From the NCBI GenBank assembly GCA_937871935.1, contig CALMQI010000209.1:1-58199 (forward strand): a stretch of 58,199 nt of DNA, in the 5' to 3' direction. This stretch comes from an uncultured Burkholderiales bacterium (GTDB lineage Bacteria; Pseudomonadota; Gammaproteobacteria; Burkholderiales; Burkholderiaceae_C). The position numbers were made by a program, and so were the translations under genes. This document shows positions 1 to 58,199 of the stretch, one piece after another. The notes beneath the pieces were generated by a model. That model had not been told where the DNA came from, made no database searches, and saw only the letters and a program-made list of their open reading frames with translations. Position 1 is the first letter of the stretch; each line of letters starts with the position of its first letter.

Positions 1-966
1 GAGAAGGCCGATACTTACGGATAAAACAGCACACAGATGTATGAGCGGCGCCCAGCCCAGCTCCGCCATCTGTCCCGAGACCTTGGCGATGCCGATCGGG
101 CCGCTGAGCTGGTCGGCCGATTCCGTGCGCATTATGATCTTTTTCAGATAGCCCAGAGTGGTCGTCACGATGAACCACGTCTCTTTCGAAGCCTGCCCGA
201 CGGCCGCTATCGGATGATACCGCTTGTGCTCCCAGTCCTGCGCGCTGCCGGCCGTGCGCTTGACCCCCAAAAGACCGCGGCGCACCTTGTTGCCGAATCG
301 ATCCACGGACTCGTCGCGCTTGGGTACGGCCGTCAGCGAGACTTGTCGTCCCTGCCGGTCGACGATGATCTCCAGGTGCTGCTCCGCGCTCGTGCCGACG
401 ATGCGCTGCATGTCGCCGAACGTCTCGATCGGCGTCCCGTCGATCGACAGAATGCGGTCGCCGACTTTGAAGCCCGCTTGCTCGGCGGCGCTGCCGACCG
501 CAATCTCGTCGACCAGAGGGGCCGTGAAGCGTTGTCCGACGATGGAGAAGAGTCCGGCCAGAATGACGATCGCCAGGATAAAGTTGGCGAGCGGACCCGC
601 GGCGACGACGAAAGCCTTCTGCCACAATGGCTTGGTGTGAAAACTACCGGCCCGCTCGGCGTCCGTCATCGTTCGCATCGCATCTTTCGACGGCACACTG
701 GCAGCGTTCTCGTCGTCCATGAACTTGACGTAGCCGCCCAGCGGCACCCAGGCAAAGCGCCAGCGCGTGCCGTAGCGGTCGTAGAAGCCGAATATCTCCT
801 TGCCGAAGCCGATCGAGAAGGCCTTGACCTTCACCCCGCACCAGCGGGCGACCAGGAAATGGCCGAGCTCGTGGACGAACACCACGATGATCAGCACGAA
901 CAAGAACGGCAGCAGGACTGCGAAAAAGCGCCCGACCCCTGCCATTCCTTGGTCAAGGAATTCCAT
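1..966 (-). CDS. rseP: RseP site-2 zinc metalloprotease, 3' end cut by window edge
   Basis: Intramembrane M50 protease that cleaves anti-sigma factor RseA in the inner membrane during the sigma-E envelope stress response. The minus-strand reading starts at ATG 966 (MEFLDQG) and runs open to position 1, giving 322 codons; the usual length is about 450. A first membrane helix (residues 14-31) carries the zinc motif HELGH at residues 32-36. A PDZ region follows at roughly residues 140-230, and the typical SGPIGIAKVSG stretch is near residue 295. The reading leaves the window (ending SIGLL) just before the second metal motif (N-x-x-P-x-P-x-L-D-G) is expected. It lies 51 bp downstream of dxr, the usual dxr-rseP-bamA order. 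Confidence 0.93.
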   Translation of the reverse strand, partial: MEFLDQGMAGVGRFFAVLLPFLFVLIIVVFVHELGHFLVARWCGVKVKAFSIGFGKEIFGFYDRYGTRWRFAWVPLGGYVKFMDDENAASVPSKDAMRTMTDAERAGSFHTKPLWQKAFVVAAGPLANFILAIVILAGLFSIVGQRFTAPLVDEIAVGSAAEQAGFKVGDRILSIDGTPIETFGDMQRIVGTSAEQHLEIIVDRQGRQVSLTAVPKRDESVDRFGNKVRRGLLGVKRTAGSAQDWEHKRYHPIAAVGQASKETWFIVTTTLGYLKKIIMRTESADQLSGPIGIAKVSGQMAELGWAPLIHLCAVLSVSIGLL

Positions 967-1017
967 GTGCATCCGCCTCCATTCGTGGTCGCTGACGGCA
1001 AACTGCGGCGTCCGCCG

Positions 1018-1752
1018 TCAATGTGCGGCCGACAATGACCACTTCTCCAGCAAGTTTAGAGCCAATCCGCGCGCCGCGGCATCCACGGCCAGCACGCCGC
1101 CCAAATCGTCGACTTCCGCCAGCAGGTTGCGGCCGTCCGCCATATCCAGCGTCTCCGCCACAAGTTGGGCGATTTGAAGGAACCCGATCCGCCGCGTCAA
1201 AAAGGCCTCCACGGCCACCTCGTTGGCGGCGCTCAGCACCGCCGGCGCCATGCCGCCCTTGTGCATCGCCTGCCGCGCCAGGCTCAGCGCCTGGAAGCGG
1301 CTCTCGTCGGGCGCCTCGAAGCTCAGCTGCCCCAGCTCGACCAGGTCGATGCGCTTGGTCGGCGCGCTCATCCGCCCCGGCCAGGCCAGGCTGAGCGCGA
1401 TGGGCGTGCGCATGTCGGGACTGGCCAGCTGCGCCAGCATCGAGCCGTCGCAGTATTCCACCAGCGCATGCACGATCGATTGCGGGTGCACCACCACCTC
1501 GAGCTGTGAGGCCTCCACGGGGAACAGATGATAGGCCTCGATCAGCTCCAGGCCCTTGTTCATCAGTGTAGCCGAGTCGATGGTGATCTTGCGCCCCATC
1601 GACCAGTTGGGATGGCACAGCGCCTCCTCCGGCGTTGCCCGGGCCAGCTGTGCGGCGGTCCAGGTGCGGAACGGCCCGCCGGACGCGGTCAGGATGATCC
1701 GTCGGATGTCGTCGATCGAACGGCCATCGAACCACCAAGTTACGAAGGACAC
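1018..1752 (-). pseudogene. dxr: 1-deoxy-D-xylulose 5-phosphate reductoisomerase, C-terminal part only
   Basis: DXR makes 2-C-methylerythritol 4-phosphate, the first committed step of MEP isoprenoid synthesis. The readable 244 codons match the family from about residue 150 of roughly 398: RRIILTASGGPFRTW, then HPNWSMGRKITIDSATLMN (metal and substrate site), HPQSIVHALVEY, and the C-terminal helical domain. The NADPH-binding N-terminal half is absent. The first eight codons after GTG 1752 (MSFVTWWF) do not look like DXR, so the homology ends near 1730. DXR is normally essential, so this is either a remnant with an intact copy elsewhere, or an assembly or rearrangement junction. rseP follows on the same strand. 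Confidence 0.88.
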
Positions 1753-1800
1753 GGAGAGGAGAAGATGGTTGGAAAAGGATGGAAGACCAACCGAATTTAA
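1730..1800. other. Junction between two 5'-truncated genes
   Basis: This 70-bp purine-rich stretch (AACCACCAAGTTACGAAGG, then ACACGGAGAGGAGAAG) separates the broken 5' end of dxr from the broken 5' end of a DUF3014 gene on the other strand. It is less GC-rich than its surroundings. From memory, similar CCAC/AAG/ACAC-type leaders occur as dispersed repeats, often before GxxExxY-type genes, in many bacteria; I cannot verify that here. Confidence 0.4.
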
Positions 1801-2139
1801 CGGTCGGCGAGCAGGCTACGTCACCGCGACTTCGATTCCGCCTTGCGGATCGTGATGCCGGCGTTGCTGGTACCGGCGAAGCGCGGTTTGCTCGACCGCC
1901 TCACCGCTGTGCCCGAGCCGACCGAACCGCTGGCCCTGACGCTGACCGACGTGAAGGGCGAGGTTCCGTCGTCGCAGCCGTGGCTGCGCTATGAGTTCGC
2001 CGATCCCGAGCTGCATCAGCTGTCGTCCGGACAGAAGATTTTGCTGCGCGTGGGCAAGGCGCACCGGCAGGCTCTGAAGGCCAAGCTGGCCGAGGTGCGT
2101 ACGCTGATCGCGCGCCGGGGCTCGTCGCCGCCCTCATAG
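1801..2139 (+). pseudogene. DUF3014 protein, C-terminal fragment
   Basis: The frame is open from a stop codon at 1798-1800 to the stop at 2137-2139, 112 codons. The end (YEFADPELHQLSSGQKILLR, followed by a Lys/Ala/Leu-rich helix) matches the C-terminus of the DUF3014 family of predicted membrane-anchored, periplasmic proteins as I know it. The N-terminal half with its membrane anchor is missing. The first possible starts (TTG 1843) would give a protein without that anchor. No ribosome binding site is convincing. It is a fragment abutting the dxr junction, and the family function is unknown. Confidence 0.6.
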
Positions 2140-2197
2140 CGGCGCCGGCGTGGTCGGCTGCCAGCCGCGGCCGGCAGCGTGGGGCATGATCGGGCGC

Positions 2198-2857
2198 ATG
2201 TTGCGCGTCACCGAGCTGTCCAAGGCCTACGACGGGACCCCGGTCTTCGAGCATGTCAGCTTCGACCTCGCCGCCGGCGAGTTCGTCGTGCTGGTCGGCG
2301 AATCGGGTGTCGGCAAATCGACGCTGCTGAACTGCATCGCCGGCCTCGACGAGTGCGACGCCGGCGACATCGTCGTCGGCGAGGTTTCGGTGCCGGCGCA
2401 CGACGCCGATGCGCGGGCGCGGCTGCGCCGAGAGCGCCTGGGCTTCGTTTTCCAGGCCTTCCACGTGCTGCCCCACCTGAGCGTGACCGACAACGTGGCA
2501 TTGCCGCTGCTGCTGCTGAACCGGCCCGACCCGGCGCGCGTGACGCAGATGCTCGAGCGCGTGGGTCTGCAGGCACTCGCGGCGCGTTGGCCGGCGCAGC
2601 TGTCGGGCGGTCAGCTGCAACGCGTGGCGCTGGCGCGCGCGCTGGTGCACCGGCCGGCGTTGATCCTGGCCGATGAGCCGACCGGCAATCTGGACCCGGT
2701 GAATGCGCTGCGCATGCTCGACCTGCTCGCCGACCAGGTGCGCGCCGAGGGTGCCGCCTGCCTGCTGGTGACGCACTCGACCGCTGCCGCCCAGCGCGCC
2801 GATCGTGTGATCCGACTCACATCCGGCGGAATCGTCGACGCACTCGCACCGGCTTGA
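2198..2857 (+). CDS. ABC transporter ATP-binding protein (LolD/MacB type)
   Basis: Cytoplasmic ATPase of 219 aa that would power a FtsX-type permease. Walker A GESGVGKST is at residues 34-42, then a Q-loop (FVFQAFHVLPHLSV), the ABC signature LSGGQLQRVALARAL, and Walker B LILADEPTGNLD with a switch histidine (LLVTHS). ATG 2198 is preferred over GTG 2150 because ABC homology begins at MLRVTELSKAYDG. The permease partner is at 3735-6260, with an MBL-fold gene between them, and an AttH-like gene follows the permease. ATPase, large permease and AttH resembles the attEFGH layout. The substrate is unknown; lipoprotein release or lipid export are possible. Confidence 0.9.
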   Translation: MLRVTELSKAYDGTPVFEHVSFDLAAGEFVVLVGESGVGKSTLLNCIAGLDECDAGDIVVGEVSVPAHDADARARLRRERLGFVFQAFHVLPHLSVTDNVALPLLLLNRPDPARVTQMLERVGLQALAARWPAQLSGGQLQRVALARALVHRPALILADEPTGNLDPVNALRMLDLLADQVRAEGAACLLVTHSTAAAQRADRVIRLTSGGIVDALAPA

Positions 2858-2926
2858 CGCAGCTCAGTCGGCGGGTCGACCGCGCTGCCTACAGTGCGCT
2901 CGCCGAAAAACCGTGCGAGACCCGCC

Positions 2927-3694
2927 ATGGCCACCGAACTGTTCAACCGCGACGACCACTTGTGCCTGATGTTCAGCGACTTGTGCGATGGCGGCGGCGA
3001 GGCGGTGCAGGCCAACCAGTTTCTCGTGGTCGACGGCGACACCGGCGCGATCATCGATCCGGGCGGCAACCTGGCCTTCAACGACCTCTTCGTGGGCATG
3101 TCGCGGCACTTCCCGCCCTCGCGGCTGACCGCGCTGCTGGCGTCGCACGCTGACCCCGACATCATCGCCTCGCTCGACCGCTGGACCACGTCGACCCACG
3201 CCACGCTGTACATCTCGACGCTATGGGAGCGCTTCGTGCCGCACTTCTGCAAGGCCGGCAAGACCGCCGGCCGCGTGGTCGGCATTCCGGATGCAGGCAT
3301 GCGCATCCGCATCGGGCGCCACGACCTTGTCGCGGTGCCGGCGCACTTCCTGCACGCCGAAGGCAACTTCCAGTTCTACGACCCCACCGCGCGCATCCTG
3401 TTCTCGGGTGATCTCGGCGTGTCGCTGATCAGCGGCGTGCGTGCGCGCACGCCGGTGTACGACCTGCGCGAACTGCTGCCGCACATGGAAGCCTTCCACC
3501 GGCGCTACATGGTGTCCAACAAGATCCTGCGCCTGTGGGCCGACATGGTGTCGACGCTCGACATCGCGATGCTGGTGCCGCAGCATGGCGCGCCGCTGGC
3601 CGGCCCGGCCGTGGGCCAGTTCATCAACTGGGTGCGCGAACTGCACTGCGGCGTCGACCTGATGGGCGCGCGCGACTACAAGGTTCCGGCCTGA
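2927..3694 (+). CDS. MBL-fold oxygen-binding di-iron domain protein
   Basis: 255-aa single-domain metallo-beta-lactamase-fold protein resembling the di-iron domain of flavodiiron proteins without the flavodoxin part. Candidate metal ligands are visible: SHADPD (H-x-D-x-D), HFLHAEGNF (His and Glu), SGDLG (Asp) and PQHG (His). The first motif has Asp where flavodiiron enzymes have Glu, as in stand-alone di-iron proteins. Such proteins bind dioxygen and may act as sensors or reductases. ATG 2927 (MATELFNRDDHLC) is chosen because homology starts there. It lies between the ABC ATPase and permease genes on the same strand, so it is probably co-transcribed, but a role in transport is not evident. 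Confidence 0.8.
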   Translation: MATELFNRDDHLCLMFSDLCDGGGEAVQANQFLVVDGDTGAIIDPGGNLAFNDLFVGMSRHFPPSRLTALLASHADPDIIASLDRWTTSTHATLYISTLWERFVPHFCKAGKTAGRVVGIPDAGMRIRIGRHDLVAVPAHFLHAEGNFQFYDPTARILFSGDLGVSLISGVRARTPVYDLRELLPHMEAFHRRYMVSNKILRLWADMVSTLDIAMLVPQHGAPLAGPAVGQFINWVRELHCGVDLMGARDYKVPA

Positions 3695-3734
3695 CGCGCC
3701 AGGTCCGCACGACCGGCACCGTACCATCGGTGCC

Positions 3735-6260
3735 ATGCCGCTGCAGCGACTGTCGCACCTGATTGGCACCTTGTCGCTGGCCGAATGGCGCCAGCACCCG
3801 TGGCGCCATGCCACCGTGCTGCTGGCGGTCGCACTCGGTGTCGCTCTCGCCTACTCGGTGCACCTGATCAACGCGTCGGCGCTGTCGGAGTTCACCGCCG
3901 CCGTGCGGGCGGCCAACGGTGAACCGGATGTGTCGCTGACCGCGACGGTCCCCGAAGGCTTCGACGGCGCGATCGTCGAGTCGCTGGCGCTCGACGAAGC
4001 AGTCGCCGTCGTCAGCCCGATGCTCCAGCTCGACAGCCTGGTGCGCCGCGACGCCACGGCGCGAGCGCTGCCGGTGCGGGTGATCGGGCTCGACGCGCTG
4101 CGTGTGGCCCCTGTCGCGCCTTCGCTGATGCCGCGGCCGGCCGCAGGCAGCACGGCGCTGACGGTGCTCGACCCGGACGTGGTGTTCGCCAACGCCGCCG
4201 CGCTGCAGCGGCTCGACGCCGCGGCGGGCGACACGATCGAGCTGCGCACGCCGCGCGGCTGGGTGCGCGCGCGACTGGCCGGCAGCGTGGCGGCCGGCGG
4301 TACCGCGCTGCTGGTGGCCGACATCGCAGCGCTGCAGTGGCGCTTCGAATTCGGCTCGCGCATCAACCGGGTCGACCTGCGACTGGCCACCGGCGTGCTC
4401 GCCGACGCCTGGCAGCTCGGCAGGACCTGGCCGCCGGGCGTGCGGGTAGCGCAGGCCGACGATGCGCTGCAGCGGGTCTCGAACCTGTCGCGCGCCTACC
4501 GCGTCAACTTGAGCGTGCTGGCGCTGGTGGCACTGCTGGTCGGCGGCTTCCTCGTCTACTCGGTACTCGCGTTGTCGGTGGCGCAGCGCACGCCGACTTT
4601 TGCGCTGCTCGGCGTGCTCGGGCTCGCGGCGCGCGACCGGCGACTGCTGGTCATCACCGAGGCGGCTCTGCTCGGTGCGCTGGGCAGCGTGATCGGGCTG
4701 CTCGCCGGTGCGGCGCTGGCCGCCATCGCGCTGCGCGCGCTCGGTGGTGATCTGGGCGGCGGCTACTTCCCCGGCATCACGCCGCATCTGCAGATCACGG
4801 TCGTGCCGGCGCTGCTGCACGGTGCGCTCGGTACCGTCGCGGCCGTGCTGGGCGCCTGGTGGCCGGCGCGGGCGGCCGAACGGCTGGCGCCGGCCATGGC
4901 GCTCAAGGGCCTGTCGTCGTTCGGCGCGGGTCGCTCGCATGCGCTGCCCGGGCTGGCATTGATCGGCCTTGCCGGCGTGCTGGCCCTGCTGCCCCCCGTG
5001 GCGGGGCTGCCGCTGGCGGCCTATGGCGCGGTGGCGGCGCTGCTGGCCGGTGGGGTGGTGCTGGTGCCAGCCATCGTGCAGCTGCTGCTGGCGCGGCCGC
5101 TGGCGCAGCAACGGCCGCTGATGCTGCTGGCCTGGCAGCGCGCACGCCATCAGCGCCACACCGCGAGCGCAGCCGTGGCCGGTGTGGTGGCGAGCCTGGC
5201 GCTGTCGGTGGCGCTGACGGTGATGGTGGCGAGCTTTCGCGACGCGGTGTCGGACTGGCTGAACGCCGTGCTGCCGGCCGACCTGTACCTGCGCACGGTC
5301 GGCGGCGCCGCATCGGCCGACTGGATGACGCTGCCGGCCGGCTTTGCGGCCGGGGCGGCGCGTCTACCCGGCGTGACGCAGGTGCGCGCGTCGCGCGTGC
5401 GGCCCCTGGCGCTCGACCCACGCCGGCCGGCGCTGGCGCTGATCGTGCGGCCGATCGACAACGCGTCGCACGCGCTACCGCTGCTCGGCGACGTGCATCC
5501 CGCGTCGACCGGCGAGACCGGCGTCTGGGTCAGCGAGCCGGCGGCGGCGATCTACGGCTGGAAGGTGGGCGAGCGCATCACGCTGCCGCTGCCCGACGGG
5601 GCGCAAACGGTGCGCGTGCGCGGTATCTGGCGCGACTATGCGCGCCAGTTCGGCGCCGTCGCGATCGAGCCGACGGCCTGGCGTGCGCACGGTGGCGACG
5701 ACCGCATCAACGAGCTCGCGCTGTGGCTGGCGCCGGGTGCCGATGCACCTTCGGTTGTCGAGCAGTTGCGTGCACAGGCCGGCGCCGACGTGCCGCTCGA
5801 CACTGCGAGCGCCGGCGAACTGCGGCAGATCTCGCTGTCGATCTTCGACCGCAGCTTCGCGGTGACGCGCTACCTGCAGATCGTCGCCATCGCGGTCGGC
5901 CTGGTCGGCGTGGCGGCCAGCCTGTCGGCGCAGGTGCTGGCGCGGCGCCGCGAGTTCGGCCTGCTCGCGCACCTGGGGCTCACGCGACGGCAGATCCTCG
6001 GCGTCGTCACCGGCGAGACCGCCGCCTGGCTGGTCGCCGGCGTGCTGATGGGCCTGGTGCTCGGCATCGCGGTCAGCATGGTGCTGGTGCACGTGGTCAA
6101 TCCGCAGAGCTTTCACTGGACGATGGAGCTCGCGGTGCCGTGGCCGCGCCTGGCCGCGCTCGGCCTCGCGGTGCTGGCCTGCGGCCTGGCCACCGCGGCG
6201 CTCAGCGCACGACGCGCCGCCACGCGCGACGCGGTGCTCGCCGTCAAGGAGGACTGGTGA
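3735..6260 (+). CDS. ABC transporter permease with two FtsX domains
   Basis: 841-aa inner-membrane permease. An N-terminal membrane segment (residues 20-45) is followed by a large periplasmic MacB-like domain, a first FtsX block of three helices (about 255-375), two more hydrophobic stretches (about 395-450), a second anchor and periplasmic domain (about 475-700), and a C-terminal FtsX block (about 705-835). This ten-helix layout fits the long predicted lipoprotein- or lipid-export permeases (YbbP-like) rather than LolC/E. It works with the ATPase at 2198-2857. Its stop overlaps the AttH start by one base (TGATG), implying translational coupling. Confidence 0.88.
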   Translation: MPLQRLSHLIGTLSLAEWRQHPWRHATVLLAVALGVALAYSVHLINASALSEFTAAVRAANGEPDVSLTATVPEGFDGAIVESLALDEAVAVVSPMLQLDSLVRRDATARALPVRVIGLDALRVAPVAPSLMPRPAAGSTALTVLDPDVVFANAAALQRLDAAAGDTIELRTPRGWVRARLAGSVAAGGTALLVADIAALQWRFEFGSRINRVDLRLATGVLADAWQLGRTWPPGVRVAQADDALQRVSNLSRAYRVNLSVLALVALLVGGFLVYSVLALSVAQRTPTFALLGVLGLAARDRRLLVITEAALLGALGSVIGLLAGAALAAIALRALGGDLGGGYFPGITPHLQITVVPALLHGALGTVAAVLGAWWPARAAERLAPAMALKGLSSFGAGRSHALPGLALIGLAGVLALLPPVAGLPLAAYGAVAALLAGGVVLVPAIVQLLLARPLAQQRPLMLLAWQRARHQRHTASAAVAGVVASLALSVALTVMVASFRDAVSDWLNAVLPADLYLRTVGGAASADWMTLPAGFAAGAARLPGVTQVRASRVRPLALDPRRPALALIVRPIDNASHALPLLGDVHPASTGETGVWVSEPAAAIYGWKVGERITLPLPDGAQTVRVRGIWRDYARQFGAVAIEPTAWRAHGGDDRINELALWLAPGADAPSVVEQLRAQAGADVPLDTASAGELRQISLSIFDRSFAVTRYLQIVAIAVGLVGVAASLSAQVLARRREFGLLAHLGLTRRQILGVVTGETAAWLVAGVLMGLVLGIAVSMVLVHVVNPQSFHWTMELAVPWPRLAALGLAVLACGLATAALSARRAATRDAVLAVKEDW

Positions 6261-7360
6261 TGTGGTCGCGCCGCGCCCTGCTGGCCGCGCTGCCTGGCGT
6301 GGTGCTGGCGCAAGGCGGCGGCGACGCGGACGATCGCGTGCGCGACGGCCGGCCGCTGCGGTTTCCGCGCGACCATGGCGCACACCTGGGTGCGCGCATC
6401 GAGTGGTGGTACGCGACCGGCTGGCTCGATGCGCCGGCGGCGCCGATCGGCTTCCAGATCACGTTCTTCCGCCACCGCACCGGGCTGGCCGAGGCGCTGC
6501 CCGGCCGCTTTGCCCCGCGCCAGTTGCTGTTCGCCCACGCCGCGGTCAGCGACATCGGTGCGCGCAGCCATCTACAGGCGCAACGCACGACGCGCTGGTC
6601 GGGCGACCCGTCGGCCCGCGACGCGCTGGCGGCTGGCGACGACACTCGCGTGCAACTGGGGCGCTGGCGGCTGCAGCGCGAGGCGGTCCAGGATGGCGCG
6701 AGCCGCTACGTCGCGGAGGTCGGCGGCGGCGACGCGCCGTTTCGCCTGCAACTGGCTCTTGCGGCCACGCAGCCGTTGCTGCTGCAGGGCCGCGACGGCT
6801 GGTCGCGCAAGGGCCCGCTGCCGCGGCAGGCCAGCCACTACTACAGCCTGCCGCAGCTGGCGGTGGACGCGCAGCTCACGCGCGCCGGCCGCACGCAGCG
6901 GCACGCCGGCCGCGCCTGGCTCGACCACGAATGGAGCGACGAGCTGCTGCCGCCCGAGGCCGTGGGCTGGGACTGGATCGGCATCAACCTGGCCGACGGT
7001 GGCGCGCTGATGGCTTTTCGGCTCCGCCGTCGCGACGGCACGCCGCTGTGGGCCGGCGGCAGCCATCGCAGCGCCGACGGCGCGCTGCGCATCTTTGCGG
7101 CCGACGAGGTGCAGTTCACGCCGGGCCGCGAGTGGACCAGCGCCAGCTCGATGGCGCGTTACCCGGTGCAGTGGACCGTCGCCACGCCCGCCGGCCGGCA
7201 TGAGCTGCGCGCACTGATGGACGCGCAGGAGCTCGACGGCCGCGGCAGCAACGGCGCGGTGTACTGGGAGGGCCTGTCCGACCTGTTCGACGACAGCGGG
7301 CGCGCGGTCGGCCGCGGTTATCTGGAGATGACCGGCTACGCCAGGCCGTTGACGATCTGA
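6260..7360 (+). CDS. AttH/CrtC-like lipocalin-fold protein
   Basis: 366-aa protein with a hydrophobic export signal at the N-terminus (residues 5-17, WSRRALLAALPGVVLAQ). Typical AttH/hydroxyneurosporene-synthase family motifs follow: FPRDHGAHLG, IEWWYATGWL, YYSLPQL, AWLDHEWSDELLP and WDWIGINLADG. The family has two lipocalin-like barrels; carotenoid 1,2-hydratase CrtC is the characterised branch, and AttH is encoded with an ABC exporter. No carotenoid genes are nearby, so the AttH branch fits better, and it probably acts on a lipophilic compound in the periplasm. ATG 6260 overlaps the permease stop by one base. Confidence 0.82.
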   Translation: MWSRRALLAALPGVVLAQGGGDADDRVRDGRPLRFPRDHGAHLGARIEWWYATGWLDAPAAPIGFQITFFRHRTGLAEALPGRFAPRQLLFAHAAVSDIGARSHLQAQRTTRWSGDPSARDALAAGDDTRVQLGRWRLQREAVQDGASRYVAEVGGGDAPFRLQLALAATQPLLLQGRDGWSRKGPLPRQASHYYSLPQLAVDAQLTRAGRTQRHAGRAWLDHEWSDELLPPEAVGWDWIGINLADGGALMAFRLRRRDGTPLWAGGSHRSADGALRIFAADEVQFTPGREWTSASSMARYPVQWTVATPAGRHELRALMDAQELDGRGSNGAVYWEGLSDLFDDSGRAVGRGYLEMTGYARPLTI

Positions 7361-7367
7361 ACAGGCC

Positions 7368-8186
7368 CTAGCGCGAGGTCTCGCGGCGGATCTCGCCGCT
7401 GCGCCGCGGCTTGATCGGCGCGGCACGCACACAGTTGCGGCCGGCCTTCTTGGCCGCATAGAGCGCGAGGTCGGCGTCATGCACCAGCGCGTCGAGCGTG
7501 CGGTCGTCGCCGCCATAGGCCGCCACGCCCACGCTGACGGTGGTGCCGACCTTCTCGCCGTTCCAGTCGAGCCGGCCGCCGGCCACGCGCTCGCGGATGC
7601 GTTCGGCCACGTCGAGCGCGCCCAGCGGGTCGGTGTGCGGCAGCAGGATCACCAGTTCCTCGCCGCCGAAGCGCGCCATCAGGTCGGGCTGGCGCAGGGA
7701 GGCACGCACCGCCTTGGCGATGGCCACCAGCAGCTTGTCGCCGCACAGGTGACCGTACACGTCGTTGATGGCCTTGAAGTTGTCGGCGTCGACCAGCAGC
7801 AGCGCGGCATCCTCGCCGTAGCGCTTGCAGCGCGCCCACTCACGCTCGGCGATCTCGAAGAAGTAGCGCCGGTTGTGCACGCCGGTGAGCGAGTCCTGCG
7901 TGGCCAGCACGGCCAGCCGCGCGCGCGCACGCTCGAGCTGGAACAGCAGGCGCAGCACCAGGGCCCCGATCGCCGGCACCAGGATCAGGGCCGACAGCGC
8001 GCCCACCTGCGCCGCCACCACCGGGTTGCCCCGGCCGAGCAGCGCGACCAGCAGCGGCGCCAGCAGCGCGAAAACCGGCACCAGCACCAGCGTGACCAGC
8101 ATCAGCGACGGCACGAAGCCGATGGCCAGCAGCGCGCGCGTGGAGCGCGTCATCCGGTCGGATTGCGGAGGAAGCTCTTGGGACAC
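7368..8186 (-). CDS. Membrane-anchored diguanylate cyclase (GGDEF)
   Basis: 272-aa enzyme that would make cyclic di-GMP from two GTP. Two membrane helices (about residues 17-48 and 55-83) are followed by a short coiled linker and one GGDEF domain (about 95-255). The active-site loop reads GGEEL, with Leu in place of Phe at the last position, and the inhibitory I-site RQPD sits five residues upstream, so product inhibition is likely. TTHERE is no recognisable sensor domain beyond the membrane part. GTG 8186 is the longest start; ATG 8153 (MTRSTRALL) is equally possible. It converges with attH across 7 bp and has no obvious operon partner. Confidence 0.88.
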   Translation of the reverse strand: MSQELPPQSDRMTRSTRALLAIGFVPSLMLVTLVLVPVFALLAPLLVALLGRGNPVVAAQVGALSALILVPAIGALVLRLLFQLERARARLAVLATQDSLTGVHNRRYFFEIAEREWARCKRYGEDAALLLVDADNFKAINDVYGHLCGDKLLVAIAKAVRASLRQPDLMARFGGEELVILLPHTDPLGALDVAERIRERVAGGRLDWNGEKVGTTVSVGVAAYGGDDRTLDALVHDADLALYAAKKAGRNCVRAAPIKPRRSGEIRRETSR

Positions 8187-8303
8187 GGCGCCAGCTTAGC
8201 GTGTTCGGCGCGGCGCCACCACCCATGACTTGCCGGTGCGCAAGCCCATCCGTCAGTCGACACCGCACACTGGCGGTGCCATCCCCCTTACTTGGAGGTC
8301 CCC

Positions 8304-10436
8304 GTGAACACCCCGCTGACAATGAATTCGCTGTCGGCTGCGGTCGACCACCTGCTCGACACAGTGGCCGGCGACATCGTGCTCGGCCTGCCGCTGGGCA
8401 TCGGCAAGCCCAATCCGTTCGTCAACGCGCTGTACCGGCGCATCAAGGCCAACCCGGCGCGCCGGCTGACGATCGTGACCGCGCTGTCGCTGGAAAAGCC
8501 CGTCGGCAAGAGCGACCTGGAACGGCACTTCCTCGACCCGCTGGTGCAGCGGGTGTTCGCCGACTATCCGGACCTCGACTACGTGAAGGACGCGCGCGCG
8601 GGCGCGCTGCCGCCGAACATCGAGGTGCGCGAGTTCTTCTTCAAGACCGGCGACTACCTCGGCAATCTGGCGGCCCAGCAGGGCTACATCTCGACCAACT
8701 ACACCTTCGTCGCGCGCGACATGGCGGTGCAGGGCATGAACGTCATCGCGCAGGCGGTGGCGGCACGGCCGGGCGCCGACGGGCTGCGGCTGTCGCTGTC
8801 GAGCAATCCCGACGTCACCTTCGAGGTCGTCGAGCGTTATGCACAGGCCGGCTTGCCGCTGCTGAAGGTCGCCGTCGTCAACGAGCGCATGCCGTTCATG
8901 CCCAACGGCGCCGAGGTGGACGCCGGCTTCTTCGACCTGCTGGTGACCGATCCCGCGGCCACGCACACGCTGTTCGCCCCGCCCAACGGCAAGGTGAGCA
9001 CCGCCGACTATGCGATCGGCCTGCATGCGTCGAGCCTGGTGGCCGATGCCGGCACACTGCAGATCGGCATCGGCTCGCTGGGCGACGCGATCGCGCGTGC
9101 GCTGATCGTGCGCGACCGCCACGGCGCCGAATACCGCCGCATCCTGGAGGATCTGTGCCCCGACGGCATTGCCGGCCGAGAGCTCGGCCGCTTGGACACC
9201 GGCCTGTACGGCTGCTCGGAGATGTTCGTCAACGGCTTCCTGCAACTCATCGAGGCCGGCATCGTGCGCCGCGAGGTGTTCGCCGACCTGACCTTGCAGC
9301 GCCTGCTCAACGAAGGCCGCATCGCCGGCACGGTGGTGACGCCGCAGACGCTGCGCGCGCTGCTCGACGCCGGCCGCATCGGCTCGCCGCTGTCGCCAGG
9401 CGACCTGGCGTTCCTGTCGCGCGTGGGTGTGCTCCGGCCGGAGGTGGCCATCGACGGTGAATCACTCACCTTCGACGGGCGCCGGCTGGCCAACGACCTG
9501 CGTTCGCCGGCGGCATTCGATGCCGTGTGCGAGCAGCTGCTCGGCCCGCGGCTGGCCGGCGGCGTGTTCATGCACGGCGGCTTCTTCCTCGGCCCGTCGG
9601 ACTTCTACGAACGGCTGCGGCGCATGCCCGCGGCCGAGCTGGCGCGCATCGACATGACGCGCATCGACTTCATCAATCAGCTGTACGGCACCGATGCCGT
9701 GCAGATCGAGCTGAAGCGCGCACAGCGCAGCCGCGCCCGCTTCATGAACACGACGATGATCGTCACGCTGCTCGGCGCCGCGGTCTCCGACGCGCTGGAG
9801 AGCGGCCAGGTCGTCTCCGGTGTCGGCGGGCAGTACAACTTCGTCGCGATGGCCCACGCGCTGCCCGACGCACGCTCGATCCTGATGCTGCGCGCCACCC
9901 ATGAGCACAAGGACGGCCTGAAGAGCAGCATCGTCTGGAGCTACGGCCACGTGACGATCCCGCGCCATCTGCGCGACATCGTGATCACCGAGTACGGCGT
10001 GGCCGACCTGCGCGGTCGCAGCGACACCGAGGTGGTGAAGCGCCTGATCGCCGTCGCCGATGCGCGGTTCCAGGGCGAGCTCGTCACGCAGGCCAAGGCA
10101 CACGGCAAGTTGGACCCGAAGTACGAGGTGCCCGAGCGCTACCGACACAACCTGCCGGCCACGCTCGACGAGAAGCTGCACCCCTGGAGCCGGGCCGGTC
10201 TGTTGCCGGACTTTCCGTTCGGCACCGACCTCACCGACGACGAGCTGCACATCGTGCGCGCGCTCAAGCGGCTGAAACACGCAGCCAGCCACCCCTCCGA
10301 ACTGGTGGCGATGGTGCTGAAGAGCCTGTGGGAGGACAAGCAGGCGCCCGCGGCCTATCTGCAGCGGCTGGGGCTGGACGACGCGCGCAGCTTCAAGCAG
10401 TTGTTCCTGAAGCGCCTGTTCGCCGGCAATCTGTAG
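8304..10436 (+). CDS. Acetyl-CoA hydrolase/transferase family protein, long form
   Basis: 710-aa cytoplasmic protein of the class-I CoA-transferase/acetyl-CoA hydrolase family. The N-terminal part has LGLPLGIGKPNPFVNALYRR and the C-terminal AcetylCoA_hyd_C part has SGVGGQYNFVAMAHALPDAR followed by ITEYGVADLRGRSD. Usual family members have about 430-550 residues, so this one belongs to a longer subgroup with extra N- and C-terminal stretches whose substrate is not defined. GTG 8304 is chosen because GGAGG lies five bases upstream (8294-8298); the longer TTG 8292 would overlap that site. It stands alone, followed by a GC-rich hairpin. Confidence 0.83.
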   Translation: MNTPLTMNSLSAAVDHLLDTVAGDIVLGLPLGIGKPNPFVNALYRRIKANPARRLTIVTALSLEKPVGKSDLERHFLDPLVQRVFADYPDLDYVKDARAGALPPNIEVREFFFKTGDYLGNLAAQQGYISTNYTFVARDMAVQGMNVIAQAVAARPGADGLRLSLSSNPDVTFEVVERYAQAGLPLLKVAVVNERMPFMPNGAEVDAGFFDLLVTDPAATHTLFAPPNGKVSTADYAIGLHASSLVADAGTLQIGIGSLGDAIARALIVRDRHGAEYRRILEDLCPDGIAGRELGRLDTGLYGCSEMFVNGFLQLIEAGIVRREVFADLTLQRLLNEGRIAGTVVTPQTLRALLDAGRIGSPLSPGDLAFLSRVGVLRPEVAIDGESLTFDGRRLANDLRSPAAFDAVCEQLLGPRLAGGVFMHGGFFLGPSDFYERLRRMPAAELARIDMTRIDFINQLYGTDAVQIELKRAQRSRARFMNTTMIVTLLGAAVSDALESGQVVSGVGGQYNFVAMAHALPDARSILMLRATHEHKDGLKSSIVWSYGHVTIPRHLRDIVITEYGVADLRGRSDTEVVKRLIAVADARFQGELVTQAKAHGKLDPKYEVPERYRHNLPATLDEKLHPWSRAGLLPDFPFGTDLTDDELHIVRALKRLKHAASHPSELVAMVLKSLWEDKQAPAAYLQRLGLDDARSFKQLFLKRLFAGNL

Positions 10437-10449
10437 CGTCGCCCGGCCG

Positions 10450-10470
10450 CGCCGGCCCGTGCGGCCGGCG
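10450..10470 (+). terminator. GC hairpin after the acetyl-CoA hydrolase gene
   Basis: Perfect 8-bp stem CGCCGGCC/GGCCGGCG with loop CGTGC, 13 bp after the stop codon. There is no T-run, so it may only pause polymerase or stabilise the 3' end. Confidence 0.4.
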
Positions 10471-10495
10471 GGCCGCTTGACGGCGGCGGCTCATC

Positions 10496-10523
10496 GCTAT
10501 TAAAGTGATATCACTTCAATAGC
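10496..10523. promoter_or_regulatory. 28-bp palindrome upstream of the SPFH gene (candidate operator)
   Basis: The core AAGTGATATCACTT (10503-10516) is a perfect palindrome. Pairing continues outward to 10496 and 10523 with one mismatched pair (A10502/C10517). It is the only A+T-rich stretch between the two genes, 12 bp before ATG 10536. The small ribbon-helix-helix protein encoded two genes on is an obvious candidate to bind it as a symmetric dimer pair. Confidence 0.6.
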
Positions 10524-10535
10524 CAGAGGCCGACC

Positions 10536-11426
10536 ATGGACCGCACCACCGAACGGCGCCGCGAACAGGACTTCCGCTCGTCCAACGGCTATGCGATGGC
10601 CGCCTTGTCGATCGGTCTGGGCCTGCTCGGGCTGGCGGCCCTGGTCTGGCTACGCGGTCCCGGCCCGGTGGCGTTCGTCGGCGAGGTGTTGCTGGCGGTG
10701 CTCGGCGGCTTCCTGCTCACGGGCCTGTACATGCTGCAGCCCAACGAGGGCGCGATCCTCACGCTGTTCGGCCAGTACGTGGGCACCGACCGCCAGGAGG
10801 GCCTGCGCTGGGCCAACCCCTTCTTCCGCAAGCGCCACATCTCGCTGCGGGCACGCAACCTCAACGCGCCCACCCTCAAGGTCAACGACAAGCGCGGCAA
10901 CCCGGTCGAGATCAGCGCCGTCGTGGTCTGGCGCGTCTACGACACCGCGATGGCGGTGTTCGAGGTCGACAACTACGAGAACTACGTCGCCGTGCAGGCG
11001 GAAGCGGCGATCCGCCACGTGGCCACGCAGTTTGCCTACGACGAGGGTGACGACGTGCCGCCCGGCGAGACCACGCTGCGGGCCGGCAACGCGGTGGCCG
11101 CCGCGTTGAAGACCGAGCTGCAGGAGCGCTTCGACGATGCCGGCGTGGCGGTCGAAGACGCCAAGCTGAGCCACCTGGCCTACGCGCCCGAGATCGCGCA
11201 GGTGATGCTGCGCCGGCAGCAGGCCGAGGCCATCATCAGTGCGCGGCAGAAGATCGTGCACGGCGCGGTGACCATGGTCGAGTCGGCGCTGGCGGCCCTG
11301 TCGGAACGCGAGATCGTCGTGCTCGACGACGAACGCAAGGCCGCGATGGTGAGCAACCTGCTCGTCGTGCTGTGCTCCGACAAGGACGCGCAGCCGATCG
11401 TCAACGCCGGCACGCTGTACACCTAG
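10536..11426 (+). CDS. SPFH/band 7 (slipin/HflK-like) membrane protein
   Basis: 296-aa protein with two adjacent N-terminal membrane helices (about residues 18-40 and 46-66) and an SPFH domain (about 70-270: [56 protein letters not shown]). The C-terminal helix with repeated Ala/Glu spacing should drive oligomerisation into membrane-associated rings or cages. Such proteins organise membrane microdomains and protease complexes, but this branch has no defined partner. The gene lies behind a 28-bp palindrome and is followed after 12 bp by an Arc-type DNA-binding gene, a pairing I have seen recur with this family. Autoregulation by that protein is an inference. Confidence 0.87.
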
Positions 11427-11438
11427 GCCCGACGGAGC

Positions 11439-11645
11439 GTGGCGTCGCCCGACAAGAAGTCGTTCCTGCTGCGCATCGATCCGGCGCTGTGGGCCGAGAT
11501 CGAGCGCCTGGCCGCGCAGGACCTGCGCAGCGCCAACGCGCAGGTCGAGTACCTGCTGCGCGAAGCCCTGGCGCGGCGCGGGCGCCACGTGGCCACCGAC
11601 CCCGGGGCGCCGCGCAGCGGGCCGGCAAAGACCGGCCGCCGCTGA
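11439..11645 (+). CDS. Arc-family ribbon-helix-helix DNA-binding protein
   Basis: 68-aa basic protein. A beta strand KSFLLRIDPALW (residues 7-18) and helices EIERLAAQDLRS and NAQVEYLLREALARRG form a typical ribbon-helix-helix fold that binds DNA as a dimer. The tail is Arg/Pro/Gly-rich and likely disordered. GTG 11439 is the only sensible start and lies 12 bp after the SPFH stop, with GACGGAG before it, so the two are probably co-transcribed. It may bind the palindrome at 10496-10523 and repress its own operon; the sequence shows only co-location, not binding. Confidence 0.78.
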   Translation: MASPDKKSFLLRIDPALWAEIERLAAQDLRSANAQVEYLLREALARRGRHVATDPGAPRSGPAKTGRR

Positions 11646-11679
11646 CGGCGAGGCACAGCTGGCGCCGTAGACTCGGCCG

Positions 11680-13506
11680 ATGGCCGATACCGCCTCCACG
11701 CTACACGCTGCCCTGCCCCGCGCCACACAGCCACCCGCCAAGGGCTCGCCGCGCTCGCTGTCGGGGCTGCTGCCGTTCCTGCGGCCGTACCGCGGGCGCA
11801 TCGGACTCGCACTGCTGTTCCTGGTCGCGGCAGCCGCCACCACGCTGGTGTTTCCGCTGGCGCTGAAGTCGCTGATCGACCAAGGCCTGGTGTCGGCCGA
11901 TCCGGGCCAACGCGTGATGGCGCTGCGCGAGCACTTCCTGGCGCTGTTTGCCGTTGGTGCCGCGCTCGGCGTGTTCTCGGCGGCGCGCTTCTACATGGTG
12001 TCGTGGCTGGGCGAGCGCGTCACCGCCGACCTGCGCAATGCCGTCTACGGCCACGTGCTGCGGCAGAGCCCCGAATTCTTCGAGACCACGCAGACCGGCG
12101 AGGTGCTGTCGCGCCTGACCACCGACACCACGCTCGTGCAGACCGTGGTCGGCTCGAGCCTGAGCATGGGCCTGCGCAACACGGTGATGGGCATCGGCGC
12201 GCTGGCCATGCTGGTCGTCACCAACCCCTACGTGATGACGCAGGTGCTCGGCATCCTGGTGCTGGTGGTGCTGCCGTCGCTGTACTTCGGCCGGCGCGTT
12301 CGGCGCCTGTCGCGCGCCAGCCAGGACCGCGTGGCCGACTCGAGCGCCATTGCCGCCGAAGTGTTGAACGCGATTCCCGTGGTGCAGGGCTTCGTGCAGG
12401 AGGTGCGCGAGTCGCAGCGCTTCGGCCTGGCCACCGAGAACGCGTTCGACACCGCGCGCAAGCGCACGCGCGTGCGTGCCTTCCTGGTCGCCTTCATCAT
12501 CAGCGCGACCTTCGGCGCGCTGCTGTGGGGGCTGTACCAGGGCACGCAGGCGGTCGTGGCCGGCCGCATCAGCGCCGGGCATCTGGGCCAGACGGTGGTC
12601 TACGTGATCATCCTGGTCGGCAGCGTCGCGGTGTTGTCCGAGGTCTACGGCGACCTGCTGCGTGCGGCCGGTGCCACCGAGCGGCTGATGGAACTGCTGG
12701 CGGCCCGCTCGCCGGTGGCCGAGCCCGCGGCGCCGCGCGCGCTGCCGGCGGCGCACGGTGGCTCGTCGGTCAGCTTCGAGCGGGTCACCTTCCACTACCC
12801 GTCACGTCCGCAGCTGCCGGCCCTGCGCGACATCACGCTGCACGTATCGCCGGGCGAGACGGTGGCGCTGGTCGGCCCCAGCGGCGCGGGCAAGAGCACG
12901 CTGTTCCACCTGCTGCTGCGCTTCTACGACGCGCGGCACGGCGCGGTGAGCGTCGACGGCGTGCCGGTGCGCGAGGTGGCGCTGGCCGAGCTGCGCCAGC
13001 GCATCGGCATCGTGCCGCAGGACAGCACCATCTTCTCGACCAGCGCGATGGAGAACATCCGCTACGGTCGGCCCGGCGCCAGCGACGACGAGGTGATCGC
13101 GGCCGCACGCTCGGCCTTCGCGCACGACTTCATCCTTGCGCTGCCGGAAGGTTATGCGAGCTTCCTGGGCGAGCGCGGGGTGCGCCTGTCGGGCGGGCAG
13201 CGCCAGCGCATCGCGATCGCGCGCGCGATGCTGAAGAACCCGCCGCTGTTGCTGCTCGACGAGGCCACCAGCGCGCTCGACGCCGAGAGCGAACGCATGG
13301 TGCAGGCGGCGCTGGAGGCGGCCATGAAAGACCGCACCACGCTGGTCATCGCCCACCGGCTGGCCACCGTGCAGCGCGCCAACCGCATCGTCGTGCTGGA
13401 CCAGGGCCGCATCGTCGACACCGGCACGCACGCCGAGCTGGTGGCCCGCGGTGGCCTGTACGCGCGGCTGGCCGCGATGCAGTTCGATCTGCAGCCCGCC
13501 GCCTAG
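11680..13506 (+). CDS. ABC half-exporter, fused membrane and ATPase domains (ABCB/MsbA-like)
   Basis: 608-aa inner-membrane exporter that acts as a homodimer. The six-helix domain spans about residues 25-330 and the ATPase domain about 360-600. Walker A is GPSGAGKST, the signature [15 protein letters not shown], Walker [13 protein letters not shown], and the switch histidine sits in IAHRLATV. The sequence resembles the ABCB10/TAP-like branch of MsbA-type exporters, which move lipids, peptides or drugs; the substrate cannot be told from sequence. Start ATG 11680 precedes a hydrophilic N-terminus of about 30 residues. thyA begins 10 bp after its stop, so read-through transcription is likely. 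Confidence 0.9.
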
Positions 13507-13516
13507 AATCGGCCGC

Positions 13517-14356
13517 ATGAGTTCGCCGCCACGCCCCGTCCGCTCGCAGTACGAGGACTTCATGCGCCACGTGTTCACGCACGGCGTGCACAGGGCCGAC
13601 CGGACGGGCACCGGCACCAGGAGCGTGTTCGGCCACCAGATGCGCTTCGACCTGAACGAGGGCTTTCCGCTCGTCACGACGAAGAAGGTGCACCTCAAGT
13701 CGATCATCCTCGAGCTGCTGTGGTTCCTGCGCGGCGACGGCAATGCGCGCTGGCTGCAGGAGCGCGGCGTGACGATCTGGGACGAGTGGGCCAAGGCCGA
13801 CGGCGACCTGGGCCCCGTGTACGGCGTGCAATGGCGCAGCTGGCCCACGCCGGGCGGCGGCCACGTCGACCAGATCGCCGGTGTGGTGAAGCAGCTGAAG
13901 AGCAACCCCGATTCGCGCCGCATCATCGTCAGCGCCTGGAACGTGGCCGACCTGCCGCAGATGGCGCTGCTGCCGTGCCATGCGTTCTTCCAGTTCTACG
14001 TGGCGCCGGGTGATTCGCCCTCGGCTCGGGGCCGCCTGAGCTGCCAGCTCTACCAGCGCAGCGCCGACATCTTTCTCGGCGTGCCGTTCAACATCGCGAG
14101 TTATGCCCTGCTGACGCACATGCTGGCGCAGCAGTGCGATTTGGACGTCGGCGACTTCATCTGGACCGGCGGCGACTGCCACATCTACAGCAACCACGAG
14201 GAACAGGTGCGCACCCAGCTGGCCCGCACGCCCTACCCCTACCCGGTGCTGCAGATCAACCGCCGGCCGCCGTCGATCGACGACTACGAGTACGACGACT
14301 TCGCGATGCTCGACTACGTCTGCCACCCGGCCATCAAGGCGCCGGTGGCGGTATAG
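13517..14356 (+). CDS. thyA: Thymidylate synthase
   Basis: Converts dUMP to dTMP using methylene-tetrahydrofolate, yielding dihydrofolate that FolA (15972-16508) reduces again. 279 aa. Signature elements are [32 protein letters not shown]-like [20 protein letters not shown], the nucleophile region [13 protein letters not shown] with the active-site Cys, and [19 protein letters not shown] (dUMP contacts). The length is slightly above the E. coli enzyme (264 aa) because of a short insert near SPSARG. ATG 13517 is chosen over GTG-type extensions because homology (QYEDFMRHV) begins right after it. It is ten bases from the ABC exporter. Confidence 0.97.
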
Positions 14357-14476
14357 CGGCGGCGCAAGACCCGCACGTGCGGGGTGTGACAGCTCGTTGC
14401 GACGAGCGCAATGCGCCTCGACGCGTCAGAATCGTGCCATTCAGGGCGCTTTTGAGTCGGCCCAGGGAGCACAACA

Positions 14477-15928
14477 ATGTCGACGCGGTGGGTCCAAGGC
14501 CTTTGGCGGCGGGTGCTGGGCGCCGCCACGATCGTCACCATGCTGGTCAGCTGCGGCGGCAGCAGCGACAGTCGCGGGCCGTTGCCCGCGCCGGGCGGCG
14601 GCGCATCGGCGGTCGTGATCACTGCGCCGGCGAACCTGTCGACCATCTCCACCGCTGACCTCGTCGTCAGTGCCACCGCCAGCCCGGCCGCCGGCACCTC
14701 GGTGGCGACGATCGAGTTCCAGATCGACGGCGTCCCTATCGGCACGCCGTCGGCGGCCACCGACTCGGCGCCGGTGACCGTCGCCGACTACGCGTCGGGT
14801 CAGCACGTGATCCGCGCCCGGGCCTTCGACAACAGCGGCGTGGCGTCCGGCTGGACCACGGTGACGGTGCAGTTCCCGGGCACACGCACGCAACCGGCCG
14901 GCTTCACACGTGACGAAGCCTTCGTGACGGGACTGTCGAACGCCACGGCGATCGCACAGGCGCCGGACGGGCGACTGTTCATCGCCGAGCAGGGTGGCAC
15001 GCTGCGCGTGGTGAAGAATGGCGTGTTGCTCGGCACGCCCTTCGTGTCGTTGACCGTCGATGCCAACAACGAGCGTGGCCTGCTCGGCGTTGCGCTGCAC
15101 CCCGACTTCGCGAACAACGGATTCGTCTACGTCTACTACACCGCCACTCAACCGACGATCCACAACCGCATCAGCCGCTTCACGGCATCGGGCGATGTCG
15201 CCGCGCCGAACAGCGAGTTGATACTCGCCGACCTGCCCACACTGGGCGCCGGCAACCACAACGGCGGCGCGCTGCATTTCGGTACGGACGGCAAGCTGTA
15301 TGTCGGCGTCGGTGAGAACAACGTCGGCACCAACGCGCAGGACCTGAACACCCCGCTCGGCAAGATGCTGCGCTTCAACGACGACGGGACCATTCCTGCC
15401 GACAACCCCTTCTGCACGACGACCGGCAACAACGCCTGCGCCGTCTGGGCCTACGGGCTGCGCAATCCCTTCACCTTTGCGATCCAGCCGGTCACCGGCC
15501 GCCTGCACATCAACGACGTCGGCCAGAACACCTGGGAGGAGATCAACCTCGGGGCCCGGGGCGCCAACTACGGCTGGCCCAACTCGGAGGGGCCGACCTC
15601 GGCCGCCGGCGAGACCGGGCCGTTGTTCACCTACAAGCAGACCGCCGGCAACCCACCCGGCTCGGAGCCCGGCGGATTCTTCACCGGCCGCGCGATCACC
15701 GGCGGCGCGTTCTATCCCTCGACGGGGCCGTTCGGCGCACCCTACTTCGGCGGCTACTTCTTCGCCGACCTGACGAGCCGCTTCGTCGGCTTCCTCGACC
15801 TGGCCAACGACAACGCGGCCTATGCATTCGGCAGCGTCGTCAGCAACCCGGTCAATATGATCGTCGCCAATGACGGCGCGCTGCTCGTGCTGACTCAGTC
15901 GAACCTCGTGCGCTTCAGCAAACTCTGA
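14477..15928 (+). CDS. PQQ-dependent sugar dehydrogenase-like lipoprotein
   Basis: 483-aa exported lipoprotein. Signal residues 1-25 end in the lipobox LVSC with Cys 26. An Ig-like domain (about 45-140, ITAPANLSTISTADLVVSAT) precedes a six-bladed beta-propeller of the soluble glucose/sorbosone dehydrogenase type (about 145-483), with blade motifs RLFIAEQGGTLRVV, GLLGVALHPDFANNGFVYVY, GNHNGGALHFG and NYGWPNSEG. The HNGG and YGWP motifs are typical of PQQ- and calcium-binding members. It probably oxidises a sugar or sugar alcohol in the periplasm; the substrate is unknown. GGGAG precedes ATG 14477. It separates thyA from folA, which are usually adjacent. Confidence 0.85.
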   Translation: MSTRWVQGLWRRVLGAATIVTMLVSCGGSSDSRGPLPAPGGGASAVVITAPANLSTISTADLVVSATASPAAGTSVATIEFQIDGVPIGTPSAATDSAPVTVADYASGQHVIRARAFDNSGVASGWTTVTVQFPGTRTQPAGFTRDEAFVTGLSNATAIAQAPDGRLFIAEQGGTLRVVKNGVLLGTPFVSLTVDANNERGLLGVALHPDFANNGFVYVYYTATQPTIHNRISRFTASGDVAAPNSELILADLPTLGAGNHNGGALHFGTDGKLYVGVGENNVGTNAQDLNTPLGKMLRFNDDGTIPADNPFCTTTGNNACAVWAYGLRNPFTFAIQPVTGRLHINDVGQNTWEEINLGARGANYGWPNSEGPTSAAGETGPLFTYKQTAGNPPGSEPGGFFTGRAITGGAFYPSTGPFGAPYFGGYFFADLTSRFVGFLDLANDNAAYAFGSVVSNPVNMIVANDGALLVLTQSNLVRFSKL

Positions 15929-15971
15929 GACTCCCGCGGCCGCGTGCGAATCGCGGCGACAATGCGCGCCG

Positions 15972-16508
15972 ATGTCGACGACGCCCGCCCGTTTGCCGCG
16001 CCTGACCGTGATCGCCGCCGTCGCGCGCAACGGCGTGATCGGCCGCGCCGGTGCGATTCCGTGGCGGCTGCCGGCCGACATGGCGCACTTTCGGGCGCTC
16101 ACGCGCGGCTGCCCGGTGATCATGGGCCGCCGCACCTGGGATTCGCTGCCCGAGCGCTTCCGCCCGCTGCCCGAGCGCACGAACATCGTCGTCACCCGAC
16201 AGGCGGGCTGGCAAGCCGCAGGCGCGCTGAGTGCGACCTCGCTCGCCGCCGCTGTCGCGCAGGCGCACACCGTCACGCCGCCGGCGGGCAGCGTGTTCGT
16301 GATAGGTGGTGCCGAGCTGTACGGGCAGGCGCTGCCAGGGGCCGACAGGTTGGAGCTCACCGAACTGCAGGTCGACATCGAAGGCGACACGGTGTTCCCG
16401 CCGTGGAATCGCGACGACTTCATCGAGCTGCGCCGCGAGGTGCATGCTGCGGCCGGGCCCGATGCCCCTGCCTTCCACTTCGTCACCTATCGCCGCCAGG
16501 AACGCTGA
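15972..16508 (+). CDS. folA: Dihydrofolate reductase
   Basis: NADPH-dependent reduction of dihydrofolate to tetrahydrofolate, serving ThyA upstream. 178 aa, close to the 160-170 usual. Key parts are IAAVARNGVIGRAGAIPWRL (substrate loop), ADMAHFRALTRGCPVIMGRRTWDSLP in two pieces (active-site Asp and cofactor site), VFVIGGAELYGQAL and the C-terminal VDIEGDTVFPPW. Chromosomal type rather than an integron dfr cassette, judging by its neighbours. ATG 15972 is assumed; the short leader MSTTPARLPR is not conserved. The mobile element begins a few tens to a few hundred bases downstream. Confidence 0.96.
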   Translation: MSTTPARLPRLTVIAAVARNGVIGRAGAIPWRLPADMAHFRALTRGCPVIMGRRTWDSLPERFRPLPERTNIVVTRQAGWQAAGALSATSLAAAVAQAHTVTPPAGSVFVIGGAELYGQALPGADRLELTELQVDIEGDTVFPPWNRDDFIELRREVHAAAGPDAPAFHFVTYRRQER

Positions 16509-16546
16509 GCAAGGGCGTTCCCCGCGGTCGGACACACAAGCTGCCA

Positions 16547-16571
16547 TGAAGCTCGCCACCTGCGAGCTTCA
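16547..16571. terminator. Perfect 10-bp inverted repeat after folA
   Basis: TGAAGCTCGC/GCGAGCTTCA with loop CACCT, 38 bp after the folA stop. No T-run follows. It could be the folA transcript end, or lie near the junction between chromosome and mobile element. Confidence 0.45.
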
Positions 16572-16683
16572 CTAGCGTTTCACGGAATCTCAATGCGTCC
16601 CAGCGTGCGCAAGCATCCTGTTGTCGCCAAAGGATTTTCCTCCGCTGACGTCCGACAACATGTCATTGCACCGCACTCGAAAC

Positions 16684-16731
16684 GGGTAGCTAGCTGGGTA
16701 GCCAGAGCGCTAGACTTGGCCCTAGCTACCC
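16684..16731. promoter_or_regulatory. GGGTAGC half-sites before the integrase (candidate operator or arm sites)
   Basis: GGGTAGCTAG (16684-16693) and its exact inverse CTAGCTACCC (16722-16731) flank a further direct GGGTAGC (16696-16702). They end 14 bp before the integrase ATG. The layout suits an autoregulatory operator, or integrase/excisionase arm sites. Confidence 0.5.
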
Positions 16732-16745
16732 ACTGGAGAAGCACC

Positions 16746-18005
16746 ATGGCGCGGCATGGAAATCTGCTTGACGACGTTCAGATCAGGCACTGGATCACGA
16801 AGGGCGAACCGACCGCGCGATCCGATGGCGAAGGACTGACATTCACACTGTCAGGTGCAGGTACAGCCGCATGGATCCTGCGGTATCGAATCCCCGGAAA
16901 CCGGCGCAAGGAGATCACGCTCGGGAACTACCCAGACATGTCGCTGGCAGCGGCCCGGAAGCTGGCGCGCGAGCGTCGAGTCGATGTTGACCAAGGCAAG
17001 GACCCGGCTGCGCAGAAGAAGGTTGAAAAGATGCGCACGCAGATGGCGTGGACAGTGCGCCAGCTGGTCGATGACTACGAGGTCAAGAAGCTGACGACCC
17101 CGCCTCTGGCCGAGGGGACCGTGTACTACCGCAAGTGGGACCTCGACAAGATCATCAAGCCCAAGTTGGGTTCCATGGAGGTCCGCCACGTCACAGCGGC
17201 CGACATCGTGCATGTCATCGAGTCCAGCAAGCGCTCGTGGACCATCTGCAAACGCCTCCTGACCTCCGCCAAGCTTCTTTTCGCACACGCGTGTGGCAAA
17301 CGGCTGATTGACGTCAATCCTTGTGTCGGCATCGACCTGACGGCGCTGATGGGCGCACGGCCGCCGATACGTCGGCGCGTCATGCTTACCGAGGACGAAC
17401 TGCGCGTCTTGCTCAAAGACATCGACGATATCGGACCCGAGAACGGGCTGGCCTTCCGCATCTTGCTGGCAACGTGCGTCCGGTCGATTGAGCTTGCGAA
17501 GGCGCGCTGGGAGCACGTCGATTTCGAACGCGCGACTTGGTGGGTACCCGATGAATCGGTGAAGACGCGCGCTGGCTTCCTTGTCCCGATCACTCCGACG
17601 GTCGTGGCATGGTTCCAGAAGCTTCGCGCGTTGGCCGGTGGCTCGCCCTGGGTCTTGCCGGCAAGAAGAGCTCGCCGACGTCAACGATTAGGTGATACCC
17701 ATGTCGGCAAGACCACTCTGTGGGCGGCAATCGCTCGGGCCTTCGAGCGAGGCCACTTGGACGTACGCCGCTTCACCCCACACGACACCCGAAGCACGGC
17801 CAAGGGCCACATGCGAAACATGGGCATCAAGAACGAGATTACCGAGATCGCGCTCAACCACACCTTGAAAGGCATGGAGGCGGTCTACGACGTTCGTGAC
17901 GAGATTCCGGAGCGCCGTTTCGCTCTTGAGCGCTGGGCGGCGTTCATAGAGGCCTGCGAAAGTGGCAAACCTTGGAACGTCGTGCCACTCAGGCAAGTCG
18001 CATAG
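16746..18005 (+). CDS. Tyrosine-type site-specific integrase (DUF4102 N-terminus)
   Basis: 419-aa integrase of the phage P4/ICE type. The N-terminal domain (about residues 15-95) has ITLGNYPDMSLAAARKLARE, a core-binding SAM-like domain spans about 100-195, and the catalytic domain carries Arg in ATCVRSIELAKARW, HDTR in RFTPHDTRSTAKG, His in LNHT and the nucleophile Tyr in AVYDVRDE. All catalytic residues are present, so it is probably active. ATG 16746 follows GGAGAA, and longer starts would run through the repeat operator. It lies just downstream of folA and marks the likely left boundary of the mobile element. The attachment site cannot be located without the other end. Confidence 0.92.
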   Translation: MARHGNLLDDVQIRHWITKGEPTARSDGEGLTFTLSGAGTAAWILRYRIPGNRRKEITLGNYPDMSLAAARKLARERRVDVDQGKDPAAQKKVEKMRTQMAWTVRQLVDDYEVKKLTTPPLAEGTVYYRKWDLDKIIKPKLGSMEVRHVTAADIVHVIESSKRSWTICKRLLTSAKLLFAHACGKRLIDVNPCVGIDLTALMGARPPIRRRVMLTEDELRVLLKDIDDIGPENGLAFRILLATCVRSIELAKARWEHVDFERATWWVPDESVKTRAGFLVPITPTVVAWFQKLRALAGGSPWVLPARRARRRQRLGDTHVGKTTLWAAIARAFERGHLDVRRFTPHDTRSTAKGHMRNMGIKNEITEIALNHTLKGMEAVYDVRDEIPERRFALERWAAFIEACESGKPWNVVPLRQVA

Positions 18006-18029
18006 TCAAGCTGTTCGCCCTGCGACTAC

Positions 18030-18569
18030 TCAGCCACGACCCCTACAAGGTTTCACGAACGCGCAGCAGTCGCAGAGGCCCTGGATGCGCGTGCGACGTG
18101 CCTGCAGTTCCCCCGACAACAGCGCTTGCCGGCGTTCGGCCAGCGCCCTGATCTGGGCCTCCGTCAGCAAATCGACTCGATGGCTTCGCCCGCCTTGCCC
18201 GTTAGGTCCCTGGACCAGCACGTACGCATGCGCTCTGACGGTCTCGCCCGTCGCCGCCATCAGCGCCACCCGCTGCGCCGAGAGCTCGATCACGTCCGAT
18301 GGATAGACCGCATCGCGGCCGCGCGTCTTCAGCTCGACGAGGGTCACGCGCCCGGCCCCATCGCGGTACGCCCGATCAACCCTTGCGGAGATCCGGACGG
18401 GCCCGTTTGATCGGAACAGTCGCTCCGCGTAGGCGAGCTTCGCCGTCTTTAAATCTCGCGGCAGCCAGGTGTCCGCGTCACGTTGACGACGCCTCCGTCG
18501 AGTCCACCAAACGATGATCAAGGCGAACGCGCTCAACGCCGTAACGATGGCCAACAGGTCAATGGTCAT
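18030..18569 (-). CDS. Cas4-like PD-(D/E)XK nuclease, catalytic half with C-terminal cysteine cluster
   Basis: 179 aa. A membrane helix (residues 3-22) is followed by an arginine cluster and a nuclease core: Asp 65 in RISARVDRAY, Glu 79-x-Lys 81 in TLVELKTRGRD, and Gln 99 in ELSAQRVAL. The C-terminus has Cys 166, 169 and 175 (C-x2-C-x5-C, in GLCDCCAFVKPC), the iron-sulfur pattern of Cas4 and AddB. The fourth cluster cysteine and the RGxxxH motif of Cas4 are missing here but occur in the protein encoded immediately upstream (18559-18885), whose stop overlaps this ATG by 11 bp. ATG 18569 is used; the frame extends upstream but then overlaps that gene. It is the last gene of the parM operon. Confidence 0.68.
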   Translation of the reverse strand: MTIDLLAIVTALSAFALIIVWWTRRRRRQRDADTWLPRDLKTAKLAYAERLFRSNGPVRISARVDRAYRDGAGRVTLVELKTRGRDAVYPSDVIELSAQRVALMAATGETVRAHAYVLVQGPNGQGGRSHRVDLLTEAQIRALAERRQALLSGELQARRTRIQGLCDCCAFVKPCRGRG

Positions 18570-18885
18570 GGCCTGGGCCAAAAACGCGCTGCCACAGCGC
18601 CAGCCACCACCGCACAAGGCAGTGGCCCGCCGCGCCGACGACTCGCGCGACTTGTCCGAGCACAAGTTCAACGAACCCATCCCCGCGCGTGCTTGCCTGC
18701 CGATGGAACCGCTTGTGCGCCCGAAGGCCGCGTTCAATCGCCACCCTCTGTGCTTCGGACGGGCGCTTGCCATGGCGATGCTCGAAGACCACCAACTTCT
18801 CGCACACGCCCATCTGCGCAAGCTGGGTCGCGTTGACGCGTGGCCCGCGACCTCGGCACTTGTTCCGTTGCCACCTCACTTTCAT
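18559..18885 (-). CDS. Cas4-like nuclease, N-terminal half as a separate protein
   Basis: 108 aa. The segment VNATQLAQMGVCEKLVVFEH holds one cysteine (Cys 28) placed as in the first Cas4 cluster ligand. ERGLRAHKRFH (residues 51-61) gives the G-x3-H helix that normally precedes the Cas4 catalytic strands. No nuclease Asp or ExK motif is present; these are in the next gene. The C-terminal 40 residues contain an amphipathic, Trp-rich helix (CLVRWWLALWQRVFG) that could contact the membrane or the partner. ATG 18885 overlaps the stop of the ParR-like gene (ATGA), and its stop overlaps the start of the catalytic half. I infer that the two form one enzyme; neither has a known function. Confidence 0.6.
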   Translation of the reverse strand: MKVRWQRNKCRGRGPRVNATQLAQMGVCEKLVVFEHRHGKRPSEAQRVAIERGLRAHKRFHRQASTRGDGFVELVLGQVARVVGAAGHCLVRWWLALWQRVFGPGHDH

Positions 18886-19184
18886 GGTTCCTCGTCCGGG
18901 CCAGCCGGCAAGCTGAACGCCTGGTTGGTGTGTCGCGCACTGCCCGGGCTGACAACCGCTGGCGTCTGCACCGGCAGCGCCACCGCCGGGTGAGCCGCGG
19001 TCAAGGCGGGCATCACAGTCCAGTTCTGCGCCAGCAGACCTTCGTGCGCCAGGAAGCGCAGTCGGTTCACCCGCTTCGTGCCCTTGTTGAAGCGGATCAG
19101 GTCGTCGTAGAGGCGCGGGTTGTCCTCGCGCGTCATCTCGAACAGCAGGCGCACGGGCTCTTCCTTCGTCGTGCCGTGGTTCAT
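18882..19184 (-). CDS. Small ParR-like adaptor of the ParM system
   Basis: 100 aa. The N-terminal 45 residues read as a ribbon-helix-helix: strand EPVRLLFEMT, helix NPRLYDDLIRF, helix KRVNRLRFLAHEGLL. The rest is Ala/Pro/Val-rich and probably disordered, ending in an acidic tail. ParR-type adaptors bind plasmid centromere DNA by such folds and cap ParM filaments with a flexible C-terminus. The gene follows parM with an ATGA overlap, the normal parM-parR order. Sequence identity to a named ParR was not recognised, so the assignment rests on fold pattern and position. Confidence 0.6.
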   Translation of the reverse strand: MNHGTTKEEPVRLLFEMTREDNPRLYDDLIRFNKGTKRVNRLRFLAHEGLLAQNWTVMPALTAAHPAVALPVQTPAVVSPGSARHTNQAFSLPAGPDEEP

Positions 19185-20236
19185 GCGTCGCCCCCTTCGG
19201 TTTGCATCGAACGCAGCGTCCTGCCAGCGGCCTGCAGTGCGGTGTAGGCGTAGTTGGTGCCGGCGATCTGATAGCCCCTGACGTTGGCGAACATCGGATC
19301 CCTGACCTCCAGGATCTGATGCGTGGCGAAGGCTTCCTTCACCGCCTTCTTGAAGAGAAATGCGCCGCCGCCGACCAGGATCACGTGCTGGACGTTGTAG
19401 GACTCGCCAATGCGATGCGCCATGGCCGCGACCGCTTCCTTCGCGATGATCTCCACCATGGGTTTCATGCGCGCGATGTTGTAGGTCCGCTGATAGACCG
19501 TCAGGCCCTTGCCGGTGCGCAAGGCCAGGTCGATGTTGTCCAGGTTGGTGTAGGGCTTGCCGATCTCCAGGCTCACGTCATCGGCGATCAGCTGCAGGAT
19601 GTTCGACACGCCGCGGTCGACCGAGTGGCTCTGCTTGTGCGACAGCTTCATGCCTCGGGCCACCAGCCAGTCGAAGGTGCGAGACCCCGGATCGATGACC
19701 AGGCTTTGCTCCTGCTCCATGGCTTCGACCTTGTCGTTCTGCGTGGCGTAGTCGATCAACGCGCCGTTCGGCTGGGCCATTGCCAATGCCTTGCGGACCG
19801 TCACCACCTTGCCGCCGCCCACGTCGTGCCGGCCAGTCATCAGCTTCTCCAGCGCCGCCTTCTTCGCCGCGAAAGCCGCGACCGGCAGGCCGACCACCAG
19901 CAGGTCGATGGTCTCGACCTTCATCATCCGCAGCGCACCGCGGGCCAGCGCCAAGTACTGCGGCGTTTCGGTGTAGTCGCCATGGATCTGCGTCGCGCGA
20001 AACGCATCTGCCGCCAGCATCACATCCGGACCGACCTCGTAGAACAGGCCGTTGATCGGGATGGCGACGGTCTTGCGCCCATCGGCGCCCAGCGTCTTCG
20101 CTGGATCGCGTGGGCTGGGGTAGGCACGGGACGGGAAGCTGGCGCAGCGGATGTCGCCAACCTTCCCGCCACCGATGCCAGTGACGTACTTGGTGTTGCC
20201 GAACCCGACATCCACCGCTCGAACGACCAGTTCCAT
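19181..20236 (-). CDS. parM: ParM/StbA-family actin-like partition ATPase
   Basis: 351-aa actin-fold ATPase that would form filaments to separate plasmid or element copies. Phosphate-1 motif VVRAVDVGFGNTKYVT (residues 4-19), phosphate-2 region LVIDPGSRTFDWLVARG with Asp, and adenosine motif HVILVGGGAFLFKKAV are all present. ATG 20236 is preferred to the longer frame because homology begins at MELVVRAVD. GGAG of the ribosome site lies inside the perfect palindrome GGAGCGCTCC (20238-20247). First gene of a four-gene operon with three overlapping junctions. Finding parM in an integrated element implies an extrachromosomal replicating phase. Confidence 0.88.
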   Translation of the reverse strand: MELVVRAVDVGFGNTKYVTGIGGGKVGDIRCASFPSRAYPSPRDPAKTLGADGRKTVAIPINGLFYEVGPDVMLAADAFRATQIHGDYTETPQYLALARGALRMMKVETIDLLVVGLPVAAFAAKKAALEKLMTGRHDVGGGKVVTVRKALAMAQPNGALIDYATQNDKVEAMEQEQSLVIDPGSRTFDWLVARGMKLSHKQSHSVDRGVSNILQLIADDVSLEIGKPYTNLDNIDLALRTGKGLTVYQRTYNIARMKPMVEIIAKEAVAAMAHRIGESYNVQHVILVGGGAFLFKKAVKEAFATHQILEVRDPMFANVRGYQIAGTNYAYTALQAAGRTLRSMQTEGGDA

Positions 20237-21447
20237 GGGAGCGCTCCAAGAAAAGGTTGCAAGGCGATCAGCATCGACGCGTCGAAGTGATCGATCCACG
20301 CGGAACGCCCCTTCAAGTGCCGGTCTTTCGCGATCAGCTTCGGCCTGAGAGCGACCAGACACTGGTTCAGTCTCGGTGGAGCGAGAGTGCGTTGCCAGGC
20401 GGCCAGGGGCGGCCCGCGTGTCGAACCACGGTCTCACCCGAAACGGCCCCGTCAAGAGCACGCTGCCGTGGTCGGGTCGCCGCCGGCTGCCGTGCCAGGG
20501 GGTCCGCGAAGGGCCTTCCACATCCCGGTCGGGGCCAGAGGCAGCAGTTCCTGCTGTCAACCCCGCGTGCAGCCTCGCTCTCCAGCCGTTCGGGACAATA
20601 AGGGCGGCTCGCCGCTGGATCCCGGCCGCCCAATCGCCACCGTCAAACGCTGTGGAATGCCAGCGCTTGCAGTGCCCTGCCCTTGACCCTCATCCGCCCC
20701 GGTCGTCAACTACGGTTTCCCGAGAGCCACCCCGGCTCCGCTCCTCATGGAGCACAAGGCGTCGCAGTCGTTACCTGCCCTTCAAGCCCCGGCCTTCGAG
20801 CCGGGACAGCCATCGCCATTCGAGGCGCCGGCCCCGAGGTCCCCTTTCGTAGTGCATGTGCCCGTGGCCCTGCCGGCGTTCACCGCCGGGCGTTCCTGAA
20901 ACGCGCCACCGCCTTCGACACCCAGGTCGGCACCCGATGCCGCACCGCTGTTCCCGCCATCGTTTGAGCACGCGTTCGACGCAGCGCGCGGTCGTGTTTG
21001 CCCTGTTGGGCTCCACGCGCGCCCCCGCTCACAGACTCGGCACCGCCCTGGACATTCGGTCAGGGGCGGACCCATGCGAGTCGATGGCGCTACGAATCCA
21101 GAACTGATCCACCACGCGCGTGCAAGGCCTGACCTTGCCGCCGATGCCGATCGCCGTGCCCTCGAGGCCGGCGGGCATCAACAACCCCACGGTTGCAGAA
21201 ATGCACAGGTGGGACGGATCAACCCCGTTTCATTTTTAAGACCGACCGAGCTGGCCGCTGCGTGTGCAGCGGTTGGCAAACCGCCTGGGTAGGTGCCGCA
21301 ACGCCGTGGTCGCGTGCGGCGCCGAATTCTTTGATCACACACCGGCCGGGGCGACGGAATCCGCCCTGCCGATGGACCGCTTCGGATTCCACGTCGCTGC
21401 CAACCAACCCGCCGTTCGGGCGGCGGGTCTCAGCCTGGAGCCCTTCC
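20237..21447. other. 1.2-kb non-coding stretch between parM and the second integrase
   Basis: No convincing gene was found. It holds the palindrome GGAGCGCTCC (20238-20247) in front of parM, a repeated GCGATCAGC followed by TCG (20268 and 20332), a 7-bp hairpin GGGCGGC/GCCGCCC near 20605, and copy 1 of the hairpin-flanked repeat (20735-20805). A centromere-like site for ParR or an origin could lie here. Confidence 0.5.
20735..20805 (+). repeat. Hairpin-flanked 22-nt repeat, copy 1
   Basis: The 22-nt core at 20758-20779 reads GGCGTCGCAGTCG then TTACCTGCC. The upstream stem is GCTCC/GGAGC (20735-20739 with 20749-20753) and the downstream stem CCCGGC/GCCGGG (20788-20793 with 20800-20805). The core is identical to copy 2, 11 kb away, while the stems differ in sequence. 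Confidence 0.7.
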
Positions 21448-22665
21448 ATGCCCGCCCTCGATCACCGTGAAACCCAACCATCGACATCCCGCCGCCGACG
21501 TCAGGAGCCTTCGAGTCCGGGACGTTCCACGCGGTACCAGCCCACGCGCCGCCAGAGTTGGGCGGGCAAGTCGCCGAAGGAAATTCTGGCGCGCTACACG
21601 CCTGGCAAGGCATCGCCGGAGAAGGTGCTCGAAGTGCTGATCGAGCTGTTCAACACGCTGCACACCTCACTCGAGAAGACGGTGTCGCACAAGACGCGGC
21701 ACGAACGAGCGCACTTCCTGCGGCGCTTTTTCCGCGACCTGCGCCTGAAGGCCGGGTTCAAGACGATGCCCGACCCACGCAACCTCGGGCAGAAGCACAT
21801 CCGCGCCATGGTGCAGGTCTGGAAGCAGGATCACCTGACGCCGGCGACCATCCAGACCTACCTGAGCTTCCTGCGCGGCCTGGGCATGTGGATGGGCAAA
21901 CACGGCTTCGTGCGCAGCCCTGCGTACTACGGCCTGATCGTGGATGAGTACCAGCGCCATGAGTACGCCCAGCGCGACAAGAGCTGGTCGGCCCAGGGGA
22001 TCGACATCGACGCCTTGATCAACGACGTGTGCGCCTTCGACGGCCATGTCGGCGCGTGCCTGCGGCTGATCCGGGCCTTCGGCCTACGGCGCAAGGAAGC
22101 GATCCAGTTCCGGCCTTTCGAGCACGTGCTGCCGTTTGCTGAAACAGGCCTGCCGCCGGACGACAAGGCGGCGGATCGGTATGTGCGCATCAAGGGAAAA
22201 GGGGGACGCGTGCGCTGGCTCCCGCTGGAAAGCCCCGCACGGGTGGCGGCGGTCGCGTTCGCGCAAGACCAGGCCAGCAGCCGGGACGCCCACATGGGCG
22301 ATCCGACGCGCGACCTCAAAAGGAACCTGCGCCGATTCGACTACGTGATGGAAAAGTTCGGCATCACGCTGCGCGGGCGGGGTGCCACCGGACACGGCCT
22401 GCGCCATGAAGTGCTGATGGAGACCTACACAGGCCTCACCGGCGCCCTGCCCCCGGTTCGTGGCGGCGGGCCCGTGGCCCCGGAGGGAGATATCGCGGCT
22501 CGACGCACCGTCTCGGCCCTTGCTGGCCACGCCCGCATCAGAGCCTCGGGGGCGTACTTAGGTGCCGTCCTTCCGAAACTGCGCGAGCAGCCGGCGACGA
22601 GACGTGGCGCGCCGCCACCAAGGTCACCCGGAGACGACGAGGCACCAGGCCCAGTGCCGACCTGA
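21448..22665 (+). CDS. Integrase domain-containing tyrosine recombinase
   Basis: 405 aa. A basic N-terminus is followed by a SAM-like core-binding domain (about residues 45-150, KSPKEILARYTPGKASPEKV) and a catalytic domain. Arg in IRAFGLRRKEAIQF, HGLRHE with Arg and His, His in AGHARIRASGAYLG and Tyr in the same stretch are all in place. This matches the phage-integrase N-terminal/Integrase_1 subgroup often found on plasmids and ICEs, where it may act in dimer resolution or movement. ATG 21448 follows GGAG; the open frame upstream lacks homology. It converges with parB. Confidence 0.85.
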   Translation: MPALDHRETQPSTSRRRRQEPSSPGRSTRYQPTRRQSWAGKSPKEILARYTPGKASPEKVLEVLIELFNTLHTSLEKTVSHKTRHERAHFLRRFFRDLRLKAGFKTMPDPRNLGQKHIRAMVQVWKQDHLTPATIQTYLSFLRGLGMWMGKHGFVRSPAYYGLIVDEYQRHEYAQRDKSWSAQGIDIDALINDVCAFDGHVGACLRLIRAFGLRRKEAIQFRPFEHVLPFAETGLPPDDKAADRYVRIKGKGGRVRWLPLESPARVAAVAFAQDQASSRDAHMGDPTRDLKRNLRRFDYVMEKFGITLRGRGATGHGLRHEVLMETYTGLTGALPPVRGGGPVAPEGDIAARRTVSALAGHARIRASGAYLGAVLPKLREQPATRRGAPPPRSPGDDEAPGPVPT

Positions 22666-22739
22666 GCTACTTCGCGCTGAGCAGCGCCCGGTGTGGCCGT
22701 GCCGTGCGCTGCTGGCTGCCGGTCGTTGTCGTTGCTGCG

Positions 22740-24773
22740 CTACGCAGCCAGGGCCTCGGATTCGGCGCGCTCCGATGCATCCTGAAGTGTTTCCTCGGTG
22801 GCGATCCCCGCCTCCCGTCGCGTCCGCAGGCATGCCGGCAGCCAGCCCGTTGTCGCCACCGTCTGTTCCGCGCCGTTTGCCGCGTCCGCCTTCTTCAGTG
22901 CGGCCAAAGGGCTGGCCGCGTTGGCGTCCACCGCTTCCGTCACCACATCGAGAATGCGCGCCTTCGACACGTGGCTGAAGTACGAAGCGCTGGTTGCTGT
23001 CCACCACTTGCTCATGTCCAGCCCCAAGGCCGCGGCCAGCGTGTCCGTGCGCTGCCGTTCGGGCTCGGTGCCGTAGATGCCGGTCACGGTCATCGCGACC
23101 GTGAAGGTCAGCAGTTGAACCACGGTCGCCCGGTCCTGCGTCATCAGCCAGGGAAACATCTGGTCCATGTGCTGCGGCAGGCGAGCGGCCCACGATGTGC
23201 GCTCGGCCTGGACGCTGGCCCAGGCGGTGCTGGCCTGCAAGTCTTCGGCCGCGGCAAGCAAGTCGGACTGGCTGTCTGCCGCCGTGATGGCAAACACCGT
23301 CTCCGGCCGGTGGTAACCACGGGCGTCGTCGCGGAAGATCGACTGCGCCAGTTGTGCCGTGAGCGCTGCAAGTGCCACGTCGGGGCGGACAGTCAACTCG
23401 GCCTGCACGGCAGCCACGCGATGCGCGGTGAGGCGCCGGGTCAGCTTCTCGGAGTGCACGGGTCGCGTCTTGGCCGATGGCAGCGACACCAGGGACTCGC
23501 CATCGCCGTCCACTTCGCTGGCCTTCCGTGCCACTTCGGCCACGCCGTTGCGGTCGTCCGGTCGGACCAGGCCGTACTTCACCTCAGGCGTTCCCTTGCT
23601 GCCGACGAAGACCACGCACCCTGCCTGGGTCATCAGTTCGGAAGGCCAGACGCACAGGGCATCCTGCAGGGCCTTCAGCTGTGCCTCCAGCGGTTCGCCC
23701 TCGGCTTCCAGCTTGAGGAACTCGCGGTCGTCGTTCTCGCCTTCTCCTTCGCCCACACCTTCGTGGTCCTGCAACGCATCCATCTGCGCATGCAGCGTTT
23801 CGAGCAGGGCCTGCAGGCTTGCGATGGCGGCGGCTTCTTCACCGCTCGGCGCGCGCCGCGTCTTGCGCACTTCGCCGAACTTGACGAATTCCTCGAACAC
23901 GTAGCGGGCCCGCACTTCGACCCACTTCCAGCCTTGGGCCGCAATCTGCTGCGCCTTCTTCTGCAGCTTGGCGGTGGCCAGCGACTCCAGGAGAGCGGTG
24001 TCCAGCAGGTAGGCCTTCTTGTCGTCATCACTGAACAGGTCGCGCCGCAGCGCGCCGCCCGCCTTTTCGTAGGCTTTGAGCGTGACGTAGCGCGCGACCG
24101 GGTCCGTATCGGACTCGATTTCGCCCTGCGTCAGCAACTGGCGCAGGTACTCAGGGCGACGATTCCACGACGGCATGCCGTTCCAGACCTGCTCCTGTCG
24201 CGCATGGTCGTCGCACGAGGCCAGCACCATCAGGCAATCCAGTCCGATCTGGCCGTCGCGGAACTGCGCCATCAGGGTTGGCGACACCGCGGCGAGCTTC
24301 ATGCGCCGTTTCACCACCAGCGGCGTGACGCCGAACGCGGCGGCCACGTCCTCGACCGACTTGCCGGCACCGATCAGTTTTGCGAAGGCGGAGCACTCGT
24401 CGGCCGGATGCATGGGAATATGGAACACGTTCTCGGCGAGGCTGGCGATGAGCGCCTTGTCGGCCGGCACGATCAACACCGGCACCGGGTAGTTCTCGGG
24501 GATGTCGTCGGCCTGGGCCAGCATCGTCAGCGCTTCGAGCCGGCGCCCGCCGGCGCAGACTTCGTAGAGACCGCGCGCGCCCTTCACGACGATCAGGTTC
24601 TGCAGCACGCCGCCGTCCTTGATCGAGGCCCCGAGTTCGGCAATGCTGAGCTTGGGCGTGCTGCCTTGCGGGCGCACCTGACGCTCCTCGGACAGCACCA
24701 GTTTGTTGAGCGGCACCGTGGTGCGCGGAGACGCCGCGATGACGGCGTCGATTTCGGCTTTGGAGAATTTCAT
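22740..24773 (-). CDS. parB: Large ParB/RepB/Spo0J-family protein
   Basis: 677 aa, about twice a usual ParB. The N-terminal ParB/sulfiredoxin-like domain (about residues 15-125) has VPLNKLVLSE, CAGGRRLEALTML and ENVFHIPMHPADECSAFAKL; a helix-turn-helix follows (VEDVAAAFGVTPLVVKRRMKLA, about 140-160). The long C-terminal part contains an acidic coiled stretch (about 300-345) and a module of unknown role. Long ParB-like proteins of this sort are common on ICEs and plasmids, where CTP-dependent DNA loading or nuclease activity is proposed. No parA is next to it. A strong 8-bp hairpin lies 25 bp upstream of ATG 24773. Confidence 0.85.
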   Translation of the reverse strand: MKFSKAEIDAVIAASPRTTVPLNKLVLSEERQVRPQGSTPKLSIAELGASIKDGGVLQNLIVVKGARGLYEVCAGGRRLEALTMLAQADDIPENYPVPVLIVPADKALIASLAENVFHIPMHPADECSAFAKLIGAGKSVEDVAAAFGVTPLVVKRRMKLAAVSPTLMAQFRDGQIGLDCLMVLASCDDHARQEQVWNGMPSWNRRPEYLRQLLTQGEIESDTDPVARYVTLKAYEKAGGALRRDLFSDDDKKAYLLDTALLESLATAKLQKKAQQIAAQGWKWVEVRARYVFEEFVKFGEVRKTRRAPSGEEAAAIASLQALLETLHAQMDALQDHEGVGEGEGENDDREFLKLEAEGEPLEAQLKALQDALCVWPSELMTQAGCVVFVGSKGTPEVKYGLVRPDDRNGVAEVARKASEVDGDGESLVSLPSAKTRPVHSEKLTRRLTAHRVAAVQAELTVRPDVALAALTAQLAQSIFRDDARGYHRPETVFAITAADSQSDLLAAAEDLQASTAWASVQAERTSWAARLPQHMDQMFPWLMTQDRATVVQLLTFTVAMTVTGIYGTEPERQRTDTLAAALGLDMSKWWTATSASYFSHVSKARILDVVTEAVDANAASPLAALKKADAANGAEQTVATTGWLPACLRTRREAGIATEETLQDASERAESEALAA

Positions 24774-25088
24774 CGAAGGCTCCTGTACGCGGTGAGGGGA
24801 CCCGCTCCGTGCGGGTCCGTGCGTTCAGAATCTCACCAGTGGCCGTGCCATCAAGTGCTTCGGCGACAGGGGCGATGCCCATTGCGATCTCCGACAAATT
24901 CAGCCCAACGCGCCGACGCGCGGCGCTGGAGCGCGGAAGCGAACTTGGTCATCGAAATGGTGGTGGTGAGCAATGCAGAGGTTGCGGTCGGTGTCTGCCG
25001 CATGCGTAGTCACGCTCTCCGGCACCGAGCAAACACTGGCTCGAAAGCGGCTTCGGCCCTGAACCGGGTGACGAGCCGCAGCACGAAC
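24774..25088. other. Intergenic region between qatD and parB
   Basis: 315 bp without a gene. It should carry the parB promoter and the end of the qat transcript. The only clear structure is the hairpin at 24798-24818. Confidence 0.4.
24798..24818 (-). promoter_or_regulatory. Leader hairpin upstream of parB
   Basis: Perfect 8-bp stem GGACCCGC/GCGGGTCC with a 5-nt loop, in the 5' leader of parB. No U-run follows, so translational or mRNA-stability control, or a protein site, is more likely than termination. Confidence 0.5.
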
Positions 25089-25826
25089 TCATGCACCGCC
25101 TCGTGTGATGAGTTCCAGATTGCTGAGCAGTTGACTGCAAACTTCCTCTCGCTGCAACTTCCATACGTCGCACAACAACGTCGTTACGCTTGCCGTTTCC
25201 CAAGGAAACCAAGGTTCCCCGTTAGGCTTGGTTGCGAACGGTCCATCGGTTTCCAGCAGGAGGCGCGACTTGGGCATTCCTGCCACAAGCTGGCGGCCCT
25301 TTTCGCTGGCGATCATTGAGGGGCCAACACTGAACCAGGCGTCCTGCTCCACCGCGCGACTCAGTTGCCTGTTCGTGCCGGAAAACCAATGCAGCACTGC
25401 CGTCCCTGCCATGGGGTGCGCGGCGAGTGCATCCAACACCTGATCCACGGCGCCGCGCGAATGCAGGCTCATGACCCGTCCGCCCACGCGCTCGCACTCA
25501 GCAAGGACTGCATCCAGAATCGCCCGCTGAACCGTCAATGATGACTTGAAGCGCGGCGAGCCGTCCAAGCCAATTTCACCTATGTATTCGGCTTGGGCGA
25601 TGAGGCTGACTAAGAGATGCTTTTCTGCAGCCTTCGCCACTGCTATCTCAGGATGGAGGCCGAGCGCAACCTTGATGTTGGCGTAACCGGCGAAAACCTT
25701 CGACGTTGCCTGCCAAGCCTTGGGGCTGGTGGAGACAACGAGGGTGAAGCGGTTTTCCTGGGCCACGCGCGGCAGCAGGCTCAGGGCGTTCGGGTAGAGA
25801 TCCAGATGGCTGTGAAAGTCGATCAA
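25089..25826 (-). CDS. qatD: QatD, TatD-like metal-dependent DNase of the Qat defence system
   Basis: 245-aa TatD-family amidohydrolase-fold protein. Metal ligands are visible: HSHLD at residues 5-9, GEIGLDG (Glu), MSLHSRG (His), VLHWFSG (His) and LLETDGP (Asp). TatD enzymes degrade DNA from the 3' end; in the Qat antiphage system this is the fourth component. ATG 25826 overlaps the qatC stop by 4 bp (ATGA), so it belongs to the qatABCD operon. All ligands are kept, so the enzyme is probably active. No independent ribosome site is needed because of coupling. Confidence 0.9.
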   Translation of the reverse strand: MIDFHSHLDLYPNALSLLPRVAQENRFTLVVSTSPKAWQATSKVFAGYANIKVALGLHPEIAVAKAAEKHLLVSLIAQAEYIGEIGLDGSPRFKSSLTVQRAILDAVLAECERVGGRVMSLHSRGAVDQVLDALAAHPMAGTAVLHWFSGTNRQLSRAVEQDAWFSVGPSMIASEKGRQLVAGMPKSRLLLETDGPFATKPNGEPWFPWETASVTTLLCDVWKLQREEVCSQLLSNLELITRGGA

Positions 25827-27091
25827 ATGATGCCTTCGTGCATAAGGTAGGCCCCCAGTTCGCTGATGCCGGCTTCGACGACACGCTGATATGCAGCGCG
25901 CTCGGAAGTAGGCGCAAAAGTGAGCGCACCGGCAGCCAATGACCGAATGCCCTCATTGCGATACCGGAGGTAGGCAATGGCAACAGCGTTCGTGTCGTTC
26001 GCGTTTCCGGCTGGAGCCGCACTCTGGAGATCGTCGTAGAAATAGCTCGGCGTGGGATCGGGCATTCCTGCCCGAAAGAACGCTGCCTTCCTCACGAGGC
26101 ATGGAAAGCACCTGCCACACTGCTGGTTTAGGCGGCCGTACTTCCCGCAACTAGTCGTCCTGGGCATGAGCAGGCCCATCTGTGGCTGGTCGCGGCAGTT
26201 CAGGAGGACTTCGCCCTTGGTCAGGTACTTGTAGGGCGTGTGCAGCGTGGCAGCGATGCCCAGTGCAGTCCACAGTTCCTGAAGGTGCTTCAAGAACACG
26301 GGGTGCGTCGTCTTCGTGCTGAGCGAGCCCATCCGGCCCGGGTTCAACGGAATGTTCAGGCTGATGAAGCCATTTTCCGGCACGTAGACATAGAGCGGGG
26401 CAACGTCCGGAAGCGCGGATGCTGCCATGGCGGCGAATCCATAGAAGACGATGGAGCGAGCGCGGGTCGATAGCTCATGCTCCACTGTCGATCGGACATT
26501 GATATTCCAAAGTAGATGTCTGTCCGCACCACCCAGCTTGCGCGCGAAGTAGTGCTGGTCCTCTTTGTTGCCCTTTACGAGTTGTGAAACGAAGAGCGGC
26601 TTCCTGCCCATCGCCGTGAGGTCGATCGCACCGACAAGGCTGTCCATGCCGCCCGATAGCAGGGACACACAGTCCGCGTCGAAGCGGGCGGGAGCGGTGG
26701 ATTGGGGTCGGGCGCGTCCCCCGTCCAGAAATCGAAGATGCCAGAAATCGCCCGTAAGAAGTCGAAGCATCTCCTCGATGTGTCGCTGCTTGAGCATGAA
26801 AGGCGCAGGATTCTGAAGAGCAACGTCCAACTCGATGATGCGCGTCCATCCGTCAGCGCTCGTGCCCCTCGGAACCGCCAGGTCTGCCGCGCCTACGGAC
26901 AATGCGAATGTCACGAAGTCCCAAGCCGCAAGACTTGGATAGACACCCTTGAACTCCAGGTCATCCAGGAGACCGGTCGCCACAGAACCAACGTCCTGCC
27001 GCTGGGAATGTGTGTACATCGAGTAGTACACGGCCCCACGCTCCAACTGCGTCGGCAATACCTGCTGCGGAACACAGATGACCCGACTCAT
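25823..27091 (-). CDS. qatC: QatC, QueC-like PP-loop protein of the Qat defence system
   Basis: 422 aa. The PP-loop ATP-binding motif LLSGGMDSLVGAID lies near residue 147 and a zinc-type cysteine cluster SCGKYGRLNQQCGRCFPCLV near residues 315-335, both typical of the QueC family that makes 7-cyano-7-deazaguanine. An N-terminal 130 residues not found in QueC precede the PP-loop. In Qat systems this protein is essential to antiphage defence and is thought to modify a target protein or nucleotide by deazaguanine-like chemistry. ATG 27091 overlaps the qatB stop (ATGA). The codon mix is noticeably less GC-biased than in the core genes. Confidence 0.9.
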   Translation of the reverse strand: MSRVICVPQQVLPTQLERGAVYYSMYTHSQRQDVGSVATGLLDDLEFKGVYPSLAAWDFVTFALSVGAADLAVPRGTSADGWTRIIELDVALQNPAPFMLKQRHIEEMLRLLTGDFWHLRFLDGGRARPQSTAPARFDADCVSLLSGGMDSLVGAIDLTAMGRKPLFVSQLVKGNKEDQHYFARKLGGADRHLLWNINVRSTVEHELSTRARSIVFYGFAAMAASALPDVAPLYVYVPENGFISLNIPLNPGRMGSLSTKTTHPVFLKHLQELWTALGIAATLHTPYKYLTKGEVLLNCRDQPQMGLLMPRTTSCGKYGRLNQQCGRCFPCLVRKAAFFRAGMPDPTPSYFYDDLQSAAPAGNANDTNAVAIAYLRYRNEGIRSLAAGALTFAPTSERAAYQRVVEAGISELGAYLMHEGII

Positions 27092-27903
27092 AGCTCGTCC
27101 TCAAACACGGTAAACGTGGTTTGCACCGCATCGCGGAGCAAGCTTTCGAGTTGTTGGCGCGTGGGGTTCGGCGTGGCCTGCCTCAGGGTATCCAGCTGAG
27201 CTGCGACCGCGTTCTTCAGGAAACTGCGCATTTCGTTGGTCCGCTGCACGACGACGGCGGGATCGAAGCGAGCACTCTCGAACAACTGGCCGATATCGGC
27301 GTACATGCGATTGCACGCCTCGTGCCCCAGGTACAGCTGCATCAGCGTCCAGATCTGCGCGTCCTGGAGCGTCAACAAGTCGACTTGAGGGTCCAGCACC
27401 ATGAGTTCGGACAGGGCCTGCGCCATCGAGTCCTTCGCGGACTCTTCGTCGACGCTGCCGCCCTCGGGAAGGACCCGAGAAACGATGGCGTCGATGACGG
27501 TCTGCGCGGACGGATTCGTCGCGCGCAGCGCATCCATCCACTGGTTGATCTGCGGATCCGATCGCTCACGCGTGGCTTGAAGGAGCGAGCCCAGCCCTGC
27601 CCCAGCTTTCGTCGACGTGCGCATGCGCGCCGCCACATTGCGCGCACCGCCCATTCCCTTCCGCGAATAGTGGCCGGCCGCGCGCGCAAGCGCCCCGCTG
27701 TCGCCGTTGCGTGCAAAGGCACCGAGGCTGGTACGCGCACCTCGGAACCTCTCAGCGGGCGCAACGCCTTCGGCCGGAGCCTCCGCAGGTGCCGATGCGC
27801 CGCCATCGACCTGGCCCGCCCCGCCGACAGGGATGTCATTGAGCCATGGCGGGTCGAAGGAGACATTGGCGCCGGGCCCGGCGCTGGATGCGGAAGTTCC
27901 CAT
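27088..27903 (-). CDS. qatB: QatB, Qat defence system component
   Basis: 271-aa protein with a low-complexity Gly/Ala/Pro N-terminus (residues 1-70, FDPPWLNDIPVGGAGQVDGG) that looks disordered, then a Ser/Arg-rich helical part (HYSRKGMGGARNVAARM) and an alpha-helical C-terminal domain. No enzymatic motif is seen. It is called QatB from its fixed place between the KAP ATPase and the QueC-like gene and from its general composition. QatB has been proposed to be the substrate modified by QatC. ATG 27903 overlaps the qatA stop by one base (TGATG); a TTG three bases earlier is less likely. Confidence 0.82.
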   Translation of the reverse strand: MGTSASSAGPGANVSFDPPWLNDIPVGGAGQVDGGASAPAEAPAEGVAPAERFRGARTSLGAFARNGDSGALARAAGHYSRKGMGGARNVAARMRTSTKAGAGLGSLLQATRERSDPQINQWMDALRATNPSAQTVIDAIVSRVLPEGGSVDEESAKDSMAQALSELMVLDPQVDLLTLQDAQIWTLMQLYLGHEACNRMYADIGQLFESARFDPAVVVQRTNEMRSFLKNAVAAQLDTLRQATPNPTRQQLESLLRDAVQTTFTVFEDEL

Positions 27904-29759
27904 CAAGCCTTCCCCTTCGTTGCAGAGATTGCCCTCTTCACCAGCGCAGGCGTGGCGGAGTCATCCGCCCAGGCCTGCAGTTCGCCCGCGGCCCACGGTT
28001 CGTTTCGCAGCAGTGGAACGAGCTCGCTAGGTCGGCGACTGGCCGGAATCTCACCCAAAAGAAGGGCGAGCTGTGGGCCCAATGTCGGGAACGCCTTCGT
28101 GAGGTTCAGACAGCGGCCGATGGAAGCCGCCGTGAACTGCTCATTTCGAGCCTTGCGACCCAACCGGTTGAGAACCCGCTCGGCCTCCTGCTCGCCCATT
28201 GCCTTGACCTGATCGATGAGTGTAGGAATGACAGAGTCCGCCCCCAAAAGAGCCGCCAGCATCTTCTGGGCTTCCTGGCTGAGCTCGTCGTACGCGGCGA
28301 TCGACAACTTGCGGTCCCGGCTCAAATGCATGAGAGGGCGCAGATCGACATCGCCCAGCGGCGGCGCGAGTTTGACCCACTGCTCATAGAAAACCTGCGG
28401 CCACTGCGGAGGTGCTGTCCACGCTTCGCCTTTGCCGGCAGACGTCTCCAAATCAGCCAGGAACTTCACCTTGCCGTCGTCGCTTGCTGCGACGGCCTTC
28501 GCCAGATGTTCGAACCCTGCAGCGCTTGCGCAGCGCTCGAACAGCTGAAGTTTCACCAGTTCAGGGAAACCTATGGTCAGGTTCTGTGACTTCGCGATGG
28601 ATTCGCGGATCAACAAGTTGTTAAGGAACCGCTTGATCAATCGAGGATTGCCCGAGATTTGCTCGGCACTCGCCAGGATCGGCGCAAGTTGATCTGCCAG
28701 GTCGATTTCCTTGGCAACACCCGCTGCAGCCGCACCGAAGGCCGCCCGAATGTCCGTGGCCGACAGTCCGGACCAACCCGACATCGCCAACATCAGCACC
28801 TTCCCCTGCGCTTCCTTGACCGCCTGTTCGGAGATCTGCCCACGCCGGTGAGCCAGATCGGCCAAGAGCAGAACGAGATAGGCCTTGACCTCGGTGTTGC
28901 CGAGGCGGGGCACCTGCAGCGGCACCTGGATCAGCTTGTCGAAATAGCTCGTGACCAGTTCGTTGTTGATCTCTGCATCTCTGAAGTGGGATCGAACTGC
29001 ACTGCGGATCATGCCTTCGTCGGCGGCGATGATGAAGGCGGTGCGCTCGACATGAAGCAGCAGGCGCATGGCTTCGAGTGTGTGGATCGCCGTATCCGGC
29101 AGGCACCGGTCCAGATCGTCGACGAGCACGACGAGGGTAACGTCCAGTTCCTTCAAGAGTTCCTTGAAAGCCCCCCGCAGCGCCTCGATCTCCTTGGGCA
29201 AGGACTGCTCGCTCTTTTCCTTCAGCAGGCCGGCAAGCTCCGGTTGCAACTCGCCATAGGCCTTCCGAACCTTTTCGATATCCTCTGCAGCGACCGCCCC
29301 CGCCTGGGCCATGCCACTAACGGCACCGACGAGCGCGCCAATCGGTCCGCCCAGCGTCCCGCCTATCAGCGCCTGGATGCCGATCGGCGCCAGCATGCGG
29401 CCCACGCGCAGCAACTTGATGCGCTTGACGAATCCCCAGGCCTTGTCCACTGCTGTCTTGCGTGATTCGGCCACCGCGACCAGCTTGTCTCCTACGGCAT
29501 CAAGCAGCGCCTGCCGTGCGTCGTCGTAGCCTTGGTAGAGCCACGCGTTGAACTCAAGAAAGATGTACTTCTCATCTCCCGCCTTGGCCTTCAATTCGGC
29601 ACCGATCATCTTGACCAGCGACGACTTGCCGCTGCCCCAGTTTCCAGACACGCCGATCGTCAACGGCTCACCGCCGGAGTCCTGGATCAGTTGCGCGGCT
29701 GCTTTGGCAATATGCGAAAAGTTCAGCAGGTCGATCTTTGCTTCGACGTCATTCCACAT
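27903..29759 (-). CDS. qatA: QatA, KAP-family P-loop NTPase of the Qat defence system
   Basis: 618 aa. Walker A GVSGNWGSGKSS (residues 36-47), a hydrophobic Gly/Ala-rich insert with likely membrane hairpin (about 120-158), Walker B LVVLVDDLDRCLPD (about 205-218) and a sensor region FLNNLLIRESIAKS (about 385) are typical of KAP NTPases, which associate with membranes. In Qat systems QatA is the ATPase. ATG 29759 (MWNDVEAKIDLLNFSH) is preferred over the frame extension because KAP homology starts there. First gene of the qatABCD operon; an inverted repeat lies about 50-70 bp upstream. Confidence 0.92.
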   Translation of the reverse strand: MWNDVEAKIDLLNFSHIAKAAAQLIQDSGGEPLTIGVSGNWGSGKSSLVKMIGAELKAKAGDEKYIFLEFNAWLYQGYDDARQALLDAVGDKLVAVAESRKTAVDKAWGFVKRIKLLRVGRMLAPIGIQALIGGTLGGPIGALVGAVSGMAQAGAVAAEDIEKVRKAYGELQPELAGLLKEKSEQSLPKEIEALRGAFKELLKELDVTLVVLVDDLDRCLPDTAIHTLEAMRLLLHVERTAFIIAADEGMIRSAVRSHFRDAEINNELVTSYFDKLIQVPLQVPRLGNTEVKAYLVLLLADLAHRRGQISEQAVKEAQGKVLMLAMSGWSGLSATDIRAAFGAAAAGVAKEIDLADQLAPILASAEQISGNPRLIKRFLNNLLIRESIAKSQNLTIGFPELVKLQLFERCASAAGFEHLAKAVAASDDGKVKFLADLETSAGKGEAWTAPPQWPQVFYEQWVKLAPPLGDVDLRPLMHLSRDRKLSIAAYDELSQEAQKMLAALLGADSVIPTLIDQVKAMGEQEAERVLNRLGRKARNEQFTAASIGRCLNLTKAFPTLGPQLALLLGEIPASRRPSELVPLLRNEPWAAGELQAWADDSATPALVKRAISATKGKA

Positions 29760-30105
29760 CCGTAGGTCCTTGCCGTTGTGTTTGATCGCGCTTCGAGCGA
29801 ATGCACTCACCTGAAGTATTCGCAGGTGATTTTTGATTGCGGAAACTGCGTGAGTTTGCAGCAGTTGGGCTCCACGATGGGCCACCTGTATGGCTGCTTG
29901 CGAGGTCAGCGGTCGCTGGCGTGCCGATGGCGACTGTCCGCACGCAGTCTGTTCCTGATGCACCGTTGGTGCCGTCGATCATGAGGTCGCCAGCCGGTTC
30001 CAGCAGGACGCAGCCAGCACTTGAATGCGCTGTCTTGCCAGCAGCAGTTCTCTCATCGCCAGCGTTGGGCGGCAGCAAGGTCTGCCCAAGATTGGCGCGT
30101 CCCTG
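29760..30105. other. Intergenic region with qat promoter
   Basis: 346 bp without a gene, between the RES toxin stop and the qatA start. Relatively A+T-rich near 29820-29860. It holds the inverted repeat described at 29807-29829; no clear -35/-10 pair was recognised. Confidence 0.4.
29807..29829. promoter_or_regulatory. Inverted repeat upstream of qatA (candidate operator)
   Basis: TCACCTG/CAGGTGA, perfect over 7 bp with a 9-bp spacer (AAGTATTCG), 48-70 bp before the qatA ATG. The spacing suits a dimeric repressor or a leader hairpin. Confidence 0.4.
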
Positions 30106-30819
30106 TCAGGCTCGTCCCGCGACAACGCGCACGCCAATCATGTCGGCCAAGGTCAGCAAGTCCATGTAGGCAGGCCCGTCATCGAGCAAGGCGCGCGAAG
30201 CGTCCCTCCGCGTCAGCAAACCCGCTCCGATGCGATCACCAAACAGCATCACCGCCATCGCGCTGTCGTCCTGCCTCGAGGTCCAGCACAGGCCCTGGAT
30301 GTGCGCATGCTGCGCATGGATAGCCGCGGCCCACTTGCGGGTCTGGCCGTAGGTGTCCTTCTCGGTGTCGACCAACTGCTTGCGTTCGACGCCCAGCTTG
30401 CGCAGCGGCACGTTGCGCAGGTCGGCCAGCGTCAATGCCGCCGTGGTGGCCAAGACCGAGTGCACTTGACCTTCGAGCTTGTGCTTGGCGAAGGTCTTCA
30501 GCCCCGGTGCGAAGGGTACGTCGTGGAAGACGGTTTCCATGGCCGCGCAGTTGAAGCTGGTGCCGCCGTAGAGCGTCGGGATCGGCTTTCCGGCGGCGTT
30601 GACGACGGGGCTGAACCTGGCGTTGCCTTTGACGCCCGGGTTGAACGCCTCTGCCGCGTACACGTCGAGGTGAATGCGGTGCAAGGCAACACCGGCCTTC
30701 CAAGTCGCTGTGGTGATGTGCAAGACCGCAGGCGGGTCTGGCACGGTGCCGGCCAACGCGGCCTTCGACTTGGAAGCGCCGGCGCGCCGCGGACGGCCTG
30801 CGCCGGCCGGGTCAGCCAT
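30106..30819 (-). CDS. RES-domain toxin
   Basis: 237 aa. The RES domain (named for conserved Arg, Glu, Ser) is visible as ALHRIHLDVY (Arg), NARFSPV, TLYGGTSFNCAAMETVFHDV (Glu) and CWTSRQDDSAMAVMLFGDRI (Ser). Known RES toxins degrade NAD+ and stop growth. A basic Ala/Lys-rich N-terminus of about 35 residues precedes the domain. ATG 30819 overlaps the antitoxin stop by 8 bp, giving the usual antitoxin-then-toxin order. Likely serves element maintenance or abortive-infection defence next to the qat operon. Confidence 0.88.
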   Translation of the reverse strand: MADPAGAGRPRRAGASKSKAALAGTVPDPPAVLHITTATWKAGVALHRIHLDVYAAEAFNPGVKGNARFSPVVNAAGKPIPTLYGGTSFNCAAMETVFHDVPFAPGLKTFAKHKLEGQVHSVLATTAALTLADLRNVPLRKLGVERKQLVDTEKDTYGQTRKWAAAIHAQHAHIQGLCWTSRQDDSAMAVMLFGDRIGAGLLTRRDASRALLDDGPAYMDLLTLADMIGVRVVAGRA

Positions 30820-31495
30820 GGGCGACTTCGGCCATTTCGTCGGCGGCAGCCGCCAGCACACGGTCGGGCGACTTGAGCAGTACGTCCTGGGGCCGCTTGC
30901 CGCCGAGGAAGCTGTTGGCCGAGGCGAACCAGTACGCCAGACCCCAGCCGTCCTTCGCATCCCCGAAGAGCGCCAGGACAGGCGCCAGCGGTTTCAGAGG
31001 CCTGTAGCCCGCCTCGGCGTCCAGGCCGTAGGCCGGAAAGTAGTCCAGGCCCTGGTGGCGGATCGCAAAGATCTGCCCTTCCTTCTTCCACTTGTTCGGC
31101 TGGGCGCTGAGGTTCGAAGTGCTGAAGCCCGCCAGCTCGGCCACCTGCGCCGCCGTCAGCCAGTCGCCTGACGCCAGGACTTCGCTGCGGGAGTGCGCCG
31201 TCATGCGCGCTTCCACCATCATGTGGGCCGGCATGGGTACGTTCGGCACCAGCGCATCGACGATCTTGTCCAGCGCCTCGCGCTGGCGCCGCTTGATCAA
31301 GCCGGCCACCATCGGCGCCAGGCTGCCCAGCGCGTCGGCAATCGCGCGCACGGTGCGCTCGCTTTCATGGGCGAAGGTCAGCGCGATGGCGCGCTCGGCG
31401 CCGGAATGCCGCAACTGCTCGCCGATCTCGCCGGGCGTGCCGGCCAACGTGCCCACGCCCGACGGCACCGCCCGCCCATCGTTGACTTCACGCAT
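30812..31495 (-). CDS. Xre/MbcA/ParS-type antitoxin of the RES toxin
   Basis: 227 aa. The C-terminal 55 residues (LALFGDAKDGWGLAYWFASA, then NSFLGGKRPQDVLLKSPDRV) are the MbcA/ParS/Xre toxin-binding domain (DUF2384). The middle carries a helix-turn-helix (WLTAAQVAELAGFSTSNLSA, about residues 118-137). An extra N-terminal helical region of about 110 residues is longer than in most RES antitoxins. ATG 31495 follows GGAG, and longer starts lack homology. It should bind its own promoter, where ATCATGAT (31524-31531) lies 29 bp upstream. Confidence 0.84.
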   Translation of the reverse strand: MREVNDGRAVPSGVGTLAGTPGEIGEQLRHSGAERAIALTFAHESERTVRAIADALGSLAPMVAGLIKRRQREALDKIVDALVPNVPMPAHMMVEARMTAHSRSEVLASGDWLTAAQVAELAGFSTSNLSAQPNKWKKEGQIFAIRHQGLDYFPAYGLDAEAGYRPLKPLAPVLALFGDAKDGWGLAYWFASANSFLGGKRPQDVLLKSPDRVLAAAADEMAEVAHG

Positions 31496-31523
31496 CACAG
31501 CTCCCAAAGTGATGACGGATATT

Positions 31524-31531
31524 ATCATGAT
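31524..31531. promoter_or_regulatory. ATCATGAT palindrome before the RES antitoxin
   Basis: Short perfect palindrome in an A+T-rich island (ATATTATCATGATT) just upstream of the antitoxin start. Candidate -10 region and operator for autorepression. Confidence 0.3.
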
Positions 31532-31774
31532 TGCACGCTCACCTTCATCATCGAGTCGGGGCCGACACGGGACACGTTGCCCGTGGGCCATGCTGCCGCC
31601 ACCCACTTCGCCGCAATGCCGCCGGACGCGTTGCGCCATCACGAAGCACCCGGCCTGCGGGGCGCTTTCGGGTGGCACGTGCCGGCGACCTCAGGTGTGA
31701 TCTTGAGCTTGGCCCCCTCGGGTGTCAGACTGCAAGGGCTACCCGTGGGCATCGCGCCTGCAAAGCCTTCACCA

Positions 31775-31852
31775 GAGGCTCCGGCCTCCTGAAGTCCAGT
31801 TCGCTGGCGTCGCAGTCGTTACCTGCCTTGTAGAGCCCGGACATCGATCCGG
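31775..31852 (+). repeat. Hairpin-flanked 22-nt repeat, copy 2
   Basis: The core at 31806-31827 is identical to copy 1. The upstream stem is GAGGC/GCCTC (31775-31779 with 31784-31788) and the downstream stem CCGGA/TCCGG (31837-31841 with 31848-31852). It lies about 190 bp before the gene at 32019. Confidence 0.7.
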
Positions 31853-31956
31853 TTCAGCCACGCCCGTGGCTGTGGATTGCGTTCAGCCCCCAGGCTGAAC
31901 AGCGTGGCCTTATGCCACAGAGCCGCTCCGCCGGTCACGGCCGGAGCATCCCGAAC

Positions 31957-32018
31957 GGGGAACCCCAAGTTCCCCGCCGGGGATGGGTGTTCCCTTTCAT
32001 TCGATGAAGGAGAACACC
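31957..32018 (+). promoter_or_regulatory. Structured mRNA leader that buries the ribosome site, copy 1
   Basis: Hairpin I is GGGGAAC/GTTCCCC (31957-31963 with 31969-31975). After GCCGGGGATGG comes hairpin II: GGTGTTC (31986-31992) pairs with GAACACC (32012-32018), which touches the start codon, and CTTTCAT (31994-32000) pairs with ATGAAGG (32004-32010). The Shine-Dalgarno AAGGAG (32007-32012) is wholly in the 3' strand of hairpin II. Confidence 0.68.
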
Positions 32019-32204
32019 ATGTTCGCTGTGCCAGTGACAAGAGTGCTGCGCCCTGTCGGGGTGCTGCTGGGCGGTTCCGGGCGTGCCCGTGAGCTGACCC
32101 TTCGCGCGCCGCACGTCGCCGCGCTGATGAAGCCGATTTCGTTTGCGTTCACGCAGGCGTTCGAGGCCGTCGAGAACCGCGCTGTGGAAGGGGCGTCATG
32201 CTGA
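32019..32204 (+). CDS. Small hypothetical protein of the accessory series
   Basis: 61 aa, basic, no recognised domain (MFAVPVTRVLRPVGVLLGGS at the start, two short helices after). The start is secure in context: AAGGAG lies 7 bp before ATG 32019 inside the leader hairpin shared with other genes here. Its stop overlaps the next start by 7 bp, so both are translated together. Function unknown. Confidence 0.55.
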   Translation: MFAVPVTRVLRPVGVLLGGSGRARELTLRAPHVAALMKPISFAFTQAFEAVENRAVEGASC

Positions 32205-32398
32205 CCACCCTCTACCGCAAGCGCATAGCTGCCCTGGCGATTCAACTCGCCAAGGATGACCCGCAAGTGGTCAAGGAAGTGATCGCCCGGCTGCGCAAGT
32301 CAGGCGAGATCGAGCCCGACGATCTGGTCTATCTGGACGAGATCGCCGACCGTTGGATCAGGATTGCCGAGGAGAACCGGCAGAAGGGGCGCCGCTGA
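32198..32398 (+). CDS. Small hypothetical protein, coupled to the preceding gene
   Basis: 66 aa, all helical by pattern, highly charged: LYRKRIAALAIQLAKDDPQV, then two helices rich in Glu and Arg ending EENRQKGRR. No known domain was recognised. ATG 32198 overlaps the upstream stop by 7 bp. Its last 41 bp overlap the end of the oppositely oriented gene at 32358-32624, a tail-to-tail arrangement. Confidence 0.55.
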   Translation: MLTTLYRKRIAALAIQLAKDDPQVVKEVIARLRKSGEIEPDDLVYLDEIADRWIRIAEENRQKGRR

Positions 32399-32624
32399 CC
32401 ACCGTGGTCAAACGCGCAGGGGGGTTCACGCCCTTCACCTTCGCCATCTCCGAGACGATCTTGTCCAGCAGATCAGGGCGTTCATCGGCAAGCGTACCGG
32501 CCCACGCGGCCAGCGCTTGTTCGATGTCGTCCTGCGTTCGCACCCCTTCGAAGTCGAGTCCGAGTGATCGGAACTCATCGACTTCGTCGGGGGTGAACCG
32601 TAGTGCCTTGCCTGCACGAAGCAT
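32358..32624 (-). CDS. Small acidic hypothetical protein, divergent from the 32756 gene
   Basis: 88 aa. The body (FTPDEVDEFRSLGLDFEGVR, then helices IEQALAAWAGTLA and DLLDKIVSEMAK) is acidic and helical, with a basic tail. No family was recognised; the two-helix pattern could be a small regulator. ATG 32624 is chosen because GGAGG lies 7 bp upstream; ATG 32639 would span that site. It is divergent from the gene at 32756, with the tandem TTGCAACC repeat between them. Confidence 0.5.
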   Translation of the reverse strand: MLRAGKALRFTPDEVDEFRSLGLDFEGVRTQDDIEQALAAWAGTLADERPDLLDKIVSEMAKVKGVNPPARLTTVVSGAPSAGSPRQS

Positions 32625-32674
32625 CGTGTGGGCCTCCATGTGCGGGCTGATCAGGTTATCAGCACCGCATGCCC

Positions 32675-32693
32675 TTGCAACCGATTTGCAACC
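32675..32693. repeat. Tandem TTGCAACC repeat between divergent genes
   Basis: TTGCAACC occurs twice (32675-32682 and 32686-32693) with an 11-bp period, one helical turn, so both copies face the same side of the DNA. Candidate binding site for a regulator of one or both divergent genes. Confidence 0.45.
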
Positions 32694-32696
32694 CTC

Positions 32697-32755
32697 GGGG
32701 AGCCCACCGCTTCCCGCCGGGGATGGGTGTTCCCTCTTTCACCGGAGTCAACACC
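32697..32755 (+). promoter_or_regulatory. Structured mRNA leader, copy 2
   Basis: Hairpin I is GGGGAG/CTTCCC (32697-32702 with 32710-32715, one G-U pair), followed by GCCGGGGATGG as in copy 1. Hairpin II is GGTGTT (32726-32731) with AACACC (32750-32755), which touches ATG 32756. CGGAG of the ribosome site lies inside. Confidence 0.6.
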
Positions 32756-33274
32756 ATGTTCCCTGAGAAACCCGAAAAGGTCCGTCCTCGTGCCAAGCGC
32801 TTCGGCGTCGAGTTCGAGGAAGAGCGCGCCTGGGTCAGCTTCTACCGCCGGGTGCGTCACGACGCGACCCTGGCCACCGAAGTGCTGGCCCAGCTTGAGG
32901 CCGATGCCGAGATGAAGCGCACGCACCTGGCCCTGGTGCTGTGCTGCAAGGAAGCCCTGCGCGCCCACAAGGCCCGCCAGGCCCGCGACAAGCGGATCGG
33001 CCAGTTCGTCCGCTGGGTCTGCCACGGGCTGTTTGCTGCACCCGTGCGCATGCTGCGCCGCGGCGGTGACATCGCCGTCGAGTGCCTGCCCGAGACCGGC
33101 AAGGAACCGGCGGTGCGCCAAGTGCGACGCCTGACGCGCGAGGCTGAATTCGCGCAGGCGCAATCGGCTTTCGCACCGCAGGCGGGCCCACCCGGCGCGG
33201 CGCCGGCCGCCGCGCAAACCGAGGCTTCACCGCCTCGCTCGCCACAAGCCCAGGCCACCCGCTCGGCGGCCTGA
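32756..33274 (+). CDS. Hypothetical plasmid/ICE-type protein
   Basis: 172 aa. An N-terminal charged part (residues 1-25), a helical middle (FYRRVRHDATLATEVLAQLE, LALVLCCKEALRAHKARQAR) and a Pro/Ala/Gln-rich tail from about 130 on. No named domain was recognised. ATG 32756 is fixed by its leader hairpin and CGGAG. It begins a same-strand series with the genes at 33450 and 34035, which have their own leaders. Role unknown. Confidence 0.55.
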   Translation: MFPEKPEKVRPRAKRFGVEFEEERAWVSFYRRVRHDATLATEVLAQLEADAEMKRTHLALVLCCKEALRAHKARQARDKRIGQFVRWVCHGLFAAPVRMLRRGGDIAVECLPETGKEPAVRQVRRLTREAEFAQAQSAFAPQAGPPGAAPAAAQTEASPPRSPQAQATRSAA

Positions 33275-33449
33275 CCCAGAGCGCCAGGCACCACCCGCCT
33301 GGCTCGGCACCACGGCGCCCACCGTGCTGCCCGAAGCGTCGAACGCTCACGCCCACCTCCACGGTGGTGCGCGACGCGCTCGGCCATCCCGCCCCTTCCA
33401 CGTCGACCTGCCGCCAGCCGGTCGTACCCCTCATGAAAGGAACTGTCCC

Positions 33450-33941
33450 ATGGCCCCTGCCAATGAAACGCCGCGTGCCTTCGAGGCACCCGCTCAGATC
33501 GCCAGTGCGCACGAACTGCGCCAACTTGCGCAAGACACCTTCGGATTGGGCATCCAACCCGAAGCCGCTCCGGCGATGCCGGCCCCAGGGCCGGAATCAA
33601 CTCCCGCCGCGATGAAGGCCAGCTACAAGGTCTTCCTCTACGACCGCGAATACGGCGACCTCACCGATGCCGTCACGACCGACTCGTTCGACGCCGGTGT
33701 GCAGCTGGTGCGCGACCGCTTGCCGGTGCAGGCCGACTACGTGGTGGAAGCCACGTGGACGCGCGGCATCGGCGAGATGGAAGTCCGCAGCCCCCGTGGC
33801 ACCGTGGTGGCCCGCGTCCAGCCTGTCGATGACACCGACGTCACCGTGCAGCCGCCCGTGACCAGGGCCTGCACGGCGTTGCAGGTCGGCGATGGCGCAC
33901 CGCTCGAGCAGTTGTTCAGCCCGCTGCCGGAAGCCGCCTGA
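33450..33941 (+). CDS. Hypothetical protein, accessory series
   Basis: 163 aa. After a disordered Ala/Pro-rich stretch (residues 1-52) comes a compact domain starting ASYKVFLYDREYGDLTDAVT and including YVVEATWTRGIGEMEVRSP, which alternates strands and helices. No known family was recognised. ATG 33450 is preceded by GAAAGGAAC at a usable distance. The 175-bp gap before it contains a CCAC/GTGG hairpin near 33355 but not the full leader structure. It follows the 32756 gene on the same strand. Confidence 0.55.
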   Translation: MAPANETPRAFEAPAQIASAHELRQLAQDTFGLGIQPEAAPAMPAPGPESTPAAMKASYKVFLYDREYGDLTDAVTTDSFDAGVQLVRDRLPVQADYVVEATWTRGIGEMEVRSPRGTVVARVQPVDDTDVTVQPPVTRACTALQVGDGAPLEQLFSPLPEAA

Positions 33942-33975
33942 AGCGCCGCCGGCACTGCAGTTCAACCAACCCCGA

Positions 33976-34034
33976 GGGGCACGCCGCCCCGACGGGTGCG
34001 GTCGTGTCCTTCGACCTCCATGAAGGAAGAGAAC
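33976..34034 (+). promoter_or_regulatory. Structured mRNA leader, divergent copy
   Basis: Hairpin I is GGGGC/GCCCC (33976-33980 with 33986-33990). Hairpin II is TCCTTC/GAAGGA (34007-34012 with 34022-34027), holding the ribosome site GAAGGA in its 3' strand, 8 bp before ATG 34035. Architecture as in copies 1-2, but the outer pairing at the start codon is missing. Confidence 0.5.
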
Positions 34035-34511
34035 ATGACCCCAGAGCAGACAAGCAACTCCGCGGACGCCACCGAGCCGGCGCGGTACGTGATCGACGAA
34101 GCGTCGGTCCTCGGCCGCAACCGGCGCATCCTGCTGGCGACGCTGACACAGGCCGGCGCCATCACGGCGACCGCCACCTACGTGGGCTGCGGCGACTCGG
34201 GCGGCGTCGAAGACGTGTCGGTCGAGATGCCGACCGAAGCGCCGTTCGACATGGCGGCGCTCGTCACCGTGTTCGCCGAACGCGGCGTCTTCGAGAACGG
34301 TGAGTGGCAGACCACCGTCGTCGAGCAACAGCTCAGCATCGAACAGGCCCTGCGCGACTTCGCCGACGAGGTCATCGATGTGGTCCATGGTGGATGGGAA
34401 AACGGCGACGGCGGCTCCGGCAAGGTGATCTTCGACTGCCATGCCGGAATGGTGCGCATCGAGCACACAGCCTACTTCACCGACTCCGACTACGAGGAGA
34501 CGACGTTGTGA
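34035..34511 (+). CDS. DUF6878 family protein
   Basis: 158 aa. The region ITATATYVGCGDSGGVEDVS and the end (GGWENGDGGSGKVIFDCHAG, then a short Asp/Glu-rich strand) fit the DUF6878 family found on plasmids and ICEs; the function is unknown. The predicted fold is a mixed alpha/beta domain. ATG 34035 follows GAAGGA in the leader hairpin. Its stop overlaps the next gene's GTG start (GTGA), the first of two coupled junctions in a three-gene set. Confidence 0.65.
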   Translation: MTPEQTSNSADATEPARYVIDEASVLGRNRRILLATLTQAGAITATATYVGCGDSGGVEDVSVEMPTEAPFDMAALVTVFAERGVFENGEWQTTVVEQQLSIEQALRDFADEVIDVVHGGWENGDGGSGKVIFDCHAGMVRIEHTAYFTDSDYEETTL

Positions 34512-35266
34512 CGCGCCCGACCGTGCACGTCTCGCTGGCGTGCTGGCCCGGGCTGCGCCACGACCTGGCCGCCCGGCATCTCGCAAGTGACGTGGTCGAG
34601 CCGCTGTTCGGAAGGCTGTGCACCGACCACGTCCAGCTCGTCCCGCAGAACTTCGGCGTCTTGACCGAGGCGATGGTCGATGGACTGATGGCCGCGTTTC
34701 TGCAGGTGCGCTTCAGGCTGCACGCCAACGTACGGGTGTTGCCCGAGCACCATCTGGCCGATCTGTCGGGCTACGCGGCGCACCGCGGGTGGTTCCGGCA
34801 GGCGGCCCGCATCAGCCGGCGGCTTGCCGCGCCGGCCTATACCGCGCATGCCGGCGCGCGACGCGACGCCGCCATGGCCGAGATGCTCGACCACACGCGC
34901 CGATGCGCGGACCTGTTCGGCTGCGTCGTCGGCGTCGAAGGACAGTACCCCACCGCAGGCGACCCATGGCTGGTCTCGACCTGGCCCGAGTATCGGCAGT
35001 TGTTGGAGTCGGGCGTGCCCTACGCCATCGACCTGTCGCACCTGCACATCCTGGCCTGCCACAGCGGCGTTCGCGACGACGCCCTCGTGCGCGACATGCT
35101 GGCCTGCGAGCGATGCATCGAAGTCCACGTCAGCGCCAACGACGGCCGGGGCGACTGGCATCAGATCTGCCAACGGCCGCCCTGGTGGTGGCCCTTGCTG
35201 CGACACATCAACCCCAACGCGGTGGTCTTCTCGGAAGGCAACCACCGCAGAAAGAAAATCGCATGA
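34508..35266 (+). CDS. TIM-barrel protein of the xylose isomerase/AP-endonuclease-like fold
   Basis: 252 aa. Metal-site residues of the sugar isomerase/endonuclease IV-like barrel are visible in order: Glu in GVEGQYP, Asp and His in YAIDLSHLHIL, His, Asn, Asp and His in EVHVSANDGRGDWH, and Glu in FSEGNHRR. A small-molecule isomerase, hydrolase or DUF692-like enzyme would fit; nothing nearby names the substrate. GTG 34508 overlaps the DUF6878 stop by 4 bp, and its own stop overlaps the next ATG by 4 bp. An intact metalloenzyme inside this plasmid-type series is unusual. Confidence 0.6.
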   Translation: MTRPTVHVSLACWPGLRHDLAARHLASDVVEPLFGRLCTDHVQLVPQNFGVLTEAMVDGLMAAFLQVRFRLHANVRVLPEHHLADLSGYAAHRGWFRQAARISRRLAAPAYTAHAGARRDAAMAEMLDHTRRCADLFGCVVGVEGQYPTAGDPWLVSTWPEYRQLLESGVPYAIDLSHLHILACHSGVRDDALVRDMLACERCIEVHVSANDGRGDWHQICQRPPWWWPLLRHINPNAVVFSEGNHRRKKIA

Positions 35267-35811
35267 ACACCACAGAGAACACCGACGTGCCCGACTACCG
35301 GGTCGATGCCTCGGGGGCGATCACCGTCACCGAAGCCGGTTTGGCCGTCGACCGCGCCTACCGCGAGGCCGAGCGCGCCTTCGACACGCTCCAGCACTGC
35401 TGGGCTGGCGCCTGCCTGGCGGGCCTGTTTGTGCGCCACCCCTGGCTGCAGTCGCTGCGCGCGACCTTGAGTGCATCGGCGGAGTACGACGATCAGGGCG
35501 GCACCTACCGTTCGATCAGCAGCGCCGTGACGCAGGCCGTGCCGGTGGCGGGTGCCACATTGCCCGACTCGGTGAACGACGAGGGCACCTTCGACGAGCT
35601 CGGCGCCATCGCCGTGATCGAGGCCGATCTCGATGAATGCGACTTCGATCTGTACACCTCGATCCACACCGCGCCGGATGACTACGCCGACCTGGTGCTG
35701 GAGCTGAGCCGCACGGCGATCGCGCCGCTGTTGAACGGTGCGACGATCAGCGGCGCCGAGGCCTACCGGGCTTGGTTTCCGGAGGACCCGCCGAACTCTG
35801 GCGCCGTCTGA
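35263..35811 (+). CDS. Hypothetical protein coupled to the TIM-barrel enzyme
   Basis: 182 aa, acidic. The N-terminal strand YRVDASGAITVTEAGLAVDR leads to a helix with two cysteines (LQHCWAGACLAGLFVR); the middle is rich in Ser/Thr and the C-terminal part is acidic (VIEADLDECDFDLYTSIHT). No family was recognised. ATG 35263 overlaps the TIM-barrel stop (ATGA), so it is probably made together with that enzyme and DUF6878. A strong bidirectional terminator follows. Confidence 0.55.
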   Translation: MNTTENTDVPDYRVDASGAITVTEAGLAVDRAYREAERAFDTLQHCWAGACLAGLFVRHPWLQSLRATLSASAEYDDQGGTYRSISSAVTQAVPVAGATLPDSVNDEGTFDELGAIAVIEADLDECDFDLYTSIHTAPDDYADLVLELSRTAIAPLLNGATISGAEAYRAWFPEDPPNSGAV

Positions 35812-35825
35812 CGATTCAGGCCTTC

Positions 35826-35861
35826 GAGCCCAGCGCCTCCACGTGCGTGGAGCCTGGGCTC
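35826..35861. terminator. Bidirectional terminator hairpin
   Basis: GAGCCCAG/CTGGGCTC (35826-35833 with 35854-35861) with an inner stem CTCCAC/GTGGAG (35837-35842 with 35847-35852), followed by a T-rich CTCTTGCTTT. It lies between two convergent genes. Confidence 0.75.
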
Positions 35862-35875
35862 TCTTGCTTTCGGGG

Positions 35876-36091
35876 CTACGCCGCTTGGCGACACCGTTGG
35901 TACTCGCGGTCGATCAGCCAGTGCAGGAACTGCGTCTCGCGCGACGCGCCCCAGTAGTGCGCCTTGCACCGGGCGACGTAGGCGTCGAACTCCGCCAGCG
36001 TGCGGATGCCCACCGGCGCGATGTCGGTGATCTTGGCGAAGCGCTCGACCTCACGGCGGGTGAGTCGAACCTGTTGACCGAGGCGGATCAT
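35876..36091 (-). CDS. Small hypothetical protein
   Basis: 71 aa from ATG 36091. Pattern: LTRREVERFAKITDIAPVGI as a possible helix-turn-helix, then FDAYVARCKAHYWGASRETQ and a C-terminal helix ending in Arg/Cys/Gln. The frame stays open upstream and could encode up to about 30 more residues, so the start is uncertain. A candidate promoter (TTGACA at 36199-36194) sits upstream on the same strand. It converges with the 35263 gene across the terminator. No family was recognised. Confidence 0.5.
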   Translation of the reverse strand: MIRLGQQVRLTRREVERFAKITDIAPVGIRTLAEFDAYVARCKAHYWGASRETQFLHWLIDREYQRCRQAA

Positions 36092-36170
36092 GGTGCGCGC
36101 GAACCGTTGTCGCACGCCATCTTGGCCGAGTCGCAAGCGTTTGTCGTCGATTGGACCAGCGGCTTGCGAA

Positions 36171-36199
36171 AGAATTCTGACGCGCGATTCCAATGTCAA
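36171..36199 (-). promoter_or_regulatory. Candidate sigma-70 promoter
   Basis: On the minus strand, TTGACA (36199-36194), a 17-bp spacer and AATTCT (36176-36171; 3 of 6 matches to the -10 consensus). It would drive the small gene ending at 35876. Confidence 0.35.
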
Positions 36200-36349
36200 C
36201 CGGGTCGCTTTCCAGCGCGACCGGCGCCTGAACCGCAGGATCGGCGCCGCCACCGGCAAGCCGAGCCCCGCGCCATCGCTTTGACATGGCGCCGCAATCC
36301 CAGGGCTTGCCGCCGCCCGGCAGGCGTCGCAGACTGCCCATTCCCCAGT

Positions 36350-36435
36350 GCACTTCCCAGCGAAGTGCCTTCCGGCGGAGCCGGCGTCGCAGTCGTCACC
36401 TGCCTTGTCATCAGCATGGGCCGTCCGGCCCGTGC
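36350..36435 (+). repeat. Hairpin-flanked 22-nt repeat, copy 3
   Basis: The core at 36383-36404 differs from copies 1 and 2 only by C for T at 36398. The upstream stem is GCACTTC/GAAGTGC (36350-36356 with 36362-36368, perfect). The downstream stem is GCATGGGCC/GGCCCGTGC (36414-36422 with 36427-36435, one wobble). It lies 100 bp before the radC-like gene. Confidence 0.72.
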
Positions 36436-36444
36436 ATCCCGAGC

Positions 36445-36505
36445 GGGAACCTCGTTCCCACCCGGGTTCGGCGTTCCCGCTTTCACATTCATGAAGGAGA
36501 ACGCC
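36445..36505 (+). promoter_or_regulatory. Structured mRNA leader, copy 3
   Basis: Hairpin I is GGGAAC/GTTCCC (36445-36450 with 36454-36459). Hairpin II is GGCGTTC (36470-36476) with GAACGCC (36499-36505), which touches GTG 36506, and CTTTCA with TGAAGG (36480-36485 with 36492-36497). AAGGAG (36494-36499) is buried. The pairs differ from copy 1 (GGTGTTC/GAACACC) at a compensated position. Confidence 0.68.
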
Positions 36506-37099
36506 GTGGACATGTCCACCCTTTCCAGGTCCGAGCTGGTCGGCGAGTTGCTCGCGCACGACCGCCGCTATCTTCCCGATGAGGTTCCCGATGAGCGCCT
36601 GCACGTCGCCGACGGCGAGCCGTTCCAAGGGCCGGTCATCGCGCAGCAGACGCTGCTCGACCACAAGCTCAGCGCCGCGCGCGAACTGATCCTGCGCGAC
36701 CTGCAGGCCCGCATGCGCGGTGCCCCGGTGATGAACTCGCCGCAGACCCTGCGTGAATGGCTGCGGCTGTACTGCGCCAGCCTGGAGCACGAGGTCTTCC
36801 TCGCTCTCTACCTCGACGCGCACCATGCCTTGATCGGCACCGAGCAGCTGTTCCGTGGCACGCTCACGCAAACCTCGGTGTACCCGCGCGAACTGGTCAA
36901 GGCGGCGCTGGCCCGCAACGCGGCGGCGGTGGCCGTCGCGCACAACCACCCCAGCGGCAATGCGGAGCCCAGCCGCGCCGACGAATTCCTGACGCAGACC
37001 CTCAAGTCCGCGCTGAGCCTGGTGGACGTTCGCTTCCTCGACCACTTCATCGTCGCCGGCGACCACGTCGTTTCGTTCGCCGAACGCGGGCTGGTCTGA
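36506..37099 (+). CDS. RadC/JAB-domain protein
   Basis: 197 aa. The JAB/MPN metalloprotease fold shows EVFLALYLDAHHALIGTEQL, VAVAHNHPSGNAEPSRADE (H-x-H-P-x-G) and VRFLDHFIVAGDHVVSFAE, the RadC type common on plasmids and ICEs. The metal motif is intact, yet no DNA repair role has held up for RadC. The N-terminal 90 residues lack the helix-hairpin-helix of chromosomal RadC. GTG 36506 is chosen because the leader hairpin ends at it, as the other leaders end at ATG; ATG 36512 is the alternative. First gene of a four-gene series to 38410. Confidence 0.83.
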   Translation: MDMSTLSRSELVGELLAHDRRYLPDEVPDERLHVADGEPFQGPVIAQQTLLDHKLSAARELILRDLQARMRGAPVMNSPQTLREWLRLYCASLEHEVFLALYLDAHHALIGTEQLFRGTLTQTSVYPRELVKAALARNAAAVAVAHNHPSGNAEPSRADEFLTQTLKSALSLVDVRFLDHFIVAGDHVVSFAERGLV

Positions 37100-37131
37100 G
37101 GCCAGCCTTCCGTTCAACGCGAAGGAACACC

Positions 37132-37311
37132 ATGTCCACCACCCCTGCACCACGCTGCCCCCTGTGCCCCGGACACGGCGTGCCGCTGGGCACGCTGGGC
37201 CGTCTACGCTGGTACCGCTGCCGTGACTGCGGCATGGACTTCAACCGTTCAGCGCCCAGCCGCAGCGCCCCGAGCCCCCTGCCCCAACGAGAAGGAGTTC
37301 ACCTTGAATAA
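37132..37311 (+). CDS. Small zinc-ribbon protein
   Basis: 59 aa. Two CxxC knuckles (CPLCPGHG and CRDCGMDFNR) separated by GTLGRLRWYR form a zinc ribbon; the tail is Ser/Pro-rich. Such proteins often bind nucleic acid or protein partners. ATG 37132 follows GAAGGA, and the leader can form CCTTC/GAAGG (37106-37110 with 37121-37125), again covering the ribosome site. Its last 8 bp overlap the next gene. Confidence 0.65.
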   Translation: MSTTPAPRCPLCPGHGVPLGTLGRLRWYRCRDCGMDFNRSAPSRSAPSPLPQREGVHLE

Positions 37312-37612
37312 CTCCACAGCCAAGAACCTGCTGCAGCACGTCGAACCGATGGCCGCGCTGTCGATCACGCATCTGACCGCGAGCACGCGCCAGAAGCTGG
37401 CGGCCGATGACCTGTCGGTCAACGCCTACCCCAACGAGTACGGTGGCTTTGTCTATGTCGGCGCGCCGCGGTACAGCGTGCCGACCGAGCCCGACCTGGC
37501 CACGATCTTCGACGTGGCCGAACAGGCCGGCATCGTGTGGCTGAAGTTCGACAGCGACGCCGCGGGTATCGACGGCCTGCCGATCTACGAGGGCGAAGAC
37601 CCGATCTCGTGA
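37304..37612 (+). CDS. DUF5983 family protein
   Basis: 102 aa. The middle YPNEYGGFVYVGAPRYSVPT and the end IVWLKFDSDAAGIDGLPIYE match the DUF5983 family of plasmid/ICE proteins as I know it; the function is unknown. It starts with TTG 37304 after GAAGGAG, inside the end of the zinc-ribbon gene, so translational coupling is likely. Compact alpha/beta fold expected. Confidence 0.68.
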   Translation: MNNSTAKNLLQHVEPMAALSITHLTASTRQKLAADDLSVNAYPNEYGGFVYVGAPRYSVPTEPDLATIFDVAEQAGIVWLKFDSDAAGIDGLPIYEGEDPIS

Positions 37613-37661
37613 GGCCGCCAGGCTGAAACACCACGCCACCCTACCGGTGGTTCCGAGCCCC

Positions 37662-37694
37662 GCAGGGCGCTGCGCCGCAAGGCCGGCGCCCTGC
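37662..37694 (+). promoter_or_regulatory. Strong hairpin in the 37613-37738 leader
   Basis: Perfect 9-bp stem GCAGGGCGC/GCGCCCTGC with a 15-nt loop, 45 bp before ATG 37739. A smaller stem CCACC/GGTGG (37636-37640 with 37646-37650) precedes it. No U-run, so leader control rather than termination. Confidence 0.5.
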
Positions 37695-37738
37695 TTCATT
37701 TGGAGCAATCACATGCACACACTTCCGGAGGTCACCCC

Positions 37739-38410
37739 ATGGAATCGGTGACCCTCAATCGCGAGCAACGGCTCTACGTCATCGCCGATGGCGGTGGCTT
37801 CAGTTGCCTCGGCTTCGACAACGCGCGCGGCCATGCCGACCAGATCGCGCGGAGACTCCGGCAGCCCGACCTGGCCTTCACGGACGAAGACGCCGACACC
37901 CTGGCCGGCTACCGCAAGTACCAGGCCGCCACGCGCGCCTGGGGCCAGTCGGCATTGACCTATGACACCTACTTCGACCCCGGAACCCACGCCGAGGTCA
38001 TCAAGGTCCTTGAGGCCTGCCGCAAGACGCGCAACCAGGTGCGCCTGGTCTATGGCGACACCCGCAACGGGCAAACATGGTTCGACGAGTTCGACGTGGT
38101 CGGCCGCATCGGCCGCTCCACCGCTTGGCTCAAGGTGCCCTTGTTGATCGAGGCGGGCGAAGCCGGCGGCGGGGCCATCCTGACGGCCTGCCTGTTGTGC
38201 ATCATCGACTGGCAATCCGGCGTCGCGCTGTACACGCACCCCAGCTACCAGGTGCCGGACTTGCGCCTGGTTCCGACGGGCGACGGCAGCCACCCGTGGG
38301 GTGTCGAACATCAACGTTACGAACTGGCCCGGTTCGGCGACATCGGCAAGGCCAGTGCCTACCTGGCGTTCATGCGCGGCGAGACGATCGAGCCGAGAGT
38401 CTTCCGCTGA
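37739..38410 (+). CDS. Hypothetical protein, last of the accessory series
   Basis: 223 aa. Starts with MESVTLNREQRLYVIADGGG, then a charged region containing QVRLVYGDTRNGQTWFDEFD and VGRIGRSTAWLKVPLLIEAG, which looks like an SH3-like beta barrel, and ends in a helical tail. Related proteins occur on ICEs and plasmids without assigned function. ATG 37739 follows GGAGG, spaced 7 bp. It faces the end of sbcC with a 69-bp gap in which no clear terminator was seen. Confidence 0.6.
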   Translation: MESVTLNREQRLYVIADGGGFSCLGFDNARGHADQIARRLRQPDLAFTDEDADTLAGYRKYQAATRAWGQSALTYDTYFDPGTHAEVIKVLEACRKTRNQVRLVYGDTRNGQTWFDEFDVVGRIGRSTAWLKVPLLIEAGEAGGGAILTACLLCIIDWQSGVALYTHPSYQVPDLRLVPTGDGSHPWGVEHQRYELARFGDIGKASAYLAFMRGETIEPRVFR

Positions 38411-38479
38411 GACCTCCGCGCCTCATCGGGCGGGCCGGGCTGGCCATCGGGCAGCTCGGCCCCGCTGCTGTCGGACCGC

Positions 38480-40957
38480 TCACGCTTCCACGCCTACCGG
38501 CGAAGCGCGTGCTTTCGTGTGCAGCGCATCCAGGTCGATGACGGCATCGGCCATCGCGGTCAGCTCTGGCGTCTGCGAGACGAAGAACTCGCGTTCGTAA
38601 CCGCCGAGCCGCAGCACTTCGCGTTTCATCGCCATGAACATGCGCTTGCGGTCCGGGTCCAGCGCGCCGTCCGCTTCATCGCAGAACAGCGTCGTGTAGC
38701 GCCGCCCGGAGTGCTGCGCCAGGTACAGCGCCACCGCCCGGGTCAGGGACTCGTTCACCCACACGCGTTCCCCTCCGCTCATCAGACCCACGCTCTTGCT
38801 TTCGCCGGATTCGCCGTCGTGCACAACGATGTCGAAGCCCTCCCGCTGCTCGCCCTTGCCCGTCTCCACCAGCGTGTGGATGGACACCGTGAAGCGCGGC
38901 CCGTAGCAGGCCAGCAGCAGGTCATTGGCCAGGCCCGACAGCGTGGGGCCGGCGTCGTCGATGGCCAGCGCGATCAGGCCGTCGTTGCTCATGCAGCGCG
39001 CAAACAGGTTCCAGCCGCCGAGTTCGGCTTCGACATGCGCCACGCGCGCATCGACCTGCACGCGCCGCTGTGCCAGCGACTGGATCTGCTGCGACAGCGC
39101 GTCCAGCGCCTGGGCATCGCGTGCCGCAGCGAGATGAGCCCGGTCCGCGGCGGCCACGGCTTGGCGCGCGTCGGCCACGGCCTGCGCGGCGGCCGACAGG
39201 CGGCGTTCATCGAAGGGTGCGGGCAGCGCAGCCAGCAGCGCGTCGATCCGGCCCAGCCCTTCCTGCAGCCGCTGGGCGTGCCGCTTCCGCTCCTCGGACA
39301 GTTCCAGTCCGGCCGCGGCGATGCGCTGGCGCTCGGCGCGCTCATCGGGTGTCTCCGGGCTGTCGGCGCCGGCCGCGGTCAGGTCCAGCGCGGCCAGTTC
39401 CCGGTCCACGCTGGCCAGCGTGGTTTCGGCCTGTGCCATCTCGGCCTCCTTGGCGGCCAGCAGCGCGAACCGGGATGCGCGCTCGCGTGCGGCCTCTTCG
39501 CGCCGCTCGGCAAGCCTCAACGCTTGTGGAGCGCCCTGCAATGGGTCCCGCTGTTGACGGATCGCCGCCAGTTCGTCCTGGACCTGCGCTTTGTCCCGCG
39601 CCAGCGCGGCAATCTGGCCGCTCGCGCTGGGGATCAGGGACTGTGCCTCGCGCGCGTCGCCGAGCAACTTGCACTGCCCTTGCAGATCGGTCCCGGCGCA
39701 GGGCACTTCGCGCGTCAAGCCGAAGCGATGGGCCAGTTCCTCGGCGCGCAGCGCGGCCTTGCCGGCTTCGCGGTCTATGCCCTGCAGCTTCTGCTCGGCG
39801 AGCTTCTCGGCCGCCTGGCATTGCGCCAGGCGCTGCACCTGCTGACGACAGGCTGCCGTGCGCGCGCTGCTGAGGGCCTGCAGGCGTGAAGCCAGTGGCT
39901 GCCGGGTGATGGCACGCCACACCGCACCGGACATCGCGAGCGTGGCGAGGCATTGGCGGCGCGACTGCTGCAAGGCCTGCCACCGCGCGTTCGCCTGCGC
40001 GCGCCGCTGCGCGATGCGCTGCTCCAGGCCTTGAAGCCGCGCCCGTTCGCCTTGCTCGCGGCCCTGCAGCGCCTGGGTGGCTTCGGTCCCGCGGGCCAGC
40101 ATCAACTGGCGCTCCGCATGCAACTGCGCACGGCGTTCCTCGGTGGCCTTCGACTGGTCGCGCTCTGCCGCCAAGGTGATGTGCCGGGACTGGCCTGCCT
40201 CCAACGCCGACTGCGCCGCCCGAAGCGCTGCCACGGCAGGCTCGACCCGCCCTGCCGCACCGTCCAACCGAAGCCGGTCGGCCGCGAGGCGGCTGTGTTC
40301 TGCATCCAGGCCGGACGACTCATGCCGGATCGCGAGCAGCCCCGCCTTCAACAGCCGGGCCGTCTCGCCCGCCTTCTGGCCGATGACGCGTATCTCTTCC
40401 TGGCCCAGCAGGTCGGCCAGCAAGGTCTTGATCTCGGCATTGCGGTAGGTGCTGAGCTGGCGCTTCCCTTGGGCCGAGAACACCGACGTGAAGAAGGTGT
40501 CCGCCGGCCCGCAGAGGGCTTCGACGCAGCGCGCGTAGGTATCGACCTTGCCGTCGGACACCGTGCCATCGGCCAGCACCACCGGCACCCAGGTGCCGTG
40601 CTCGGCCAGCACGAACAGGAAGGCCTCAGTCTTGCGCCGGCCGTTGAGGCGCACCACCACCTGCGATCGGTAGCTACGACCTTCGTGGGCCCAGGTCAGG
40701 TCCTTCTCGCTCTCGGGCAGGCACACATGGTCGTAGTACGAGAAGCCACCCGGCCCCGCCCCCGCCTCGCGCGAAGGCATGCTCAGGTAGGGATGCATGT
40801 TGTCCATCACCGTGGTCTTGCCGCGGCCGTTGGCACCGGCGATGGCGATCAGCTGAGCGCCGTCGGCAAGGCGCTCGAAGTCCAGCGTCAGCGTGTCGCG
40901 GCCGAGGCCGTCGCGGATGCCGCGGAAGCCTTTGAGGGTGAGGCTGAGTGGTTGCAT
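38480..40957 (-). CDS. sbcC: SbcC-like SMC-family ATPase of the SbcCD nuclease
   Basis: 825 aa, long coiled coil between two ATPase halves. N-terminal Walker A AIAGANGRGKTTVMDN (about residues 38-53), C-terminal signature LMSGGERVWVNES and Walker B TTLFCDEADGALD (about 755-790). SbcCD opens and trims DNA hairpins and broken ends. The central hook reads VPCAGTDLQGQC, that is C-x8-C instead of the usual C-x2-C of Rad50/SbcC, so zinc dimerisation may differ. ATG 40957 (MQPLSLTLKGFRG) is used. Normally sbcC directly follows sbcD, but here two unrelated genes (41069-42758) intervene. Confidence 0.87.
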   Translation of the reverse strand: MQPLSLTLKGFRGIRDGLGRDTLTLDFERLADGAQLIAIAGANGRGKTTVMDNMHPYLSMPSREAGAGPGGFSYYDHVCLPESEKDLTWAHEGRSYRSQVVVRLNGRRKTEAFLFVLAEHGTWVPVVLADGTVSDGKVDTYARCVEALCGPADTFFTSVFSAQGKRQLSTYRNAEIKTLLADLLGQEEIRVIGQKAGETARLLKAGLLAIRHESSGLDAEHSRLAADRLRLDGAAGRVEPAVAALRAAQSALEAGQSRHITLAAERDQSKATEERRAQLHAERQLMLARGTEATQALQGREQGERARLQGLEQRIAQRRAQANARWQALQQSRRQCLATLAMSGAVWRAITRQPLASRLQALSSARTAACRQQVQRLAQCQAAEKLAEQKLQGIDREAGKAALRAEELAHRFGLTREVPCAGTDLQGQCKLLGDAREAQSLIPSASGQIAALARDKAQVQDELAAIRQQRDPLQGAPQALRLAERREEAARERASRFALLAAKEAEMAQAETTLASVDRELAALDLTAAGADSPETPDERAERQRIAAAGLELSEERKRHAQRLQEGLGRIDALLAALPAPFDERRLSAAAQAVADARQAVAAADRAHLAAARDAQALDALSQQIQSLAQRRVQVDARVAHVEAELGGWNLFARCMSNDGLIALAIDDAGPTLSGLANDLLLACYGPRFTVSIHTLVETGKGEQREGFDIVVHDGESGESKSVGLMSGGERVWVNESLTRAVALYLAQHSGRRYTTLFCDEADGALDPDRKRMFMAMKREVLRLGGYEREFFVSQTPELTAMADAVIDLDALHTKARASPVGVEA

Positions 40958-41068
40958 GGCGGGGCCCCTGGAGACTTGGTTGAGGAAGTCTCTCGTGGGT
41001 TGGTGCCAGGTCAAGTCCATCGACGACCAGCAATTCCGGCGGGCCGGCCGGATAGCGACGGCAATCTT

Positions 41069-41890
41069 CTAACTGCTCTTGTAGCCTCGAACCTCGCCAT
41101 GGACCGTGACGTTCATGTTTTTCGAGTCCTTTGGCAGCTTGTGACTGGTGCCATGAATGTCCACGAAGTGCGTTTTCGCCCGCGGGTTTTTCGGCATGAC
41201 ATCAAAGTGGAACTTCTCCGGTACAGCCCACGAGTACTTCCAGTTCTTTGGGAAAGGCGCGGCACCATGCTCTTCTCCGTCATCCTTCCACACCCAATCG
41301 TCGTGATCCAGCCAAGGTGTCTTCTCGTTCTTCTTCGTGTCGATCGCCTTGCGGTAGGCAACGGTGAACTTGTCGACCAGCGCGCCAGTCGCCCGAATGG
41401 CCCCGACGTCGCCGTAGGCCTCACACCGCATCCATAGACTTGCGAGATCGCCTTTCGCCTTGAATAGACCGCCTGGCAAGGCCAGCGGCGACGACGTGCT
41501 CTTCGGCTTCACACTCGCGATCCAGACCTCGTCTTCCAGGATGGCGCGCTCTAGTTCAGCAATGAGTGGCTCAAAATCTCTTTGCCCAGTCACCGCAACA
41601 GCATTCGGGTTGATCCAGCGGAATCGAAAGTACGGTTTGATCTGGCGCTCAACGTTCCCGCGCTCGCGATCGACCGAGACGCCGAAGACATGAGCGCCGT
41701 CCAAATCTTGAGCCTGTTCGAGGACTGCTTCCACCTGGGACGCCTCAAGGATCGACTGATTCTGCAGCCGGCTGTGAACCAAGCGTGTTTCCCACCCGCG
41801 AAGGCGGCCGCTAGCCCTCGCGGTCTCTACGGCTTCGGCGACTACTTTGGCCAAGCCGCGCTGGTGGCCGGCAAGGAGAAAGCCTGGCAC
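41069..41890 (-). CDS. Hypothetical protein, second gene of the LOTUS pair
   Basis: 273 aa, no family recognised. The first half (VVAEAVETARASGRLRGWET, FGVSVDRERGNVERQIKPYF) has a Rossmann-like alternation; the second half is Lys/Trp/Asp-rich (WLDHDDWVWKDDGEEHGAAP) and ends with basic strands (HGTSHKLPKDSKNMNVTVHG). No classic nuclease or ATPase motif was found. It starts with GTG 41890, 10 bp after the LOTUS gene stop, behind GGGGCGAG, so the two are a unit. Codon use is visibly less GC-rich than in sbcC and sbcD around it, which suggests later insertion. Defence or RNA-related function is only a guess. Confidence 0.5.
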   Translation of the reverse strand: MPGFLLAGHQRGLAKVVAEAVETARASGRLRGWETRLVHSRLQNQSILEASQVEAVLEQAQDLDGAHVFGVSVDRERGNVERQIKPYFRFRWINPNAVAVTGQRDFEPLIAELERAILEDEVWIASVKPKSTSSPLALPGGLFKAKGDLASLWMRCEAYGDVGAIRATGALVDKFTVAYRKAIDTKKNEKTPWLDHDDWVWKDDGEEHGAAPFPKNWKYSWAVPEKFHFDVMPKNPRAKTHFVDIHGTSHKLPKDSKNMNVTVHGEVRGYKSS

Positions 41891-41900
41891 GACTCGCCCC

Positions 41901-42758
41901 TCAACGCGCCGTCAACAACCGCAGCACCACGTCGAGCGGTACCGAAATACGAGCGATGTCGTCTTCGGTGAGCAAACCCGCCAGTTCGACAAGCCCTCTC
42001 TTGTTTCCAGCGGCGACCGCGGCGAGGGCCCCTTCCGCGCCCGGAGCACCCTGGGCCTTGTCCAACCCAAGCCATTCTTCCCGAAACACAAGTCCATGGG
42101 CCTGTGCCCATTCGCGCAGCCTCTTCGTCAGCGCACTCATGCGGAACAGGTGCCAAGTCTGGAGCAGCCCGTACGAGCGAATCGTATGGGTGAACTGACG
42201 CAATGGGCCTTCGGACTGGAAGGCTTGACGAAGCGCGTCCTTCGCCGCGTCGGTAACGCTTGCGTCGCGCTCGGCAAATTGGCGTCGTACGTCCACCTCC
42301 GCCTCCAACGTCGCCGGAGGAAACGGCACAGCGTTGGGCGGTGCAACCTCATCGTCTCTTTGCCACAAAACGGCGTCGGCCTCCGGCAAGTACACGGCCC
42401 GTTCGCCCGGACTTGGTATGCGAGTGAGCGCTTCAAAAATGTCGCTGCGCAGTCGAGTGAATGCCGGCGCGGTGGCAGTTGCGGCGGCGGTCGCAATAGC
42501 GACAGCCTGCAGATCGGGGCGGTTGGCCGGTACGACCAGCACATCGCTTCCGCGATTGGGGATGACGGTGATGTCGTTAGGAAAGCTCGCGAGAAAGGCG
42601 GACCATTTGGTCATTCCCTCTGGCGGAAACTGTTCACCGCGGTCCTCGGCAAGTTTCTTGACAGTCGCTCTGAGTTTTGCGCCGGCAACGGGAGCGTCTG
42701 TCCTGGCTGCTAGGGTCTCGAGGGCCTCTTTGAGGATATCCAGCCAGATGTTGTCCAT
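41901..42758 (-). CDS. OST-HTH/LOTUS-domain protein
   Basis: 285 aa. Residues 1-80 fit the LOTUS winged helix: LDILKEALETLAARTDAPVA, AKLRATVKKLAEDRGEQFPP, WSAFLASFPNDITVIP and SDVLVVPANRP. Such domains bind RNA (G-quadruplex RNA in studied cases) and in bacteria are often fused to a NYN nuclease. Here no NYN domain is present; the rest is helical with a repeat-like segment near 140-285 and no catalytic motif. ATG 42758 is used because LOTUS homology begins there; ATG 42818 is open but would translate through a terminator-like hairpin. It sits between sbcD and sbcC. Confidence 0.58.
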   Translation of the reverse strand: MDNIWLDILKEALETLAARTDAPVAGAKLRATVKKLAEDRGEQFPPEGMTKWSAFLASFPNDITVIPNRGSDVLVVPANRPDLQAVAIATAAATATAPAFTRLRSDIFEALTRIPSPGERAVYLPEADAVLWQRDDEVAPPNAVPFPPATLEAEVDVRRQFAERDASVTDAAKDALRQAFQSEGPLRQFTHTIRSYGLLQTWHLFRMSALTKRLREWAQAHGLVFREEWLGLDKAQGAPGAEGALAAVAAGNKRGLVELAGLLTEDDIARISVPLDVVLRLLTAR

Positions 42759-42774
42759 GATGGGATCCAGACGG

Positions 42775-42796
42775 AAAAAAGGGCGCTTGCGCGCCC
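42775..42796 (-). terminator. Terminator-like hairpin just upstream of the LOTUS gene
   Basis: On the minus strand GGGCGC-GCAA-GCGCCC followed by six T (42796 to 42775): a perfect 6-bp stem, GNRA-type loop and U-run. It ends 16 bp before ATG 42758. Either it ends the sbcD transcript or it is an attenuator for the LOTUS pair. Confidence 0.6.
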
Positions 42797-42953
42797 AGAT
42801 TTCCAGTGTTAGCTCCATTCGCGGGCCAGAACCCTTGGGCAGAAACCCAATACGCCGGGGTCTTAGAGTGTGACCACAACTAATCCGCGTCGCGCCAGCC
42901 GTTGACCTTCCGGACGAATTCAGGGGTAGCCTGCCTCATACGGAATCGTTGCA

Positions 42954-42962
42954 ATCATACCA
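42954..42962 (-). promoter_or_regulatory. Candidate extended -10 promoter for the LOTUS pair
   Basis: TGGTATGAT on the minus strand (42962 to 42954) matches an extended -10 element; no good -35 was seen. The transcript would cross the terminator-like hairpin before the gene. Confidence 0.3.
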
Positions 42963-43053
42963 CGTCGCGCAGGAAGGTCGCCAGCTTGCTACCGCCCAAC
43001 GACCGGCCGCCGTTGCGTGACGCGAAGGGTGCACTGGTCGGAAGCCCACCTTA

Positions 43054-44439
43054 TCAGGCAGACCTGTCGCTTGGCCGCCCCGCGCCATGCACCGCGAAGG
43101 TCCTTCGTGCGCCGTGGAGAGCACCGCCATCCAGTTGCTCCGTCTCGTTCGCCCAGTCACTGACGCAAGCCGTCTCGACCAGCAGCGGCGCAGCGCGCTC
43201 CCGAGCGTGCGGCAGTTCGCCCCGCAACACCCGCTCGGCGATGTCCTCCCCCCTCTCCGCTTCAAGTTGCGCCAGGCACGCCAGCAAGGGCCCCGGCTTC
43301 GCCTGGGTCACCAGCGCCCACTGCCGCACCTTGTCGGCCAGACTGGCCGCACGCGAGATGCCGGCGGCGCGGGTGCGCACCACGGGCACGATGCGGCCCT
43401 CCAGCTTGACCTCCGCGGCGCGCCCGAGTTCGCGCTCGATCAGCGCGCGGTCCACTTCGTGTCGGTCCTCGTCCGCCACCGTCCAACGCACACGAACATG
43501 CGCGCCCGCGATGTCTTGTTGCGCAATGGTGATGCGCAATGCGTCGAGGTCCGGCTTGCCTTCGAAGAAGATATCGACCGTCCGCCGCGCAGGCGTAGGC
43601 ACCTGGTCAAAGCGCGCCCCGTCGGCATCGACCTCCCACATCAGGAACCCTTTCTCGCCCTCCTCGCCGTAGTGAAAGCGCCCGATGGACCCGGCGTAAG
43701 CCACGCACTGCTGCCCCGCCCGTCCGGCGCGCTGCCACGCCTGATGCCGGTGGATGTGCCCGAGCATGAAAGCCTGGGCCTCGGCCGCAAACAGCGCCCC
43801 GGTGGTGAACTCGTGGTCGAAGCCGGCCATCGGCACGCCGTGTTCGCTGAGGCAGCCAAACACGGTGCCATGCGACACGCCGATGGTCGGCACGCCCCGC
43901 TTGCGGGCGGCGCGGTGCCCTGGCGCGAAGCCGGCCAGCAGCGCGGCCAGTTGCTCGCCGGTGGCCTCGGCCGCCACGCCCGCCCCCAGGGCGGCGGCGA
44001 CCATGGCCTTGTTGATGGTGGGCACGCACGAGAACAAGGCTTGCACGCCCGCAGGCACCCCGTCGAAGCGCCAACCGTCCGACACCACCCACCGGCCGTC
44101 ACCCGCCAGGCCGACCTGGGCGATGCGGTCAGCCACATGCACAGGGTAGCGCCCGCCCAGCAGCCGGAACAGGGCCAAGGTGCCGGGTGGCTCGTGCGAG
44201 AACGTGCCCTGCAGCATCAGCACCGGGCAATGGTCGGCCAGCCGCCGCACCTGCCGGGCCAGACGCTCAGCCGACGGCGAGTGCAGGTCGTGGGCGTGGT
44301 CTGTGGCGTCGCCCGAAAGCACGGCCACCTGGGCGCCCAGCGTGATGGCCCGGTCCACCGCGGCGCCGAAGCAGCGGTCGGCCTCGGCCAGATTCTTCGG
44401 CCCGTAGTGCAGGTCGGAACAGTGTGCGATGCGGATCAT
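43054..44439 (-). CDS. sbcD: SbcD-like metallophosphoesterase of the SbcCD nuclease
   Basis: 461 aa. Calcineurin-like motifs: CSDLHYG (residues 7-13), LSGDATDHA, VSHGT and GHIHRHQ. The Mre11 motif normally written GNHD/E reads QGTFSHEPPG here: His and Glu are kept, Asn is absent and extra residues intervene. Plasmid-type SbcD variants can look like this, but it may alter metal binding. A C-terminal capping region of about 180 residues follows. ATG 44439 overlaps the upstream gp3-like gene's stop (ATGA). It would pair with SbcC to process DNA ends, useful to a replicating or conjugating element. Confidence 0.82.
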   Translation of the reverse strand: MIRIAHCSDLHYGPKNLAEADRCFGAAVDRAITLGAQVAVLSGDATDHAHDLHSPSAERLARQVRRLADHCPVLMLQGTFSHEPPGTLALFRLLGGRYPVHVADRIAQVGLAGDGRWVVSDGWRFDGVPAGVQALFSCVPTINKAMVAAALGAGVAAEATGEQLAALLAGFAPGHRAARKRGVPTIGVSHGTVFGCLSEHGVPMAGFDHEFTTGALFAAEAQAFMLGHIHRHQAWQRAGRAGQQCVAYAGSIGRFHYGEEGEKGFLMWEVDADGARFDQVPTPARRTVDIFFEGKPDLDALRITIAQQDIAGAHVRVRWTVADEDRHEVDRALIERELGRAAEVKLEGRIVPVVRTRAAGISRAASLADKVRQWALVTQAKPGPLLACLAQLEAERGEDIAERVLRGELPHARERAAPLLVETACVSDWANETEQLDGGALHGARRTFAVHGAGRPSDRSA

Positions 44440-45752
44440 GCCGCTCTCCCCGCGGCCACGGCCTGCAGTTCGCTCTCGATCTTGTCGAGATAGCTCGCGG
44501 GATCGTTACGGTAGCGCGCCAGTTCGTCCCAGGCCCGTGCCCGCCCCTGCGGGTTGATCTTCCAGCCGGGGCCCCATCGAAGGTCGGCATAGCCGGTGTA
44601 GCGCTGCCGGTCGATGCCGAACGCCTGCGCTTGAGACAACAGGTCTTCCAGTGAGGGGCGCCCATCGCGCGCCTTCGGCCGTGGTCCCGCGTGCGCGGAG
44701 TTTGGTGCTGCGATGTCCTGCGGTTCGCCCGGCGCGGCAACCCTGTCGCCATCAGCCTCCAGCACGGTCGGTCCGCTGAGAATCTGCGTCGCGAGTTGGG
44801 CTTGCACGAGCGCGGCCTCGTCGTCATCGCGGTCGCGCAACAACGCGGTCACGTCCACTGGCGCTTCGAGTTCGATGATCCACTGCGGCACCCTCGCCGG
44901 CCTGCCCTGCTCGTCGATGTGCGCCACCTCGACCAGCTTCTTGCTCAGGTAGAACGGTGTGCGCTGGCTGTCCAGGAAGCCCGAGATGCGCCCGCCGCGC
45001 AGGAAGGCGATGGTCTCGAACTTCTGAATCGCCGCGTTCATCGCGTAGAAGCTGCGCGTGTGCAACTCGAACGCGCTGATCGACCGGACGCCGGGGATGA
45101 AGAACAGGAAGCGTCCGCTGAGGTTGCACTGCCGCTGCTGGTACTCGGGGCAGCCTTCGGGGTCGCAGATGCCACCGTTGGCATCGCGTGCCACCGTCTT
45201 GCGCCCACCGAAGACTCGGATGACACGCTTGCCGGTGTCGTCGAAAGGCACTGGCGCGTGGGTCTTGCAATGGCGCACCCGCCCATCGGGGGAATACTCC
45301 GACCAGTAGCGCTTTTCGTTCGCGCCCCAGGCCGCCAGTTCGTGTGGCATCACCACCTGCCAGTGGTCCGACGGGAACACCACCGGAAAGCGATAGAGCC
45401 GATGGCCATCGCCGCGGTCTTCGCCGAAGGCACGAAGGATCTGCTGCGCGATCTCCGGGTTCGAGAAGTCCTGCCCGCGCACGGTGAACCAGGGCACGTT
45501 CTTCGGCACCAGCGGTGTCTTCAGGCGCGGCAGAGCCGTGGCCAGCGCCTGCTCGATCTGGTCGAACGACTGGCCCGCCGCAACGCCCTGTTCGTAGATG
45601 GCGCGCGCCTGCGGGTTCTCGGCGGCGGCGCGGCTGAGCGTCTTGGTCCCGGCGCGGATCTTCCCGCCGGTCGGAATGCGTGCTGGGCCTTGCCCCAGCA
45701 CGGTGGCTGGCACCGCGTCGCTGCCGCGGTGGCTGACGATGGATTGCGTCAT
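44436..45752 (-). CDS. gp3-like putative recombination directionality factor/metal-binding protein
   Basis: 438 aa. The central domain (LYRFPVVFPSDHWQVVMPHE, a Cys-rich CDPEGCPEYQQRQC, LSGRFLFFIPGVRSISAFEL, ETIAFLRGGRISGF) resembles the phage gp3-like family, whose best-known members switch serine integrases from integration to excision. On ICEs such proteins are often listed as hydrolase or metal-binding proteins. The four cysteines could bind zinc. The Ala-rich C-terminal part carries a small GYADLRWGPGWKINPQGR module. ATG 45752 is chosen because GAGGAG lies 7 bp upstream. It overlaps sbcD by 4 bp. No serine integrase is in the window, so an excision role is uncertain. Confidence 0.6.
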   Translation of the reverse strand: MTQSIVSHRGSDAVPATVLGQGPARIPTGGKIRAGTKTLSRAAAENPQARAIYEQGVAAGQSFDQIEQALATALPRLKTPLVPKNVPWFTVRGQDFSNPEIAQQILRAFGEDRGDGHRLYRFPVVFPSDHWQVVMPHELAAWGANEKRYWSEYSPDGRVRHCKTHAPVPFDDTGKRVIRVFGGRKTVARDANGGICDPEGCPEYQQRQCNLSGRFLFFIPGVRSISAFELHTRSFYAMNAAIQKFETIAFLRGGRISGFLDSQRTPFYLSKKLVEVAHIDEQGRPARVPQWIIELEAPVDVTALLRDRDDDEAALVQAQLATQILSGPTVLEADGDRVAAPGEPQDIAAPNSAHAGPRPKARDGRPSLEDLLSQAQAFGIDRQRYTGYADLRWGPGWKINPQGRARAWDELARYRNDPASYLDKIESELQAVAAGRAA

Positions 45753-45866
45753 CTCTGCGCTCCTCATGATTGGCGATGTGTCGCTTCCATGGTCTCGCGG
45801 GGTCGGGCCGCGTCAACCTGTCCCGCGACCGTTGCGCCTTGCGGGGTGACGCTGCCGGCGGCCGAG

Positions 45867-47096
45867 CTATCGCTCCGCCACCAGCGTCGGCAGTGGCGGC
45901 ATCGCCTGGTCTGTCGCCCACACCCACACCGCTTCACCGGCCCGCGCTATCGCATGGTCCTTGTCCACGCGGGCCTTCGGCGCCATGAAGGCGCTGACGA
46001 CATGCAGGGGCACGGGCTTCGGCCCCATGTCCAGCAGCAGCGCGTTCGGAAACGCGCCGTTCGTCGCCGCGTCGTAGCGCAGTGGCTTTGCAAAGCGCCG
46101 CCCCTGCTCCACCAGGGCATGCACCAGCGGCAGCTCGTGGATGGCGTCGATCGGGATCCAGTGCTCGGTGGTCATCATCAGGCTGGCGGCGTCGATCTCG
46201 TAGGTGTACTCGCGCCGGGCCCGCACCAGGGCAGCCAGCATCAGGCGCACCCGGTGGCCGGTGTCCGCGTCCCGGGCTTCGAACATCGGCGCGAACACCT
46301 TCTCGATCCTTGCCCAGGTCTTGCCAGCAATCAGCAGCGGCGCATCGGGCATGTGCTTGACCCAGACTCTGCAGCCGCCGACTGCCGTGTCGCTGCCCTT
46401 GAACTCGCCCAGCACCAGCGCCAGCGGGCTGTGACCGTCGTGGGGCCGCAGCACGGCCAGCTTCTCGCGGCGCCGCTGCGCCGCGTCGGCCTTGGTCGCC
46501 TCGATGAATGGTTCGGGCACGTACAGGCGCTCAGTCAAGGCCACGCCCTTCACCGACACGTCCTCGGCGGCCTCCAGCAGGTACTTGTGCAGCACGCCCT
46601 GATTGCGCTTGCCCACCATCGCCGGGCTCCAGCGGTTGAAGCCGGCCCGCTCGAACAGGTAGTGCATCAGCGCCCGCAGGCTCATCCGCCGCCGGGCCAC
46701 GCCGACTTCGGCCTCCGCGTCGCTCTCACCGCGGGTGGCGCCACGCCCCGTGGTGCGAGTCCACGGAAAATCCACCCGCAGGTCAACGCGGCCTACGGTG
46801 GTCTCGAGCACCGCTTCGCCGATCAGTTCACCCAGCCCCGACTCCTGTGCCTCGGGTTCATACGACAGGCAGCTTGCGTGATGGTGGCTGCCCGTGTCGG
46901 GCATGCGCTTGACCATGAACTGCCGGTGGCGTGCCACGTACATCTCCACGCCGCCAGGCACGCACAGACAACGTGGCCGTTCCGGTGTGTCGTGGACGCG
47001 GGCCAGCGCCTGCTGCAGCTGCGCGTCGTCGGCGTTCCACACGCGGCCCAGGATGGAGAAGCGTTGGATGTCCACCATCGTCGCGCTCGCAACCAT
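45867..47096 (-). CDS. DUF1173 family protein
   Basis: 409 aa. Family features: CLCVPGGVEMYVARHRQFMV, RMPDTGSHHHASCLSYEPEA (Cys/His pattern that may bind metal), SLRALMHYLFERAGFNRWSP and ARREYTYEIDAASLMMTTEH. DUF1173 proteins occur on large plasmids and ICEs of proteobacteria near conjugation and partition genes; the function is unknown. It starts directly after the stop of the recombinase-like gene (TGA-ATG), so the pair is coupled. ATG 47078 is an alternative start. Confidence 0.78.
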   Translation of the reverse strand: MVASATMVDIQRFSILGRVWNADDAQLQQALARVHDTPERPRCLCVPGGVEMYVARHRQFMVKRMPDTGSHHHASCLSYEPEAQESGLGELIGEAVLETTVGRVDLRVDFPWTRTTGRGATRGESDAEAEVGVARRRMSLRALMHYLFERAGFNRWSPAMVGKRNQGVLHKYLLEAAEDVSVKGVALTERLYVPEPFIEATKADAAQRRREKLAVLRPHDGHSPLALVLGEFKGSDTAVGGCRVWVKHMPDAPLLIAGKTWARIEKVFAPMFEARDADTGHRVRLMLAALVRARREYTYEIDAASLMMTTEHWIPIDAIHELPLVHALVEQGRRFAKPLRYDAATNGAFPNALLLDMGPKPVPLHVVSAFMAPKARVDKDHAIARAGEAVWVWATDQAMPPLPTLVAER

Positions 47097-48038
47097 TCAC
47101 ACCAGTTCGCGCACCAGCTCCGACATCGTCGGCCGATGCTTCGGGAACAGTTCCCGCACCGCGCTGCGGCCGTTGATGCCCAGCAGCAGGCCGACCTGTT
47201 CTTCATCCGCGCCGCGTTCGTACAAACGGGCCGCGACGGTGTGCCGCGCCGACAGCGGCGTCACGTCGCGCAGGTCGGCATGGCGAAACAGCTTGCGATA
47301 AGCCTCCAGGATGGGCCGGCACAGGTAGCGGCGCTGCCCTTCTTCGCCATACGGCTTGATGGCGAAGCCGAGTCCGCCGGGCGACAGGAACAGGCAGCTC
47401 CGGGGATCCAGGCCTCGGTAGTCGGCGCTTGCGGCAAGGCCCAGGCCCTGCTCGATGCGCTCGCGCAGGTAGGTCGCGAGTGCATCGTCGAGCCGGGTGC
47501 TGGTGAAGTACAGCGGGCGCGGCTTGCCGGTGATCGCGGCTTCAGCCCGCAGTTCGGATGCGCGGCGCACGCTGCCGTCGGGCCCGAGGTAGTCGCGCAC
47601 CTCGAACCGCGCAATCTCCAAGGGGCGCGCGCCGGTCGCGAACAGCATGTAGAACAGCGATTGGTCGTGCCAGGGCCGCGCACTGCGCGCCTTGATCCGC
47701 AGCGCTGCTTGCGTGATCTCTTCGCTCGAAACCACCCGGTGCTGGCGCGGGCCGAACGGCGCTGGCGGCTCGAAGCCGGCCAGCGCGACCAGGATCGATT
47801 CGCGGTGCTGGCGCAGGCGCTGCACGAAGGCCACACCCTCGGTGGTGAGGCCCTCGATGCCGACCGTCTTGCTGAGGCGGACGGCGACCGCCTTGATGCG
47901 GCGCTCCACCGCCGTGCGCGTGACGCCGAAGCGCGCTGCGACCGCGTCGTAGGTGGCGCCATCGACAACGGCCTTCAACATCTCGATGGCTTGCGCGGCG
48001 TTGTCGTTGCCGCGCTCGGGCACTTGATCGACTGGCAT
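47097..48038 (-). CDS. Tyrosine recombinase-like protein lacking catalytic residues, copy 1
   Basis: 313 aa. An N-terminal helix-turn-helix (TYDAVAARFGVTRTAVERRI, residues 30-49) is followed by a recombinase-like fold. The first catalytic Arg is in place (FATGARPLEIARFE) and a second Arg in LSARHTVAARLYERGA. However, the His normally three residues before the second Arg is Leu, the LGH position reads LGI, and no Tyr is found at the nucleophile site (AVRELFPKHRP). A close paralogue at 53680-54618 has the same losses, so the form is maintained. It may bind DNA without cutting it. ATG 48038 matches the start of that paralogue. Confidence 0.72.
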   Translation of the reverse strand: MPVDQVPERGNDNAAQAIEMLKAVVDGATYDAVAARFGVTRTAVERRIKAVAVRLSKTVGIEGLTTEGVAFVQRLRQHRESILVALAGFEPPAPFGPRQHRVVSSEEITQAALRIKARSARPWHDQSLFYMLFATGARPLEIARFEVRDYLGPDGSVRRASELRAEAAITGKPRPLYFTSTRLDDALATYLRERIEQGLGLAASADYRGLDPRSCLFLSPGGLGFAIKPYGEEGQRRYLCRPILEAYRKLFRHADLRDVTPLSARHTVAARLYERGADEEQVGLLLGINGRSAVRELFPKHRPTMSELVRELV

Positions 48039-48329
48039 CACCTGCCCCCCCAACACTGCGGTTCTCCGCGGCTGCGATGCACGCATGTTCGGCCGCCCGT
48101 GCTTTCACCGCCAGGGTCAATCGCCTGCAAAGACACGGGGTTTCGGGATCGGCGCGTTGGCCGTCACTCATGAACAAGTGGCCCGGCCGCTGCGCAGGCG
48201 AACAGGCTCACGGTTGCCATCCTCAATGGCGCTGCCACGCAAGGGCTTTTGCATGGCGAGTCGGCCCGCCACCGGCTTGCGCGCGCGGCCCCGCGCAAAC
48301 TGCCGGGGCATCTTGGCTCCGGCCAAAGC

Positions 48330-48406
48330 GCGCCCATCCGGGCGCCCCTGAATCCGTTCAGGCGTCGCGGTCGTTACCCGCCTTCCTCGCTGCGCGGCAA
48401 CGCGCA
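48330..48406 (+). repeat. Hairpin-flanked 22-nt repeat, copy 4
   Basis: The core at 48361-48382 reads GGCGTCGCGGTCG then TTACCCGCC, two changes from copy 1. The upstream stem is GCGCCC/GGGCGC (48330-48335 with 48340-48345) and the downstream stem TGCGCG/CGCGCA (48391-48396 with 48401-48406, loop GCAA). It lies 190 bp before the giant methylase/helicase gene. Confidence 0.7.
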
Positions 48407-48510
48407 TCACCAAAGCATCGGGGCCCTGCCCTGAGCTGAGCCAGTCGCAAGGCGTCGCTTGACGCCTGGCCCCGGGTCGACCGCGACCCCCATCCTGCCA
48501 ACCCACCCAC

Positions 48511-48572
48511 GGGGAGCACGCCTCCCCGCCGGGGATGGGCGTGTCTCTCCCATTCATCTGGAGAACACGCCC
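48511..48572 (+). promoter_or_regulatory. Structured mRNA leader, copy 4
   Basis: Hairpin I is GGGGAG/CTCCCC (48511-48516 with 48522-48527), then GCCGGGGATGG as in copies 1 and 2. Hairpin II is GGGCGTGT (48537-48544) with ACACGCCC (48565-48572), which touches ATG 48573, and TCTCC with GGAGA (48546-48550 with 48560-48564): the ribosome site GGAGA is fully paired. The stem differs from the other copies at compensated positions. Confidence 0.7.
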
Positions 48573-51500
48573 ATGGCCCGCTTCACCGCGCCTTCCCTGT
48601 GGCTGCCCGGGTTCGACCCCGAGCCCGTGGACGCCACCGAACCACTTGCTTCATGCCTTGAGGCCCAAGCGCAGGCCGCTGACCTGTCGGCGGAGCCTCG
48701 CGAAGAGCTGCCGGAGACAGCCACCACCGCCCCGCACCACACACCCTGGCGCGTCGCAGGCGTTGTCACCGAGTCCGCACCACGCACGCTGTGGCCGGCA
48801 CTGCGACACGCCGACCTCGACAAGCTCGGTGGCGCCGTGGCCAAGTTCGATGCGAACGTGGATGCCATTGCCACGCTGCGGCATGTCGAATGCCAGGACA
48901 GGCCACCCTTCACGGCCGAGCGCACCCGGCTCGTGCGCTACACCGGCTGGGGCGGCCTACCGGCCAGCTTCAACCGCGAAGGGGACGACAAAGCCTGGGC
49001 CCTGCGCGCCGAGAAACTGAGCGGCCTGCTGAGCGACGACGAATACGAGTCGGCCCGGTCCTCGGTGAACAACGGCCACTACACCCCGATCCACGTGGTC
49101 GAGGCGATGTGGCGGGCCGTCGAACGCTTCGGCTTCACCGGCGGCCGCATCCTCGAACCCGCCGCCGGCATCGGCCACTTCATCGGCGCCATGCCCCGCG
49201 CCTTGGCCGAGAGCAGCCAGCTGACGGCCATCGAGATCGACCGGCTGTCGGGACGGGTGCTGACTGCGCTCTATGCGTCCGGCGGCGTCGACGTCCGCAT
49301 TGCGCCGTTCGAGAAGACGCCGTTGCCCGACAACTGGTTCGACCTCGTGATCGGCAACGTGCCCTTCGGCAAGTACAAGGTCGCCGACCTGAGCAACCGG
49401 GCCTACGCCCGCTTCAGCATCCACAACTACTTCTTCGGCCGCGCGCTGGACCTGGTGCGGCCCGGCGGGCTGGTGTGCTTCATCACCACCAGCTACACGA
49501 TGGATGCCCTGGACGATGCGGCGCGCCAGTACATCGGCGCGCAGGCCCACCTGCTGGGCGCCATCCGGTTGCCCCAGGGTACCTTTGCCGACATTGCATC
49601 CACCGACGTCCAGACCGACATCCTGTTCCTGCGCAAGCGGGAGCCGGGGGAAGCGGTTGGCAGCGAGTGGCTGAAGCTGTCCATCGTGCCGGATGCCCTG
49701 CGCCATCCGCATTGCCACGAGCGGTACCTGCAGATCAATGCCTGGTACGCCCAGCACCCGGAGTTCTGCATCGGCAGCATCCGGAACGAGAGCAATGGCC
49801 ACGAAGCCGAGGCGACGACCGTGTTCGAAGGCGACCTCGCCGCCGCCCTCACGGAGCGAATCGGCCTGCTGCCGACGGACGTGTACCGCACGGCGGTCGT
49901 TGACAAGAGCGCGGAGCGCACGACGGTGCCTCCCACCAGTGGCGCCAAGCCCGGCAGCTACCGCCTTCACCATGGGCGGGTGCATCGCGCCGAGGGTGCC
50001 GAGATGGTCGATGTGCATGACCAGCTCAACGGCACGCAGCGCGCGCGGATCGTCGGCCTGTGTGCCATCCGCGATCAGGCCCGGGCACTTCTCGATGCCC
50101 AGCTGAGAGACGAGAGCGACAGCCAGATCGCCCACCTGCGGGCGCTCCTCAACGGCAGCTACGACCGCTTTGTCGCAAGGCACGGCTGCCTGTCCAGACG
50201 GGCCAACGCGCTGGCCTTCCGGCGCGACCCGGACTACCCGCTGCTGCTGTCGCTGGAGCACTACGACGAAGAGTCGGACCGGGCCAGCAAGGCGGCCTTG
50301 TTCACGCGGCGCACCCTGGCGCGTGTGGTCGAACCGACGGTCGCGGGTGAGCCGACCGAGGCGCTGGCGGCGTCGATGCAGTGGCGTGGGCGGGTCGATC
50401 CGGCCTACATGGCGCGGCTGCTGTCGGCGCCGGAACAGGCGGCGCTGGACGCGCTGGCCGAAGCCGGCCATGTGTTCCTCGACCCGGCCGACAGTCACTG
50501 GAAGACGGCCGACGACTATCTGTCGGGCAACGTCAAGGAGAAGCTGAAACACGCGCTGCTGTCGGGTGCGGCAAACCGCCGCAACATCGAGGCGCTGGAA
50601 CGAGTGCAGCCCGACGACCTGCTGCCGGCCGCGATCGAGCCCCGTCTCGGGGCGGTCTGGATCCCGGCGGTCGAGGTCGAGACCTTCGTCCAGGAAGTTC
50701 TGGAGTTGAAGGACTGTGAAGTGGGCTACTCGGCGCAGGCCGGTGCCTGGTCGGTGCGCTACCGCGATTGGGATGCGCGCCAGAACGTCAAGGTGACGCA
50801 GGAGTTCGGCACATCGCGGATGAACGCCATCGAGTTGGTGCAGTGCGCATTGAACGTGCAGGTGCCGACGGTGCGCGACCGCGATCCCGAGAGCGACAAG
50901 TACATCGTCAATCCCGACGAGACGCTGGCGGCACGCGAGAAGCTCGGCCTGATCAAGGAGCGATTCGCGCTCTGGGCCTTCGACGATGCGACGCGACGCG
51001 AAAAGCTCTGCCGCATCTACAACGATCTGTTCAACGCCACCCGGCAGAGACAGTTCGATGGTGCGCACCTGAAGCTGCCGGGGTTCTCCCGCTGCTTCGA
51101 GCTGCACCCGCACCAGAAGGACGCCATCTGGCGTGTCGTGCAGTCCGGCAACACGGGGCTGTTCCACGTCGTGGGTGCCGGCAAGACGGCGGTGTGCGTG
51201 GCAGCGGGCATGGAGTTGCGCCGGCTGGGCTTCGTCAACAAGCCCTGCCATGTGGTGCCCAACCACATGTTGGCGCAGTACACGGCCGAGTTCGTGCGGC
51301 TCTATCCAAACGCGGCGGTGCTGATGGCCGGCAAGGAAGACCTCGAAGGCGACCGCCGACGGGAACTGGTGTCGCGCATCGCGACGGGAGATTGGGACGC
51401 GGTCGTCATCACGCATTCGAGCTTCGAGCGCATCAAGGTGTCACCGCAATTCACGGAAAGATTCATCAAGGACATCATCATGGAAATCGAGATGGCTGTA

Positions 51501-53579
51501 CGGGCCGAGAGGAGCAACGACCGGGGGAACCGGATCGTCAAGCAACTCGAGGCCATGAAGAAGAACTGGGCCGTGCGGCTGGAGAAGCTGCTGGCCGACA
51601 AGAAGAAGGACGACCTGCTGACCTGGGAGCAACTGGGCATCGACTGCCTGTTCGTCGACGAAGCCCATCTGCACAAGAACCTGTACCGATTCACGAAGAT
51701 GACCCGCGTGGCGGGCCTGCCGATGAGCAACTCGGAACGCGCCTTCGATCTGTACCTGAAGACGCGCTACACGATGCAGGTTCACGCGGATTCGAAGGGA
51801 CCGGCGCAACGCGGCGTGGTGTTCTCGACGGCGACGCCGGTGGCCAACACCATGGCCGAGATCCACACCATGATGCGTTACCTGCAGCCGCGAAGGCTGG
51901 AGGAACTCGGGCTGCAGCAGTTCGACGCCTGGGCGGCTACCTTCGGCGAGAGCGTCACCGCGCTGGAGATCGCGCCGGACGGCAGCGGCTACCGCATGCA
52001 CACCCGGTTCGCACGTTTCATCAACGTGCCCGAGCTGATGGCGGTGTTCGGCGAAGTGGCCGACATCCGCACGGCCGAGATGTTGAAGCTGCCGGTGCCC
52101 CGGCTGCGGGGTGAGAAGCCGCGCATCGTGGCCTGCCCGGCCAGCACCGCGCTGAAGGCCTTTGTACAGACACTGGTGCAGCGCGCCGAAGCGATCCGCA
52201 GCGGCGATGTTAAGCCGCAGGACGACAACATGCTGGCGATCACCACCGACGGCCGCAAGGCCGCGCTGGACTTCCGGCTGGTGACGCCGCAGGCGAGGTT
52301 CGACGAGAACGGCAAGGTCGCTGCCTGCCTGCGCGAGGTACTGGCGATCCGGGAGCGCAGCACCGCGTTCCGCGGCGCGCAGCTGGTGTTCTGCGATATG
52401 TCGTCGCCCAAGGGCGGTCACGCCTTCAGCGTGTACGACGATCTGCATGCACGGTTGATCGAAGCGGGTGTTCCCGAGAAAGAGATCGCCTTCGTGCACG
52501 ACGCCGAATCCGATACCCAGAAGGCAACGCTGTTCAAGGCGGTGCGCGAGGGACGGGTCCGGGTGCTGCTCGGTTCGACCGCCAAGATGGGGATCGGCAC
52601 CAACGTGCAGACTCGACTGTGTGCCCTGCATCACCTCGATGCGCCATGGCGTCCCTGCGACGTCGAGCAACGCGAGGGGCGCATCCTGCGCCAGGGCAAT
52701 GAGTGCGAGGACGTGGAGATCTTCCGCTACGTCACGGAAGGCAGCTTCGACAGCTACATGTGGCAGACGCTGGAGACCAAGGCGCGTTTCATCGCGCAGG
52801 TGATGAAGGGCGACAAGGGCATCCGCTCGCTGGAAGATGTGGAGCTGGCGGCGCTGTCGTATGCGGAAGTGAAGGCGCTGGCGTCCGGCAACCCGCTGGT
52901 CATCGAAAAGGCCGGCGTGGACGCGGAAGTGGCGCGGCTCTCGACGCTGTTCTCGGTGTGGCGCAACCAGCGCTATGCCAACGAGAGCGAAGTGAGCCGG
53001 CTGCCGATGATGATCGAGGCGCAGCAGCGCAAGGTCGCGCTGTATACCCAAGACGTGGCGCGCATCGAGCCACAGACGCTCCAGGGCATCTGCCTGGAAG
53101 TGGGCGGCCGGAAGATCGCAGACCCTGACGCGGTGGGCGAGGCCCTGCGCGGCCTCATCAAGGCGACCAGGGATGAACTGCGCGCGGGCGGCCGTGAGAT
53201 TGAGCAGATCGTCGGCCGCTTCGGCGGCTTCGAGCTGGGCGTGCAGGCCACGCGGGGCGAAGAGGTGCCAAACCTGTACCTGTCGGGAGCGTGTCTGTAC
53301 CAGGCCACGCCGTACCAGACCGGGCCTGCCCTCGTGGCAGCGCTGGTCGATCTGCTGGGATCGATTCCGAAGCAGCACGCTGCGGGCGAGGCCCAACTGC
53401 AGGTCAGGCGCAAACGGCTGGACGACATCCGGCTCGAACTGCAACGCCCGTTCGAGCACGAAGGCCGATTGCTGGACCTGATGGCCCGGCAGCGCGAGTT
53501 GCTCAAGCGACTCGACCTTGACAAGGACGAGGCTGGCAGTTCAACGGTCGATGCCGAAGAGATCAGAGAGGCCGCCTGA
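48573..53579 (+). CDS. Giant N12-class adenine methylase/SNF2-like helicase
   Basis: 1668 aa. After a disordered N-terminus comes RYTGWGGLPASFN (about residue 122), typical of DarB-like proteins. The methylase has motif I LEPAAGIGHFIGAMP (about 194) and motif IV IGNVPFGKY (about 260; NVPF instead of NPPF/NPPY). The helicase follows: Walker A HVVGAGKTAVC (about 866), DEAH in LFVDEAHLHKN (about 1027) and motifs V-VI in AKMGIGTNVQ and REGRILRQGNE (about 1335-1365). A coiled C-terminus ends it. Relatives on phage P1 (DarB) and plasmids protect incoming DNA from restriction. A large protein of this sort fits anti-restriction during transfer. ATG 48573 lies at the end of the leader hairpin. Confidence 0.87.
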   Translation: MARFTAPSLWLPGFDPEPVDATEPLASCLEAQAQAADLSAEPREELPETATTAPHHTPWRVAGVVTESAPRTLWPALRHADLDKLGGAVAKFDANVDAIATLRHVECQDRPPFTAERTRLVRYTGWGGLPASFNREGDDKAWALRAEKLSGLLSDDEYESARSSVNNGHYTPIHVVEAMWRAVERFGFTGGRILEPAAGIGHFIGAMPRALAESSQLTAIEIDRLSGRVLTALYASGGVDVRIAPFEKTPLPDNWFDLVIGNVPFGKYKVADLSNRAYARFSIHNYFFGRALDLVRPGGLVCFITTSYTMDALDDAARQYIGAQAHLLGAIRLPQGTFADIASTDVQTDILFLRKREPGEAVGSEWLKLSIVPDALRHPHCHERYLQINAWYAQHPEFCIGSIRNESNGHEAEATTVFEGDLAAALTERIGLLPTDVYRTAVVDKSAERTTVPPTSGAKPGSYRLHHGRVHRAEGAEMVDVHDQLNGTQRARIVGLCAIRDQARALLDAQLRDESDSQIAHLRALLNGSYDRFVARHGCLSRRANALAFRRDPDYPLLLSLEHYDEESDRASKAALFTRRTLARVVEPTVAGEPTEALAASMQWRGRVDPAYMARLLSAPEQAALDALAEAGHVFLDPADSHWKTADDYLSGNVKEKLKHALLSGAANRRNIEALERVQPDDLLPAAIEPRLGAVWIPAVEVETFVQEVLELKDCEVGYSAQAGAWSVRYRDWDARQNVKVTQEFGTSRMNAIELVQCALNVQVPTVRDRDPESDKYIVNPDETLAAREKLGLIKERFALWAFDDATRREKLCRIYNDLFNATRQRQFDGAHLKLPGFSRCFELHPHQKDAIWRVVQSGNTGLFHVVGAGKTAVCVAAGMELRRLGFVNKPCHVVPNHMLAQYTAEFVRLYPNAAVLMAGKEDLEGDRRRELVSRIATGDWDAVVITHSSFERIKVSPQFTERFIKDIIMEIEMAVRAERSNDRGNRIVKQLEAMKKNWAVRLEKLLADKKKDDLLTWEQLGIDCLFVDEAHLHKNLYRFTKMTRVAGLPMSNSERAFDLYLKTRYTMQVHADSKGPAQRGVVFSTATPVANTMAEIHTMMRYLQPRRLEELGLQQFDAWAATFGESVTALEIAPDGSGYRMHTRFARFINVPELMAVFGEVADIRTAEMLKLPVPRLRGEKPRIVACPASTALKAFVQTLVQRAEAIRSGDVKPQDDNMLAITTDGRKAALDFRLVTPQARFDENGKVAACLREVLAIRERSTAFRGAQLVFCDMSSPKGGHAFSVYDDLHARLIEAGVPEKEIAFVHDAESDTQKATLFKAVREGRVRVLLGSTAKMGIGTNVQTRLCALHHLDAPWRPCDVEQREGRILRQGNECEDVEIFRYVTEGSFDSYMWQTLETKARFIAQVMKGDKGIRSLEDVELAALSYAEVKALASGNPLVIEKAGVDAEVARLSTLFSVWRNQRYANESEVSRLPMMIEAQQRKVALYTQDVARIEPQTLQGICLEVGGRKIADPDAVGEALRGLIKATRDELRAGGREIEQIVGRFGGFELGVQATRGEEVPNLYLSGACLYQATPYQTGPALVAALVDLLGSIPKQHAAGEAQLQVRRKRLDDIRLELQRPFEHEGRLLDLMARQRELLKRLDLDKDEAGSSTVDAEEIREAA

Positions 53580-53587
53580 GAAGCTAA

Positions 53588-53619
53588 CCCCCCTTGGCCT
53601 CAAAGCCATGGGGGGTTTT
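53588..53619 (+). terminator. Strong rho-independent terminator
   Basis: CCCCCC (53588-53593) and TGGC (53595-53598) pair with GCCA (53605-53608) and GGGGGG (53610-53615), followed by TTTT. It ends the methylase/helicase transcript 8 bp after the stop codon. Confidence 0.9.
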
Positions 53620-53679
53620 GCCGTCGCCGACTGCCGCCAATGAGTGCCCCTCAAGAGGCGGTGCGCCTTCCGCGCAGTG

Positions 53680-54618
53680 TCAAACCAGTTCCTGCACCAA
53701 CCGGGCCATTGTCGGCCGCATACGCGGGAACTGCTCCCGCACCGCCCGGCGCTCGCCAATGCCCAACACCACGCCGATCTGGTCTTCGTCGGCCCCACGG
53801 TCGTAGAGCCGCGCCACGAAGGTGCGGCGCACAGACAACGCGGTCGCACCTTCCAGTTCCGCGTACCGGAACACCTTGCGGTAGGTCTCCAGGATAGGAC
53901 GGCACAGGTACCGCTGTTGCCCGGGCGCTCCGTAGGGCGTGATCGGAAACGGACCGCCGGTAGATGTCAGAAACAGCCGGCTGGCAGGGTCCAGTCCTCT
54001 GAAGGTTGACGGAGCGCCCAGCCCCTGCCCCAAGACCAGACGCTGGTCCAGGTAGGCGCTCAACGCTTCGTCGAGCTTGCGGCTGGCGAAGTACAACGGC
54101 CGCGACTTGCAGGTGATGGCGACTTCTGCCCGCAACTCGGATTCGCGCCGCACGGTGCCGTCCGCTTCGAGGTAGTCCTGCAACTCCAGCCGCGCGACTT
54201 CCAAAGGCCGCGCCCCGGTGGCGAACAGCGTGTAGAACAGTGCGATGTCTCGCAAGGGCTGGGCGCTGCGCCCCCGGATTCGGTGTACTGCTTGGGCGAT
54301 TTCCTCGTCGGAGACCACGCCGAATTGGTTGGCGGCTTCGACCGGATGCGGCGGTAGCTGTTCAAGGGCAGCAAGGATCGCCTCGCGCCTGTGACGCAGG
54401 CGCCAGACAAAGGCGGTGCCGCCCTCGTTCAGCCCGTCGATGCCAACTTCGCGGCTCAGTCGCGCGGCGATGTGCTTGACCCGGCGTTCCACCGCTGTAC
54501 GGGTGATGCCGAAATCCGCGGCAACGGCTTCGTAGGTGGATCCGTCGACAACGGCTTTCAGCATCGCTACCGAGCGTGCGGTTCCTGCTGATGCTGGTTC
54601 TTCGGCACCGTACTGCAT
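53680..54618 (-). CDS. Tyrosine recombinase-like protein lacking catalytic residues, copy 2
   Basis: 312 aa, clearly paralogous to 47097-48038 over its whole length (shared MLKAVVDG, FATGARPLEVARLE, ARLYDRGADEDQIGVVLGI). The helix-turn-helix is YEAVAADFGITRTAVERRVK. The first Arg is kept, while the LGH position is LGI and the nucleophile Tyr region reads AVREQFPRMRP without Tyr; the usual H-x-x-R has become L-x-x-R with Arg in ALSVRRTFVARL. Both copies flank the methylase/helicase gene. ATG 54618 follows GGAGAAGG and agrees with copy 1. Confidence 0.72.
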   Translation of the reverse strand: MQYGAEEPASAGTARSVAMLKAVVDGSTYEAVAADFGITRTAVERRVKHIAARLSREVGIDGLNEGGTAFVWRLRHRREAILAALEQLPPHPVEAANQFGVVSDEEIAQAVHRIRGRSAQPLRDIALFYTLFATGARPLEVARLELQDYLEADGTVRRESELRAEVAITCKSRPLYFASRKLDEALSAYLDQRLVLGQGLGAPSTFRGLDPASRLFLTSTGGPFPITPYGAPGQQRYLCRPILETYRKVFRYAELEGATALSVRRTFVARLYDRGADEDQIGVVLGIGERRAVREQFPRMRPTMARLVQELV

Positions 54619-54798
54619 CTGCCTTCTCCTTCGCCACGCCGCGCCAGCAACAACATCGCTGCCGCGGGACACAGTTGCATCCGATCACGCGTCGCCGTTA
54701 CGGAGTGCAAAGCCACTACTGGTTTATTCAGATTTCCTGCCCCAATACGCTTGTGGGTGCGCAAGATGGTTGTCCGTCCTGCACATGCTACGGAATCA

Positions 54799-54839
54799 CA
54801 TGCCCTGGAGTTCGCCGTTTAGAGAGTTTCACGGGCATG
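54799..54839. promoter_or_regulatory. Inverted repeat before the ArgP-like gene
   Basis: CATGCCC (54799-54805) and GGGCATG (54833-54839) are exact inverses with a 27-bp spacer, 28 bp before ATG 54868. LysR-type regulators often bind such spaced arms before their own gene. Confidence 0.35.
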
Positions 54840-54867
54840 CAAGAACACTGAACAGGGAAGACATCAA

Positions 54868-55797
54868 ATGCTGGATCGCGATCAGCTGGAGACGTTTGCA
54901 ACCGTGGCCGAAGAGCAGAGCTTCGACCGCGCGGCCAGCCGGCTGAACATCACGCGCGGTGCGGTGTCACAGCGCATCAAGGCGTTGGAAGAGTCGCTGT
55001 CGACGGTTTTGCTGGTGCGCGAGAAACCGGTCGCGCCGACACCGGCCGGGGAAGTCCTGCTTCGCCACGTCAAAGCGATCAGGATGCTCGAGGGTGCTGC
55101 GCTGCAGGAACTGACACCAACTCCGAAGCCTCACGCACCCGTCCCGCTCGCCATCGCCGTGAATGCCGATTCGCTGGCGACCTGGATTCCGCGAGTGTTG
55201 TGGCAACTGCTTCTGGAACGCAGGGTCGCCCTGGAAGTGGTCACCGACGACCAGGATCACACCTCGGCCCGCCTGGCACGCGGCGAAGTCGTCGGCTGCA
55301 TCTCCACCGACGCGCAGGCCGCCGCCGGGTTCCTGGCCGAACGTTTGGGCGCGATGGAATACCGCTGCTACGCGAGCCCCGCGTTTGCCCAACAGTTCTT
55401 CCCTGTAGGACTCACCGCAGCGGCCGTGCTGGTCGCGCCGGCAGTTCTCTTCAACCGCAAGGACGCGCTGCACGACGAGTTTCTGCGTCACCACTTCGGC
55501 TTTACGGTGGACCGCTATGCCAAACACTACCTGCCCGCACCGTTGGCCCTGCTTGAGGGCATCGCCACGGGCGTGGGATACGGCCTGATTCCTACCCAAC
55601 AGGCGGGCCCGCTGGCCCTGGAGGGACGTCTTGTCGATCTGGCACCGCGAGAGCCGGTGCAGGTCGACCTGTACTGGCATCACTGGGAAGTTGAGCCACC
55701 CATTTCGCGAGAGATCACTGAACTGATTGTGAGGGAGGCGCGTCGCTACCTGCTCGGCTCCGACGCCACCGGCCCGCCCGACACCGAACCTGCTTGA
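54868..55797 (+). CDS. argP: LysR-family regulator, ArgP/IciA-like
   Basis: 309 aa. The winged helix-turn-helix (LETFATVAEEQSFDRAASRL, TRGAVSQRIKALEESLSTVL) and the effector domain (WIPRVLWQLLLERRVALEVV, GCISTDAQAAAGFLAERLGA, GVGYGLIPTQQ) follow ArgP, which senses lysine/arginine and controls exporters such as ArgO/LysE. No lysE-type gene is adjacent; instead it converges with a transporter gene across 6 bp. ATG 54868 is chosen because homology begins there. It could regulate the transporter-desaturase pair, but that pair's promoter lies 2.2 kb away. Confidence 0.85.
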   Translation: MLDRDQLETFATVAEEQSFDRAASRLNITRGAVSQRIKALEESLSTVLLVREKPVAPTPAGEVLLRHVKAIRMLEGAALQELTPTPKPHAPVPLAIAVNADSLATWIPRVLWQLLLERRVALEVVTDDQDHTSARLARGEVVGCISTDAQAAAGFLAERLGAMEYRCYASPAFAQQFFPVGLTAAAVLVAPAVLFNRKDALHDEFLRHHFGFTVDRYAKHYLPAPLALLEGIATGVGYGLIPTQQAGPLALEGRLVDLAPREPVQVDLYWHHWEVEPPISREITELIVREARRYLLGSDATGPPDTEPA

Positions 55798-55803
55798 GAT
55801 TGA

Positions 55804-57075
55804 TCACCCACGAACGCTTGATCCCCCACCAGGCACCCTGTTTGCATACAGCGCACAGCACAGGGCCATCGTTGCCGATGCTCCCAGCCCCGACACGAGC
55901 GAGACGATGTCGGCGCTTTCGCCCAGCCAGCCGGTCCAGCCGGCCACATAGGTAGCGAACGCAACCGAAAAGCCGGTTGCCATGATCGCGCCCGCATGCG
56001 CCACCGGCACAACGATGCCGCGCAGCAGGGCAGCGAAGACCACGCCGACGCTGGCGATGTAGATCACGTTGACCGACACCATCGTATCCACGATGCCCTG
56101 GTCACGCGCCGCAAGCGCAGCTCCGACAGCGATGGACACCGCTGCGAGCACGGGTTGTGATGTCCGATGTGCCCCAGGGGTGGCCGAGGCCAGCGCGCTC
56201 GTCATCGCGCGGACGATGGCCGCTCCCGACCCCAACGCTGCAGCCGACAAGGCACCAAGCAACAGCTTGTCCGCCCCGGTGCCAAACGTCCCCGCCACCT
56301 GCGCCAGTGCGAAGGGCACAACCTGTTTGGCGTCAGCGAGACCGTGGAGCGACCCTGCCCTGTCCATCGCCAAGACGACGGCGGCCGGCAAGAAGCCAAT
56401 CAGCAACAGACCGAGGCCGGCCAGGATGCAGCCGAAGGTGGCCGCGCGGGGGCGGCGGGCAGCCAGGACGAACTGGTGGTAGTCCGCGCCTGTGCAGACC
56501 AGGATGCCGACGGCGAGTACCAGCGCCAGCAGCCTTGTCGGCTTGAAGCTAGACAGGTCCTGCACGAATGCGGGCACCGCGCTGGCATAGATCGGTACCC
56601 CATTTGCCGCCACCAAGGCGTAGACCAGCACCAAGCCGCTGGCGACCAGGCAGGCGGCGAACAGACCCGACGCAAAACGCAGGTCCAGGCGCGAGGCGAT
56701 GTAGATCAGCGTCAGGACCAGTCCGTAGGCCACCGGCCCTGAGAGCCCGAGCAGGCCAGCAACGGCCAGCCCACCCTGGATCTGAGCGGCAAGCACACCC
56801 GACATCCATACGATGGACAGCAATGCGACGGCGCTTTGCAGCCGCTGACCGTAGGCACGGCCGAACATCTCCCATATCGGCAAGCCGGCCCGCCACAGCC
56901 GGCTGGCGAACAAGGCCAGCACCAGCATGCCGACAGCGGTTGCCACGCCATAGATGCTGCCCGCCATGCCGTGCATGAGCGCCATCTCGCCCGAGCCGAA
57001 GAGGAAGCCAATGCCATAGCTGGCCGAGACCAGCAGCGCCGCGACCTGCAGGCTGCCCAGCGTGCGTTCGCTCAT
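55804..57075 (-). CDS. Multi-pass membrane transporter, APC/SSS superfamily-like
   Basis: 423 aa with about 11-12 hydrophobic helices. The first helix (LLVSASYGIGFLFGSGEMAL) has the unwound-helix glycine pattern of LeuT-fold transporters such as amino-acid or solute:sodium symporters; the region LVCTGADYHQFVLAARRPRA recalls the SSS family. The substrate is unknown. ATG 57075 (MSERTLGSLQ) is chosen because the longer frame overlaps the desaturase gene; it overlaps the desaturase stop by 4 bp (ATGA), so the two are coupled. Confidence 0.72.
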   Translation of the reverse strand: MSERTLGSLQVAALLVSASYGIGFLFGSGEMALMHGMAGSIYGVATAVGMLVLALFASRLWRAGLPIWEMFGRAYGQRLQSAVALLSIVWMSGVLAAQIQGGLAVAGLLGLSGPVAYGLVLTLIYIASRLDLRFASGLFAACLVASGLVLVYALVAANGVPIYASAVPAFVQDLSSFKPTRLLALVLAVGILVCTGADYHQFVLAARRPRAATFGCILAGLGLLLIGFLPAAVVLAMDRAGSLHGLADAKQVVPFALAQVAGTFGTGADKLLLGALSAAALGSGAAIVRAMTSALASATPGAHRTSQPVLAAVSIAVGAALAARDQGIVDTMVSVNVIYIASVGVVFAALLRGIVVPVAHAGAIMATGFSVAFATYVAGWTGWLGESADIVSLVSGLGASATMALCCALYANRVPGGGSSVRG

Positions 57076-58016
57076 GAGTGCGCTCCCGCCTGCCAGTCGC
57101 TGACCACGGCGTTTGGCCCGGCGAAGTAGGTGGTGCAGGTCTGCCCCCGTGTCCTGTAAATCGGTAGCTGCTGAAACAGTGAGTGCGCCTGGGGCAGCCG
57201 GTAGTACGGCACGGCAGGCAACAGGTGATGGGTGAGATGGTAGCCGTTGTTGCGCGGGTGGATGACCCAGCGCCAGAAGCCATGGCACGCCGTGTCGCGC
57301 GTGAAAGCGAAGATGCCGGCCGGCCTCAGGCCGAAGTGGTCGCACATCTCACGAAACGTCGTGATCAGATGGAACAGCGTCGCCCGCGCGGTCAGCCATA
57401 GCGCCGCGAACACCAGGGTGAACACCTCGCCGGCCAGTGCATCCATGAGTGCCAAGAGTGCAGCCCACCAACCGACGATGAACAACTTTGCCGGCAGCGG
57501 TACGGCATGCGCACCCAGGTGCCCCGCAACCGACCCCCACCACGCAGGCAAAGCGGTGACGTTGCGCAGGTAGCTCGTCAGCCAACGCCGCGGAGGCTCG
57601 GCGGGGATCGGCAGCAGGTCCGGGTCGTTGCCAGCATCGCCCAGCGAGAGATGGTGCTTGAAGTGAGACGCTTGGTAGGCAGACAAGCTGGCGAAAACAA
57701 AGGGTGCCACCAGCACCCGAGCCACCAGATCGTTGATCCGGCGCTCGCGCCACAGGTTGCGATGACCCGCATCGTGCAGGATGTTGCCAAGAGCGCGTTG
57801 GCGATTGGCCAGTACAAGGATCGCCAGCGGCGCCAGCCAACCACTGACCCAGACCACCGCGCCGACGGCACAGAAGATGACGAGCCAGTCGAATGCGATG
57901 TCCGCCAGCGGACGGACCAGGTTCAAGCGAAGCAGGTTGTGATGTGCGACCCCGCTGTGACACAGCTGGGAGCGGAACTCGCTCAAGTCTGCCAGGACTG
58001 CGTGGTTCGACACCAT
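57072..58016 (-). CDS. Membrane fatty-acid desaturase-like di-iron enzyme
   Basis: 314 aa. The three histidine boxes of membrane desaturases are present: HDAGH (residues 81-85), HFKHH (118-122) and YHLTHH (about 265-270), with two membrane hairpins (about 40-72 and 170-205). Such enzymes desaturate or hydroxylate acyl chains, or in some clusters amino-acid derivatives. ATG 58016 follows AAGGAG spaced 8 bp; GTG 58034 lies on that site. It is coupled to the transporter, suggesting the enzyme and transporter share a substrate or product. Confidence 0.85.
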   Translation of the reverse strand: MVSNHAVLADLSEFRSQLCHSGVAHHNLLRLNLVRPLADIAFDWLVIFCAVGAVVWVSGWLAPLAILVLANRQRALGNILHDAGHRNLWRERRINDLVARVLVAPFVFASLSAYQASHFKHHLSLGDAGNDPDLLPIPAEPPRRWLTSYLRNVTALPAWWGSVAGHLGAHAVPLPAKLFIVGWWAALLALMDALAGEVFTLVFAALWLTARATLFHLITTFREMCDHFGLRPAGIFAFTRDTACHGFWRWVIHPRNNGYHLTHHLLPAVPYYRLPQAHSLFQQLPIYRTRGQTCTTYFAGPNAVVSDWQAGAHS

Positions 58017-58132
58017 GTGCAGGCTCCTTCTCACATCTCCTCGACACCAAACGAAGGCTCGGCCGGCGGGTCGGCCAAGCCGCCGAACGCACGGCTTTCA
58101 ACCCAAGTGAAAGGTAGCAGGTAGCGCCGCTC

Positions 58133-58199
58133 GGCAGCCGTGGTTTAGAAACTTTGACCACTTGGCAGACTCGCTAAACGTCCGCACGTAACGGCTGCC
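58133..58199. repeat. Nested inverted repeat at the window's right edge
   Basis: GGCAGCCGT (58133-58141) and ACGGCTGCC (58191-58199) are exact inverses, with GTTTAG/CTAAAC (58143-58148 with 58174-58179) nested inside. The window ends on the last base of the outer arm. It could be a regulatory site upstream of the desaturase gene, a transposon end or simply where an assembly stopped. Confidence 0.5.

Follow-up and report, generated by a model that had tools for sequence, protein, structure and literature searches.

Four genes of an integrated mobile DNA element, in a stretch of 58,199 nucleotides from an uncultured Burkholderiales bacterium (contig CALMQI010000209.1; hereafter the window) are preceded by leaders in which the Shine-Dalgarno sequence (SD) lies inside a hairpin stem. 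Are these genes simply locked until something opens the stem, as an earlier note on this DNA had suggested, or can the leader itself adopt an alternative fold?

Architecture of the leaders

The leaders before 32019, 32756, 36506 and 48573 (A to D; all features given here lie on the forward strand) form a related family, as judged by direct reading and by covariation in relatives. The common layout described in the earlier note was confirmed, i.e. two hairpins (HP1 and HP2) can be read in all four leaders, and the 3′ arm of HP2 ends at position −1 of the start codon in 4/4. The HP2 arms are GGTGTTC/GAACACC in A, GGTGTT/AACACC in B, GGCGTTC/GAACGCC in C and GGGCGTGT/ACACGCCC in D. The linker GCCGGGGATGG, previously called usual, is present in A, B and D and missing in C. 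Its exact core CCCGCCGGGGATGGG has just three occurrences in the window (31973, 32713 and 48525); when up to three mismatches are allowed, the linker pattern gives 6 matches versus 7 expected in the window, which is not above chance.

Each tail can be divided into five segments. In leader A, segment 1 (31955–31968) comprises the HP1 5′ arm and loop and, according to covariation in relatives, mimics the SD strand. Tail segmentation and folding assign the HP1 3′ arm to segment 2 (31969–31976), and the G-rich linker and SD-blocking strand GGTGTTCCC to segments 3 and 4 (31977–32004); segment 5 (32005–32018) is, by direct reading, the SD strand TGAAGGAGAACACC, which abuts the start codon. Gene A (32019–32204) is a conserved small ORF of 61 aa (..LLGGSG..) without a Pfam or NCBIfam family. 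In leader B, the HP1 5′ arm and loop (segment 1, 32696–32709) and 3′ arm (segment 2, 32710–32716) are followed by segments 3 and 4 (32717–32741) and by segment 5 with the SD (32742–32755). Gene B (32756–33274; 172 aa) likewise lacks a Pfam or NCBIfam family, and 62 of 119 loci contain a match by tblastn. Leader C consists of segments 1 (36440–36453), 2 (36454–36465), 3 and 4 (36466–36491) and 5 with the SD (36492–36505), and precedes the GTG-initiated gene C (36506–37099) for a RadC-like JAB-domain protein (Pfam RadC, 8.7e-42). As context, a RadC survey covering 150 genomes of the order gave matches at E ≤ 1e-40 in 92 of them, those outside the window all being at most 65% identical. In leader D, segment 1 (48510–48521) contains CACGC, a potential partner for the GCGTG within segment 4 under the ON state defined below; segments 2 (48522–48528), 3 and 4 (48529–48558) and 5 with the SD (48559–48572) lead to gene D (48573–53579), which encodes a methyltransferase/helicase-like protein of 1668 aa (Pfam Eco57I, ResIII, Helicase_C).

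The predicted unpaired fraction of positions −14 to −1 is 0.08 in A, 0.30 in B, 0.12 in C and 0.06 in D, versus 0.33–0.84 for the five further genes of the block that were tested. Compared with shuffled upstream parts, A (3/200) and D (8/200) have a high cost of SD opening, which is borderline in B (16/200) and not raised in C (138/200). When the tails are folded in isolation, A and D are predicted to be mostly closed (OFF), B favours another local pairing, and C mostly adopts a competing hairpin of segments 1 and 4 (1·4; ON). With longer flanks B and C both show HP2, and with the upstream head (see below) A and D are fully and C mostly OFF. Weaker versions of the layout had been noted before 34035 and 37132. 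The former did not hold up (2.7 kcal/mol, 96/200); at the latter, pairing of the SD is possible (11.7 kcal/mol, 16/200) within a layout that differs, which leaves it doubtful.

Covariation in related leaders

The 119 loci were fetched by a pattern fixing GGYGTTCCC..GGAGAACRCC-ATG. Because this pattern dictates HP2, its presence in the pattern-matched leaders is no evidence, and some of the 127 pattern leaders resemble chance matches. The covariation set was drawn from 78 leaders unmatched by the pattern, 75 of them from the loci and 3 from the window, of which 30 were kept as being under 80% alike. Removed beforehand were 18 unselected C rows, 16 with a start codon mis-picked in or near the gene and two (L115, L122) whose starts are possibly genuine and tail-less; the RadC homologues of these two loci may start without any such leader. 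The B leaders of L071 and L118 and the A leader of L152 (upstream sequence too short) were also removed, and in three C leaders the sequence was cut back to the start belonging to the leader. A second set, behind the Rfam motifs radC RNA and DUF3577 RNA, came from 43 radC rows of 38 loci, with starts mis-picked in L193 and L202; 20 rows annotated by eye plus two DUF3577 tails gave 17 after removal of near-duplicates. Both sets were made non-redundant separately, and jointly 46 of the 47 tails are under 80% alike. Two analyses used subsets of 46/49 and 22/23 sequences.

In these 47 tails, unselected for HP2 or HP1, we compared the duplex energy of each segment with its own partner to that with permuted partners (10,000 permutations). 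Own partners prevailed for HP1 (−11.3 versus −8.4 kcal/mol, a partly circular test since HP1 boundaries were drawn by eye), HP2 (−12.9 versus −10.2 kcal/mol) and 1·4 (−15.7 versus −13.0 kcal/mol), with 0/10,000 permutations reaching the own value in each case. The same 0/10,000 was obtained for all three when permutation was restricted to gene groups, and in the 17 radC/DUF3577-headed tails taken alone. The covariation test that the earlier note had called for is therefore positive: relatives not picked for HP2 show compensatory changes that support the stem containing the SD, with its matched base changes in the four leaders. Beyond that note, the blocking strand has a second, exclusive and covarying pairing, 1·4. 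Its pair types include GGGAAC/GTTCCC, GGAGGG/CCCTCC, CAAGGGA/TCCCTTG, CGGGAG/CTCCCG, GCAGGGGAACG/CGTTCTCCTGT and TTTTCG/CGGAAA. The upstream GGGG hairpin is thus not decoration, as its 5′ arm mimics the SD strand, is complementary to segment 4 and can capture this SD-blocking strand.

At stricter identity limits (46, 36 and 25 tails) the energies of all three helices remain at 0/10,000; by longest helix, HP1 and 1·4 stay at 0/10,000 and HP2 gives 0, 9 and 7/10,000. Controls were null in the 47 tails (segment 1 with 5, 3835/10,000; upstream 25 nt with 3+4, 9572; reversed 3+4, 1974), as were three controls in the 17 tails. One control in the first set of 30, which matched segment 1 to the final 14 nt, did not come out clean (130/5000; within groups 391/5000). 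Segment 2 with 5 also exceeds permutation (0/10,000), which a resemblance of 2 to 4 would lead one to expect; repeat-like resemblance is thus not fully separable from selection on pairing. The signal of 1·4 weakens when only the A/B/C gene groups are considered (72/10,000; chimera 18/10,000), and in the B group alone neither the 5′ arm by itself (2370/10,000) nor the loop by itself (3632/10,000) is significant. The 2·3 helix, whose letters are nearly invariant, shows no covariation (−7.1 versus −7.0, 2868/10,000).

When segment 5 is left out of the fold, 1·4 beats 1·2 in 28 of the 30 tails and in A, B, C and D; in complete tails HP1 exceeds 1·4 in 11/30. Opening the SD costs on average 5.2 kcal/mol in the 30 leaders versus 5.1 kcal/mol for shuffled upstream sequence (2/30 at ≤5/100), in a test that covered −62 to −1 only and truncated HP1 in some leaders. 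HP2 is predicted with at least three expected pairs in 21/30 complete tails, and a convincing SD stem is absent from one group of B leaders (L066, L055, L135, L160). With opening costs like those of shuffles and HP2 in 21/30, the SD seems to be balanced between states, not simply locked. These values, the equal covariation of 1·4 and the ON preference of the isolated C tail speak against translation being off until something opens the stem. Of the earlier interpretation, the leader family, the buried SD and the compensatory changes are supported, whereas the simple locked-off state is not supported in the form given.

A conserved head upstream of the tails

Genes A, C and D carry a two-hairpin head (P1-CGUC-P2) 100–225 nt upstream, a feature absent from the earlier note; no clear copy was seen upstream of gene B. 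Head copies begin at 20742, 31795, 36371 and 48346. In the head of leader A (31795–31828), P1 (CCAG..CTGG) is followed by P2 (GCAG-TCGTTAC-CTGC); the exact pattern was found in 0 shuffles, and the head scores 41.9 bits, or 43.0 bits as 31780–31828 with filters off. The heads of C (36371–36405) and D (48346–48383) score 45.6 and 44.1 bits, the latter with a compensatory change in its P2 stem (GCGG/CCGC). The fourth copy (20742–20780; 37.8 bits) lies about 690 nt 5′ of an integrase-like gene (21448–22665), and no tail was seen there by eye.

The first head scan demanded stem complementarity, and a later step retained only P1 hairpins with a loop of 5 and at least 4 pairs; this makes one covariation check circular for P1 and, in part, for P2. 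An unbiased check of P2 comes from 97 contexts located without a pairing requirement, in 96 of which the inner pairs are complementary (AG/CT 78, GG/CC 17, GA/TC 1). The head has, by computation, a paired structure. Nineteen of the 21 head-selected loci (L210, L215–L234) gave output, and 17 of these have a tail by eye, a count that is not independent because most of those genomes were first found by the tail pattern. In a census scoring 22 candidates per genome, at least 2 of 300 genomes have the head, one being the window's own.

A proposed two-state switch and its alternatives

Since the 4·5 stem and the competing 1·4 pairing both covary, the tail seems to be a two-state switch, and we consider it fairly probable that the leaders end in a five-segment bistable translational switch. 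In the OFF state, 1·2 would make HP1 and 4·5 would make HP2, the latter burying the SD as far as the start codon. In the ON state, segment 1 would pair with 4 and segment 2 with the G-rich linker 3, giving a single long hairpin and leaving SD strand 5 free. In the nascent transcript, with segment 5 not yet made, the 1·4 hairpin is the predicted winner, and with segment 5 present the outcome would vary by leader. This model presumes transcription through the leader, RNA as the actor and control at the level of translation. The separate head (P1-CGUC-P2 here, radC or DUF3577 RNA in other elements) would most likely be the site where a regulator, of a sign that we likewise presume, tips the balance. 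As there are several copies in one genome, the regulator is probably encoded by the element, as an element-specific protein or RNA. We also put forward, tentatively, that the switch times itself. Segment 4 would find its partner 1 while the SD strand is still unmade, so that a new transcript might be open to ribosomes at first and later refold into the closed form.

The model of the earlier note, i.e. a plain SD-sequestering HP2 that some factor opens, beside an independent HP1 with a stabilising role, agrees with the covariation of both hairpins and with the almost complete HP1 + HP2 state predicted for A and D, head or no head. It appears unlikely to us, as the covariation of the HP1 5′ arm and loop with segment 4 (0/10,000 in 47 and in 17 tails) is unneeded if HP1 is independent, and as segment 4 of A and C (TTCCC) by reading suits segment 1 (GGGAA) better than the SD (GGAGAA).

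A DNA-level element, either hairpins of the transferred strand or protein-binding palindromes 5′ of early genes (radC, methylase), is a more distant prospect. Single-stranded DNA promoters of the Frpo kind are described in leading regions of conjugative plasmids, where hairpins likewise lie 5′ of early mobile-element genes, and the gene content of the window presumably resembles that of such early or leading regions. HP2 is stronger on the antisense strand (−14.9 versus −12.9), which fits mismatches forced by the SD and does not help an RNA reading; these mismatches also make the HP2 count of G-U versus A-C (6 versus 12) uninformative. On the other side, sense-strand G-U pairs are in excess for 1·4 (56/484 versus 26/447 antisense) and HP1 (18/319 versus 7/299). 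The structure in the window is tied to the SD and start codon, unlike a Frpo-kind promoter, and the HP2 spacer, for which the pattern allowed 4–24 nt, varies widely among the fetched leaders, which ill suits a double-stranded DNA operator. Scans of 31500–37200 and 47900–48650 found no sigma-70 promoter consensus, which is a point against the switch model as well. For the head, whose P1 leans to the antisense strand (p 0.059), a DNA-level role may apply.

Transcription attenuation or mRNA protection in place of translational control seems very improbable. Long chains of hairpins are indeed predicted in leaders A and D, but HP2 of B, C and D has no terminator-like site, A has one weak site (31979–31994; 5 in the region versus 2.9 expected), and the SD-anchored geometry would be left unexplained. 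That the pairings reflect only G+C-rich composition and common descent can practically be dismissed: shuffle-like opening costs in 30 leaders and the chance-level linker pattern would fit, but own-partner complementarity persists below 62% identity (25 tails), where two controls were null.

The two-state switch offers a candidate, testable mechanism for radC and DUF3577 RNAs, two Rfam motifs whose function is unexplained, and adds a third head that matches no Rfam 15 family. We propose that a common type of translational switch serves unrelated heads in integrated mobile elements, which in this analysis come mostly from Betaproteobacteria. RNA folding would then coordinate the translation of early mobile-element genes, a layer of control that in our judgement is rarely considered there. 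Were the switch self-timed, a burst of transcription, e.g. on arrival in a new cell, would yield a short, self-ending pulse of early proteins, and interchangeable heads (three seen, one new) would set the delay for each element's regulator.

Relation to known RNA elements

The radC RNA family has a conserved structured head and is found in leaders of mobile-element genes, including a RadC-like one. DUF3577 RNA reportedly originates from a 2017 paper. In Weinberg 2010 (PMC2864571), radC RNA (RF01754) is rated 'Y' as an RNA, 'y' as cis-regulatory and '?' as a riboswitch. RF01754 scores above the cut-off in 3 of the 15 genomes to which the loci led and in 7 of 300 genomes of the order; a tail of the HP1/HP2 design follows every annotated non-redundant match (15/15). 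Like the window leaders, radC RNA thus combines a structured head before mobile-element genes with this tail, and its Rfam model of 149 positions ends 5′ of it. The leaders are not radC RNAs themselves: RF01754 has no window match at the gathering score (40 bits) or at E ≤ 10, its best score in the window's genome is 25.3 bits, outside the window, with other matches weak and elsewhere, and the window-head model reaches at best 15.1 bits on 14 radC loci, no more than chance. DUF3577 RNA (RF02954) has two copies in one locus, L138 (54.9 and 50.3 bits), each followed by an HP1/HP2-type tail; its head differs from that of the window, where RF02954 has no match (threshold 42.6 bits), and its model of 105 positions also ends 5′ of the tail. 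One tail design is therefore found behind three kinds of head.

The leaders of six loci and of L002 matched nothing in an Rfam search at E ≤ 10, and the HP2 pattern was unmatched in viral contigs. Among plasmids, leader A was unmatched and the leader D stretch matched two records, within the gene only. A literature search found nothing on this leader; an earlier report is possible, e.g. in the source of DUF3577 RNA.

Bistable translational leaders and the expression platforms of riboswitches use two exclusive folds, one of which covers the SD, as the tails in the window appear to do. Unlike in those systems, one type of platform is here joined to at least three heads and occurs in several copies per genome. 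Such multiple copies and element-specific heads would argue for a trans-acting factor rather than a metabolite riboswitch.

Shine-Dalgarno-burying leaders and a proposed competing fold

The earlier note had proposed that the mRNA leaders before the genes starting at 32019, 32756, 36506 and 48573 (leaders A, B, C and D) form a family that buries the Shine-Dalgarno (SD) sequence, and direct reading of the sequence confirmed all four as described. Predicted pairing of positions -14 to -1 is stronger in them than before five neighbour genes, yet leader B (0.30 unpaired) comes close to the leader of 37132 (0.33). The tail of each leader consists of five segments: hairpin HP1 (1·2), a G-rich linker (3) and hairpin HP2 (4·5), in which segment 5 is the SD strand. 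The 5′ arm and loop of HP1 resemble the SD strand (in the relative L100, GGGGAGTCCACC vs GGAGAAAACACC) and they complement the 5′ strand of HP2. We propose a two-state switch with an OFF fold (1·2 + 4·5) and an ON fold (1·4 + 2·3), the latter leaving the SD free. In predicted folds, the 3′ arm of HP1 pairs with the G-rich linker in the ON state, which would give the linker a role there.

Relatives were obtained by scanning a genome collection for the HP2 core. This yielded 119 stretches (by eye, most of the 80 listed are betaproteobacterial), with homologues of gene A in 37 loci, of B in 62 and of C in 66, plus others. Since nearly all B leaders and some A and C leaders do not match the search pattern, the structure can be tested free of that selection bias. 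Upon reading, these unmatched leaders contain HP2 versions such as GGTGTT/AACACC, GGGGTTC/GAACCCC and GGAAA/TTTTC, among others. Four B leaders (L066, L055, L135 and L160) keep HP1 and have no convincing SD stem; they represent a natural test of its role.

For covariation we compared RNA duplex energies of each leader's own segments with those of segments swapped between leaders. In 30 leaders, HP1 and HP2 each scored 0/5000, both overall and when swaps stayed inside gene groups. The competing 1·4 helix gave 0/5000 overall and 46/5000 within groups; one control, in which segment 1 was paired with the final 14 nt, came out borderline (130/5000). In 47 leaders, HP1, HP2 and 1·4 each gave 0/10,000, within groups too, which bears out the compensatory changes that the earlier note had seen in the SD stem. 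In this set no signal came from the controls: segment 1 against segment 5, the sequence upstream against 3+4, and 3+4 in reverse. Stricter identity limits (46, 36 and 25 leaders) left the results for HP1, HP2 and 1·4 unchanged with one exception: by longest helix, HP2 gave 9 and 7 of 10,000 at the two lowest limits. The nearly invariant 2·3 helix showed no covariation (2868/10,000).

Several results weigh against the model. In the A, B and C gene groups alone 1·4 is weaker (72/10,000; whole chimera, 18/10,000). For the inner helix the within-group figure was 242/10,000. B taken separately gave 52-74/10,000 for it, and there neither the 5′ arm alone nor the loop alone was significant. In 30 leaders the cost of opening the SD was no higher than in shuffled controls, and HP2 had at least three predicted pairs in 21. 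Stability favours the sense strand for HP1 and 1·4 and the antisense strand for HP2. Segment 2 with 5 also passes the swap test, as expected if 2 resembles 4.

When segment 5 is omitted, 1·4 beats 1·2 in predicted folding of 28/30 tails and of all four window leaders; a new transcript would thus be open initially and might close later. The upstream head may hasten that closing, block it or reopen the stem. A further result that does not favour the model is that, with the head included, the predicted balance is fully OFF for A and D and mostly OFF for C.

Between head and tail, several extra hairpins are predicted in leaders A (31830-31950) and D (48390-48500). By eye, leaders of 37132 homologues (e.g. 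L091, L112, L136) contain a hairpin like HP1 and an SD stem of the CCCTTC/GAAGG type, of which just a weak remnant is left in the window copy. In L143, the leader of the 34035 homologue has GGGGAAACACC opposite GGTGTTTCCCC in one long 11-bp hairpin, resembling an ON fold without HP1.

A conserved head upstream of the tail

The head has the form P1-CGUC-P2, in which P1 is a variable hairpin and P2 reads GCRG-UCG[U/A][U/C]AC-CYGC. It precedes A, C and D, and a fourth copy (20742-20780) is followed, some 690 nt further on, by an integrase-like ORF (21448-22665); by eye, no HP1/HP2 tail was recognised downstream of that copy. In L053, too, an ORF is preceded by a copy much like it at a comparable spacing. 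Gene B has the tail and lacks the head, so the tail can exist on its own.

We counted 127 head occurrences in the 119 loci plus the window, one of which (in L098) was later discounted as chance. A search that placed no pairing demand on P2 gave 97 contexts; in 96 of these the two inner P2 pairs are complementary, in three pair combinations. Pair 3 of P1 is GC in 24, AT in 8, TA in 8 and CG in 8 of 50 (own vs swapped, 0/5000), counts that are biased because P1 was fitted to pairing. When a model of the head was run on the window, four copies stood out at 37.8-45.6 bits, with the runner-up at 16.6. Of 12 genomes reached via the loci, 11 held 2-9 copies each under this model; the twelfth, fetched through a likely chance match, had none. 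The presence of several copies per genome, and of different heads in different elements, suggests regulation in trans by a factor that the element itself encodes.

Genetic context

The window is one contig of a 463-contig genome. Pfam matches identify an integrase (16593-18005), the integrase-like ORF (Phage_int_SAM_2/Integrase_1, 21448-22662), a RadC-like protein (36506), a recombination-directionality-factor-like protein (44436-45767) and a DUF1173 protein (45867-47096). This content fits an integrated mobile element. No secretion genes were seen among the scanned window ORFs, so the label 'ICE' in the earlier note stays unconfirmed. Divergent from gene B lies a 93-aa ORF (32358-32639, minus strand) without a Pfam or NCBIfam family; its DNA appears conserved upstream of B in relatives, and its promoter region may be shared with B's short leader.

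Comparison with known RNAs

Two-state SD leaders as such are already known. Searches of open-access papers turned up no account of either the tail or the head. Of the 15 genomes reached via loci, 3 carry Rfam radC RNAs (RF01754) that score above the family cut-off; among 300 genomes from the order, 7 do. Downstream of the radC RNAs read, beyond the Rfam model, stand tails of the same design in different letters: GGAGGG..CCCTCC followed by GGCGCCCTCC..GGAGGTTCGCC, CAAGGGA..TCCCTTG followed by TCCCTTG..CAAGGAG, and GCGGGG..CCCCGC followed by GGTGTGTCTCC..GGAGATTCACC. In L138, both DUF3577 RNAs (RF02954; 1626-1741 and 5210-5321, minus strand), upstream of 105-aa and 254-aa ORFs, likewise have SD-burying tails of this design; by eye, the two ORFs are unlike DUF3577 proteins. 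In the 17 radC- or DUF3577-headed tails alone, HP1, HP2 and 1·4 each gave 0/10,000.

The heads, in contrast, are of three kinds. The window's head matches neither the Rfam radC nor the DUF3577 model, and the window-head model reached chance-level scores at most in 14 radC loci and L138.
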